Assembly: GCA_037043015.1 (NCBI GenBank)
Contig: CM073324.1
Location: 4,147,413-4,211,412 of the forward strand
Length of the DNA stretch: 64,000 nt
Reading direction: 5' to 3'
From: Bryum argenteum
Lineage: Eukaryota > Streptophyta > Bryopsida > Bryales > Bryaceae
Part shown: positions 1 through 64,000 of the stretch, piece after piece
Layout: each line of letters opens with the position of its first letter
Numbering within the stretch: position 1 is the first letter of the stretch
Position numbers and translations under genes: made by a program
Notes under the pieces: model-generated
The model's database searches: none
What the model saw: only the letters and a program-made list of their open reading frames with translations
What the model was told of the DNA's origin: nothing

Positions 1-37
1 AAAAATTCAAATTTCAACGGTCAAATTCAGGGTTGAA

Positions 38-48
38 GGTATATAAGA
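38..48 (+). promoter_or_regulatory. TATA box for the hAT transposase gene
   Basis: A clear TATA-type sequence (tatataag, 40-47) lies about 200 bases before the first in-frame ATG of the hAT gene. No other plus-strand gene is near it. The rest of the promoter lies outside the window, so it cannot be seen whether it has a GC-rich block like the other element promoters here. Confidence 0.5.
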
Positions 49-246
49 GAAGAGACACAAGGCCTCATTTCACTTCCGAATTGTGAATGCGACCCAACGT
101 CTCTGAGCTGCATAACTTTATGTTATGTGTCCGTTGCTTGGTACGTATTGAGTTCGGAAGTGCAGAGTTCGTTTACGAATTCTTGACATTTTTTTCTACA
201 TATCTACTACCACGTTTGATCATTTTGAGGTGTCCTACCTATCAAA

Positions 247-2893
247 ATGGCCAACAAATCATCCCCACCTTGGTTCACTGATGTTCATGAAGTACAAGGC
301 TAACCTACCACGACCCCAACGGTCCAATGCAATCTCTGTCATAAGGTTTTGAGCAAGAGGCTAGAACGGCAGCTCAGTCACCTTGGTTATGAAGGCAAGC
401 GTGGGGTCCGCCTTAATACAGTTACGCTTTGTCCAAAATTGAACACCCGAGTGATGGATTTATTTCGAAGATGTGACGGGCGGTTCCCTCCACATAATGG
501 AGAAATGAGCGGTGCACATTCAATACCATCGTCATCAGAAGTTCCGAATGTTGGCACGCCAAGGTCCACTGGTGGAGACTCTTGCGTGGGATCCTCTCAA
601 GCTACCCCTTTGATTCCATCAACACCTTTAGTTGGATCAATCTCCGTCGTTCCTAACTTCGCGGGACAAGTGAGGGTTGGTGGGCATATCAATAGGGCGA
701 TAAAACAATCTGTGATTGAAGATGGTTTTGCTGAAGCGGATAGGCGGGAACTAGACATACTTTGGGCAAAGTTTTTCTATGAAGCAAACGTACCGTTTGC
801 TGTAGCACGGAATCCGATCTTCAAGGAAGCCGTAATGAAAACTGCGTCTTTCCGAAAACCATATGTCCCTCCTTCTTACCATGACATTCGGACAAAGTTG
901 TTGGGACAAGTAAAAAGTGATCTAGAAGGAAAACTAGATAGTAGACTCAAGGAGAGCCTTCGGAAGTTCGGGGGAACTTTAGCCATGGATGGATGGTCAT
1001 CTGTGAGTAGTCGTCCTCTTGTGAATGCAATGCTAGTGACTCTATTTGGAGGAGAGCTTTTTCTTGGCGCCGTCGATACTACGGCAAAGAAAAGACAAAG
1101 AATGTATATGGCCTCTATCATGGTCAAGTTCATCAAACAAGTTGGCCCGAGAACGTTGTCCAAGTCCGCACGGACAACGCTTCGTAATGATTGATGCCTC
1201 TCGATTAGTCGTTGAGGATTATCCCCATATATTCATTCGGGATGCGCCACGCATGCGATGGATTTGTTGTTGGAAGATTGGGGAAAGGCGTCATGGGTGA
1301 AAGAAACTTTGGAGAAGGCCAAGGGCTTGGTCAAGTTCATTAAAAATCGTCAAATGCCTTTAGCCGTGTTTCGTAAACACGAGACAAGGTTTAGCCTATT
1401 GATGCCAGGAAAACAAGATTTGCGTGCAATTTTATAATGATAGATCGCTTATTGCGGGTTCGCGATTCTTTGGAGCAAACGTTGTAGATCCCCGATGGTT
1501 GTCATATGCCTCGAAGAAGTCTCTATCGCCTAGAGATAAATTTATCGGAGTCCCGCAACGTAAGAAAAGTGGTTTTGGATGACGGTTTCGGAGGCGTTGT
1601 ACAAACTTCCGAGATATGGTGGCCCCGATGAGTGTATGCTCTTCGGGAATTCGACGGCAAGGAGCCTTGTACGGGCAAGGCTTTGCATATCGTTCGTCGT
1701 CACTCGAGAAGCATGTATCGACGCTATCTACGTAACCATTTTCTCTCCCGACGGATTTAGCGGTCATTGCGAAGGAGAACTTTTACGCAAGGAAAAAGAT
1801 GATGACAACAGATTCGCTTCTGTCTTTGGTGCACTTTTGAATCCTTATTTACTACATGACAAAGAGTTAGCAGATGATACCGAGGTGTCGGCATGGGTGC
1901 GGGCGTGTTCTAAAAACTCTATGTGCTCCGGGCACTTATCATGATGTGGCGAATGAATATATGGCATTTCGAATGAGGAGTGCACCATTTCATGAGATGT
2001 TGGATCCTACTGAGTCGAAATGTTCTCCCTTTGTTTGGTGGGAAATTGAAGGGTTTGTTGGAAAACTCCTTGCTCCGATTGCAAAGCGAATCCTAGCTCA
2101 AACGGTGTCATCGTCGGCGTGCAAACGCAATTGGAGCAGTTACTCTTTCGTTCACGATAGGAAGCGGAATCGGTTGCTACCGGAAAGGGCTGATGACTTG
2201 GTCTTTGTATACACCAACTCAAAGTTACTTGCAAACGCAAAGTTAACGGATGAGAAGAGGTGGTACTCGGAGAACTTGGATGTAGAGGATCGTGACGTAC
2301 GTGACTCCGAGGATGAAGAAACCCCCCATAACTCAATTGGTGAAGGCTTTTCGGATCACGTTTTAGAGGACCTAGAAGATGACCTCAATAGCATCCCCGC
2401 TATGAGAAATATGATGTCCGCCACTACGGACGAACCTGCGTTGCCTGCTGTTGCCTCTCGGTCTCTATTTCAAAAATGTGATTTAGAGGTCCCTACAGTG
2501 ATGGAGAAATCTTCCAAACGTTTGGTGTCACTTTCAAATCAAGTGCGACCCCGAACAGTACGTACCGATTCCGGCGGAATCTCTAGTGACTCGGATGTAC
2601 CGCTTCTTCAATTGGGATACAAGAACCTTCCAGGAGGTTCAGGGCTACGGAAGAAGGAGCCTCCAAGAGTTATGACGAAACGTAAAGCTCCAATGCTTCC
2701 GTTTCTTCATGATAAACCGAAGAATCCCCTTGATGCCATTGAGAATGCGGGAAAATTCAAGATCATTCATCCGGGAAGTCACAAACGAAGAATCAAACAA
2801 GAAGTTAGTAGTGATTTGAAGATGACCCTACGGGATCTAGCGGAGTCAAGTCAAAGGAGACAGCGATTATGCAATTCCCACGGATGTGGATGA
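247..2893 (+). pseudogene. hAT-family transposase, broken copy
   Basis: Cut-and-paste DNA transposase of the plant hAT superfamily. From the N-terminus there is a BED-like zinc-finger remnant (CNLCHK, then a His and a late Cys) at about 325-430, and a DUF659-type region with the signature AMDGWSS at about 985-1,005. The central catalytic region, including a HAMDLLLEDWGK segment near 1,250-1,285, is readable in shifting frames. The C-terminal hAT dimerisation domain with SSACKRNWS and KRNRL lies at about 2,110-2,180. The chosen start is the ATG at 247. An in-frame TAA at 301-303 cuts off the BED part, and the frame changes at least twice between 1,190 and 1,875, so no full protein is made. Terminal inverted repeats and target duplication were not found. 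It converges on the minus-strand RING-like gene, and the two 3' ends are under 400 bases apart. Family call is firm; exact edges are not. Confidence 0.85.
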
Positions 2894-3279
2894 ATAGAAA
2901 TTAATTACATGCTCGGACACGTAGTAGAGGTCTAGCATACTTCGTGTATGTTTTTGGGCGGTATAGCTCGTGAAACTTTATTACCAAACAGTTGATGTGT
3001 TCGTACTTTATTTTGTCACGAAAATGTCGGTGAATAGTCAACAAAAGACTATTACATCATAAGAAATAAAAACTTCATTACAAAAACCATGCATTACAAA
3101 TCCAAAATGGTATGCGACTCTATTCCGGGAACTATAACCGTTCTAAACCGTCTCACGCTTCTATTATTGATTTCTATTACATCGCAATCGAATGCTCTTC
3201 TCGTATCAATCGTATGTGCTATACTACGAGTCCGGGGTCTTTGGCTTGGTCTAGCAATTCTACCGCCCTCATCGTATTC
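2894..3279. other. Shared 3' spacer between convergent genes
   Basis: AT-rich spacer between the 3' ends of the hAT gene and the minus-strand RING-like gene. It contains A-rich tracts (for example around 3,060-3,090) that could serve polyadenylation. No gene is recognised in it. Confidence 0.4.
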
Positions 3280-6200
3280 TTAATCCTTTATGACAATTTC
3301 TCTGTTGTTGCCCGACATCCAACTCTCGTCGCTCTCATTGCCATCATCCCTTTTCCGTTTCTTGGGTGGGTTAGCATTTTTGGAACGGAAGAATTTCATG
3401 GCCTCCTCGATTCGTCCCACCACATCCTTCACAAAGGAGTCCCTTTGTGATAGACGCCAATAACTCCGGCCGGGTCTTTGATCATTGTCGTCCAATGAGT
3501 AATGATGTTCTTAATGCGCCACTCAAATTTCTCTACCGCCTCCCAGAAAGTACAGTCTGCGTCTTTGAAAGATTCCTCCTTCGTTGAAATCCGTAAGTGT
3601 GCGGCCTCTTCCAATTTCGCTAGGACTAAAACCCTTCCAATCGGCCTATCATCGTACTTCTTGTACTCCTCTCCAAACTCAATGTCACTTGTTACCTCAT
3701 GCCACAAACCATCTTCTCTCTTCTCCACTCTCTTTGGAGGGCATCGGAAGAAACGATTGTGTTCAATACTCCAATGTCCTCCAAAGTTGCGGCAAAACAT
3801 CTCTCGTTGCTCGCTGTCTTCAATATCTCGCGCCCTAATCTCCACCTCGTAGTCACGTGTCATCCAAAGCAATGGATCATGTCTCGCCTACATATCATCT
3901 TTGCTTGAGAGTGGTGTTTTGATGTTGAACTATCCCATTCAAGTGCTTTCCCCCACTCACGAAAGTTGTGAAGTTTCTTTGGAAGTTGATCCAAAGGGAG
4001 ATTCCATCGGTTGAACTTGTGCCCAGGTGGCATGACATCGCGCATCCCCATCACTTCGTAGAATCTCGTGCTAATTGGAGAACGACATATAGGACATGAT
4101 GATTTTCCCCGGGCAGCGCTTGCTATGCAAGTAACATGAAAGTTATGGCCACATTGGCCCGGTGTGTACGCTCTTACGGACCGAAATGATATCGGCACAT
4201 GCCACATTTTTCCTTGATATTGTCGGGGGTCGCATGTGTAAACTACATTTCGATTTGATTGAGAATGCGATGAGAATGAGTTGTATGGCACCCATCCTTC
4301 TGCCACTTCCAAACTCCAATCAATATCATCATCTTTTCCCATCCGATTGAAATTTGTTCGCTCCATCATCTCCTCCACATCACCCCAAATAGTGACCTTA
4401 GTAGGTTCGTGTTCTCGTAATCTTTCGTATTTTTTAAATTCCTCCAATGATGTATTCACATGTTCACTCGAACCATATGATTTGGCGGCGATCTTTTTCA
4501 GATCATGTTGTGCCTTTGAAACCATGGCCTCCCTATCTTGAAGTCGGTGAACCCAAGCCAACCAAGGCAATATGTTCTCTTCGCGTGGTGTATAATCCAC
4601 ATTTCTCAATGCCATTCGTATGGATTCTAGTTCAGCTCGTGCCTCATCTCTCTGCTTCATCATTGCCTCCAATTGCATTTCCAATGTTTCTTTAGGACAT
4701 TGATTATGTAGGCAAGCTTTTCCCTTCGAATGTGTATCATCCTCTATACGCACGCCTCTCCTTCCATTGTCCTCCAATTCCGTATCATCTTCCAAATTGA
4801 TGATTTGTTTTCCTTTCTCCTGCGTATTGAACCGTGCTTCCTTCTCATGAATGTCCTCTGCTGCCTCAGTAGGCCCTGGCTTGCATGATGGAGTACCTTT
4901 CATCTCCGGGCCATCACTCTTATTATTCCCATCAAAATTAGATGGGATAAGATCACCTTCCCTTTCGATCCTTTCTTCAATTTTTGAAATTGGAGAAATA
5001 TCTTTTGGATTTAGGGGAAGATCTTCCACATCACCTTCTTCGGGAGGATTCAAAATGTTCATCGCTTGCTCCATGAGATTGCAGTAGTACGGGGATTTTT
5101 TGCGCTCATATCCATTAAGTTTGAAATCATAAACCACCTTTTCAATCACGGTAATTGCTACGGAATACTTCGCCTCAAGACTAGCAAGATCCTCCAAATC
5201 CTTTATCCTTGATTTCATATACGGGAGCCATTTCTCTAATATCTTCTCGTAGTCTATAGCTGCTTCTAGCATTCGAGGCATCATTAGGGCAAGAGTTTGA
5301 GACATTTCTAAAAACCATGGAGCCATAGCAGCAAGAACTTCAGTCCCGATTTTCATATCGGTCCCAGCTTCCAATATTGAGATTTTTTTGGTATCTTCCC
5401 ACTTCAACTTCGTCTCACCATCTGGAGCCGAACCCTCGTATATGATCTTCGCTATTTCGTCAATATAAGTGAGAAACTCTCTCAGTTTCTTGTTGCTTGG
5501 TACTCCTTCATATATCTCTTCGAAATTTGACATCCAATCCTTCTCCATCTGCGGAGTAATGGAATCTGGCATGGATGTTGTTTCCATTGGTTTACTTGGC
5601 CCTGCCTCATTCGATTTTGGATTCGAGAAGGTCAAATTTAGGCCATTGGGAATAATAGGGTTATCTGGAATGAGAGGGGAGAGTACCTCTTCCACTACAT
5701 TCTCTAAGTCCCCCACCTGATCTTGCACTGCATTCGCCTCTTCCAATGACTGGTCTCCAACTGCGTTTACATCCCGAAGCCTATCAACTGAAGATTGTTC
5801 GTTTGATAGACCATCCGTGGCAAGAGGAATGTCTGTATCCTTTGTAACGACATTCTCATCATCCGTTGTATCCTCCCCAGCCTTTTTTTTTTTTTTTTCC
5901 TCAAAAGCTCCAAAATATGCTTTGTCAAGGCAGATTGTGGATCAAAGCAATCTGGGATATGCTTCTGCTTCCTCTCAATTCGAAGCGGAAATTGAGTATT
6001 AGTTTGGTACGTGCTCCAATTTATCTTCCATTTGTAGTATCAACTCAAAGATATACCATTGCCAACAATTGGTAACAAAAGTACCCTTTTGTTTTGGCAC
6101 GATCCCGAACAAGGCCCGCCATACTTCCTCTGCACGGTGGATAAAGTGATCATCCTTGCATGTTTCCGGGTTGCAACAAAAGTTCTTGGTATGAACTGTA

Positions 6201-6440
6201 TGACATTATTTAGGCCAAAGTTTGCCAATGTGAAACATCTTCACATATTTCTTGCAAATTTGAGCGGTCCAATACTCCGTCACCTCCGATTCCCAAACCG
6301 CGTTCCGCTTTAATGTCTTCATTCTCTAAAATCTCCCAATTCACCCATGAGTTGCACCTTTTTGTTTATTCCTCATCTTAGGCGCCTCACGATATCATCA
6401 ATTCTCCACCTCCATACTCGTGTTCACGTTCTCGGTCGAC
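3280..6440 (-). pseudogene. Coiled-coil protein with RING-like finger, element-borne, broken
   Basis: Function unknown. The longest open part is 5,746-3,860 (628 residues), and the open frame extends upstream of that Met to a 17-18 base A-run near 5,882-5,900 (minus strand). An N-terminal segment near 6,295-6,208 carries the motif ICKKYVKM...KLWP and ends at an in-frame stop. The middle is acidic, with helical and coiled-coil stretches. Near 4,165-4,050 there is the second half of a RING-type finger (CGHNFHVTC, then CPICR). The first Cys pair is not evident, so zinc-ligase function is doubtful. The protein continues in other frames at 3,872-3,429 and 3,495-3,280, ending in a Lys/Arg-rich tail, so at least two frameshifts break it in addition to the 5' lesions. 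It is read from a TATA box at about 6,622 beside GC-rich block A. It may be a captured or accessory gene of the hAT-like element. Confidence 0.6.
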
Positions 6441-6619
6441 GTCATCGTGCAAGTATCACCGAAGGATCCACGGGACGAAGTAGCCGCAACAAATGTGAAA
6501 AAAAACCGACCCCCTTCTCCTCTCCAACTAGAATGCAAGCAGGCGCCTTAGCAATCGGAGAACATTCGAATTGGGTTACCATGAGGAGAGGAAGTGGTGG
6601 AAAATGAAGCCGGACGGCC

Positions 6620-6628
6620 CTTTATAGT
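6620..6628 (-). promoter_or_regulatory. TATA box at the edge of GC block A
   Basis: On the minus strand this reads actataaag, placed at the inner edge of GC block A and pointing into the RING-like gene. Blocks C and D have a TATA-type sequence in the same relative place. Confidence 0.6.
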
Positions 6629-6629
6629 G

Positions 6630-6912
6630 CCCTCATGCCGGACCGCCGATCAACCGCCGACCGCCCGGGCTGCCGTCGGAAGCCCCGGACCGGCCGACCG
6701 CTCGCTGGACCGGCCGACCGGTCCCGGCCTCGCTGACCCGGTCCCGGCCTCGCCGACCGGTCCCCCGGTCCTGCCGACCGAGCCCCCGGACCGACCGTCG
6801 GGCCATTCGGGACCGGCCGACTGATCGCCCGGACCGCCCGGGCCTGGCCGACCGACCTTGACGGCCGAACCTTCGCACGCCGGGCCTGGCGGACCGGCCG
6901 CCGGCCGCCGCT
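6630..6912. repeat. GC-rich block A (CCGACCG-type degenerate array)
   Basis: About 280 bases of very GC-rich sequence made of degenerate 7-11 base units such as ccgaccggtc and cggaccggcc, in an otherwise AT-rich region. It directly abuts the TATA box of the minus-strand gene. Long open frames rich in Arg, Pro, Gly and Asp run through it on both strands; they come from the repeat and are not genes. Three similar blocks lie at 9,672-9,860, 12,325-12,622 and 48,346-48,725. Confidence 0.8.
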
Positions 6913-7189
6913 CTAAAACCTAACCCAAAAATTTCTTGGGCCCGTTTACAAACCCTAGGCATCAACCAATGAAGATCTATCTATCTCTAAAATTTTAAAT
7001 TTGGGCCCTCGAAGTGGGCATTAGGACTTTATATTGCAAGATCCATTCTATGACCCACTTTGTAAAGTACAGCTAAAGTTAAGGCCCACTTTAAGTCCAA
7101 GTGGGCTCAACTCCAAATGGGCCCAACTTCAAATGGCCTCTAGTATAAAGTAGCCGTAAAAAGTGCCAAAACCCCTCAAAACCAACTTG
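6913..7189. other. Flank between GC block A and repeat R1, no gene seen
   Basis: About 278 bases with several GGGCCC/TGGGCC motifs. The same 278-base distance separates GC block B from repeat R2, which suggests that block, spacer and repeat were duplicated as one unit, though the spacer sequences are hard to align by eye. Confidence 0.4.
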
Positions 7190-9000
7190 TTATGAATTTC
7201 ACTTCAATCTGAAAATGATGAAATTTCGTAAATTCTCTTGTGTACTAATACATTATCATCTCGCAATCTATGAGGCTCTATGAATCAAACTTTTATGCAC
7301 ATGACTTACAAGAGTATGTGTATTAGGGCATCCTCAATGGACACTAAATAACCGCCCTTTGTACCAAATTCTATGTTTTGAGTGATTTTGAATTAGAAAA
7401 TACAATTACCAACGTTAGAAGCGCATGTAAATAAACGTGAGATAGATCTCAAGAAAAAAGAAATGTGGATAAAACTTTCTTCCCAAATTGTGTAAACTTT
7501 CTCTACCAATTTAAAGTTGTTTTTTTTAGATTTGTTTTAGGTTTTTTTTTTTTAATTAGACCTAGTTGCTTAAAAGTTCCTACTTAACCGTCTCCCTTGG
7601 AACGAATTTCTTATACTAATAGGATAATTATAAACTGGTAATTATTGTTCTTCAACAAGATAGATAGATAAGAACTCCAATTTTCATATCGAATATAACA
7701 ATTGTATATAAATATAACCAAAGAACTCACAACAAAAAATAGTCTCTACCTTCTTACCCACGAGTTTATATATCCACCTAAAAGTCTTTCTATAGTCTTT
7801 TACTTTCCTATTTTTAAAAACAAATCTTATTAATAGATCAATTAGAGAAATCTAACTCTTCATGTATTTAAATTATTTATATTTAAAGTAGGATGTGTAT
7901 ATTTATGTATATACTATGTATTAATAAATTAGAATATGTATATTTATGTATGTACTTTCTATTTCAAAGTATAATATGTATATGAAGGTATATATTATAT
8001 ATAATATATATTATAATTGTATTGTATTATTGTTGAATTTATAATAAATATAATATTTACTATATACATCAATACATGTATAGTATGTATATTTATGTAT
8101 GTACTTTTTGATTTATAGTTCTAGCACACAAAGTAGAATTGATTTGCTTTACCTCTAAATATGTATTTAAAGAGAACCACTATTTATATAAAACTAGTTT
8201 ACCTGTAAATAAATTTTTAGCCTTAAATCGCTATTTATGTAGAGTGACTTTACCTCTAAATATGTTTTTAGCAAAAACCGCTCTATCTTTACCGTATAGT
8301 GTATATATATTATTTATTTAATTCTCTTCATTTCAGAGGGGACCCGAGTTCAGAACCAACATCCGAGATGAGACTATAACATGTCCAATATATAATAAAG
8401 GAATTAGCCTATAAAGGTTTGTAAAATAATGTATTGGATATGGAAAAATAAAAATATTAGCCAGGGGAAATTAATAAATCCTAGACCATAAACCTTATAT
8501 CCTATGCACAAGTGATTTTATCCACAATATACTCTAAATGAAAAAGCGATGGCTATTCAAAACATTCTATTCCCTAATCAATCCATCGAAGTTTCTAATA
8601 TAAGAATAATCAACTTCATTTAACATAAAATAGAAGTACTATACGTGTACAAGATCAAATATAATTATAACTTTATAAGTTGATGCCATTATTGCCATAT
8701 GTTAAAAACTTATAGGGTGCGATATTTTTATAAATTTATTTGTAACGCTTTTTACTTCTCTTAATTTGTGATCACAAAATAGAAAACAATAGAACTGTAT
8801 TTCTATTACCTTTACAAGAGGTAAATAAATAATTACTCAAATAAATACACAACGATGGAGTTATTTCTAAATGCACATCAAATAATATAGACCATAAAAT
8901 GTGGACAACTTAAGGGCTAAATAGGAAGTTTAAATATTGACTAATACGGTAATACCAAAGTTATGAAAACAAAATACTCACACATGCTCACCTACATTTA
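7190..9000. repeat. Non-coding AT-rich repeat R1
   Basis: Three blocks match R2 in the same order and orientation: 7,190-7,320 with 10,138-10,262, 8,675-8,836 with 10,642-10,805, and 8,900-8,990 with 10,985-11,060. Between the first two blocks R1 carries about 1.35 kb against about 0.4 kb in R2. That extra DNA includes several copies of a tatgtatatttatgtatgta-type phrase (near 7,890, 7,935 and 8,085), an AT microsatellite near 7,990-8,030 and the 50-bp tandem array. No gene is recognised. Confidence 0.65.
8148..8297 (+). repeat. Three-unit tandem repeat, period 50-51 bp
   Basis: Units begin at 8,148, 8,198 and 8,249 with tttacctctaaat or a one-base variant. Each goes on with a diverged aaccactattta / aatcgctattta / aaccgctctatc segment. 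The array is AT-rich, non-coding and inside R1. Confidence 0.7.
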
Positions 9001-9671
9001 ATATATACTTAGATCTCTCCAATGTTAGACATAAGTATACTCTCATCAAGGAATAGCTAAAAATTCCCGAACGTGATATGAGAGGATTTAGGGCCACCTC
9101 AAAGTGCACAATAGGGGCCAAGCCATTAATGGGGCCAATACATGAGAACATCTCCTTGTGAGAATGGATCAATTTTTGACAAAAGTTGGGACATTCAAGA
9201 AATGAATGTCAATTCATGGCCTAAAAGCGTTTTCTTGATTCAAATTAAGAAAGAATATTTTTAAGAAATAAAATCAATGAGAACAAATCTAAAACATGGA
9301 CTCTAGCTAATAATAAGAATTGGCCCCATAACCTTCGTTTTCCTTCTAGAAATGGGCACCAACTCCCAACACCTTCACAAATGGGGGAATCGGCATGGGA
9401 GATATGTTGGCCTTGACTCCTCTTGTAAAGAGTCCCTTATTATAGAATTATTTAGAGCCTAGAGTATCTTTGTCATAAAACATTCTTGTTTCTGACAAAG
9501 AGATCTTCCCGACATTCCCTTGTCAGAACATTCCCTACCCTGATTTAGACGCCACGTGGACGAGAGACGCTAAATATAGAAATGCAAATATGCAATGCAG
9601 GGAAGTGAGAGAAGTTGAGGAAACGGGGAGTTTTGGCCTTCTGGGGAGAGGCAAGAAGAGGAGGGGGAGGG
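9001..9671. other. Intergenic stretch, no gene seen
   Basis: No coding region is supported. A CACGTG core (around 9,552-9,558) and a taaatata sequence near 9,571 lie just before GC block B and could belong to a promoter, but no gene follows in either direction. Confidence 0.4.
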
Positions 9672-9860
9672 AGGTACGCGGGCCGACCGACGGATAGTCG
9701 ACCGGTCGGTCGGCAGGCCGCCCGGCCGGTCCCCGGTCGCTCGGCCGGTCCCCGGTCGCCTGGTCGGTCGGTAGGCCGGTCATGCGGTCCCTCCGATCGG
9801 TCGGCCGGGCACGAGCGGCCCAGATTGACCGATCGTACATCGCCATCGAGCCGGCCGCTT
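9672..9860. repeat. GC-rich block B (CCGACCG-type degenerate array)
   Basis: Second copy of the GC-rich array, built from ggtcggtcgg and gaccggtc-like units. Unlike blocks A, C and D it has no recognisable gene beside it. It is followed after 278 bases by repeat R2, as block A is by R1. It therefore looks like a duplicated element end whose gene has been lost. Confidence 0.7.
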
Positions 9861-10064
9861 GGGGTTTTTTTTTCCTTTTTTTTTTATTCTTAGTTTCCAT
9901 TGTGTTACTGAAATCTTTCAAAATTTCATAGTATCCTTTTTAAATATTAATCCCTCTCAGATTTCTGTTATTAGATTCTCGGTGATTATTACACAATGAA
10001 AAAAGGAATCCTATGTTGATTTGTGAAATGCTATATATTCTTTATTCACGGATAGGGTTCAGTG

Positions 10065-10087
10065 GTTTAGGGTTTAGGGTTTAGGAT
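10065..10087 (+). repeat. Short interstitial telomere-like tract
   Basis: About three tandem TTTAGGG units followed by degenerate TTTAGGATTTAGG. This is the plant telomere repeat at an internal site. Such short tracts also occur as telo-box promoter motifs or as filler at repaired breaks. Confidence 0.7.
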
Positions 10088-10137
10088 TTAGGTTTATGGT
10101 TTACTTGAAGATTTCATAATTGCAGTAGCTTTGTTAT

Positions 10138-11200
10138 ATGAATTTTCACTTCGATCTAGAAATGATGAAATTTCGTAAATTCTCTTGTGTACTAACATAT
10201 TATGATCTTGTAATCTATGAGGCTATATGACTCAACTTTGGGGCACATGACCTACAACTATAACTCTATTTCAATATTGCATGGTTGAGAATGTAAGTTG
10301 AGCATCCTCATTTTAATATAGGACCCTTATTTTGGAAATGCGACATTTGGTAAAAAATGGGCATTAAGTTTGGGGAGTCTATAATCTTAGATGCTATGTT
10401 GAATGTTGAAAATACTACCAATATATTCCTTGCAATAAACTCGTGATTTATTCCATGTCAATAACATCTGCAAACAAAAATAAATAAAAACTAGATTATT
10501 TTGCAAATAATAACAATGCGATGGAGAAAAGTGGCATTGTAATCGATTAAAAATATAATTCAATACTACACCATACATACACGAATCCATTATTTTCATT
10601 CCACACACAATTGAGTTTCCAAAGATTTCCAACACCAATCTTTATAAGTTGATGCCATATGTTAAAAACTTTTAGAGTTGGATATTTTCAAAAATTTATT
10701 TGTCTCCCTTTTTACTTCTCTTTATTTGTGATCGCGAAATAGAAAACAATAGAATCGTGTTTCTATTACCTTTGTAAGAGGTAAATAAATAATTATTCAA
10801 ATAAATACAATAAAAAAAATGCTACTAATAATTATGTAAAAGAATATGTGCAAATTAAGTACAATGATATGTACTACATTATAAATATACTCCTACCTTA
10901 GTTCAAGGGTGTCAAACAAAAATAGCCAATAATAGAATGAGTTGTTTAGGCACAATGTTTTTTAAGTTAAGAGTATTCTTATGTCTAAATGTGGTCAATC
11001 TAAGGCCTAACACGGTAATACCAAAGTTATGAAACTAAATGGTCACACATGCTCTATAACTCTATTACAATATTACATGGTTGAGAATGTAAATTGTGCA
11101 TCTTCATTTTAATATAGGACCCTTCATTTGATAATGCGTCATTTGGTTAAAAATAGGCACTACGTTTGGGGAGTATATAATCTTAGATCCTATTGCAAAA
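10138..11200. repeat. Non-coding AT-rich repeat R2
   Basis: Diverged shorter copy of R1 (see that entry). It also holds a roughly 140-bp direct repeat: 10,255-10,398 and 11,058-11,200 share the phrase ataactctatt, the phrase catggttgagaatgtaa and a final ggggag-tataatcttaga segment. No coding sequence is recognised. Confidence 0.65.
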
Positions 11201-12267
11201 AAAAAAAAAAAAAACTTATTTTGTTCCTATAAGTCATTTTGAAGTATTCTAATTATAATGTGAATAAGAATGATATTAGAAAATATGAGTAATTATTATA
11301 TACGGTATAAATAAAACCACGTCCATTTACATAAAATTCAAGTGGGTTAGACTGAATGAATTTGAAAGAAACATATATGATAATGAAATTAAAGAGTATA
11401 TGATGAAAGTAAATGATGAAATTTTGCTTTTAGAATTAAAATTTTTTCTAAATATAGTATGTAGGTTGTAGAGTTTAATATTCTCAGTATACATATAATG
11501 AACGTTTGAACTCAATACTATTGTAAAAATACAAAATGCTAGAATGAAATCCAATAAGTACATATAATTCATACAGGAAGCCAAAAGAATACAAAGCATG
11601 AATGTGAGAAAGATTCATTATAATGTAGGAGTTAGGAGTAATGATCAAACGCATTTTATATTATTTATATGCATTCTCTATGCTTAAACATTACCTCTAC
11701 ATAAGTTAATTTATATCCATAAGAGTCTTATAGAAATATAATATTTTAAACCTACTGTTCACATGGAAGACACAAATTAGGATATAGTAGATTCTATCAT
11801 CCCTGGTTCTAAATTTGGGATGCATGTATGTATAATGGAATTTATATGTTATATGTTTTATACGTACACATATTTTCATGAATGCCAATAGCCTTCTATT
11901 ATAGTTCATGAGAAAATATATTTTTCTGCTAATACATGTTCATTGTAAGTTTGTAACCCTTAACCTCAAATGCCCAAGGGGGTGTAGACTCTAGAGCCTA
12001 GAAACACACGTTTTGCAAAGTGCGAGAGATGAAAATGAAGGTTAGCAATCTAGATCTCAACCGTACAACATTGTAGAAGACTTGGTTTAGGTCATGTGGA
12101 GGAAATTTGGACTCCAAGACCTGAACTATTAAAAAAAAAATCCTTTCTTCGTGGGCCATGGGAAAGCATGCCAGATGTTTGAAAAAATCAAAAAACAAGA
12201 CCTGTTTCTCCATCGGCGTTCATTTTCTTTCTTGCAATGGAAATCCACCATTTGTCTCAAAAAAATT
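11201..12267. other. AT-rich intergenic stretch, no gene seen
   Basis: Strongly AT-rich. Open frames here are short, hydrophobic and low in complexity, as expected by chance in such DNA. An A-run lies at about 11,197-11,215. No gene or RNA is supported. Confidence 0.45.
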
Positions 12268-12320
12268 TTAAAAATAAATAAATAAATAAATAAAATAAAA
12301 TAAAATAAAAAAACAAACAA
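12268..12320 (+). repeat. TAAA/TAAAA microsatellite
   Basis: A run of taaa units, then taaaa units, ending in acaaacaa, directly outside GC block C. It may mark a former A-rich 3' tail or may just be a simple repeat. Confidence 0.75.
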
Positions 12321-12324
12321 CGAA

Positions 12325-12622
12325 GACCTGCCGACCGGACGGGGGGACGGCCGACCGCCTTGGAGGCCGGCGGCCGATCGGACGGACGGCCGCCGATCGC
12401 CCCTCGCGACCCGTCGGACGGCCGCCGTCGGATCCGTCGGCCGCGATGAATCGGTCGGCCGCGATGGACCGGCCGGATCCGCGGCCGCGACAGATCTGTC
12501 GGCCGATCGGGCGGCTGGATCGGTCGCCAACGCGCCATCGGATTGGCCGACCGATGGCGAATCGACCCGCCGACCGAGATCGGACGGCCGGGGAACGGGC
12601 GAATGCCGACCGCCCCCCGATC
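12325..12622. repeat. GC-rich block C (CCGACCG-type degenerate array)
   Basis: Third GC-rich array, with motifs ggccgatcgg, gacggccgcc and cggtcggcc. It sits immediately upstream of a plus-strand TATA box and gene, the mirror image of block D on the far side of the LTR nest. Arg/Pro/Ser-rich open frames across it are repeat artefacts. Confidence 0.8.
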
Positions 12623-12624
12623 GG

Positions 12625-12633
12625 CATAAATAG
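12625..12633 (+). promoter_or_regulatory. TATA box for the Tyr-rich repeat gene
   Basis: cataaatag at the inner edge of GC block C, about 130 bases before the first ATG at 12,765. Layout matches the TATA boxes at blocks A and D. Confidence 0.55.
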
Positions 12634-12764
12634 CCGACGGGGCTCATTTCTCTTCACTCGGTGTGCGCCCTGGTCATTTGTGGTTTTCCATGTCGATTGC
12701 GCTCCCGAGTCCCCTCTTGATAATCGACGCCTTTTTTGCGGTTTTTTTCTTGTGGGTGAACAAT

Positions 12765-14349
12765 ATGCCGAGGGAACGACGTACTAGTGCACCCAAGGGC
12801 AAGGCCCCGGAGATGGATCAAGGAAGCAAAGCGATGATCCAAATTGTGTTGCCGAAGATGGATGGGAAGATGAACCGGCGAGAATTTGGAATTGCACCAT
12901 GTGCAAGCGATATGTGAAGATGAAACACCTCATGAAGTTATGGCCAAGAAATCAAGCGATTATATCGGGGCCACGACGCGAAGGTCTAGCGAGCAGTTGC
13001 ACAAGTCAACATTTCACGCTTCGATATCATGAAGTGACCATTGCCGTTGGAGTACGGAATACTAGGCCGGAAATCATGTTATATTCCAACATGGCTATGG
13101 TTTGGGCAGAAATAGTTCTACATAAGAACGTGAATTGGAGCACCGTAACAGGTTTGAATGTTGCCGAATTGGATCGGAGCAATGATTTCATACCAACTAG
13201 TTGGCTTGGACCCAGTGATTGTATGCCCCTTTGGTAAAATCGGACATATACGGAGATGTCGGAGGTTCAAGATGAAGAAAGTACACCTCCAAGGAGATAT
13301 GGAGGTCAAACACGAATTTCTCAGGATACACCTCCGAGGGGATACGAGGGTCAAACACAACATCAACAAGATACACCTCCGAGGGGATACGAAGGTCAAA
13401 CTGAACATCAACAACATACACCTCCGAGGGGATATGGGGGTCACACAGCAGATAATTATAATCGCAGCAATAACAGGGGTATGGTACCAATATCTTTTGG
13501 CATAGGAAGTGGTGGGTATTATCCCGGTAGCAATATATACGGTCCAGGAACCACTACTCCTGAGACATATAGGGCAGAGCATCCAAGGGATAAGTACCAA
13601 TCCAGAGGCCAACACGATACAAGTCCGAATGCTGGAGGAAGATATATGCCAACATATCCTCGGGATACATACGAGTCAGGAGGCCGATACGGTGGAATGA
13701 GTGCTCCGGAGAGCTATACGCCAACATATCCTCGGGAATTTAACGATGTTCCCGGCCAATATGGTAGAGGTACCAGTAGTCCAGAGTACCATATCCCAAC
13801 ACATCCAAGGGACACATACGAGTCTCGAGGCCAGTATGGGAGAGGACCTAACATTCGAGAAAGGTACCCCACAACGTATCCTACTGGATCATATGATGCT
13901 CACAACCAATACGGTAGAAGACCTGAGGTTCCAGATAGCTTTAGACTAACGTATTCAAGAGATACGCATGATCATCACGGCAAGTACGGTAGAGCTATTA
14001 CCAATCCCGAGTACCGTACTCCAAGTCAAGCAAGAGATGAATACGAGCCCAGTTGGAATTACCGGAACAAGGATCGTGAAGAGCATATCACTCAGTATCC
14101 ATATCCTGGGTATGGCTAATATGCATATGGGAGTAACAACACTCCCCCGCCACCATTCCGAACTCGTGAAGAAGAAGATGCAGAGTTTGAAAGACAACTA
14201 CGAGAGGCAACAATTCAAAGTCAAGCGGAGTACATCCGCAAGCTTGAAAATGATCGTATTTACGACGAGCAGCGCTTGTATGATGCTTATTCGCGAGGGC
14301 GGTTCTCAGACCAAGCAGGGCCAAGTGGAACACAAGATGATAAGGACTA
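12765..14349 (+). pseudogene. Tyr/Arg/Gly/Pro-repeat protein gene, element-borne, broken
   Basis: Function unknown. The ATG at 12,765 opens a short frame, but the conserved part lies in the next frame, which implies an early frameshift. That part contains WNCTMCKRYVKM then KLWPR at about 12,880-12,950, the same motif as the N-terminal part of the RING-like gene. A TAA at 13,235-13,237 separates it from a 287-residue low-complexity region (13,256-14,116): four exact 15-residue repeats, then looser repeats of about 20 residues with PTYPRDTYES and QYGR phrases. A TAA at 14,117-14,119 interrupts GYG-YAYG, and the same frame then continues into a charged, probably helical tail (EEEDAEFERQLREA) ending near 14,349. 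It is read from GC block C and converges on the kinase-like gene if the LTR nest is removed. Confidence 0.55.
13283..13450 (+). repeat. Coding tandem repeat, 45 bp x 4
   Basis: Units begin at 13,283, 13,328, 13,373 and 13,418 with acacctcc and encode TPPRGYEGQTQHQQD-like repeats. The exact 45-base period keeps the frame. Confidence 0.85.
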
Positions 14350-14673
14350 GGATGCAAAGTAGTTATACATTTACATATAGGCATGTTGTAATGTACTGTA
14401 CGTACATGTAGTATTTGGATGAGAACTCTATTCTCCATATGGTAGAGGTCATTTTTTAAGACCTTCTTAACCATGTTTTGTTGGTAAACGGACATCATAT
14501 GCTCCAATTTGAGGAATGTAGAACCATGACCTATATTACACATTTATTTGAGTAAATATGTTATGATTCCATTTATTAACCAGTAAGAATTTTAGTGTTT
14601 TTGGAAGCTTGAAAGTTGAAACCTCCTGCTCATAACTACGATTTCCTACGTGTATGTACTCTTGGAGTATGTA
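14350..14673. other. 3' flank of the Tyr-rich gene
   Basis: AT-rich non-coding DNA up to the LTR insertion point. Before the insertion it was continuous with the segment that now starts at 45,755. Confidence 0.5.
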
Positions 14674-14678
14674 CGAAT
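14674..14678 (+). repeat. Target-site duplication CGAAT, left copy
   Basis: Identical to 45,755-45,759 at the far end of the LTR nest. It flanks the LTR terminus tgtcgtgag on this side and tcgaca on the other, so it marks the original insertion of the minus-strand element. A third, inverted copy (attcg, 16,942-16,946) precedes the inner element. Confidence 0.85.
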
Positions 14679-16108
14679 TGTCGTGAGTTACCAGACCGAG
14701 AAGACCAAAAACAGCACAATTTTACTTATGCAACCAAGCAAAATGGTTCGCCTTCCGGGTAACGTTCCACGGAGATTCTGTGAAGTGTGAAGACCAAATG
14801 AAATCCGGACCAACAACCTATGGACGCTACAACGACAGAAAACGTTCTAATCTACCGGATTAGGGAACTCGGGAATTAAGACCCAACTAATACTTAAACC
14901 CAAAACCCCAGGGTGACCGGTAGATTCTGATCCGGTTGCCTTCCTTACAACTCGATTAATATTCTGGCCGGTTAGGGCCTGTTTGTGCGGGGTGATTTAA
15001 TTTAACCTCCGTGAATCCTCGGAGGGGTTCTTCCTGTGAGTTTTCAGTAGAGTACGGAAGGGGCACTCTCCTCCGGTTGATTAGGGTGACTGGAATTTCA
15101 CCTATACTTGTATCTCTCTCTCTTTCTCTCTCTCTGGGGTTCCTCCCTTACAACTGCCGCTACCACTTGATAAATTCCCTCAAACGGTAGGTCACACCGG
15201 CGGCTGTCCGGTTCTCTCCTTCTTCCTGAGCGACACAACTTGTGATCCGGTCTGCAGTGAGTAGCATCCCACTACTCGGCCCACAAGATTTCCTACTACG
15301 CACCCCGGCGGTTAGCTGGTGTCCGGGATTGGGGGCTACTCCCTTCGTGGACTTTCCTCACCCGAATATCCCATCCGGGGGGTGGGTCTGCGGGGTGGCT
15401 TTACTCACCAATCCCGGCTCTCCTGTCCAGTCCGGTTAGAGTCACGACCTCCCCTCCCTTGGGCACTTGCTACAACTCCTCCAGGACGTTCGGACTCCTC
15501 TCACTAGGACCTCTTACTGACGGTGTCACCCCTCCGATTATTTCCCCTCTCGGATATCTCGGACTCGTGACTACCAGACCAACAAGGGACTTCCTGTATC
15601 CACTACCGGTTTCCAAACCTCACCTTGCACAAAAGACCAAGCAAATCACTCGCATGCACACACACAGCAAGGACGCAAAGTTTAGATGCAAAATTGAGCC
15701 TTTACTCACAGGGGGGTGGATCGCAGAAAAGACCCGAAGGACTCCGCAGAGCCTTCGGTAAGTACAGAAGGTTCCGGATTTCCCGGAAACCCTATCAGAT
15801 CCGGAATTCCCGGGTCTCCGAGATTTCCGGGTGAGTGGCCAAAAGGGCATCTACTATTTCTAGCTACTTCTAACCTAACTAATGACTAACTAATCTTCTT
15901 TCGGCGGCGCGGGGCGGCTCGAGGGGGCTGACGGCGGGGTATTCCTCCTGAAAGTGCCTGCCAACTCGCGGGGAGGAATCTGCCTCCCTGATCACCCCGG
16001 GTGTAGAAGTAAAACCTCGGGTTTTACTGTGTCCTCCGGTTCTTCCACCTGTCCCGGAGTGCCTTCAACTTTGAGGGAGGGGGCGCGGGATGGACTTCCT
16101 CTTCTTCT
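14679..16108 (-). mobile_element. 3' end of the minus-strand element's 3' LTR, displaced fragment
   Basis: This 1,430-base piece matches the last third of the 4.58-kb LTR of the family, from about LTR position 3,176 to the terminus. It lies next to the left target duplication, so it is the outer end of the minus-strand element. The rest of the same LTR is at 32,138-35,117, separated by the inserted 16.0 kb. About 190 bases of LTR (matching 30,539-30,727) are missing between the two parts. Confidence 0.8.
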
Positions 16109-16946
16109 TTATTATAGTTTATGAATTAGTATGCATGTTCTATTTTCACTCCAACAATACTCTTTGTTTCAAATGCATTGCATGCCTTTCAAATTTTGGC
16201 CCACCAAGTACACTTATGTTTATTATAATATTTTGCCCCTTTGCACCATTTGGATGAGGCCTTTAGGGTAAAGCCCAAAAAAACCTATTGATTCAATTTT
16301 TAAGTGTTGGTTGGATAATTCAAAATTAGCGATTTATATTCTATTTTTCTTCTCATATGTTTATAAGCCAATCACTACTGAAATTCCAAAAATATTTAAG
16401 TCATAATATTTACCAATTTTACAGTGGCAGCCTCCAGAAATTACCAACACAAGCTCAAAATGTATTAGTAAATTATGAATTACATATTTTAGATTATGGA
16501 AAACTGTTAGAAATAAGTTACCTCAAAAATCACAAACTCCTACACTCACATACCCCACTTTAAGTTCTTTATAATACGAAATATACGTAACGACGTGCAT
16601 GTTTTACTATAGTATTGTTTTCGGACCTGCTTTTAGAAAATAACTTGTAAGAATGTCAATCAAGAGGAATGAGGCTCCCATATTTTGCATGAATTTACTA
16701 CACTTGATTACATACATGGGAAAAAATATGACCAAAATTTTGTTGGTAACAATCTCCAACTCCCCTTTTTGCACCGTGGAGACACTGCCTCCGGAGCAAA
16801 TCCCAAATAAAGTTTTAAACAAAATTTGGATGTTAGGATCTCGCAAATGATAAACATCCTAAGGTCACTTTTTAAAATAGTAACTTAAGATAGGCTTCGG
16901 TTCACGATCTTACGGTTGAATGTATTAAATAGATAAAAATAATTCG
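16109..16946 (+). repeat. Inverted copy of the insertion-site flank (segment S)
   Basis: AT-rich, non-coding, and an inverted, nearly identical copy of 45,755-46,590; I see only one or two small length differences. It ends in attcg exactly at the LTR start at 16,947, as the right-hand copy does. It is therefore copied flank, not element sequence. Short hydrophobic open frames occur in both copies and are not gene-like. Confidence 0.85.
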
Positions 16947-19900
16947 TGTCGAACCCCTGTTCTCCAATATTTTTGTTTTTAGCAATTAATTAGGAGTAAA
17001 ATAGCTGATTTAGCAAGTAGGAATAAAAACCGCCCGCTTAACCCGGTTCGTAGATAGTACTTTTGTGATAGGATTCTTAGGCTAACCTTAGGGGATTCTA
17101 AAGCTTACCGGATACCCGGGTTGATACCCGGCCGATACCTGAGATGCCCGGATGGGCGGTTCTCCCTACGGGTTGATGACCGGGCCGCCGGTCGACCGGA
17201 GAAAGGGCCGGAAAACTCGCGGGCGCCGACATAATCACCGGCGGCTCAATGATGACGGGTACTTCGGTGTACGCGTCGAGCTACTGGTGATGATGTCTCG
17301 GAGGGAGAGTTCGGTTTGTTGTTATTAGGAGCCGCCGCCTCCATTCTCGGCCATTCCGATCCGCGCGTTTTGAGAGATAGAGCGAGTTTGAGAGCTCGGC
17401 CCGATCCGAGGGTGTTGGAAAAGCGAGTTTGGAGAGATTAGGGTTTCGGAAGTAGGGTTTCTACCGGAATCGGTCCGGGAAAGCGGGGAGAGAATAGTTC
17501 GGCGACTACGGAGACCGGGAGCAATGCCGAAGAGGAGGGAGGTGGCCCCGTGGCAATCGGGATGCCGATTCCCCTCAAGTCGGTGAAGCCGCAGTGCCCG
17601 AGCCGCCACCGCACCGGCGGAGGCGAGGATGACCTCCTCCGGATGGGGTGCGCGGGTCGACGATGCCCGTGGGACTCGGGCGGACCAGGCCATCATCGAG
17701 GAGACCGTCACCCACCGCTTCCCCGAGATGTATGTGACGCACCCCCTGAGGGGGAAGACGGATAACTGGGGACCTCGCCATTGGAGGGCGACTTACAAAT
17801 TCCCGGACTCCCCGATCGGCTACATCAAGAAGAAGGGCGACGACGGATTGAGGAACCGGTTCCGCAAGGGGCCAACGGAGAAAGACGGGTTCAAACCGGA
17901 GGACTGCAAGGACCCCCGGGTGACGCGCCTCCTCCGGTTTCTCCTCCCCATACTCGGCCGGACAAGCCGACCACCGCACCGTGAAGGCGATGAAGGCTAT
18001 TTTTGGGAATTACGATGGACGGATGCGGTCGGGTGGCACCACATCATCGGCCGAGGTGGTACGGCGGGAGGTGATGAAGATTGGGAATCGAAGGGGTGCC
18101 CACCGGCCCCTACATCTTCCACTCTACCAACGGCACGGCATCCTCACCGACCGGGAGATATTCTACGGCACGAGAAGCACGACCTCCCATCCGGAGATCC
18201 GCAGGGCCAACCTCTTCCGAATCCGGGAGGAGATGGAGCAAGTCCGGGCTACCGACCTGGAGGGTCACCGGAACCGCCACTCGACAAAGCCGAGCGGTGG
18301 GGCCCACCAAGCCGGACCAAGACAAAGACTCCCGGGTGGCCACCCGGGAGAAAAAGTAGTAGCGGGTGAACCCCACCCGGAATTCTCAGACAATGCCCTC
18401 CCCTGTTCATGCCGAATGCGAGAGGAGGAAGAGGAAGAAGAAGAAGAGATCGTCCCCCTCATCCGGAGGGACAAGCCCAAAGAAGGGGCCGAGGAGATAG
18501 CCGAGGCGGGTGGAGACCAATCCGCGGAGGAGGAGGAGGGGAGCGAGGAAGAGGAGGAAGAGGAAGCCCCACCTCGACAGGCAAGACCATCCCGAGGGGT
18601 GAGGAGGAAGGATACGACCGGCTTTGGGAGAAGACGTTCTCCCGTCCGAATCCCACCCCGGTGATACAGAGGTCCCGAATGAGGAGGTGGCTGCGCGCAG
18701 GCTATTGCGAGGTGCCTCCACCCGGACAGAGGCCCCGAGGAGGGAGAGTACCCAACCCAAGCGCAAGGCCAAGAAGAGGAAGAGGTCGGGCGAGTCCGGT
18801 GGCACGTACCGAGGGGCCGCCGAGGAGGAGCGTGCCCCAAGTCCGGACCCCTCACCGATGCGAGATCCGGCTCCGCCCGATAGCGAGCCGATCCCGGAGA
18901 GCCAGCCCAAGGTGAAGAGGAGGCTGCTCATTGCAGAGGAAGAGAACACCCCGGAGAGGGCCATACCTCCCCGACTGGAGCTACCGGAGCAGAGGAGTGA
19001 CCCCGCCCCGGCCACTCCAGCATCAGTGGCAGCTCCGGAGTCATCCCACAGAGGACATGTGACCCCCGGGACGGGCAACACCACCCCGGTGCTCCCCCGC
19101 CCCTACTACCGGATACCCAGCGAGGGTATCCTCCACCCCATCCGGCTGGCCATGGAAGAGGTAGATAGGGAGAATGAACAATTGTTCACCTCCCTGGCGC
19201 GACTCGAGCGGGTTTTCCAGACCCCCAACGTGGAGAGGTACCCGGAGTTGGCCGAGGAGATGCAGCGGGAAACGGCCAAGCTGAGGAGGGAGAAGGTAGA
19301 GCTGGTGCTGAAGGCCCGGCCAAAGGAGAAGGCATCCGTGGGAGTCCAGTGTGGACCGGACCCCTCGGACACGGAGGCACATCCGGAGGTGGAAGCCCTC
19401 AGGAGGGTTGTGGAGGGGCAGGAGGCTGCACTCCAGAGGTTGCAGAACATTGATCGGACGGTGCTGCACTCCATCTTGAAGGTGCTGCAACCGGATGCAG
19501 AGGCTCAAACGAAGGCGGCCTTCTATGATGCTCGGATTGGGATCAGTGAATCACCCCAATCTCTGGAGCTGCTCAGGAGGCACGCAACCGGCATCAACCA
19601 GTGCCTAAAAGAGTTCCGGACTCTTACGGGTAGGTTGTTGGGGGCCCTCCCCCACGTGGAGATTCAGGAAGCCCTCCCGGAAGGGGAGGTAATCGCACCC
19701 CCAGAGGTGCCCACGGAGGGGCCGATGCCCATGGAGGTGGAAGGAGTATCCCTGCCCGTTTGGAGGAGCAGAGGATCCCGATCGATGGTGGCGTTCGGAG
19801 GACAGGGAGGGAGGACAAGCTGCAACTCCCCCTCGGGGAGATGATACCCCGGGTGAGACAGGACTACCCGGTCCCTCCGAGGTGGAGCAGGTGGTGGAAG

Positions 19901-21527
19901 GAGAGGTGAACCCCTCTCAACAACCGGATGAGATCCCGGTTGACGGTGCCACAGGAGAAGGGTCAGGACTTCCCGAGCAGCTCGAGGAAGTAGCAGCTCA
20001 CCCGGAGGCCCAAGACAACGAGGTCGGAGATCCGGGTGAACAGGGTCATCAGGATGAACCCGTGGCCCCGCAGGAACAGCAGGAGGAGCCCGTGGTTCCG
20101 CATGAAGAAGAGGAAGTCCATCCCGCGCCCCCTCCCTCAAAGTTGAAGGCACTCCGGGACAGGTGGAAGAACCGGAGGACACAGTAAAACCCGAGGTTTT
20201 ACTTCTACACCCGGGGTGATCAGGGAGGCAGATTCCTCCCCGCGAGTTGGCAGGCACTTTCAGGAGGAATACCCCGCCGTCAGCCCCCTCGAGCCGCCCC
20301 GCGCCGCCGAAAGAAGATTAGTTAGTCATTAGTTAGGTTAGAAGTAGCTAGAAATAGTAGATGCCCTTTTGGCCACTCACCCGGAAATCTCGGAGACCCG
20401 GGAATTCGGATCTCGATAGGGTTTCCGGGAAATCCGAACCTTTCACTTACCGAAGGCTCTGCGGAGTCCTTCGGGTCTTTCCCGCGATCCACCCCCGTGA
20501 GTAAAGGCTCGGTTTTGCATCTAAACTTTGCGTCCCTTTGTGTGTGTGCATGCGAGTGATTTGCTTGGTCTTTTGTGCAAGGTGAGGTTTGGAAACCGGT
20601 AGTGGATACAGGGAAGTCCCTTGTTGGTCCGGGTAGTCACGAGTCCGAGATATCCGAGAGGGGAATAACCGGAGGGGTGACACCGTCGAAGAAGAGGTCC
20701 TAGTGAGAGGAGTCCGAACGTCCCGGGAGGAGTTGTAGCAAGTGCCCAAGGGAGGGGAGGTCGTGACTCTAACCGGACCGGGACAGAGAGCCGGGATTGG
20801 TGAGTAAAGCCACCCCGCGCGGACCCACCCCGGATGGGATATTCGGGTGAGGAAAGTCCACGAAGGGAGTAGCCCCAATCCCGGACACCGGCCTAACCGC
20901 CCGGGGTGCGTAGTAGGAAATCTTGTGGGCCGAGTAGTGGGATGCTACTCACCTGCAGACCGGATCACAAGTTGTGTCGCTCGGGAAGAAGGAGAGAACC
21001 GGAGACCGCCGGTGTGACCTACCGTTTGAGGGAATTTATCAAGTGGTAGCGGCAGTTGTAAGGGAGGAACCCCAGAGAGAGAGAAAGAGAGAGAGATACA
21101 AGTATAGGTGAAATTCCAGTCACCCTAATCAACCGGAGGAGAGTGCCCCTTCCGTACTCTCTCGAAAAACTCACAGAAGAACCCTCCGAGGATTCACGGA
21201 GGTTAAATTAAATCACCCCGCACAAAACAGCCCTAACCGCCGAATATTAATCGAGTTGTAAGGAAGGCAACCGGATCAGAATCTACCGGTCACCCTGGGG
21301 TTTTGGGTTTAAGTATTAGTTGGGTCTTAATTCCCGAGTTCCCTAATCCGGTAGATTAGAACGTTTTCTGTCGTTGTAGCGTCCATAGGTTGTTGGTCCG
21401 GATTTCATTTGGTCTTCACACTTCACAGAATCTCCGTGGAACGTTACCCGGAAGGCGAACCATTTTGCTTGGTTGCATAAGTAAAATTGCGCTGTTTTTG
21501 GTCTTCTCGGTCTGGTAACTCACGACA
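16947..21527 (+). repeat. 5' LTR of the inner Ty3/gypsy element
   Basis: Begins TGTCGAACC and ends CTCACGACA, so the termini form a short TGTCG...CGACA inverted repeat. At 4,581 bases it is far above the few hundred to 2,000 bases usual for plant LTRs. It contains a long coding-type region (about 17,524-20,187) followed by 1.3 kb of non-coding sequence that includes a CT/GA-rich tract. Confidence 0.85.
17524..20187 (+). pseudogene. Coding-type region inside the LTR, unknown product
   Basis: A coding-type stretch of about 2.7 kb lies wholly within the LTR, and counterparts lie in the other copies (28,139-30,805, about 42,514-45,167 and the shortened 32,138-34,540). The first third looks globular, with Trp/His/Arg-rich conserved parts. 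The middle is very rich in Glu, Arg and Pro. The last third includes a likely coiled coil and a conserved AFYDARIGI segment. I recognise no known domain and it does not resemble this element's gag. As a fossil part it is broken in the copies seen here. Confidence 0.5.
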
Positions 21528-21539
21528 TGAGTGAAACTT

Positions 21540-21557
21540 TGGCGCCGCTGCCGGGGA
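21540..21557 (+). other. Primer-binding site, tRNA-Asp type
   Basis: tggcgccgctgccgggga, 12 bases after the LTR end. It is one base from the usual tggcgccgttgccgggga of plant Athila/Tat elements, which pairs with the 3' end of tRNA-Asp. Confidence 0.85.
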
Positions 21558-21730
21558 TTCTAAAGCTGTGAAGCCAAGAACTCTCCGGTAGGACGCTGAG
21601 TTCCCGTTTTGTAGATCCGTGGATCTTTGCGGGAAATCGGAATGCTGGTGAGCTCGTCAGCACGAAGTCGCAAGTGCGAGTCGGACTGAACGAGGGGGAG
21701 GCCTGCTGAGGAATACCAGCAAGTTGCTTC

Positions 21731-23190
21731 ATGACTCAAGGGCAAACCAGCGAACCGGACTCACGACGTGTTACCCGGTTCATGAGAAGGAGTACCATTC
21801 CGGTAGTTACCCCAACTATCCAAGCACGAGAGGTTCCAGACGGCCTAGAAGAAACGCTATACGCCGCTCCACCGGAAGAGGTTGTTGTTCCTGTGAGGAG
21901 TGGAACGTACCGCCCCTCCACCGGGTGTGGAGATACTAGTTGCACCGGAGGAAAGGAGGCCAAACCCCATGGAGGCTCTCCGCCGGTCAAAGGAGAGCCG
22001 CCCACTCACTCGCCTCAAGTATAATCGCTTCCAAGGAGATGGTAGCAAGGACGTGGACGACTGGTTGCAAGAATTCACCACCACGGCGAACGCCAACCAG
22101 GAAGATCCGGAGTCCCGGTTGAGAGTCTTCTCCGGAATGATGAAGGGGGAAGCACTCAAGTGGTTCATGGATGTTCCGGATGAGGTGCGCGAGAACTGGG
22201 AGGAGCTCACAGCATTGTTCCTTCACACCTTCCGTGAATCGGGAGGAGAGCGAGCCCTGGGGCGGTTGAGCGAGATCACCAAGAAGAGGTCTGAGAACAT
22301 CCGGCAGTACGGGATGAGGGTTAAGTCCCTCATGAATAAAGTCACAACGGACATTGCTCCGATTGTAGCCATTCAGTGGTACATAGCCGGTCTCCCGAAT
22401 GAGATGGCCTTCTAGATCCGGAGGACCAAACCGGTTACACTCCGAGCGGCGATGGAGGCTGCTCAGGATTACGAGGATTCGGCCCTATCTCTGCGTGATC
22501 CGAAGAAGGAGAAAAATAAGAAGCAGCGCGAGAAGGACCGCAAGAAAAAGAAAGAGGAAACGGAGTCGGACAGCTCGGAGGATGACAGTGCTGCTGAGAA
22601 GGAGTCCGAGGAGGATGGCGATCCGGATAGCGAGTCGGACCCCCCGAAGAGGTCCGGCAGCAACAAGGCCGCGAAATCCGGTAAAGAGAAGGCGACCATC
22701 AAGATCAAGGTCGAACCGGAAGACAACATGAAGCTCCTCCTGGACGAACTCCGCGCCATCAAGGTCAACCTCACGGAGAACCGGCCATCCCGGAAACTGC
22801 CCTCAAGTACCAGGTCGAACGTGTGGTGTTCACGCTGCCGTGAGCCCGGCCATTTCGCTTCGGACTGCCCCCACGCAAAAGCGAAGAAGCCTGTCCATTT
22901 CGTGGAGGCAGAGACCGGAGTGGAGTACACCATGCCGGATGATGATGATTATGCGGATGGTGATGTCCAGTACATCTACCAAGTCCAAACCGGTTACGGA
23001 AGAGGAAGAGGGAACCCCCCTCGACCGAACGGCAACCCAGGCAGATCCGGTCATGGGCGGGGAGCTAGTTCCAACGGCCCACCCGGGGATCAGCGGAGTT
23101 ACAGCTACCTGGACAATGTCCAGTGCTACCGGTGTGGACAGTATGGTCATTATGCGACCGGGTGCTTCAACGAGCCTCTCGCAAGGTAAC
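21731..23190 (+). pseudogene. gag region of the inner element
   Basis: Retrotransposon capsid-type domain at about 21,990-22,415, a charged Lys/Glu/Ser-rich linker, then two CCHC zinc knuckles (CSRCREPGHFASDC near 22,830 and CYRCGQYGHYATGC near 23,125). The order is normal for Ty3/gypsy gag. Broken. Confidence 0.8.
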
Positions 23191-23407
23191 GGAGTCGTGC
23201 AAATCCTACCTTGTCAAAACCGGGGGGGAGCATGGCCATAGGGAGACGAGTTGTCCAAAACCTCCTCGACGTAAGATTGCACCGAAGATGATGGTGGTGG
23301 AGCCACCCCGGGAGATGATCTATGTTTGAACTACGCGCACACCGCTGGGGTAGACAATCCGCCCAAATGATGCCAGGAGGTGGAACCGCCGGACGTGGGG
23401 AGGTTCT

Positions 23408-26400
23408 GTGAACAAGGTCTCCACCCGCAGCTCCACCAAAGGCAATACGGACTCCGGTAGTCGGCGGAAGAAGAAGAATACCAGGGCCACCGGAAACGCA
23501 GTTGATAGTCCGGGCGGTTACTCCGAGGAGGTAAACCGGAGTAGTCACCACGATAGAACCACCCCGGTAGAAGCAAAGAAAGGGGTGGAGTACGATAGGT
23601 TAGAAATAGACATAATCGATGAAGTCAGAACTCCTTTGTCAAGGAGGACCCAAACCGAGGCGAAGAAAGTCCGGTTTGTGGACAATCCGGTGATATTGAA
23701 ACCGGGACCCAAGGCAAGGGTGGATGAGTACGACATCCTGCAGGACGTCAAGGATCAGCGCGCGAACGTCACAATCGGTCAACTACTCCACGACAACGTC
23801 AATTACCAGAAGGTTATCCGGGAGGCTTGGATACAGAGAAGGAAGAAGAGGTACAAGCTTCCGGCGGTGGCGGTAAATTTTGTCGCCCTCGAGGATTACG
23901 GAGCCCCGAAATTACGATTGAAGTTGATGGCTGCAATATCCATAACGTTCCGGTAGATGGCGGATCCGGGGTTAACCTCATGCTGGAGGATACGGCATAC
24001 GACCTCGGTTACACGACCTTGGAGAGAACCGGCCTGGTGCTACGGATGGCAGACCAATCTCGAGTAGTTCCGGTCGGCCTTCTCTCTCAGATCCCATCCC
24101 GTGTGGGAAAGCAGACCTATTTGCTGAACTACGTGGTGATCCGGGTTGACGAGGGAAGACCCTTCCGAATCTTCGCTTGGACGACCATGGCTCTATCGGC
24201 CAAGGTAGTGGTAGATGGAGAGAGAAGGAATTCGGGTTGGGAGACCCCGTCCGGATTCCTTGGAAACACGTCGCTCACGAAGGAGAAAACCAGCATCACC
24301 GAGGATTACACTCGGATTGGTCGGAGTCGAACCGGAGTCCCAGGCGTGCTATCCGGTCGAGGAGTTTACCGGATTGGTGGAGAAGGACTTCAATTCCCGC
24401 AGCAAGTCCCGGAGGAAGCACCCCTCCCGCAGCTTGGACCCACTCCGGGAAGGGAAGACCGATGTGGAGGACCGTTCCCGGGCGAATCATGTACCGCACT
24501 CACGGAGAAGTGGGTACGCCAACAATCGACTAACCCGGATACCCAACCTTACGAATGGGGGGGAAGTCACTTGTCATGGGGGCGTTGGATCCGGATCCGC
24601 AGGAGAAAGGACTCGAGAGGATCAAGAACGTGGTCTCACCCAAGGACTACGAGGAGATGGAAGTTCGGACGGGGACGAAAGTTCTACGTGGGGAAGACGT
24701 TGACCGCGGAGGAAAAGGAGGAATGCCGCCAATCTTTGGCGGAATATTCCGACGTGTTCGCTGGACTCCCGGCCGACTTGGGGGAATCCTTCCCACCGGG
24801 AGAGCATGAAATCGATTTGATCGATGGAGCGTTCCGTCCGACAACGTCGCACCGACTAAACCCGAAGTACTCGCCGATGGTGAAGGAGGAGATAGATCGG
24901 TTCTTTGGATGCGGGGTTCATCTACCCGGTCAACAACTCGGAATGGGTTTCTCCGATAGTGGTTGTTCCGAAGAAAACCGGAGCAGATGGGAAAGTGAAG
25001 ATCCGCGTCTGCCAGGATTTCCGGAAGTTGAATGCGGCCACCAAGAAGGACTACTACCCCCTACCCTTCACCGATGTCATTCTTGATCATGTAGCCGGTC
25101 GGGAATCGCGACTTCCTCGACGGATTTCTCGGTTACAACCAAGTGTCAATCCGGGCTAGCGATCAGCTGAAGACCACCTTCACGACGGAATGGGGAACCT
25201 ACGCGTTCAACCGGATGCCTTTCGGACTTTGTAACGCCCCGGGCACCTTCCAGAGGCTCATGATTGACATCTTTAAAGATTTCCTTCGACATTTCTTGGA
25301 AGTCTTTATCGATGACTTCGCGGTGTTTGGAGAACGGAAGAGCCACCTTTCCCACCTTCGCCAAACCTTCCAGCGCTGCAGAGAGACGGACCTCAAACTG
25401 CATCCCGGTAAATGCTTCTTTGGCATGGAAACCGGGTTGCTGTTAGGACACGTTGTTAGTCGGCAAGGGTTGCAAGTGGACACGAGATAAGGTTAAGGTA
25501 ATCGACCTATCCCCACCCCGGACGGTGCGGGAAGTTCGAGGATTCCTCGGCCGTGTCGGGTACTACCGAGATTCATCGACAGCTATGCTGGGAGGGCGTC
25601 CCCTCCGACGGAGTTCTTTGAAGAACAACGAGCCGTTCGTGTGGACATCCGAACGGGCAAAGCGCGCGTCGAGGATCTGAAGAAGCAGTTGGTCCGTGCT
25701 CCAATCCTCTCCCCACCGGATTGGAAGAAGGAGTTTAATGTGACCATTGATGCGTCCGGATGGTGCCTAGGGGCCATCTTGTGGCAAGCGGACGACCAAG
25801 GGCGGGAGAACCCGATTTACTACGCTAGCAAAGTGATGAGCTCCGCGGAGCGCAATTACACCACCACAGAGAGGGAAGCGTTAGCAGTGGTGTACTCCTG
25901 CAAGAAGTTCCGGCATTACCTCCTCGGTTACAAAGTCGTGTTCCATACGGACCATGACTCCCTGAAGTACCTTGTTAACAAGGCTGACCTGTCCGGGAGG
26001 ATTGCCCGATGGATCCTACTCCTCCAGGAATTTGATTACGAAGTGAAGGTGAAAACCGGAAAGCCAATTCCAATGCGGATTACCTCTCCCGGATGCGCGA
26101 TGGGACAAAGCTTTTGAGGATGTACCGAGCCTCTTTCCGGACGAGTTTTCGGAAGGGAACCCGGTTCCCTCCACGAGTGTTCCACATTGAACAGGCACCC
26201 GTTTCGGACTATCAGGACATCGGGATTTTTTTCAACACGGGGAGTATCCGGAAGGCATGTTGAGGGATCAAGAGCGTGTTCCAAGACAAAATGGCACCCT
26301 ACACCCTCCTATCCGGGATCCTCTTCCGGATGGGACTCGATGATGTCATCCGACGCTTGAGCCCCGACGAACGTAAACCGGTGATGGAGGCACTTCACGC

Positions 26401-27489
26401 AGCGATTCGGGAGGACACTCGCAGCGATGAGCACGGTGAACCGGATCAAAAGTGCTGGTTATTGGTGGCCCTACATCATCCGTGATGAAGAAGTACGTCC
26501 GGAGTTGTGACGATGCGGACCGGTGCCCCGCAGACGAAGCACCATCGCCATCAACCCCATCATCCCCTTAGCCCCTTTTGTCAAATGGGGATTGATTTCA
26601 TCGGTCGATCAATCCGGTCCGTAGTGATCGGAAGAGGTACATAATCCCGGCTACGGATTATGCCACCAAATGGGTAGAGGCCCGGGCTACAAGAGGAAAC
26701 GACGCACGAGTAGCAGCCCGGTTCCTTTTCGAGGAGATCATGATGCGTTTGGTACTTCGGAGTTGGTGAGTGACCGGGAAAGCACTTCATCAACGACATT
26801 GTGGAGGATCTCGACCAAGAGGTATGCCATCAAACACCGGAAGACGACTCCGTATAACCCGAAGGCTAACGGTCTTACGGAGCGGTCCAACGGAATTGTT
26901 GGCAAAATCCTCAAGAAATGGTGTCGGCACACAAGACGGATTGGGATCGCAAGCCGCCATCCGCCATACATGCCTACAACACTCGGAGAAGACCACCACC
27001 GGGAAGACCCCGTTCTTCATGGTGTTCGGACAAGAATGCATCCACGGCATCGAGCTCAACATCGAGTCTCACCGGGTAATGGCAATCCGGATGGGGAAAG
27101 AGTGGAGGATGACACCCCCGCCTGATGGCCATTGACAACTTGGAGGAGCCGAGGAGGAGGCCATTGAGAAAAACCGGGTAGAGCAAGAGAACCGAAAGGT
27201 AATCTATGACCGACGCCTTCCCGGGATCATGGAATCCGAACCGAGACGCGGGTCCTCATTGTCACGACGGCCGGTTCATGGACTTCCCGGAAAACTCCAC
27301 ACCGGTGGATCGGACCTTACAAGGTCACGGAGGTCTTCGCCAATGGGTCATTCTGACTTGAGGATTTGCAAGGTAACCCCTACCAACCCGAACGAATGGA
27401 TCTCGAGTGAAAAGGTACTACCCGAATCAATTTCGGAGGCGGACACCGGTTCCGAACCGGAGGATGCCTCAGGTGATGATTCCAGTTAA
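23408..27489 (+). pseudogene. pol region of the inner element (PR-RT-RH-IN)
   Basis: An aspartic protease with a DGGSG active-site loop lies near 23,940-23,990. The reverse transcriptase spans about 24,840-25,490, with its catalytic core as FIDD. RNase H (TIDAS core) is at about 25,730-26,060. Integrase runs from about 26,390 to 27,180, with a zinc-binding N-part and a DDE core. The C-terminal GPYKV-type tail is followed by an acidic end, with no chromodomain. Broken, like gag. Confidence 0.8.
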
Positions 27490-27540
27490 AGGCAATCATG
27501 TTGGAGGGGACGAATGTGTTCGCGGGGACGCTCACATTTA

Positions 27541-27552
27541 AGAAAGGGGTAA
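27541..27552 (+). other. Polypurine tract of the inner element
   Basis: agaaaggggtaa directly before the 3' LTR start TGTCGAAC. This is the plus-strand primer site expected for this class. The counterpart in the minus-strand element is at about 35,118-35,129. Confidence 0.8.
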
Positions 27553-30500
27553 TGTCGAACCCTGTTCTCCAATATTTTTGTTTTTAGCAATTAATTAGGA
27601 GTAAAATAGCTGATTTAGCAAGTAGGAATAAAAACCGGCCTGCTTAACCCGGTTCGTAGATAGTACTTTTGTGATAGGATTCTTCCGGCTAACCTTAGGG
27701 GATTCTAAAGCTTACCGGATACCCGGGTTGATACCCGGCCGATACTCGAGATGCCCGGATGGGCGGTTCTCCTACGGGTTGATGGCCGGGCCGCCGGTCG
27801 ACCCGGAGAAAGGGCCGGAAAGCTTCGCGGGCGCTCGACATAATCACCGGCGGCTCAATGATGACGGGGGTACTTCCGTGTGTACGCGTCTCGAGCGGGT
27901 GTGATGATGTCTCGGAGGAGAGTTCCGGTTTGTTGTTATTAGGAGCCGCCGCCTCCATTCTCAGCCATTCCAGTCCGCGCGTTTTGAGAGATAGAGCGAG
28001 TTTGAGAGCTCAGCGATCCGAGGGTGTTGGAAAAGCAGAGTTTGGAGAGATTAGGGTTTCTGGAAGTAGGGTTTCTACCGGAATCAGTCCGGGAAAGCAG
28101 GGAGAGAATAGTTCGGGCGACTACAGGAGACCGGAGCAATGCCGAAGAGGAGGGAGGTGGCCCCGTGGCAATCGGGATGCCGATTCCCCTCAAGTCGGTG
28201 AAGCCGCAGTGCCGAGCCGCCACCGCACCGAGGCGGAGGCGAGGATGACCTCCTCCGGATGGGGTGCGCCGGGCTGTACGATGCCCCGTGGGACCTGGCG
28301 GACCAGGCCATCATCGAGGAGACCGTCACCCACCGCTTCCCCGAGATGTATGTGACGCACCTCCTGAGGGGGAAGACGGATAACTGGGGACCTCGCCATT
28401 GGAGGGCGACTTACAAATTCCCGGACTCCCCGATCGGCTACATCAAGAAGAAGGGCGACGACGGATTGAGGAACCGGTTCCGCAAGGGGCCAACGGAGAA
28501 AGACGGGTTCAAACCGGAGGACTGCAAGGACCCCCGGGTGACGCGCCTCCTCCGGTTTCTCCTCCCCATACTCAGCCCGGACAAGCCGACCACCTGCACC
28601 GTGAAGCTGATGAAGGCTATTTTGGGGAATTACGATGGACGGATGCAGGTCGGGTGGCACCACATCATCAGCGAGGTGGTACAGCGGGAGGTGATGAAGA
28701 TTGGGAATCAGAAGGGGTGCCCACTGGCCCCCTACATCTTCCACCTCTACCAACGGCACGGCATCCTCACCGACCGGGAGATATTCTACTGGCACGAGAA
28801 GCACGACCTCCCATCCGGAGATCCGCAGGGGCCAACCTCTTCCGAATCCGGGGAGGAGATGGAGCAAGTCCGGGCTACCGACCTGGAGGGGTCACCGGAA
28901 CCTGCCACTCGACAGGCCAGAGCGGTGGGGCCCAGCCAAGCCGGACCCAGCACAGCACCCCGGGTGGCCACCCAGGGAGAAAGAAGTAGCCGGGTGAACC
29001 CCACCCGGAATTCTCAGACAATGCCCTCCCTGTTCATGCCGAATGCAGAGGAGGAAGAGGAAGAAGAAGAAGAGATCGTCCCCCTCATCCGGAGGACAAG
29101 AGCCCAGCAGCGAAGGGCTGAGGAGATAGCTGAGGCGGGTGGAGACCAATCCGCGGAGGAGGAGGGCCAGAGCGAGGAAGAGGAGGAAGAGGAAGCCCCA
29201 CCTCGACAGGCAAGACCATCCCGAGGGGTGAGGAGGAAGGATACGACCGGCTTTGGGAGAAGACGTTCTCCCGTCCGAATCCCACCCCCGGTGATACAGG
29301 AGGTCCCGAATGAGGAGGTGGCTGCGGCAGAGGCTATTGCAGAGGTGCCTCCACCCGGACAGAGGCCCCCAGGAGGGAGAGTACCCAACCTCAAGCGCAA
29401 GGCCAAGAAGAGGAAGAGGTCAGCGAGTCCGGTGGCACAGCCGAGGGCGTCGAGGAGGAGCGTGCCCCAAGTCGGACCCCTCACCGATCGAGATCCGGGC
29501 TCGCGCCCGATAGCAGAGCCGATCCCGGAGAGCCACCCAAGGTGAAGAGGAGGTCGCTCATTGCGAGAGGAAGAGAACACCCGGAGAGGGCCATACCTCC
29601 CCGACCGAGCTACCGGAGCGAGAGGAGTGACCCCGCCCGGCCGCCACTCCAAAGATCGATGGCAGCCCGAGTCATCCCACGAGGAGGACATGTGACCCCG
29701 GGACGGGCAACACCACCCCGGTGCTCCCCGCCCTACTACCGGATACCCGGCGAGGGTATCCTCCACCCCATCCGGTGGCCATGGAAGAGGTAGATAGGGA
29801 GAATGAACAATTGTTCACCTCCCCGGCGCGACTCGAGCGGGTTTTCGGACCCCAACGTGAGAGGTACCCGGAGTTGGCCGAGAGAGATGCGGTGGGAAAC
29901 GGCCAAGGCGAGGAGGGAGAAGGTAGAGCTGCGTCAAGGCCCGGCCAAAGGAGAAGGCATCCGTGGGAGTCCAGTGTGGACCGGACCCCTCGGACACGGA
30001 GGCACATCCGGAGGTGGAAGCCCTCGGGAGGGTTGTGGGGGCGGGAGGCCGCACTCCGCAGGTTGCGAGAACATTGATCGGACGGTGCTGCACTCCATCT
30101 TGAAGGTGCTGCAACCGGATGCAGAGGCTCAAACGAAGGCGGCCTTCTATGATGCTCGGATTGGGATCAGTGAATCACCCCAATCTCTGGAGCTGCTCAG
30201 GAGGCACGCAACCGGCATCAACCAGTGCCTAAAAGAGTTCCGGACTCTTACGGGTAGGTTGTTGGGGGCCCTCCCCCACGTGGAGATTCAGGAAGCCCTC
30301 CCGGAAGGGGAGGTAATCGCACCCCCAGAGGTGCCCACGGAGGGGCCGATGCCCATGGAGGTGGAAGGAGTATCCCTGCCCGTTTCAGAGGAGCAGAGGA
30401 TCCCAGTCGATGGTGGCGTTCCGGAGGACAGGGAGGGAGGACAAGCTGCAACTCCCCCTCGGGGAGATGATACCCCGGGTGAGACAGGACTACCCGGTCC

Positions 30501-32137
30501 CTCCGAGGTGGAGCAGGTGGTGGAAGGAGAGGTGAACCCCTCTCAACAACCGGATGAGATCCCGGTTGACGGTGCCACAGGAGAAGGGTCAGGACTTCCC
30601 GAGCAGCTCGAGAAAGTAGCAGCTCACCCGGAGGCCCAAGACAACGAGGTCGGAGATCCGGGTGAACAGGTCATCAGGATGAACCCGCCCCCGCAGAGAG
30701 CAGAGGAGGAGCCCGTGGTTCCGCATGAAGAAGAGGAAGTCCATCCGCGCCCCCTCCTCAAAGTTGAAGGCACTCCGGGACGGTGGAAGAACCGGAGGAC
30801 ACAAAGTAAAACCCGAGGTTTTACTTCTACACCGGGTGATCGGGAGGCGATTCCTCCCCGCGAGTTGGCGTGCACTTTCGGGAGGAATACCCCGCCGTCC
30901 GCCCTCGAGCGCCCGCGCCGCCGAAAGAAGATTAGTTAGTCATTAGTTAGGTTAGAAGTAGCTAGAAATAGTAGATGCCCTTTTGGCCACTCACCCGGAA
31001 ATCTCGGAGACCCGGGAATTCGGATCTCGATAGGGTTTCCGGAAATCCGGAACCTTCGTACTTACCGAAGGCTCTGCGGAGTCCTTCGGGTCTTTCCCGC
31101 GATCCACCCCCGTGAGTAAAGGCTCGGTTTTGCATCTAAACTTTGCGTCCTTCTTTGTGTGTGTGCATGCGAGTGATTTGCTTGGTCTTTTGTGCAAGGT
31201 GAGGTTTGGAAACCGGTAGTGGATACAGGAAGTCCCTTGTTGGTCCGGGTAGTCACGAGTCCGAGATATCCGAGAGGGGAATAACCGGAGGGTGACACCG
31301 TCGAAGAGGTCCTAGTGAGAGGAGTCCGAACGTCCCGGGAGGAGTTGTAGCAGTAGTGCCCAAGGGAGGGGAGAGTCGTGACTCTAACCGGATCGGGACA
31401 GAGAGCGGGATTGGTGAGTAAAGCCACCCCCGCACCCACCCCGGATGGGATATTCGGGTGAGGAAAGTCCACGAAGGGAGTAGCCCCCAATCCCGGACAC
31501 CGGCTAACCGCCGGGTGCGTAGTAGGAAATCTTGTGGGCCGAGTAGTGGGATGCTACTCACCTGCAGACCGGATCACAAGTTGTGTCGCTCGGAAGAAGG
31601 AGAGAACCGGATACCGCGGTGTGACCTACCGTTTGAGGGAATTTATCAAGTGGTAGCGGCAGTTGTAAGGGAGGAACCCCAGAGAGAGAGAAAGAGAGAG
31701 AGATACAAGTATAGGTGAAATTCCAGTCACCCTAATCAACCGGAGGAGAGTGCCCCTTCCGTACTCTCACAAAAAACTCACAGAAGAACCCCTCCGAGGA
31801 TTCACGGAGGTTAAATTAAATCACCCCGCACAAACAGGCCCTAACCGGCCAGAATATTAATCGAGTTGTAAGGAAGGCAACCGGATCAGAATCTACCGGT
31901 CACCCTGGGGTTTTGGGTTTAAGTATTAGTTGGGTCTTAATTCCCGAGTTCCCTAATCCGGTAGATTAGAACGTTTTCTGCCGTTGTAGCGTCCATAGGT
32001 TGTTGGTCCGGATTTCATTTGGTCTTCACACTTCACAGAATCTCCGTGGAACGTTACCCGGAAGGCGAACCATTTTGCTTGGTTGCATAAGTAAAATTGC
32101 GCTGTTTTTGGTCTTCTCGGTCTGGTAACTCACGACA
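27553..32137 (+). repeat. 3' LTR of the inner Ty3/gypsy element
   Basis: 4,585 bases with the same termini and internal layout as the 5' LTR. Its end, CTCACGACA, is joined directly to ggttcacc, which lies inside the LTR of the minus-strand element. That join has the form an integrase would make at one end. Confidence 0.85.
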
Positions 32138-35117
32138 GGTTCACCTCTCCTTCCACCACCTGCTCCACCTCGGAGGGACCGGGTAGTCCTGTCTCACCCG
32201 GGGTATCATCTCCCCGAGGGGGAGTTGCAGCTTGTCCTCCCTCCCCGTCCTCCGAACGCCACCATCGATCGGGATCCTCCGCTCCTCCTCGAAACGGGCG
32301 GGATACTCCTTCCACCTCCATGGGCATCGGCCCCTCCCGGCACCTGCGGGGGTGCGATTACCTCCCCTTCCGGGAGGGCTTCCCGAATCTCCACGTGGGG
32401 AGGGCCCCAACAACCTACCCGTAAGAGTCCGGAACTCTTTTTAGCACTTTGGTTGATGCCGGTTGCGTGCCTCCCGAGCAGCCTCCGAGAGATTGGGGTG
32501 ATTCACCGATCCCAATCCGAGCATCATAGAAGGCCGCCTTCGTTTGAGCCTCTCGCATCCGGTTAAAAGCACCTTCAAGATGGAGCGGCAAGACCGTCCG
32601 ATCAATGTTTCGCAACCTCTAGAGTGCGGCCCTCCGCCCCTCCACAACCCCTCCCGAGGGCTTCCACCTCCGGATGTGCCTCCGTGTCCGAGGGGTCCGG
32701 TCCACACTGGACTCCCACGGATGCCTTCTCCTTTGGCCGGGCCTTAAGCACCAGCTCTACCTTCTCCCTCCTCAGCTTGGCCGTTTCCCGCTGCATCTCC
32801 TCGGCCAACTCCGGGTACCTCTCCACGTTGGGGGTCTGGAAAACCCGCTCGAGTCGCGCCAGGGAGGTGAACAATTGTTCATTCTCCCTATCTACCTCTT
32901 CCATGGCCACCGGATGGGGTGGAGGATACCCTCATTTGGGTATCCGGTAGTAGGGGCGGGGGAGCACCGGGGTGGTGTTGCCCGTCCCGGGGGTCACATG
33001 TCCTCTGTGGGATGACTCCGGAGCTGCCACTGATGCTGGAGTGGCCGGGGCGGGGTCACTCCTCTGCTCCGGTAGCTCCAGTCGGGGAGGTATGGCCCTC
33101 TCCGGGTGTTCTCTTCTCTCGCAATGAGCAGCCCTCCTCTTCACCTTGGTGGCTCTCCGGGATCGGCTCGCTATCGGGCAGGAGCCGGATCTCGTGATCG
33201 GTGAGGGGTCCGGACTTGGGGCACGCTCCTCCTCGACGGCCCTCGGCGCGTGCCACCGACTCGCCGACCTCTTCCTCTTCTTGGCCTTGCGCTTGAGGTT
33301 GGGTACTCTCCCTCTCCGGGGGGCCTCTGTCCGGGTGGAGGCACCTCCGCAATAGCCTGCCGCAGACCACCTCCTCATTCGGGACCTCTGTATCACCGGG
33401 GTGGGATTCGGACGGGAGAACGTCTTCTCCCAAAGCCGGTCGTATCCTTCCTCCTCACCCTCGGGATGGTCTTGCCTGCCGAGGTGGGGCTTCCTCTTCC
33501 TCCTCTTCCTCGCTCGGCCCTCCTCCTCCGCGGATTGGTCTCCACCCGCCTCGGCCTATCTCCTCGCCCCTTCTTTCTTTGGGCTCTTGTCCTCCCGGAT
33601 GAGGGGGACGATCTCTTCTTCTTCTTCCTCTTCCTCCTCTCGCATTCGGCATGAACAGGGGAGGGCATTGTCGAGAATTCCGGGTGGGGTTCACCCGGCT
33701 ACTTTTTCTCCCTGGGTGGCCACCCGAGTCTTTGTCTTTGGTCCGGCTTGGCTGGGCCCCACCGCTCTGGCCTGTCGAGTGGCAGGTTCCGGTGACCCCT
33801 CCAGGTCGGTAGCCCGGACTTGCTCCATCTCCTCCCCGGATTCGGAAGAGGTTGGCCCCTGCGGATCTCCGGATGGGAGGTCGTGCTTCTCGTGCCAGTA
33901 GAATATCTCCCGGTCGGTGAGGATGCCGTGCCGTTGGTAGAGGTGGAAGATGTAGGGGGCCAGTGGGCACCCCTTCTGATTCCCAATCTTCATCACCTCC
34001 CGCTGTACCACCTCGCTGATGATGTGGTGCCACCCGACCTGCATCCGTCCATCGTAATTCCCCAAAATAGCCTTCATCAGCTTCACGGTGCAGGTGGTCG
34101 GCTTGTCCGGGCTGAGTATGGGGAGGAGAAACCGGAGGAGGCGCGTCACCCGGGGGTCCTTGCAGTCCTCCGGTTTGAACCCGTCTTTCTCCGTTGGCCC
34201 CTTGCGGAACCGGTTCCTCAATCCGTCGTCGCCCTTCTTCTTGATGTAGCCGATCGGGGAGTCCGGGAATTTGTAAGTCGCCCTCCAATGGCGAGGTCCC
34301 CGATTATCCGTCTTCCCTCTCGAAGTGCGTCACATACATCTCGGGAAGCGGTGGGTGACGGTCTCTCGATGATGGCACAGTCCGCCCAGTCCCACGGGCA
34401 TCGTATGACCAGCGCACCCCATCCGGGAGGAGGTCATCCTCGGCTCCGCTCGGTGCAGTGGCGGCTCGGGCACTGCGGCTTCACCGACTTGAGGGGAATC
34501 GGCATCCCCAGCTTGGGCCACCTCCCTCCTCTTCGGCATTGCTCCGGTCTCCGTAGTCGCCGGAACTATTCTCTCCCCGCTTTCCCGGACCGATTCCGGT
34601 AGAAACCCTACTTCGAAACCCTAATCTCTCCAAACTCGCTTTTCCAACACCTCGGATCGCCGAGCTCTCAAACTCGCTCTATCTCTCAAAACGCGCGGGT
34701 GGAATGGTGAGAATGGAGGCGGCGGCTCCTAATAACAACAAACCGGAACTCTCTCCGAGACATCATCACCCAGCGCCGAGACGTACACCGGGAAGTACCC
34801 GGTCATCATTGAGCCGCCGGTGATTATGTCGCGCGCCCGCGAAGTTTTCGGCCCTTTCTCCGGGTCGACCGGCGGCCCCGGTCATCAACCCGGTAGGAGA
34901 ACCGGCCCATCCGGGCATCTCAGGGTATCAGCCGGGTATCAACCCGGGTATCCGGTAAGCTTTAGAATCCCCTAAGGTTAGCCGGAAGAATCCTATCACA
35001 AAAGTACTATCTACGAACCGGGTTAAGCAGGCCGGTTTTTATTCCTACTTGCTAAATCAGCTATTTTACTCCTAATTAATTGCTAAAAACAAAAATATTG
35101 GAGAACAGGGTTCGACA
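32138..35117 (-). mobile_element. 3' LTR of the minus-strand element, first two thirds
   Basis: LTR positions 1 to about 2,980 in minus orientation, ending ttcgaca at 35,117 beside the polypurine tract. It is interrupted at 32,138 by the inner copy; the remaining third is at 14,679-16,108. It carries most of the LTR-internal coding-type region. Confidence 0.85.
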
Positions 35118-38100
35118 TTACCCCTTTCTTAAATGTGAGCGTCCCCGCGAACACATTCGTCCCCTCCAACATGATTGCCTTTAACTGGAATCATCAGCCG
35201 AGGCATCCTCCGGTTCGGAACCGGTGTCTGCCTCCGAAATTGATTCGGGGTAGTACCTTTTCACTCGAGATCCATTCGTTCGGGTTGGTAGGGGGTTACC
35301 TTGCAAATCCTCAAGCTGTAATGACCCATTGGCGAAGACCTCCGTGACCTTGTAAGGTCCGATCCACCGGTGTGGAGTTTTCCGGGAAGTCCATGAACCG
35401 GCCGTCGTCGTGACAAGAGGACCAGCGTCTCGGTTCGGATTCCATGATCCCGGGAAGGCGTCGGTCATAGATTACCTTTCGGTTCTCTTGCTCTACCCGG
35501 TTTTTCTCAATGGCCTCCTCCTCGGCTCCTCCAAGTTGTCAATGGCCATCGGCGGGGGTGTCATCCTCCACTCTTTCCCCATCCGGATTGCCATTACCCG
35601 GTGAGACTCGATGTTGAGCTCGATGCCGTGGATGCATTCTTGTCCGAACACCATGAAGAACGGGTCTTCCCGGTGGTGGTCTTCTCCGAGGTGTTGTAGG
35701 CATGTATGGCGGATGGCAGCTTGCGATCCCAATCCGTCTTGTGTGCCGACACCATTTTGCTGAGGATTTTGCCAACAATTCCGTTGGACCGCTCCGTAAG
35801 ACCGTTAGCCTTCGGGTTATACGGAGTCGTCTTCCGGTGTTTGATGGCATACCTCTTGGTCAGATCCTCCACAATGTCGTTGATGAAGTGCTTTCCCCGG
35901 TCACTCACCAACTCCAGGGGGTACCCGAAACGCATCATGATCTCCTCGAAAAGGAACCGGGCTGCTACTCGTGCGTCGTTTCCTCTTGTAGCCCGGGCCT
36001 CTACCCATTTGGTGGCATAATCCGTAGCCAGGATTATGTACCTCTTCCGATCACTACTGACCGGATTGACTGGACCGATGAAATCAATCCCCCATTTGAC
36101 AAAAGGGGCTAAGGGGATGATGGGGGTCAGTGGCCAGTGGTGCTTCGTCTGCGGGGCACCGGTCCGCTGGCACTGGTCACAACTCCGGACGTACTTCTTC
36201 ACATCACGGATGATGTAGGGCCACCAATAACCAGCACTTTTGATCCGGTTCACCGTGCTCATCGCTGCGAGGTGTCCTCCCGAATCGCCTGCGTGAAGTG
36301 CCTCCATCACCGGTTTACGTTCGTCAGGCTCCAAGCAGCGTCGGATGACATCATCAGGTCCCATCCGGAAGAGGATCCCGGATAGGAGGGTGTAGGGTGC
36401 CATTTTGTACTGGAACACGCTCTTCTGATCCCTCAACATGCCTTCCGGATACTCCCCCGTGTTCAGAAAATCCCTGATGTCCTGATAGTCCGAAACGGGT
36501 GCCTGTTCAATGTGGAACACTCCTGTGGAGGGAACCGGGTTCCCTTCCGAAAACTCGTCCGGAAAGAGGCTCGGTACATCCTCAAAAGCTTTGTCCCCGC
36601 GCATCCGGGAGAGGTAATCCGCATTGGAATTGGCTTTCCCGGATTTCACCTTCACTTCGTAATCAAATTCCTGGAGGAGTAGGATCCATCGGGCAATCCT
36701 CCCGGGACAGGTCAGCCTTGTTAACAAGGTACTTTCAGTGAGTCATGGTCCGTATGGAACACGACTTTGTAACCGAGGAGGTAATGCCGGAACTTCTTGC
36801 GTGAGTACACCATCGCTAACGCTTCCTCTCTCGTGGTGGTGTAATTGCGCCCGCTGAGCTCATCTCGCCGCTAGCGTAGTAAATCGGGTTCTCCCGCCTC
36901 TTGGTCGTCCGCTTGCCACAAGATGGCCCCTAGGCACCATCCGGACGCATCAATGGTCACATTAAACTCCTTCTTCCAATCCGGTGGGGAGAGGATTGGA
37001 GCACGGACCAACTGCTTCTTCAGATCCTCGAACGCAGCCTGCCGTTCGGATGTCCACACGAACGGCTCGTTGTTCTTCAAAGAACTCCGTCGAGGGGACG
37101 CCCTCCTGGCATAGCTGTCGATGAATCTCCGGTAGTACCCGACACAGCCGAGGAATCCTCGAACTTCCCGCACCGTCCGGGGTGGGGATAGGGTCAGGAT
37201 TACCTTAACCTTATCTGTGTCCACTTGCAACCCTTGCCGACTAACAACGTGTCCTAACAGCAACCCGGTTTCCATGCCAAAGAAGCATTTACCGGGATGC
37301 GGTTTGAGGTCCGTCTCTGCAGTATACTGGAAGGTTTGGCGAAGGTGGGAAAGGTGGCTCTTCCGTTCTCCAAACACCGCGAAGTCATCGATAAAGACTT
37401 CCAAGAAATGTCGAAGGAAATCTTTAAAGATGTCAATCATGAGCCTCTGGAAGGTGCCCGGGGCGTTACAAAGTCCGAAAGGCATCCGGTTGAACGCGTA
37501 GGTTCCCCATTCCGTCGTGAAGGTGGTCTTCAGCTGATCGCTAGCCCGGATTGACACTTGGTTGTAACCCGAGAATCCGTCGAGGAAGCTGTACAGTTCC
37601 CGACCGGCTACATGATCAAGAATGACATCGGTGAAGGGTAGGGGGTAGTAGTCCTTCTTGGTGGCCGCATTCAACTTCCGAAATCCTGGCGACGCGGATC
37701 TTCACTTTCCCATCTGCTCCGGTTTTCTTCGGAACAACCACTATCGGAGAAACCCATTCCGAGTTGTTGACCGGGTAGATGAACCCTGCATCCAGCAACC
37801 GATCTATCTCCTCCTTCACCATCAGCGAGTACTTCGGGTTTAGTCGGTGATCGACAAGAACCGACCGAACGGCTCCATCGATCAAATCGATTTCATGCTC
37901 TCCCAGGTGGGAAGGGATTCCCCCCAAGTCGCTGGGAGTCCAGGCGAACACGTCGGAATATTCCGCCAGCAGTTGGCGGCATTCCTCCTTTTCCTCCGCG
38001 GTCAACGTCTTCCCCACGTAGAACTTTCGTCCTGTCCGAACTTCCATCTCCTCGTAGTCCTTGGGTGAGACCACGTTCTTGATCCTCTCAGGTCCTTTCT

Positions 38101-41100
38101 CCTCTGGATCCGGATCCAACGCCCCCCATGACAAGTGACTTCCCCCTCCCATTCGTAAAGGTTGGGTATCCGGGTTAGTCAGTTGTTGGCGTACCCACTT
38201 CTCCGTGAGTGCGGTACATGATTCGCCCAGGGAACGGTCCTCCACATCGGTCTTCCCTTCCCGGAGTGGGTCCAACTGCGCAGAGGGGTGCTTCCTCCGG
38301 GACTTGCTGCGGGAATTCAAGTCCTTCTCCACCAATCCGGTAAACTCCTCGACCGGATAGCACGCCTGGGACTCCGGTTCGACTCCGACCAATCCGAGGT
38401 GTAATCCTCGGTGGCACTGGTTTCTCCTTCGTGAGCGACGTGTTTCCAAGGAATCCGGACAGGGTCTCCCAACCCGAATTCCTTCTCTCCGGTCTACCAC
38501 TACCTTGGCCGATAGAGCCATGGTCGTCCAAGCAAAGATTCGGAAGGGTCTTCCTCGTCAACCCGGATCACCACGTAGTTCAGCAAATAGGTCCGCTTTC
38601 CCACACGGGATGGGATCCGAGAGAGAAGGCCGACCGGAACTACTCGAGATTGGTCCGCCATCCGTAGCACCAGGCCGGTTCTCTCCAAGGTCGTAACCGA
38701 GGTCGTATGCCGTATCCTCCAAAGATGAGGTTAACCCCGGATCCGCCATCTACCGGAACGTTATGGATATTGCAGCCATCAACTTCAATCGTAATTTCGG
38801 GGCTCCGTAATCCTCGAGGCAAAGCAAAATTTACCGCCACCGCCGGAAGCTTGTACCTCTTCTTCCTTCTCTCGTATCCAAGCCTCCCGGATAACCTTCG
38901 GTAATTGACGTTGTCGTGGAGTAGTTGACCGATTGTGACGTTCGCGCTACCGATCCTTGACGCCCTGCGCAGATGTCGTACTCATCCACCCTTGCCTTGG
39001 GTCCCGGTTTCAATATCACCGGATTGTCCACAAACGGACTTTCTTCGCCTCCGGTTTCGGGTCCTCCTTCAAAGAAGGAGTTCGACTTCATCGATTATGT
39101 CTATTTCTAACCTATCGTACTCCACCCCTTTCTTTGCTTCTACCGGGGTGGTTCTATCGTGGCCGACTACTCCGGTTTACCTCCTCGGAGTAACCGCCCG
39201 GACTATCCTGCGTTTCCGCCGGCCCTGGTATTCTTCTTCTTCCGCCGACTACCGGAGTCCGTATTGCCTTTGGTGGAGCTGCGGGTGGAGACCTTGTTCA
39301 CAGCAACCTCCCCACGTCCGCAGGTTCCACCTCCCGGCATCATTTGGGCGGATTGTCTACCCCGGCGGTGTGCGCGTAGTTCATGTGATCATCTCCCGGG
39401 TGGCTCCACCACCATCTTCGGTGCAATCTTCTCGTCGAGGAGGTTTTGGACAACTCGTCTCCCTATGGCCATGCTCCCCACAGTTTTGACAAGGTAGGAT
39501 TCAGACGACTCCGTTACCTTGCAGAGGCTCGTTGAAGCACCCGGTCGCATAATGACCATACTGTCCACACGGTAGCACTGGACATTGTCCGTGTAGTCAG
39601 AACTCGCCGATCCCGGGTGGGCCGTTGGAACTAGCTCCCGCCCATGACCGGATCTGCTGGGTTGCCCGTTCGGTCGAGGGGGGTTCCTCTTCCTCTTCCG
39701 TAACCGGTTTGGACTTGGTAGATGTATCGACATCACCATCCGCATAATCATCATCATCCGCATGGTGTACTCCACTCCGTCTCCGCCTCCACGAAATGGA
39801 CAGGCTTCTTCGCTTTTGCGTGGGCGATCCGAAGCGAAATGGCGGGCTCACGGCGGCGTGAACACCACACGTTCGACCTGGTACTTGAGGGCGTTTTCGG
39901 GATGGCCGGTTCTCCGTGAGGTTGACCTTGATGGCGCGGAGTTCGCCGGGGAGGAGCTTCATGTTGTCTTCCGGTTCGACCTTGATCTTGATGGTCGCCT
40001 TCTCTTTACCGGATTTCGCGGCCTTGTTGCTGCCGGACCTCTTCGGGGGGTCCGACTCGCTATCCGGATCGCCATCCTCCTCGGACTCCTTCTCGGCCAA
40101 AGACTTTGTCATCCTCCGAGCCGTCCGACTCCGTTTCCTCTTTCTTTTTCTTGCGGTCCTTCTCGCGCTGCTTCTTATTTTTCTCCTTCTTCGGATCACG
40201 CAGAGATAGGGCCGAATCCTCGTAATCCTGAGCAGCCTCCATCGCCGCTCGGAGTGTAACCGGTTTGGTCCTCCGGATCTAGAAGGCCATCTCATTCGGG
40301 AGACCGGCTATGTACCACTGAATGGCTACAATCGGAGCAATGTCCGTTGTGACTTTATTCATGAGGGACTTAACCCTCATCCCGTACTGCCGGATGTTCT
40401 CAGACCTCTTCTTGGTGATCTCGCTCAACCGGCCCAGGGCTCTGGCCTCTCCTCCCGATTCACGGAAGGTGTGAAGGAACAATGCTGTGAGCTCCTCCCA
40501 GTTCTCGCGCACCTCATCCGGAACATCCATGAACCACTTGAGTGCTTCCCCCTTCATCATTCCGGAGAAGACTCTCAACCGGGACTCGGATCTTCCCGGT
40601 TGGCGTTCGCCGTGGTGGTGAATTCTTGCAACCGATCGTCCACGTCCTTGCTACCATCTCCTTGGAAGCGATTATACTTGGCGAGTGAGTGGGGCAGCTC
40701 TCCTTTGACCGGGCGGGAGCCTCCATGGGGTTTGGCCTCCTTTCCTCCGGTGCAACTAGTATCTCCACACCCGGTGGAGGGGCCGGGCACGTTCCACTCC
40801 CTCACGGGAACAACAACCTCTTCCGGTGGAGCGGCGTATAGCGTTTCTTCTAGGCCGTACGGAACCTCTCGTGCTTGGATAGTTGGGGTAACTACCGGAA
40901 TGGTACTCCTTCTCGCAGACCGGGTAACACGTCGTGAGTCCGGTTCATTTGGTTTGCCCTTGAGTCATGAAGCAACTTCTTTGGTATTCCTCAAGAGAGG
41001 CCTCCCCTCGTTGATCCGACTCGCACTTGCGACTTCGTCTTTGACGAGCTCACCAAAGATTCCGATTTCCCGCGGCATCCACCGGATCTACAAAACGGAA

Positions 41101-41173
41101 CTCGGCGTCCCTACGGAGAGTTCTTGGCTTCACAGCTTTAGAATCCCCGGCAGCGGCGCCAAAGTTTCACTCA
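35118..41173 (-). mobile_element. Internal region of the minus-strand Ty3/gypsy element
   Basis: About 6.06 kb, collinear with the internal region of the inner copy in opposite orientation. Reading on the minus strand: primer-binding site 41,161-41,144, gag about 40,970-39,370 with zinc knuckles, protease near 38,850-38,500, RT about 37,850-37,200, RNase H about 37,000-36,600, integrase about 36,340-35,540, C-terminal tail to about 35,180. Broken, with several breaks, although the pol part has longer open stretches than the inner copy. With its LTRs this is the original insertion at this locus. Confidence 0.85.
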
Positions 41174-44100
41174 TGTCGTGAGTTACCAGACCGAGAAGAC
41201 CAAAAACAGCGCAATTTTACTTATGCAACCAAGCAAAATGGTTCGCCTTCCGGGTAACGTTCCACGGAGATTCGTGAAGTGTGAAGACCAAATGAAACCG
41301 GACCAACAACCTATGGACGCTACAACGACAGTAAAAACGTTCTAATCTACCGGATTAGGGAACTCGGGAATTAAGACCCAACTAATACTTAAACCCAAAA
41401 CCCCGGGGTGACCGGTAGATTCGATCCGGTTGCCTTCCTTACAACTCGATTAATATTCGGCCGGTTAGGGCTGTTTGTGCGGGTGATTTAATTTAACCTC
41501 CGTGAATCCTCGAGGGGTTCTTCCTGTGAGTTTTTCGTGAGAGTACGGAAGGGGCACTCTCCTCCGGTTGATTAGGGTATTTGGAATTTCACCTATACTT
41601 GTATCTCTCTCTCTTTCTCTCTCTCTCGGGGTTCCTCCCTTACAATCGCCGCTACCACTTGATAAATTCCCTCAAACGGTAGGTCACACCGGCGGCCGTC
41701 CGGTTCTCTCCTTCTTCCCGAGCGACACAACTTGTGATCCGGTGCACGGTGAGTAGCATCCCACTACTCGGCCCACAAGATTTCCTACTACGCACACCCG
41801 GCGGTTAGGTGGTGTCCGGATTGGGGGCTACTCCCTTCGTGGACTTTCTCACCCGAATATCCCATCCGGGGTGGGTCGCGGGGTGGCTTTACTCACCAAT
41901 CCCGGCTCTCTGTCCGTGATCCGGTTAGAGTCACGACCTCCCCTCCCTTGGGCACTTGCTACAACTCCTCCAGGACGTTCGGACTCCTCTCACTAGGACC
42001 TCTTACTGACGGTGTCACCCCTCCGGTTATTCCCCTCTCGGATATCTCGGACTCGTGACTACCAGACCAACAAGGGACTTCTGTAGATCCACTACCGGTT
42101 TCCAAACCTCACCTTGCACAAAAGACCAAGCAAATCACTCGCATGCACACACACAGCAAGGACGCAAAGTTTAGATGCAAAACTGAGCCTTTACTCACAG
42201 GGGGGTGGATCGCAGGAAAGACCCGAAGGACTCCGCAGAGCCTTCGGTAAGCATGAAGGTTCGGATTTCCGGAAACCCTATCAGATCCGGAATTCCCGGG
42301 TCTCCGAGATTTCCGGGTGAGTGGCCAAAAGGGCATCTACTATTTCTAGCTACTTCTAACCTAACTAATGACTAACTAATCTTCTTTCGGCGGCGCGGGG
42401 CGGCTCGAGGGGGCTGACGGCGGGGTATTCCTCCTGAAAGTGCCTGCCAACTCGCGGGGAGGAATCTGCCTCCCTGATCACCCCGGGTGTAGAAGTAAAA
42501 CCTCGGGTTTTATTGTGTCCTCCGGTTCTTCCACCTGTCCCGGAGTGCCTTCAACTTTGAGGGAGGGGCGCGGGATGGACTTCCTTCTTCTTCATGCGGA
42601 ACCACGGGCTCCTCCTCGCTGCCTTTCTGCGGGGCCACGGGTTCATCTCGATGACCTGCTCACCCGGATCTCCGACCTCGTTGTCTTGGGCCTCCGGGAG
42701 AGCTGCTACTTTCTCGAGCCGCTCGGGAAGTCTCGACCCTTCTCTCTGTGGCACCGTCAACCGGGATCTCATCCGGTTGTTGAGAGGGGTTCACCTCTCC
42801 TTCCACCACCGCTCCACCTCGGAGGGACCGGGTAGTCTGTCTCACCGGGGTATCATCTCCCGAGGGGAGTTGCGGCTTGTCCTCCTCCCCTGCCCTCCGA
42901 ACGCCACCATCGATCGGGATCCTGCTCTCCCCTCAAACGGGCGGGGATACTCCTTCCACCTCCATGGGCATCGGCCCCTCCCGGCACCTCGGGGGTGCGA
43001 TTACCTCCCCTTCCGGGAGGGCTTCCCGAATCTCCACGTGGGGAGGGCCCCAACAACCTACCCGTAAGAGTCCGGAACTCTTTTAGGCCTTTGGTTGATG
43101 CCGGTTGCGTGCCTCTGAGCGGCTCCAGAGATTGGGGTGATTCACCGATCCCAATCCGAGCATCATAGAAGGCCGCCTTCGTTTGAGCCTCGCATCCGGT
43201 TGCAAAGACCTTCAAGATGGAGTGCAAGACCGTCCGATCAATGTTCTGCAACCTCTAGAGTGCAGCCTCCTGCCCCTCCACAACCCTCCTGAGGGCTTCC
43301 ACCTCCGGATGTGCCTCCGTGTCCGAGGGGTCCGGTCCACACTGGACTCCCACGGATGCCTTCTCCTTTGGCCGGGCCTTGGCACTGACTCTACCTTCTC
43401 CCTCCTCAGCTTGGCCGTTTCCCGCTGCATCTCCTCGGCCAACTCCGGGTACCTCTCCACGTTGGGGGTCTGGAAAACCCGCTCGAGTCGCGCCAGGGAG
43501 GTGAACAATTGTTCATTCTCCCTATCTACCTCTTCCATGGCCAGCCGGATGGGGTGGAGGATACCCTCGCTGGGTATCCGGTAGTAGGGGCGGGGGAGCA
43601 CCGGGGTGGTGTTGCCCGTCCCGGGGGTCACATGTCCTCTGTGGGATGACTCCGGAGCTGCCACTGATGCTGGAGTGGCCGGGGCGGGGTCACTCCTCTG
43701 CTCCGGTAGCTCCAGTCGGGGAGGTATGGCCCTCTCGGGGTGTTCTCTTCCTCTCGCAATGAGCAGCCTCCTCTTCACCTTGGTGGCTCTCCGGGATCGG
43801 CTCGCTATCGGGCGAGAGCCGGATCTCGCATCGGTGAGGGGTCCGGACTTGGGGCACGCTCCTCCTCGACGGCCCCTCCGGCTGTGCCACCGGACTCGCC
43901 GACCTCTTCCTCTTCTTGGCCTTGCACTTCGAGGTTGGGTATTCTCTCCCTCCGGGGGGCCTCTGTCCGGGTGGAGGCACCTCCGCAATAGCCCTCGCGC
44001 ATGACCACCTCCTCATTCGGGACCTCTGTATCACCGGGGTGGGATTCGGACGGGAGAACGTCTTCTCCCAAAGCCGGTCGTATCCTTCCTCCTCACCCCT

Positions 44101-45754
44101 CGGGATGGTCTTGCACTGTCGAGGTGGGGCTTCCTCTTCCTCCTCTTCCTCGCTCGGCCCTCCTCCTCCGCGGATTGGTCTCCACCCGCCTCGGCTATCT
44201 CCTCGGCCCCTTCGCTCTTTGGGCTCTTGTCCTCCGGATGAGGGGGACGATCTCTTCTTCTTCTTCCTCTTCCTCCTCTCGCATTCGGCATGAACAGGGA
44301 GGGCATTGTTCGAGAATTCCGGGTGGGGTTCACCCGGCTACTTTTTTTTCTCCAGGTGGGCCCGGGAGTCCATCTTTGGTCCGGCTTGTTTGGGCCCCAC
44401 CGCTCGGCCTGTCGAGTGGCGGGTTCGGTGACCCCTCCGGTCGGTAGCCCGGACTTGCTCCATCTCCTCCCGGATTCGGAAGAGGTTGGCCCTCGCGGAT
44501 CTCCGGATGGGAGGTCGTGCTTCTCGTGCCGAGAGAATATCTCCCGGTCGGTGAGGATGCCGTGCCGTTGGTAGAGGTGGAAGATGTAGGGGGCGGTGGG
44601 CACCCCTTCGATTCCCAATCTTCATCACCTCCCATTGTACCACCTCTGATGATGTGGTGCCACCCGACCGCATCCGTCCATCGTAATTCCCCAAAATAGC
44701 CTTCATCGCCTTCACGGTGCGGGTGGTCGGCTTGTCCGGGTGAGTATGGGGAGGAGAAACCGGAGGAGGCGCGTCACCCGGGGTCCTTGCGGTCCTCCGG
44801 TTTGAACCCGTCTTTCTCCGTTGGCCCCTTGCGGAACGGTTCCTCAATCCGTCGTCGCCCTTCTTCTTGATGTAGCCGATCGGGAGTCCGGGAATTTGTA
44901 AGTCGCCCTCCAATGGCGAGGTCCCCGATTATCCGTCTTCCCCCTCGGAAGTGCGCCACATACATCTCGGGAAGCGGTGGGTGACGGTCTCTCGATGATG
45001 GCCAGTCCGCCAGTCCCACGGGGCATCGTATGACCGGCGCACCCCATCCGGAGGAGGTCATCATCCTCGCTCCGCTCAGTGCGGTGGCGGCTCGGGCACT
45101 GCGGCTTCACCGACTTGAGGGGAATCGGCATCCCCGATCGCCACGGGGCCACCTCCCTCCTCTTCGGCATTGCTCCCGGTCTCCGTAGTCGCCCGGAACT
45201 ATTCTCTCCCCGCTTTCCCGGACCGATTCCGGTAGAAACCCTACTTCGAAACCCTAATCTCTCCAAACTCTGCTTTTCCAACACCCTCGGATCGCTGAGC
45301 TCTCAAACTCGCTCTATCTCTCAAAACGCGCGGACTGGAATGGCTGAGAATGGAGGCGGCGGCTCCTAATAACAACAAACCGGAACTCTCCCTCCGAGAC
45401 ATCATCACCCCGCTCGAGACGCGTACACGGGAAGTACCCGGTCATCATTGAGCCGCCGGTGATTATGTCGGGCGCCGCGAAGTTTTCCGCCCTTTTCTCC
45501 CGGTCGACCGCGCCCCGGTCATCAACCCGGTAGGGAGAACCGCCCATCCGGGCATCTCGTGGTATCGGCCGGGTATCAACCCGGGTATCCGGTAAGCTTT
45601 AGAATCCCCTAAGGTTAGCCGGAAGAATCCTATCACAAAAGTACTATCTACGAACCGGGTTAAGCAGGCCGGTTTTTATTCCTACTTGCTAAATCAGCTA
45701 TTTTACTCCTAATTAATTGCTAAAAACAAAAATATTGGAGAACAGGGTTCGACA
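41174..45754 (-). repeat. 5' LTR of the minus-strand Ty3/gypsy element
   Basis: 4,581 bases, complete, with termini tgtcgtgag (left) and ggttcgaca (right) on the plus strand. It is followed at once by the CGAAT target duplication. It carries its own LTR-internal coding-type region at about 45,167-42,514. Confidence 0.85.
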
Positions 45755-46590
45755 CGAATTATTTTTATCTATTTAATACATTCAACCGTAAGATCGTGAA
45801 CCGAAGCCTATCTTAAGTTACTATTTTAAAAAGTGACCTTAGGATGTTTATCATTTGCGAGATCCTAACATCCAAATTTTGTTTAAAACTTTATTTGGGA
45901 TTTGCTCCGGAGGCAGTGTCTCCACGGTGCAAAGGGGGAGTTGGAGATTGTTACCAACAAAATTTTGGTCATATTTTTTCCCATGTATGTAATCAAGTGT
46001 AGTAAATTCATGCAAAATATGGGAGCCTCATTCCTCTTGATTGACATTCTTACAAGTTATTTTCTAAAAGCAGGTCCGAAAACAATACTATAGTAAAACA
46101 TGCACGTCGTTACGTATATTTCGTATTATAAAGAACTTAAAGTGGGGTATGTGAGTGTAGGAGTTTGTGATTTTTGAGGTAACTTATTTCTAACAGTTTT
46201 CCATAATCTAAAATATGTAATTCATAATTTACTAATACATTTTGAGCTTGTGTTGGTAATTTCTGGAGGCTGCCACTGTAAAATTGGTAAATATTATGAC
46301 TTAAATATTTTTGGAATTTCAGTAGTGATTGGCTTATAAACATATGAGAAGAAAAATAGAATATAAATCGCTAATTTTGAATTATCCAACCAACACTTAA
46401 AAATTGAATCAATAGGTTTTTTTGGGCTTTACCCTAAAGGCCTCATCCAAATGGTGCAAAGGGGCAAAATATTATAATAAACATAAGTGTACTTGGTGGG
46501 CCAAAATTTGAAAGGCATGCAATGCATTTGAAACAAAGAGTATTGTTGGAGTGAAAATAGAACATGCATACTAATTCATAAACTATAATA
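45755..46590 (+). repeat. Original insertion-site flank (segment S), starting with the right CGAAT duplication
   Basis: Starts with the target duplication (45,755-45,759). It is the true continuation of 14,678 before the LTR insertion and forms the spacer between the Tyr-rich gene and the kinase-like gene. Its inverted copy is at 16,109-16,946. No gene is recognised in it. Confidence 0.8.
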
Positions 46591-46614
46591 AAACCGATAT
46601 GAGTAAAACAAATT

Positions 46615-48110
46615 CTACGTTTTCCTATTCGTAATTCGTCCGAAAATGCTCATGAGGCGTGGGCCAATGAAACATTTCGCTAAAGCGTGAGATGATATGG
46701 GACAACCCTCCAGCGCCGTCACGGCTCTCGTTGCATACTCTATCCATGTAAAGATGGAAAGCTTGTGCAAGGTCTTCATTGGAGAATACCGAAGTATTTC
46801 GGTTTCCACGTTGCAAGCTCGTGACGCCGTAGACATGGTCATCCCATTAATTCTTTGTGCTATGCGGGCCGTGGCAAACTCCTCCGAAGCAATCGAGTAT
46901 TTTGGAATAACTCGTAAATCCTCACCCGCTTTGTACAAGAACGCCACTCGTGGATCTACCCAATAACGTTTTTCGCAGGGGTCTCCACCATGTCCTCACG
47001 TTTTGTGAATGTATAAAGGGATTGCATTGGTTCCTGAACCGTTGTGGAAAAGCCCCAATCGCATACTCCGATATACACTCGTGATTCATCAGCAGGGAAG
47101 TGGAGAAGGATATTATCTGGAGATATATCGTTATGGAGGTGGTGGCTCTTGTGGACCTCGTTCATGATATGCAACAACGCCCAAGCAAGCTCTGTCCGTT
47201 TTTTACGGAATCGAATCAGTTGATGAGCCCGAATAACTTCGTCATCAGAGTAATTCCCAAAGTTCAAATGTACAAAGACATCGTCACCATAATCCATATC
47301 GCGGTTCAACATCTCTCGAATAGTCCCGCCATTCCACCAAAACGCATAGCCTTGATTCTTCACTGGATGAATGGCCACAAAGCGGATCACACCAGGGTGT
47401 CTAATCCTTATCGCCATAGACTCATTCATATGCTCCAATTTTGCCAACTCCGGTCGTGTCAAGAAATGAATGGAAGTTTTTGCAGCAAATTCCCAAAACG
47501 GTTCAATGCCTGCAACACCTTCAAAGCGAACTTTGATAATAGTACCATACCGTCCCTTCAACCTCGTCCTATCAACTCGTATGATTTGGGTTTGTATCCG
47601 AATGGTAACCAAATGAGTCAATCGCATGGTTTGAGTTTGTCGTCCCTCAAGGGATTGCCACCATGTTCCAGAGCCTCGACGGTGTGAATTCTTTGAAAAT
47701 GCCCTCATTTGGGCAGAAAAACAATCAGCCCTATTCACCACGTCAACGAAATCCTCATCACCCTCCCGAAACATCCTTCCATATTTGGCTATTACAACCT
47801 TGGGATTCCAAAGTGCATCCTTCACCCTATTATCCAAAAACCACATGAACCCTCGTTTCTCTGTCTCTGCTACCCACTTCGGATGCTGAAGCACTTCTAT
47901 CATGAGATCTCTCATTTCAAGCTTGAACTTCTCGATGCCCTCCTCTTGATATCTCGCATATTTGCTTTCCAATGCTCGAAGATCATTGGCCTCATAGAAT
48001 TTGACGGTAAATTCTATCAAGAATACCTTACAAAAGTCACCCGGGACCTCATGAGCCTCGAACTTCTCAAAGAAGTTCGCACCACCCTTCCTCTTCTTCT
48101 CCTTCGGCAT
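46615..48110 (-). pseudogene. Protein-kinase-like gene, element-borne, broken
   Basis: Starts at ATG 48,110-48,108 (MPKEKKRKGG). A charged, mostly helical N-terminal half of about 150 residues without recognised domain is followed by a kinase-like domain. This has a weak glycine-loop region (GRYGTIIKVRF), an AAKTS Lys candidate, a HP-x-V-I-R-F segment, a catalytic loop HNDISPDN with conserved Asp and Asn, and DWG in place of DFG. The frame ends at 46,956, but the kinase-like sequence continues in another frame (RYWVDP..., 46,947-46,615). One frameshift near 46,975-46,985, probably in a C-run, therefore breaks it. It may have been active before breaking, since the key Lys, Asp, Asn and Asp are present. 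It is read from GC block D and may be cargo of a DNA element. Confidence 0.65.
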
Positions 48111-48335
48111 CTTGATCCCAAAAAAGGAAATATGTAAAGAAAGTGTAGTAAGTTTTTAAAAAAACTTTTCAAAAAAAAACAACAAAAACTCCCCCCGTAT
48201 AACGAGTCACTTCCTTCCTCCAAAAGACAAGGAGCGGTGGGACGGGAATTACAAGAATTCCGGCCCGAGAGACACTCCGCATCCTCTCTTCGTGAGAAAT
48301 GGAGGAAAGAAGTGAGGGAAAAGGAGGGCGGTCGG

Positions 48336-48345
48336 CTTTTTATAG
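48336..48345 (-). promoter_or_regulatory. TATA box for the kinase-like gene
   Basis: Minus strand ctataaaaag at the inner edge of GC block D, about 230 bases before the ATG. The leader between them contains long A/T runs. Confidence 0.65.
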
Positions 48346-48725
48346 CGGCCGACGGCCGCTCGATCCGACGGCCGATCCGTCGCTCGGCCGACCGATCGGA
48401 CGGCCCGCCGGATGGCCGACCGATCCGACCGTCGGACGGCCCGCAGGGCTGGCCGACGCGGCCGACCCGTCGGACGGCCCGACCGCTGGCCGACCGCCCG
48501 CCAGCCGACCGACCGCCTACGCTGGCCGACCGATCCGACCGTCGGACGGCCCGACCCACTGGCCGACCGATCGGTCGGCAGCGCGATCCGACGGCCGTCG
48601 AGCATGCGGACGGGCGCCCGATCCAACGACCCATAGCGCTGGAATTGATCCGACGGCCAAGATCTGCCGTCGACGCCGTCCGATCGACGGAGCGGCCGGA
48701 GGTCGGTCGGCTGCATCGGGATCAA
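48346..48725. repeat. GC-rich block D (CCGACCG-type degenerate array)
   Basis: Fourth and longest GC-rich array, with repeated ggccgaccgatc, gatccgacggcc and gaccgtcggacggccc units, fading into gatccaacggcc-like phrases by 48,770. Together with block C it brackets the two convergent genes of the interrupted element. Confidence 0.8.
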
Positions 48726-49028
48726 AATTTGACGGCTGAGATCTTTGCCAGTGGATGATCCAACGGCCCCGAAGTTACCAGGGACCGGGGTAACTCCCAT
48801 TTACCCCGGACCATGGTCCCGTCGACATAGTCGGACTACGTCCCGCGGACTAGGTTTACCCCGAATGTCGACCGATTTGACAACCCTGTTTTTACCCGAC
48901 AACCTACTTGCAGAAGTCTTAAAATTCAACGAACCCCTTCCCGAATATTCCCATCCCCTCCAAAGACCAAATATGCCCCCCCCACAAAATACAAAGACTA
49001 ACCAACCACCACGAACCATAAAACGCAT

Positions 49029-49800
49029 ATAATCACATGGAATGCCTCATCGCTCAACACCGCTCTCCCAAATCTACATGAATTAATCACTAACACCCCA
49101 ACAAGCCCGGCAATAATTGCAATACAAGAAACTAAACTAACTGCCACAAAATCTACCAAATATCTTCAAAATTTATTCCCTGATCACAAAATGATCTTCA
49201 ATAATACACACGCACTAACACGATGCATGAAACAACGAATGGAATATACACCCACGAGAGGAGGCCTTTTGATATTTATAAACAACAAATACACATATCC
49301 AGGAAATATTACCAAAATCCCAACTCATGTCGCAATATCACCATATTTACAAATCATAAAAATAAAAAACGAACCCCTACAACCTTAGTTACTCATACAC
49401 ATGTATATGCCGTCACATCCAGAGGACACCCCTTACTTAAAAACAATTCAACAACAAATAATACAACAGATTACAGCACATCCTAACCACATCCAAATAT
49501 TATGTGGAGATTTTAATAGAGACATTGCTCTCATAGGTCGTCAACACGAATTAAACACGTCTCCACCTCAAATAGAAGACATGGATTGGCGCGCATTCAC
49601 AGATTCGCTACAACTAACATATATACCAACAAACACTGTATATTCAAGACAAGGAGGACAAAATTACAACGAAACCAGCCTAATAGATGGATTTTTCATA
49701 AAAACCCCCAATAATAATTTATACTCATCACTAACTATTACAAAACATAACCTAAACTCTGATCATTCTCCAATTACTCTTCAAATACCTCCAAACACAC
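49029..49800 (+). pseudogene. LINE APE-type endonuclease domain
   Basis: Apurinic-endonuclease-like domain of the LINE protein, the nuclease that nicks target DNA in most LINEs. Visible motifs are ITWNASSL at the start, AIQETKL near 49,115, GGLLIFIN near 49,260, GDFNRD near 49,505 and SDHSPI near 49,760. The key Asn, Glu, Asp/Asn and final Asp-His residues are kept. One TAG at 49,386-49,388 interrupts it. Confidence 0.8.
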
Positions 49801-50597
49801 TACTCGCAAGACCCCCACAAAAACCAACAACTAAACCAATAAGGATTTTAAATCCTATTCCACAAGAAAACCTTGATAAATTTAAAACAATATTCTATGA
49901 AGACAACTCAAGCGAAATCAACAACCTCACCTCTCTTCTTTCAAATACTCAACTAACTAATATACAATGGCAAACAGCATGCGAAAAACTAGATCACTTG
50001 ATTCAAAAAACATCCAAGTTAATCGAAAGTACTTGCAGCGCACCACCTTTGCCTACACTAACACCACGCACATCTGAACAAGGGGGATTTCTACCAAGAA
50101 AACTCCAAAAACAATGGAAAAAACACCTAACCACATACCATTTAATTCGCAAGGCTATATACATTACAAAAAACACCCCCAATTGGCAGAACCACCCCAT
50201 AATAGAAGAACTAAGCAAACATACGTACACAGACATCCCACCACCCCCGCCACAAACCAATAATCTACAAGAATGGATCCAAACCCTAGCAGAAATAGCA
50301 AAAACATAAAAAAAAAAGCTCAAAAAATCACTACAAAATTCACTCAAACATGCATCAAAAAAGCTATCACTAAATATAGGCAATTATACGACAAAAGTCC
50401 CAAAAAAAAAAAAAAAAAAAGTCTTCAAATATCAAGATACCCCACCACTTGATTGTATCACAGATAGATATAACAACCTCCTAACCAACCCAAAAGACAT
50501 TGCACTTGAAATACATACACAACAATCACAAAGTAATAGACCCACAGTCCCAACATGCTATCACCAGCCCCAACACCCAACACTATGTACATGTAGC

Positions 50598-51900
50598 GTG
50601 AGACAATACCCGTGGCACGATCTAGACGGCTTTGTAATAGACAAAAGGGGTAATCCACAAATCCCCTTACACAAATACTTCAACGATGAAATATATGGTC
50701 AATGTTTAAAACAATTATCCAATAATAAAGCACCAGGACCAGATAGAATCCCAAACTCCATTTTAAAAAACATGCTTGACAACTTTCATAAACTACTATC
50801 CATGTTTTTTCACCACTGCTACAAACAACGACAAATACCATCATCATGGAAACTAAGCCTAACCATACTACTATACAAAAAAGGCGATCCATCAGTACTA
50901 CCAAACCACAGACCTATAGCGTTAGCCAATACAATCTACAAACTCTTCACGAGTACTCTCACACTTATACTCTCAACATACGGCGAACATCACCAAATAC
51001 TACATGACAGCCAAGAAGGCTTCCGAGCAGAAAGAAGCACAACGAGACAAATACAACTCATCACTGCAGCCTTAGAGGACGCAAAACTCACAAAACAAGA
51101 CATCTACATATTATATATAGATTTTAAAAACGCATTCGGCTCTCTAGACCATGCTCGACTACTCGCAGTAATGAAAGACCTTGGTTACCCTGTAGACGCG
51201 GTAACGCTGGTTGGTAACATATATTCAAACTCCTCCACAATATTCACAGGCGAATATTTCGGCAAGACAGAACCAATTTCAATACAAAGAGGAACTATTC
51301 AAGGCGACACATTAAGCCCTTACCTATTTCTTATATTTCTAGAACCACTACTCAGATGGCTACAAAGAGGGAATAATGGCTATATATTTGGCACATCAAA
51401 AATAAACATTACAGCTGCCGCGTACGCAGACGATTTAGCAGGACTTGCAAACACCCTCTAATCCATACAAACTCAAATATACAAAATAGATAAATTATGT
51501 GAATGGGCAAATATAGACCTCAGCGCGCAAAAATGTGCAATTACAGGTTGTCCAAACAATTCCAAAATAAAGCCTGATAAATTCAAGGAAAAAATACAGC
51601 AACACCACATCACCTACAGAAACCAAGCAATTCCTATCCTTCACCAAAACGAACCTTGTGCCTACCTTGGTATCCACATGGTACCCTCTCTAAAATGGAA
51701 AATTCAAACGCACATCGCCACAAACAAACTTATCGACCAATGTAAACAACTCGCAAAATGCCCCGCAACAATCAAACAAAAAATCAACATGGTTGATACA
51801 GTCATCAGAGCAGGGATCGCATATAGCTTCTATGCAGTCCCATTCTCACTACCAACCATCAAAAAACTTGACAAAAAAATTATAGGGATCCAAAAAACAA
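50598..51900 (+). pseudogene. LINE reverse transcriptase domain
   Basis: Fingers and palm with NKAPGPDRIPN near 50,725, the HRPIAL segment near 50,905, YIDFKNAFGSLDH (first catalytic Asp) near 51,115, GTIQGDTLSPYLF near 51,290 and the AYADDL core near 51,420. An in-frame TAA at 51,459-51,461 follows soon after. The thumb-like part continues in the same frame to about 52,200. The frame is also open upstream from 50,310 to 50,598 across two A-runs. Confidence 0.85.
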
Positions 51901-52379
51901 TATGTGGCCTCCCAAAATGCACAGCGAACGTGATTACCCAACTCCCCCACAAACTCTTTGGTCTTCAAGCATTCTCACTAAAAAATGCATATCTACGATG
52001 TATTGGCGAACAACTCAGAAATGCATTTAATGATCAAGGCAGATTAGGTAGCATTTACAATGGCCTTATTCAACACATAACTTCCAAATATAGTGGCGCC
52101 GAAAACATCCCTAGATTAAAAGCCTCCGATTGTATAAGCTCCCCCATATCAAGAACACTATTTCTTCTCAAACAAGATGGAGGTATACATCTAAAAAGTA
52201 CCAATGAAAAGTACAAGACTTCCAATTACACAAAACCGAAATGGAACGTGAGTGGTTAGAACAAGCTACAACCAAACTCCCACACCTCAACCCGGAACTA
52301 TCAATCAAGCTATTACACAAGCTTTTAATACACAATATCTACAAAATCAAACACATCTCTCCCAAACGGCACAAGCCTC

Positions 52380-55300
52380 ATGTCACCAACCGACTTTGCA
52401 ACCTACCATAAAACACCAACTAGACTTGAGAAAAGTGCGCTAGAAATAGCTGAAAAACTATTCTGTCAAACTAAATGCAACCTAAATTGCCCTAATACCT
52501 GCACCCAACACCCACCAGCCCGTACACTCAAACTAATATTTATCTCAGACAATTCTGACATAGTCCCAAGAAATTTAGACAACCGACCACAACCTACTAC
52601 CCACCAAGCTACTCACCAAATAAGCCCACCACCAAATATAAAAAACAACCCTCTGGAATATCCCATAAATACAATATTAAATCACAAAACAGTAACTACA
52701 AAAGACAAATACAAAATACCTAAAACCCACAACACATACTTATGCAAATGGCATCACAACAACATCACATATCATAAATGGCTCCAACAGAGAGATCTAT
52801 TTCCCTTAAATTATCCAACAGTCATTTCACACAATATTCAACTACTTAAGGAGTACTACACCAACTCGCAACATAACCACTACAGAAACATGATCAAATT
52901 ACACTTCATACAAGCACAACTCAAGGACACCAGGTTCATACCACCACCATCAATTACTCCACTTACACAAATACACTTTGCAGAATGTAACCCAGAAAGA
53001 GACATTATTACTAACAAAATCACCATACAAATAAATAACGCATCAGCTCACCTATACGAAAACAATGGCCGATACCTCACCACCATACCCACAAACAGAT
53101 TACACTGGCTATGGAAACAATTTAATAAATACTCAAACAACTCACACGGACTAATGCCATACACACAAACCTTTGAAACAGAAATAATATGGTTATACCA
53201 AAGATACAAAGCTCAATTCTCCAAAAAAAACCCGAAACTAACACCCCACCACACCCTTCCAACAAACATTCTTGATCATATCACCACTAACCTCCAAATC
53301 AATCACTCATACTTCTCATCACCAATAACGTGCTCCACTAAAATAACAGAATATTTCTCCACTTTCTCCCGTGACAAAATCTTTGGATCCCGAGGCAACG
53401 CTTTTGAATATAAATGGACAGGCATAGGATATGCGCATACACATAATCCAGAAACAACCCAACAAGCCATCCATTGGGCGAGATTAGCGGCCAAACACGA
53501 CCCGAATACAATTACTATAATAGTCACCCCCGACCCAAACTGGTACCAAAACCCAACCCCATATAGTGGACCATTCCCGGATACACATATAATAACCCAT
53601 TTCACCGCGGACTCAATCACATACGAAATTCCAGCACCCCCACAAAAATACAAACCAACAACCGAACCACATGCAATATCCATCATGTGCATACACCATC
53701 AAAATAATCACATTGGTACATCAGAACAAATTAACAACATCAGAAATGCAATTGAGGCCATGGCAATCCCGCACTACTATATACAACAAGCTCCACCAAC
53801 CCCATACAACACTATTGTCAAAAAAAATAAAAGATGGAATAAAATGTTATACCCCCCACATATAAACTCAAACTCCGAACCCACATGTATACCCCCTCTA
53901 CCAATGTTCGAAATCAACCCCAATCTAAAATTTCAACCGCAACACAGCTACTACACGGACGGCTCTTTCATACCACTTAAAAAAGCCGAAGATGGACATT
54001 GGAAAAAAGAAATAGTTGGATACGGCATCTACAATTCCACAAAACCAGACATGCAAATATCTGAAAGACTTCCTGGACTTCAAACATGCTTTCGTGCAGA
54101 ATTAATGGCTATACATACAACCCTACACCTAATTAACACCAAATATCCAAATGAACCGGCTTATATCTTCACGGATTGCATAAATTGCCTATATAACCTA
54201 AATACTCACATATTACACCCATCCACACACCAAAGCCATCCTGACAGAACCATCCTAACAGAAATGGTTGAAATATTACAAAACCGTACCCAACCCACTG
54301 TATTCCACAAAGTTAAAGCGCACATTAACATCACTGGCAATGAACAGGCAGACAAACTTGCAAAAGCCGGAGCCACCAAGCAATATTCAGTAACCACAAA
54401 ACCCCACGAATTCGCACAGGCTACACCGTTCTACTACCAGAAATATAAATGGCCAGGACCCTTAACACGCCCAGACAAGGGCCCGGTCAGATGCCTTCAA
54501 ACATACCTACACAAACAAGACTACGACAACAACCTTATAATACTCGCTGACCGATTCTCAAATACCAACAAATGGACAACAAACCCGGATATTGACAATG
54601 AACTATCGAATGCATACTGGCTAAACCCCTTAATTACAGACTCACAAAAAACAATTATTCTAAAGCTACGCACCGGCCAATACATGGGGAACGCAAGGAA
54701 ACAACTATTCTTCGGTAGAGAACGATTCCCCTCAATAACTTGCTCTATATGTAACTCTACGGACGCTGACACATGGCTACACGCACTACTCAAATGTGGC
54801 CACCACCACATACACGCCATTAGAATCAAGAGACATAACAAAGCCGTATGGGAACTAAGAAAATTAATTCTCTCATCACAAAAATCACGATGTTATATCC
54901 TCATGAACGCAGGCACATTTAATAACAACCCCCAAGAAAATACAGTCCCTACATGGCTATTACCATGCGAATGTACACAACAAAGATGTCATTGCAACAC
55001 TAGATTCAAACCAGATATACTATGCGTTAAAGGTCTACCACACAAAAACGACCCACCAACACACCCATCAGACAATTTCACACTTCAATTTATAGGATTC
55101 ACATATTGTAACGATAGATTCTCTCAAGAAACAATTAATAACAAAACTGACAAATATCAACCACTTCTTGATAACCTCCGTAACCTAGGATGGAAAGTAG
55201 ACCCCCTCATAGTCATCACAGCGGGTGCTAGAGGCACAACACACAAACCATCAATGAAACTTCTTGCAGAAAAATTTAATTTATCAGAAACAAGTATAAA

Positions 55301-55406
55301 ACACACATTCCATGAAATAAATACCATTGCCAGTCAACATGCCGATTCAATTATTTTACACAAAAGGAAAATCGAGAACAACCAAACAATTCCTACAATA
55401 ATGTAA
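52380..55406 (+). CDS. LINE C-terminal open frame: RNase H and KPD-type nuclease
   Basis: An open frame of 1,008 residues forming the last part of the LINE protein; its start Met is probably internal. RNase H domain at 53,940-54,370: YYTDGS, then AELMAI, FTDC, and KVKAHINITGNEQADKLA, giving the full Asp-Glu-Asp-Asp set. A CCHC-like finger (CSIC...H....C) follows near 54,740-54,800. The end has a Cys/His cluster (CECTQQRCHC near 54,965), then FKPDILCV near 55,000, FTYCNDR near 55,095, and KYQPLLDNLRNLGWKVDP near 55,155. This resembles restriction-like (PD-(D/E)XK) LINE nucleases with the KPD signature. The acidic residue usually just before FTY is a Gly (FIGFTY), so activity is uncertain. Confidence 0.7.
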   Translation: MSPTDFATYHKTPTRLEKSALEIAEKLFCQTKCNLNCPNTCTQHPPARTLKLIFISDNSDIVPRNLDNRPQPTTHQATHQISPPPNIKNNPLEYPINTILNHKTVTTKDKYKIPKTHNTYLCKWHHNNITYHKWLQQRDLFPLNYPTVISHNIQLLKEYYTNSQHNHYRNMIKLHFIQAQLKDTRFIPPPSITPLTQIHFAECNPERDIITNKITIQINNASAHLYENNGRYLTTIPTNRLHWLWKQFNKYSNNSHGLMPYTQTFETEIIWLYQRYKAQFSKKNPKLTPHHTLPTNILDHITTNLQINHSYFSSPITCSTKITEYFSTFSRDKIFGSRGNAFEYKWTGIGYAHTHNPETTQQAIHWARLAAKHDPNTITIIVTPDPNWYQNPTPYSGPFPDTHIITHFTADSITYEIPAPPQKYKPTTEPHAISIMCIHHQNNHIGTSEQINNIRNAIEAMAIPHYYIQQAPPTPYNTIVKKNKRWNKMLYPPHINSNSEPTCIPPLPMFEINPNLKFQPQHSYYTDGSFIPLKKAEDGHWKKEIVGYGIYNSTKPDMQISERLPGLQTCFRAELMAIHTTLHLINTKYPNEPAYIFTDCINCLYNLNTHILHPSTHQSHPDRTILTEMVEILQNRTQPTVFHKVKAHINITGNEQADKLAKAGATKQYSVTTKPHEFAQATPFYYQKYKWPGPLTRPDKGPVRCLQTYLHKQDYDNNLIILADRFSNTNKWTTNPDIDNELSNAYWLNPLITDSQKTIILKLRTGQYMGNARKQLFFGRERFPSITCSICNSTDADTWLHALLKCGHHHIHAIRIKRHNKAVWELRKLILSSQKSRCYILMNAGTFNNNPQENTVPTWLLPCECTQQRCHCNTRFKPDILCVKGLPHKNDPPTHPSDNFTLQFIGFTYCNDRFSQETINNKTDKYQPLLDNLRNLGWKVDPLIVITAGARGTTHKPSMKLLAEKFNLSETSIKHTFHEINTIASQHADSIILHKRKIENNQTIPTIM

Positions 55407-55580
55407 CAATAAAAGGAGGAGGGCGTGAGAATTGGTGTTAACCACTTCCCACAAGTATAGTCACACTTGTCTCAGGTAGATGGGATGGGGCCGATTGATT
55501 GGTACAAATTTACTGCCTATGTATAATACACTAGCAGCACCAAGCCATGTACATCACATTAAAACGCTCAAACAGATCCA

Positions 55581-55637
55581 CCGAGTATCGAACCCGGACC
55601 GCTTATTTGTGACTCAAACATCCCTACCAATCAACCA
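55581..55637 (-). other. tRNA-like A box and B box (possible SINE head)
   Basis: On the minus strand, tggttgattggt (55,637-55,626) fits the Pol III A box and gggttcgatactcgg (within 55,595-55,581) fits the B box. They are 30 bases apart. The B-box region folds as a T-arm (CCGGG-TTCGATA-CTCGG, one G-U pair). The rest does not make a convincing full cloverleaf, so a SINE head or tRNA relic in the LINE 3' region is more likely than a working tRNA gene. Confidence 0.45.
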
Positions 55638-55895
55638 GGAATCATGGCTTGGCGATCATACTCACGAAAAAAACTTACATAAACCTAAGCAGTGTTCTGT
55701 TGACTATTCTAGGGTTACTTTTGTTTCTTCTGGCTACTATAGTGTCTAATCCCGAAAGGGGTGAGTAGTCTTGCACCAAGGTCCTTTTGTCCGGTGGGCT
55801 TTAGGGCGTTGGCTTGACGAACAGACACTCTAATCACGCCGGTCCTGAAAAAGGATTGGAGTTTTTATCATTATCATGCTTCAATAGGAATTTCA

Positions 55896-56024
55896 GAATT
55901 GTGGGAGTGTATTGAGGAGTGTTGGGCTTCTTTAGCAATAGAGGATTGTAGGAGGTTGTATGAAAGCATGCCAAGGCGCATTCAAGCAGTTTAAGCCACT
56001 AAAGGCAAGTGGACAAAATATTGA
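55896..56024 (+). pseudogene. Tc1/mariner-like transposase, C-terminal remnant
   Basis: 43 codons reading ELWECIEECWASLAIEDC, then RRLYESMPRRIQAV, a TAA, then ATKGKWTKY and a stop. The SMPRR-x-QAV...KG..TKY ending is typical of Tc1-like DD34E transposases. The rest of the gene is absent; the LINE end lies 18 bases before. It is a relic with one internal stop. The AT-rich sequence after it up to about 56,290 could be the element's 3' part. Confidence 0.65.
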
Positions 56025-56301
56025 GTTGCTATTTGATAGTGGATGCAAAAGTGAGTCAAGGAACATAGTTTCCTTTAAATGTAATTTTAATGTAATTTTC
56101 TTGTACATTTCAATGTAAAAAGGAACTTCTTCTCCATCAAATTGTAGCCCATTCAAATTGCTATATTGCACAATTTACACATTCTAAAAATCTATTGCCA
56201 AGTTTTCCACATTGCTAATCAAATTACGAATTTCAAGAGTTTGACTCGGTTTTGCCACACACTGTACTAAGTCACACATTTTGTCATTCCAAGTGTAGTG
56301 A

Positions 56302-56337
56302 ATGCCTCAAATGCCTCAAATGCCTCAAATGCCTCAA
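56302..56337 (+). repeat. 9-bp x 4 minisatellite
   Basis: Four perfect tandem atgcctcaa units beyond the 3' end of the cyclophilin gene. Confidence 0.9.
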
Positions 56338-56403
56338 GGCACCACATTTGAGATATCTTAAATCACCTGCCCCATGGATATATTAAATCTGGTATCTGCT
56401 AGA

Positions 56404-56409
56404 TTTATT
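56404..56409 (-). terminator. Poly(A) signal of the cyclophilin gene
   Basis: AATAAA on the minus strand, about 385 bases after the stop codon. It is the clearest canonical signal in the 3' flank. Confidence 0.45.
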
Positions 56410-56791
56410 CCATATCTTGTCCTACGTTACGTAGTCAAGGTGATAATGTTAGTAGGACACACAGTTCTTGGACTCATGGACAAGAGAAGATAAACGAGGC
56501 ACCCTACAAAATACATTTCCAACTCAAGGTCCAAACTCGAGGTAAAAGTGATCGTATCTTAAATGCAAAGACTACAAAGTTCAAGGATCAGCAATGACCT
56601 TCACGCCTCAAACAAGATGAAATCATGTTTGCTATAATTCTCGTCGTCTCCAATCTCAAACTAGACAAGAATGCACTCGTGTAGGAAAAAACTATCAACC
56701 GGCAGTGACACACACGGGACGAAGAAAGCTAAATGCTTAAGAGCCCAAACAGTCGGAGCCTCTAGAACCTCCCAAACGCTGATGTATATAA

Positions 56792-59700
56792 TTAGGGTGA
56801 TCGAGAGTAAGGACTTGCTTCTTCTCCGTATGCAACTAAGCCGACATTCTCACCTGAGGATCTACTCGGAGAAGGGGAAGCGCTACCTGACGGTGTGGGA
56901 GACTTGCGTTGACGGCGTTGATCGCTTTTGTCCCTGGCATAGGAGACGAGTTTCTTCTTGTGAGGGGAGAGACTCTTGGACAACGATCGACTAGGCGAAC
57001 GAGACGACGAAGTAGAGACACTTCGAGAACGTCGTCTCCTCCCTTGTTTTGAGGCTCCATTGTTGTTTTCATCTTTCGCCAGACTGCCACTTCGGGGCCC
57101 AAGGCGGTCCCGAAGGTCCTTGCCAATTGGAGCACGACCTCCAGACGGGGATGCGCTGCGGCTGACGCTACGGGAGACATCTCTCCTCACGCGGTCGCGG
57201 CGTCCAACTGGACTCCGACTACGGCTTATGCTTCTACTTGCATGCCTTCTGTACCTGATTTCAAGCAAGTTCTCGCCATGTTAATGAAAGGACTACAAAC
57301 GGCGACGCTGCCAAAAACTTGGCCTATAATATCCTGCACACTTGAACTGTTGTTAGCAGCTCTAATGTTGATATGCAATAAAACCATCTCAGAGTGCAAG
57401 TAACCTTAAAAAATGACAGTAAGTGTACGATACAAGAGCTCTAGTAGCACCACGATCACCAAGCACCGAGAAAAATCAGTTGTGCATTGAGGTTGAACGG
57501 TTTTTACTTGACGTAAAAGGTTGAGACATACATTACCAAGCACGGCTTTATGTCCATTGAAACCAGGTGAAAATACAATGGAGTCTTACCTAGGTGGAGA
57601 TCGGGCCCTTACAGGGCTCCTGTATCGCCTCGGGCTCCGTTCTCGGTTGCCCCTATAACCTCCGCCACCGCCATACCTGCCGATATGATCACATGCACCT
57701 CACGCGTTACAAAGAAAGAGTTTCTGTGTAGTTATTATGTTTGAGCCTCAGCGATCTAAGCAACGCGTACAGCAGTAAAAGAGGTTATTTTGGTTTGTTA
57801 TATGAACCTGTCATTCAGAGGCCGATCGTGTCTGTCCCGATCACCACCCCGTCCACCATAGCCATATGTGCGAGGTGGAGACCGATCCGGTGTTCGGTAG
57901 CGGCGTGCATACGAGTACTGCTGGCTAAATCCACGACCTCTTCTGATCCTCTTTGGTGTGCCTTCATGACTGGGACTCCGCACTGGACTCCGGCTTCGAG
58001 ATCTGCGGGGAGGAGGGGGAGGTGTAGGGCTGCGGGCCTTCACACTAGCTGGGCGGGCAGGAGGACTTAGACTCATGCTCACGCTCCGACTCACGCTTCG
58101 ACTTGGACTGGGGCTCACACTCGACCGCTGCGCCCTACCCTTCGCAGGTGCTGGGCTCTGGGCAGGTTTGGGAATGGGCGCGACAGGACTCGGGCTATGA
58201 CTTCTGCTCGGGCTTTTCGTCTTCACGGGTTCAGGACTGCGAGGGGCTGGAATCGGACTCGGACTCTTGCTCGGGCTCTTCTTCCTTGCAACAGGGCTTA
58301 CGCTTACTACGTAGCTCGAACTTCTCCTCTTCCCGAAGCTTCGGCTCCGACTCCTGATACATAACGACGGCTTATCAGGATAATTTCTAAATGCGAGCGT
58401 CATAAACATCTAGTCTTAGGGCATCAAAGTAACACTGGATCAAGAAGATGCCATTCACCTAGATCGGCTTTGCGGCTTGGGACTTGCTGAAGGTGACAGG
58501 CTCATGTCCTTAGTTGATGGAGCAGGTTCATGCTTCTTCGAGGCCTTTTGACTACCTTTCTGGTCATCTTTTGACGTCTTCAGCTCAACTTCGACTTGTT
58601 TATCCACAAGTTTAGTCTCGGCTGTCACGCCAGACTTTTCACCCAAGGTAGAGACAGTTTGCTTCGCTCCACTTTTCTCTGTGAGATATTAGGGATCATT
58701 GCGTGAGCCCACAAGAGAATATGATACACAATACTGATAGCACTGTATTTGCCATTAAAAGCTTTCAAAAATGTATATGGTATATCTCAGAAACATATGA
58801 AACTGTTGATCGCAGGAAGGCTGAAATTTGCATGTGTTTCCACTTGGTGTAAACTGAACAAATGAGAGGATATCCACGAATCATTTCCTTAATGATATAC
58901 TTACCTCGAGTGGGCTTGCGAGAGGGCTTGGCTTTGGCGGCACGTGCGCTCACATCACTATCCGAATCGCTGTCACTGTCGGAGCTGGAAGTGCCGCTCT
59001 CAGAATCACTGGTATCACTCTCGGAAGTCCTGTAACAAGGGCAGCCAAAAAGACCAACAGCAACTATCAGGTGATGTTCGGAACCGACCCCCGTTCTTCC
59101 TGTAGCGGTCTATACCGGAATCAGCAACTCAAATCGCAGCGTTGAGTGAAGGCAAGGTATAAATTACCACTTGGATCTCTTCCTTGATCTCGTCTTTCTT
59201 TTTCGCTTCCTCTCCTTACGTTTGTCTCTTTTCCGCCTATGACTTCTCTTCCTCTCTTTCCTCACTGGTTTTCGTTTCCGCTTTCGTCTATCGTCCTCAC
59301 TTGAGGAACTTAAGTCAGACGACGAATCTGACGAATCAGATTCTGTGTCGCTGTAAGACGAAGTATCCGAAGCGGAGACTGAATCTGATGAGCTTTCAGA
59401 GTCGGAAGAGTACCGCCTTCTCTTCTTCCTCCTACGATCTTTCACAACCTTCCTATGCTTCCTTTTAGGACGAACGAGTTCTTTCTCGTCATCGCTGGAG
59501 TAGTCGTCTTTGCTAGCTTTCACCTTCTTGCTCTTCCTCTTATCTGAGGTACATCAGATAGGAAATTTAACTTATAACCCATATCAGAACTATTGGAGAT
59601 AGTACGGCAGACCTTGTCCATGAACATTTCTAGGATGCCGCAGAAACATACGATACAAAATATAGCAGATCATTCATGTGCCTCAAGAAGATGTCGAGCA

Positions 59701-62700
59701 ATACACAGTCTTGAGCTTACCCTCTTTGACGGCTCCACCACCGTTTTCTTTCCCCGGGGTCACCTCGCCACAATCCACAATCTTGACGGGCACATTTGGT
59801 TTGTTTCTTGGTGGGCCAGATGTAGGAACTGCCTCGATCTTCTTCAAAATGCTCAGGCCCTCCACCACCTTACCGAACACCACATGCTTTCTGGAAAAAC
59901 AACAAGTCGGTCCATCAGTATGCATGACATAGTCTGTTTCTTGGCGATCGCAGAACAAATACAAAGAAGGATACACCAACAAACAATAACCTCCACATTA
60001 GCGCAATCATGACTGCCTCACCCCGTCACTGAATGGCACATGAGTCATGTGGGATGAACAATGACGAGGTTCGTGGCCTACAAACAATTATCCCAATAGT
60101 TTGTCATCAGAGACAAAGTAAGTACGAAGCATATCATATCATAATGGTGAGACTTGACGAATGCTTTCCAAAAAGTCTGATCCAGCGGTCACAACTAAAT
60201 CATGTACGGCAACAGCGTAGCATCCATGTACTCCATTGCGTGCTTGGCAATATGCTCAGCCCTCGAGACACAAAACATATACTCAAGAAAATTTATGAGG
60301 AAGTCAAAAGGTTCTCTATTCCACCTCATAACGAACTTCCCTACTGATTATTGTTCTTTAGTGCCGCACTAACAACTGAAGGTACGGAAGACGGCATTGA
60401 GGTATCATGGGAAAGTAGACATATCAATGCAATCAAAAGTAAGAGCTACACATCTAGACCTCCGAATGAGAGAAGAAACGGCAATTTCTGAATGCAATCC
60501 TTTCAAAACTATGGATACTAAACGTCGTCCTCCTAGCGATGCAGAATAGTACACACTTCAGACAACAAAAAGCAAAATCCTCACCCGTCGAGATGTGGCT
60601 GCTTTTTAAAGGTGAGAAAAAACTGTGACCCGTTTGTGTTAGGGCCAGCATTTGCCATTGATAGGACGCCTGCTCCATCGTGTTCAAGCTTGAAGTTTTC
60701 ATCTGAAACCAAAATAAACACGCACACATGAAAAACCACCAAATGTGAAACTCCCGATCCTTCCAGATCCTGCAATGTCATCCTCCAAGGTACATGTCAC
60801 TAAAGAGACACACAAGCCAGCAGTGAGAAGACCCAGGTCACGACGATAGATAAAAGATTCGTTATGGAGGAATGTCATGCACCATCCAGACTTTAAAATC
60901 ATGTTGCCATATCAAGAGAACAATACCGCATAGAAGTTCTGGCCACATACCTGGCATGATCTTTTCAAAACATGTGACACAAACAAAACCCAAATCTCAG
61001 GTTTTGCTTAAGTTAAGTTCCCAATTCTAAAAAACGTCATGACACGCATACAAAATCAAAAGCATCTGTCTACCAAGTCCAGCGGCTTCCAAGTTGGCTA
61101 AGAAACTCACCGGCAAACTTGCCCCCGTAAATACTCTCTCCACCCGTACCTGCAGATCAATGGCATGATAGTCAAAATGATTGACTGTGAGAGTAGCACT
61201 CTGTGTTGCAACCGCTACGACTTAATAGAACGCTGGCATAGAACATGCAAGTGCCCATGAAAGACAGGGAACAACCAACCAACAAGCTCTGCTCCTGATA
61301 CACCCCTACTTCGCTGTTGCTGGAACGCGTGCTAAATTACGAAAACAGACAAAGCTTAGTTGTATCAGATAGATCTTAATCAGGTGTCTCAGAAGTAAAA
61401 GGCAATATACTTCCAAACCGGACAAACATGTACGGCAAACAAATGCGCTGGATACCTCTCAGCCCGAGTGAATTGATCTTCATTTTGGCATGCCTTTGAA
61501 ATCAAAAATCAATATTCAACCTACTATCAGCCATAAAAACGAATTTACGACATGATACTGCTTGTAGTTCAAGAGGTTCTACGTGATGGTCCACAATATC
61601 TACTTGAGATTGACATGGTCAATTCAGTAACTAATGACACAAGCCCTCCCGTACTTCATAACAACAAGATTTCTCTGATATCTAAGCGTGCGCTTCATAA
61701 GGGCGAACAGGCAGCCAACCGCTTTGCATATCCTTTGATCTATTCAACAGATCTCAGATCTGTAGAAACGATGCCCAACAGAAAATGATACCAGAAAAAC
61801 ATGCATAAACAAGGTCGCGGTACTTTATGAAGCAGAGAATAAGATCTTACCATCTCTTTTCGAAAAGTCTCCTCCCTGTATCCAAGAAAGCACATTGACA
61901 TCAACAACACGGTCTATACGTAAGCAATATGTCTCAAATTAACTTACTCGGGCCGATATGCATAAGCATCTAACAGGATAAGGTGCAATCCATAAAAAGA
62001 AAAGACAATGCAAAAATGCAAATCAGAAAGCCATCATCTCTTGGTATTACTTGTGCCATAAATCCTGGAATGATTCGGTGAAAGATAGTGTCTTTGAAAT
62101 GTAGTGCTTTCTTTGTTGTGCGGCCTATACCCGATTTTCCTGCAGGTATCAAAAACCATCAGCCACTTTGGGAAAGCATACTGGCTTCGTGAGGATAAAA
62201 CGTTCATGAAGATAGATAATCAGAATCACATAGGAAAAAAACTCTTATATGTCGTTGAGGAATTGCACTCTGTTTGTGAAAAGCAGCGACTTCCCAGCTC
62301 ACCACAACACCGTGACCCACATACTGTTGTAAGGCATAAAAAGGCCAGAATAACAATACACTTCACATTATAGAGTACAAAACTTCGATAAAATCTTATA
62401 CCAATCCTTCCAACCAAGCGACTTATGGACCTGCCTTCTGAAATCAAATCATCATCCTCACTTGATAATAAGTCAGATAATTTTAGCGAGGTCTTTCTCG
62501 TCTCTCTTACCTGTACAGAGGGCTCGGAAGTTTTCCGCAGTCTTCGGCACATAATCTGCGTAGAGCTGTACACAGAAAAGACGTGAATCAATAAAGCTTG
62601 TTGTGAACCTCCTGGGAGTAAAGCGCAAAGAAACAAAAACAGCTAAAAACATTACGATGAAATCTTATTGCAAATAACAACAATTCCGATGACAGAAACA

Positions 62701-62837
62701 TGTTCGACTGGCACCTTGGCAGAGATTGGGTTAGATGAAAAGACATTCACACATACCTCCATGACCAGCTTGCCTAAAGGATCATCTCCTATGGCGATGT
62801 CGAAGTAAACCTTCGGATTTGGAGCTTTTTTACCCAT
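56792..62837 (-). CDS. CYP95: SR-rich cyclophilin (peptidyl-prolyl isomerase), CYP63/CYP95 group
   Basis: Nuclear peptidyl-prolyl cis-trans isomerase with a long Arg/Ser tail, a group tied to SR splicing factors. Thirteen coding exons join in phase with GT-AG introns: 62,837-62,757, 62,565-62,511, 62,139-62,051, 61,875-61,851, 61,149-61,111, 60,702-60,585, 59,890-59,721, 59,543-59,168, 59,029-58,905, 58,678-58,459, 58,353-57,808, 57,676-57,590, 57,254-56,792. The sum is 2,394 bases, 797 residues. Residues 1 to about 175 form the cyclophilin fold, with [28 protein letters not shown] and HLDGKHVVFG. The Trp that binds cyclosporin in CypA is His, as is usual in SR-cyclophilins. The rest is Lys/Arg/Ser/Glu-rich with many SR and SP pairs and a Gly/Tyr/Arg patch. 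Length fits Arabidopsis CYP95 (about 840) better than CYP63 (about 570), but both are one orthology group, so the symbol is tentative. Intact. Confidence 0.92.
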
Positions 62838-63930
62838 GGTTGACTCAATTCTGACACATCGCAAAACAGAAAATAAATTAGACATTTTCAGCGATTAATA
62901 TTTTCAAGTGATCTACCGACCATACAGGCACATAGTTCAAATAAAGAAAAACAGGAAAGAAAGAAAAACCATGCATCAACCAAAAGAGATTACTTTCGAA
63001 ACTGATAGCTGCCTCGTCAATAGGCCATCAAACATTCCCATTGTCTTTCGATTGACCACAACAACAATTCAATAAACCCTGCGAGGCTGACTTCGTCTAC
63101 CACGATTCGACCCAGACGTCCAGTAACCTAATTCGATGCGACCGATCGAACAACATAAACAACCACTACAATCGATCGAAGCGGCATTTAGACAAGAGAA
63201 AAGTAACTATCAGAAACGACAATTCAACGCATTTCAATTCATGTCTATCCATGAAACTCTTTGCCTTCAATCAGCTCCAATCCAAAAAGAAAGAACTGAT
63301 AGAGCGAAATCACTACAGACAGCTTTCACATTGGCAATGCCGCCAATGAAAAGATTCACCACAAAAATCACACGAACGCAAACAAAGCACCAGAAACTCA
63401 AAGACAGTAATGCACATAACTTTATTCAAAGATAACTAATCAAATCAACAGCTAAAAGACCTTAAACCCTCGAAACTGGTTCCCGAACATTATTCGCGGG
63501 TCATCATATTCAAACACTTACAGCGAATTGCATTTTCAATCACAATACAAAATCGCTAGCTGGACAACAAAAATTTCCGAAAAGCAAAAACATCCAAAAA
63601 TACTTTCTACAAAAATTCAGAACTAATGTCGCTTACAGAAATAAACGCCATGCAGAGATGAAAACACGCATACTACATTTTGCAGCTGAAGAGAAAAGAA
63701 GAAGACTAATGCGCAATAATCATCGTAAAAAAAGTTATCGACAGAAACAATCCACAAAGATCAAGCGATACACGATCACAAAACACGAAACCCTCACTGA
63801 ATTAATCAACCTTCAAACGCCTCACAGTCTTCCTCACAGCCTGTGCGCAATGAGTTTCATAGAAGAGGTGAAGGACATGAGAAGGAACAGACCAGGTACC
63901 AAAGCTCCAGCTCTTTATCTCAATCTCTCG
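62838..63930 (-). other. 5' leader with a leader intron of the cyclophilin gene
   Basis: A good splice acceptor (gtcag) ends at 62,851, 14 bases before the ATG. Upstream to about 63,780 the sequence is AT-rich and non-coding, then more mixed. This fits a leader intron of about 0.9-1.0 kb with a first exon around 63,800-63,930. The exact donor was not fixed. No other gene is seen here. Confidence 0.5.
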
Positions 63931-63956
63931 CTCGAGCGCAGTCCGATTGCCGAAAG

Positions 63957-63963
63957 TTTTATA
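63957..63963 (-). promoter_or_regulatory. TATA box of the cyclophilin gene
   Basis: Minus strand agtataaaactt, with tataaaa at 63,963-63,957. It would place transcription start near 63,930. The upstream promoter continues beyond the window. Confidence 0.5.
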
Positions 63964-64000
63964 CTAATGATGGGGTGAAAGGGAAGAGCGAGAGTTTAGT

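Follow-up and report, generated by a model that had tools for sequence, protein, structure and literature searches.

How could an LTR retrotransposon come to lie inside the LTR of a near-identical relative, together with an inverted copy of the host DNA that borders that relative? The window analysed here, a stretch of 64,000 nucleotides from contig CM073324.1 of Bryum argenteum, contains an outer Ty3-type element on the minus strand, with a 5′ LTR (41174–45754; LTR length 4.58 kb), an internal region (35118–41173) and a 3′ LTR that is split into a terminal part (14679–16107) and a remaining part (32138–35117). Within this 3′ LTR sits a full relative on the plus strand (16947–32137), composed of a 5′ LTR (16947–21527), an internal region (21528–27552) and a 3′ LTR (27553–32137). 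Just before the inner element lies S′ (16108–16946, minus strand), which repeats in inverted form the flank S of the outer element (45755–46592, plus strand); S is either its source or its twin. The original prediction explained this arrangement by a one-ended integration that was completed by copying from the resident element; all the pieces it named were found, with coordinates differing by at most 2 bases. An assembly fold-back had been named there as the alternative.

The elements are Ty3/gypsy LTR retrotransposons. Both carry LTR ends of the TG...CA type (TGTCG...CGACA), and the outer element is enclosed by the perfect CGAAT target duplication that had been noted (14674–14678 and 45755–45759), the right copy of which opens S. 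A gag domain (PF03732) is located within 21897–22415 of the inner element. In the outer copy, reverse transcriptase and RNase H domains (RVT_1 and RT_RNaseH_2, 36871–37701) lie upstream of the integrase domains (Integrase_H2C2 and rve, 35594–36742), which is the Ty3-type order RT-RH-INT. The domain search was run on separate open-frame pieces, and the open frames of the inner internal region shift repeatedly. The beginning of that region, just inside the LTR, resembles a primer-binding site. A viral_contigs scan with a single reverse transcriptase fragment returned no relative, and tRNA and Rfam scans over the window gave no matches.

The two borders of the inserted DNA differ in character. 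Both inner LTR termini are complete, and on the right (J2, 32137/32138) the inner element ends, as predicted, at the exact LTR terminus ...CGACA, which abuts the interior of the target LTR. Because this end is exact and the outer CGAAT duplication is perfect, the outer insertion and the integrase-type right join look genuine. On the left, the inner LTR is preceded by ATTCG, the same bases that are found on the S side of the outer element, and S′ begins at a blunt join (J1, 16107/16108) with zero shared bases on either side and no microhomology. The loss of about 190 target LTR bases was likewise borne out: the gap falls between the 14679–16107 and 32138–35117 parts, where the counterpart of 42594–42787 is absent (194 bases, or 188 when counted on the inner 3′ LTR). 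As assembled, the inner element has no 5-bp duplication, since ATTCG and S′ stand on its left and GGTTC on its right; the two-sided target duplication of an ordinary nested insertion could hold only on condition that S′ is artefactual. A scan for repeats reaching about 200 bases from the two outer joins and from the end of S detected no inverted pairs, and two direct pairs near J2 that look like chance.

One way to account for these borders is genuine copying off the resident element, either in the course of integration or later, in which one end would be fixed by integrase and the other border copied via the resident inverted 5′ LTR into the flank and then end-joined. From the sequence as it stands, this pair of readings taken together is doubtful. 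In the one-step version, which is the original proposal, a cDNA joined by integrase at one end would have invaded the resident 5′ LTR with its other end, copied as far as S and been end-joined; the absent left duplication then needs no deletion beyond the end-joining. If S′ is real, though, an ordinary nested insertion that was repaired at a later time with the inverted partner as template gives identical joins. In this two-step version a nested insertion with its target duplication would be followed by a double-strand break near the inner left end, after which the inner 5′ LTR would copy the outer 5′ LTR by synthesis-dependent or break-induced copying through ATTCG into S, and the copied end would be joined to LTR sequence some 190 bases further on. 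Either version accounts for the right join, ATTCG and S′ as well as for the missing LTR bases and the missing left duplication. Inverted repeats that are near-identical serve well as templates for repair, which suits the two-step version. At one yeast locus, inverted copies are described as arising frequently by template switching at inverted repeats (PMC11790251). The two-step version requires, however, a second rare event, and a very recent one, as S and S′ differ at a single place. We regard the two-step version as improbable and the one-step version as slightly more so: its product is indistinguishable from the two-step one, the copies offer nothing that could be used for dating, and among the matches listed in a literature search, which left most subscription journals outside, there was no precedent for one-ended, half-site or single-ended LTR-retrotransposon integration.

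What is novel in one-ended copying is confined to S′ and the blunt join at 16107/16108, and these are not decisive, because a fold-back of the assembly at a 14.5-kb near-identical inverted repeat would leave them as well. Our preferred reading, to which we give a probability of a little under one half (about 0.47) on sequence grounds, is an ordinary opposite-strand nested insertion that was misassembled on its left side. Accordingly worded, a young Ty3-type element would have inserted on the minus strand between two CGAAT copies, and a near-identical relative would later have inserted the opposite way into its 3′ LTR, with the right end of this second insertion preserved as the exact LTR end at J2 and with GGTTC (32138–32142) predicted to be one half of the target duplication that it made. 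Between them, the outer and the inner element form the 14.5-kb near-identical inverted repeat. The assembler would then have left the inner element leftward, followed reads from the outer 5′ end and run about 840 bases into S, thereby producing S′; a blunt joining of this tail to the left stub would have removed the roughly 190 LTR bases together with the left-hand half of the new target duplication. We infer on this basis that S′ and the join at 16107/16108 are artefactual, and the novel part of the original interpretation is probably not real.

Several features argue for a fold-back. The inverted repeat is far beyond chance, its arms are near-identical, the outer frame with its perfect CGAAT and the exact right join looks genuine, and J1 is devoid of microhomology. 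The S′ tail, 839 bases long, matches the reverse complement of 45755–46592 in 837 identical columns, the exceptions being a single mismatch and a single gap. These two differences adjoin within a single C/T homopolymer run (C4T5 versus C5T3) and can be either homopolymer noise or the mark of two real copies; that S and S′ are not fully identical counts somewhat against a fold-back. So do the absence of Ns from the window, which means that no gap marks a seam, and the position of J1 only 194 bases from that of J2 within the LTR, which suits real repair with slight resection. The same nearness also suits a contig that ends near a repeat boundary.

Aligned over 14,649 columns, the two arms show 349 mismatches and 359 gap openings, a difference of about 5%. 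The original prediction had missed this difference. Clusters of differences touch CAG/CTG in 208 of 359 cases, against about 51 expected at random, and none of 300 random placements reached the observed count in any of three regions. Of 544 CAG/CTG sites, 268 are altered in the partner copy, frequently with the middle base missing or replaced, whereas three control trinucleotides are altered in 6–9% of cases and AGC/GCT, which overlaps CAG/CTG, in 21%. With the wider contexts CNG or CG the count rises to 287 of 359 clusters (about 172 at random placement); of the remaining 72 clusters, 51 are located at runs of at least 3 equal bases and just 7 consist purely of substitutions. GCA/TGC is also enriched in the three regions (45 versus 21.4, 10 versus 6.1 and 44 versus 18.1 expected), as are AGG/CCT (58 versus 41.1, 22 versus 12.3 and 46 versus 29.4), CCG/CGG, CG and CCWGG, and GAA/TTC, GTA/TAC, GAC/GTC and GAG/CTC show no clear enrichment. 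When the LTR stub is compared, broken cells reach 31% for TCG/CGA, 24% for AGC/GCT and 20% for TGA/TCA; several of the misbehaving control contexts overlap CAG/CTG or arise from its miscalls.

Real divergence was rejected as the principal source of what separates the arms, as gaps outnumber mismatches in all 8 comparisons of element pieces and the differences sit at CAG/CTG; the ninth comparison, S with S′, has one of each. Decay of CpG (CCG to CTG) was rejected as well, since C/T differences occur at 59 of 1027 CYG sites but at 7 of 2104 in the other NYG contexts (AYG 0/592, TYG 3/794, GYG 4/718). The arm difference is thus largely non-biological and looks mostly like consensus errors. What was found agrees with the signature predicted for errors at methylated CHG sites, namely a focus on CAG/CTG, many indels, changes of the middle base and no C-to-T decay of the CpG type, and the pattern suggests a nanopore consensus that was polished unevenly and derives from CHG-methylated DNA, both platform and methylation being read from this pattern only. 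Intact and broken CAG/CTG sites occur in runs, with 1.5–4.5% of columns differing between intact sites and 8–19% between broken ones. Such runs fit uneven polishing, and the error-like look of the differences counts in favour of the fold-back. Since stretches of intact sites still differ in 1.5–4.5% of columns, CAG/CTG context alone does not explain all of the arm difference, which tempers this support. A profile of observed over expected CAG/CTG, considered as a map of unpolished stretches, was dropped as confounded by composition and decay; its values are low in the left flank and 0.66–1.15 to the right of 56 kb, and S has 7 sites against 13 expected.

The stub to the left of J1 (14679–16107) is cleaner than the matching parts of the other three LTR copies: 39 of its 41 CAG/CTG sites are intact, compared with 24, 19 and 23 of 41 there, although Fisher values for this comparison treat linked sites as independent. 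It looks as though pieces that had been treated differently meet at J1, and this is kept only as a hint in favour of the fold-back: the cleanness may be chance, because runs of 16–21 consecutive intact sites occur elsewhere too, namely in each of the inner LTRs and in the remaining part of this outer LTR.

It might also be asked whether the whole 16-kb insert is an artefact, in which a single outer element was assembled together with its own fold-back molecule, either template-complement or chimeric. Between the inner and outer internal regions there is one isolated substitution outside CNG/CG, compared with 18 inside (and 16 isolated indels outside), which speaks for this reading; palindromic reads are, moreover, known among the artefacts of long-read sequencing and can favour misassembly, as described in the setting of MDA amplification (PMC13265396). 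On the other hand, the turn must hit the LTR terminus to the base, a coincidence that we estimate at about one in thousands, and 1.6 kb of stem must be lost as well. Of the 91 columns that split 2:2 among the four LTRs, 52 group the inner pair against the outer pair, as expected for two separately read elements, 19 group 5′ with 5′ and 3′ with 3′, and 20 are crossed; broken blocks differ by 8.0% and 9.6% within an element and by 11.5–19.4% between elements. Orientation-linked errors would give the same grouping by element. From the sequence features listed, we consider an entirely artefactual insert unlikely, on a par with the one-step copying. The 2:2 patterns were dropped as a record of parentage, because the columns inspected are mostly CAG/CTG or run contexts and lie in blocks. 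Neither age nor parentage is readable from the copies, because they look like poorly polished nanopore-type consensus.

If the structure is real, a fresh LTR element and a resident one have moved host DNA through repair copying from one to the other, self-nesting would let LTR elements duplicate and invert their host flank, and a route to inverted duplications has been captured at base resolution. If it is an artefact, which we judge the likelier case, unpolished errors at CAG/CTG can make young LTR elements seem about 5% diverged and frame-broken, so that insertion ages would be falsified, and near-identical inverted nests may draw flanking DNA into false palindromes.

How does this nest compare with known systems? 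Insertion into an element of the same family (autoinsertion) has been described and is commoner in Ty3/gypsy than in Ty1/copia; 5-bp target duplications predominate, and two of six nested pairs, from a different family pair, are in reverse orientation (PMC6911290). In that study LTRs are not commonly targeted, whereas here the target is an LTR, and the nested copy, as assembled, has no left duplication and follows an inverted outer flank. In plant nanopore data methylation is held to be a likely cause of reduced accuracy (PMC9749173) and extra short-read polishing is called necessary (PMC7501810); the relevant passages do not name CAG/CTG, the context that emerges here from the sequence. Template-switch inverted duplication (ODIRA) and break-induced copying resemble the locus in producing inverted copies (PMC11790251), but in ODIRA the switch takes place at inverted repeats that are short, with a replication origin taking part, and here one border is the exact LTR terminus. 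Palindromic long-read misassembly shares with our locus the near-identical inverted arms and a short copied flank tail (PMC13265396); the case reported there concerns amplification artefacts in tardigrade mitogenomes, whereas the nest described here makes one of its turns at the exact end of an LTR.

The outer element is a resident minus-strand LTR element with LTRs of 4.58 kb. Its 5′ LTR lies at 41174-45754 (minus strand), its 3′ LTR is split by an insert into two minus-strand pieces (14679-16107 and 32138-35117), and the boundary repeat CGAAT is present on both sides (14674-14678 and 45755-45759). The insert, 16.03 kb in length, consists of S′ (16108-16946), which is an inverted copy of the outer-element flank S, and a full-length plus-strand member of the outer element's family (the inner element, 16947-32137; LTRs 16947-21527 and 27553-32137). 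The original prediction had described this layout, a minus-strand element flanked by CGAAT and carrying an opposite-strand family copy with inverted flank in its 3′ LTR, and it is indeed present. The inner copy has a gag domain in one of its open-frame pieces and the outer copy has RT-RNase H preceding integrase, a domain order that assigns the elements to the Ty3 type. Just inside the LTR, the sequence is similar to the tRNA-Asp primer-binding site known from Athila-like elements. Within the 4.58-kb inner 5′ LTR there are long open frames (17587-19844) that measure 260 and 413 codons between stops. The window also contains hAT transposase pieces (304-2893; DUF659 and C-terminal dimerisation domains) and, one per side of the element, CG-rich low-complexity stretches (12299-12787 and 48138-48758) carrying arginine/proline/aspartate-rich open frames. 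A non-LTR retrotransposon (49389-55406; RT domain 50310-51461) keeps four long open pieces in one shared frame over 6 kb, interrupted in frame by three TAA stops and one TAG, and this single frame contrasts with the LTR elements.

At the right join (J2, 32137/32138) the inner element ends in ...CACGACA, exactly the LTR terminus as had been claimed; the next base belongs to the outer LTR interior, and no sequence shared with either neighbour makes the placement ambiguous. This is the type of join that integrase leaves, and we estimate that a random break would land on that base about once in thousands. The exact terminus weakens the view that the whole insert is an artefact, in which a fold-back molecule of a single outer element was built into the contig; we regard that view as improbable. 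At the left join (J1, 16107/16108) S′ abuts LTR interior with zero shared bases on either side, and 194 bases (42594-42787 in the outer 5′ LTR) are missing from the target LTR between the two joins, close to the loss of about 190 originally noted. Alignment of S′ with the reverse complement of 45755-46592 gives 837 identical columns, one mismatch and one gap, the latter two within the same C/T run; ATTCG stands at the S′ end touching the inner LTR and at the S side of the outer element, so that the near-identical inverted flank and shared attcg were rightly recognised.

The choice among explanations rests on plausibility. Insert and outer element are nearly identical inverted arms over 14.5 kb, and at such a repeat an assembler can leave one arm via the exit of the other. 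Our preferred, tentative reading (probability about 0.47) is that a true nested insertion of the inner element into the outer 3′ LTR would leave J2, and that an assembly fold-back would add S′ and create a false J1. This combination accounts for the right end lying precisely at the terminus, the short and almost identical S′ tail, the blunt J1 and the small LTR loss beside the repeat border. The closeness of J1 to the insertion point, only 194 bases away, and the leftover S/S′ difference lean toward genuine copying from the resident element. Copying in two steps is unlikely and the one-step course originally proposed slightly more so, about level with a wholly artefactual insert; the two courses give identical joins and products. 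Slightly less weight still is left to explanations outside those weighed.

The arms (inner versus outer element) differ by 349 mismatches and 359 gap openings in 14,649 aligned columns, and gaps outnumber mismatches in all eight pairwise comparisons of element pieces. Judged from the sequence, these differences look mostly like consensus errors. When they were grouped into clusters and compared with 300 random placements, clusters touching CAG/CTG numbered 85/147 in LTR part A (25.7 by random placement), 33/56 in part B (7.3) and 90/156 in the internal region (18.1), counts reached by 0/300 placements in each region. CCG/CGG, CG, GCA/TGC and AGG/CCT are also enriched, in most rows more weakly, and the last two overlap CAG/CTG; in the same test enrichment was absent at GAA/TTC, GTA/TAC, GAC/GTC and GAG/CTC. 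In five pairwise comparisons the partner copy shows a change at 268 of 544 CAG/CTG sites, versus 73/855 for GAC/GTC, 73/1179 for GAA/TTC and 78/966 for CAC/GTG; the values are 136/660 for AGC/GCT, which overlaps CAG/CTG, 351/2011 for CCG/CGG and 253/1593 for ACG, TCG, CGA and CGT together. Most often the middle base is lost, or CTG is exchanged with CCG or CAG with CGG; these changes make up 122 of the 268, and single-base gaps fall on 67/479 CAG/CTG middles versus 336/28,197 in all other contexts. Only 19/152 CAG/CTG sites are intact in all four LTR copies, the other nine trinucleotide pairs ranging from 96/204 (TCG/CGA) to 151/168 (GAA/TTC). CpG decay was rejected as the cause, C/T differences occurring at 59/1027 CYG versus 0/592 AYG, 3/794 TYG and 4/718 GYG.

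Clusters touching CNG or CG amount to 287/359 (about 172 by random placement); among the remaining 72, seven consist of substitutions alone and 51 sit at homopolymer runs of at least three bases. Isolated differences, with eight matching columns on each side, comprise five substitutions and 51 indels outside CNG/CG and 41 and 83 inside (five comparisons). Real inner-versus-outer substitutions are thus few, in a number that is not exactly fixable, and the copies are not datable. Between intact CAG/CTG sites, 1.5-4.5% of LTR columns still differ, and 52 of 91 2:2 LTR patterns group by element, which may be real signal or orientation-linked error.

Intact and broken CAG/CTG sites are grouped along each LTR copy, in runs that reach 21 sites when intact and 16 when broken. 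Compared with 2000 shuffles per copy, part A has 23, 23, 42 and 33 runs (shuffled means 55.9, 44.8, 54.3 and 56.7; 0, 0, 22 and 0 shuffles as low), and part B has 15, 14 and 13 in three copies (about 21 shuffled; 70, 27 and 15 as low), part B of the outer 3′ LTR being uninformative for runs with 39/41 sites intact. That stub (14679-16107) compares with 24, 19 and 23 intact sites in the corresponding stretch of the three remaining copies; its cleanness hints at a seam at J1, a hint weakened by intact runs of 16-21 sites elsewhere and by site linkage. The blocks fit an unevenly polished nanopore consensus built from CHG-methylated DNA, the platform being inferred. In the left flank (1-12000) CAG/CTG stands at 0.30-0.59 of expectation in 2-kb windows, and at 0.66-1.15 right of 56 kb; the low values possibly mark unpolished or decayed methylated DNA.

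The apparent divergence of about 5% and the broken frames of the LTR-element copies in 14679-45754 stem largely from error-like CAG/CTG differences in alternating good and bad blocks, and insertion ages taken from such an assembly would come out wrong. Two reports name plant methylation as a likely cause of reduced nanopore accuracy (PMC9749173) and short-read polishing as necessary (PMC7501810); CAG/CTG as the affected context is our own reading of this sequence. In the literature searched, outside which most subscription journals lie, no precedent was found for one-ended, half-site or single-ended LTR-retrotransposon integration. Same-family nesting is known and commoner in Ty3/gypsy, with LTRs not common targets (PMC6911290). 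Palindromic reads are described as able to promote misassembly (PMC13265396), and template switching, according to a yeast study, yields inverted copies (PMC11790251).
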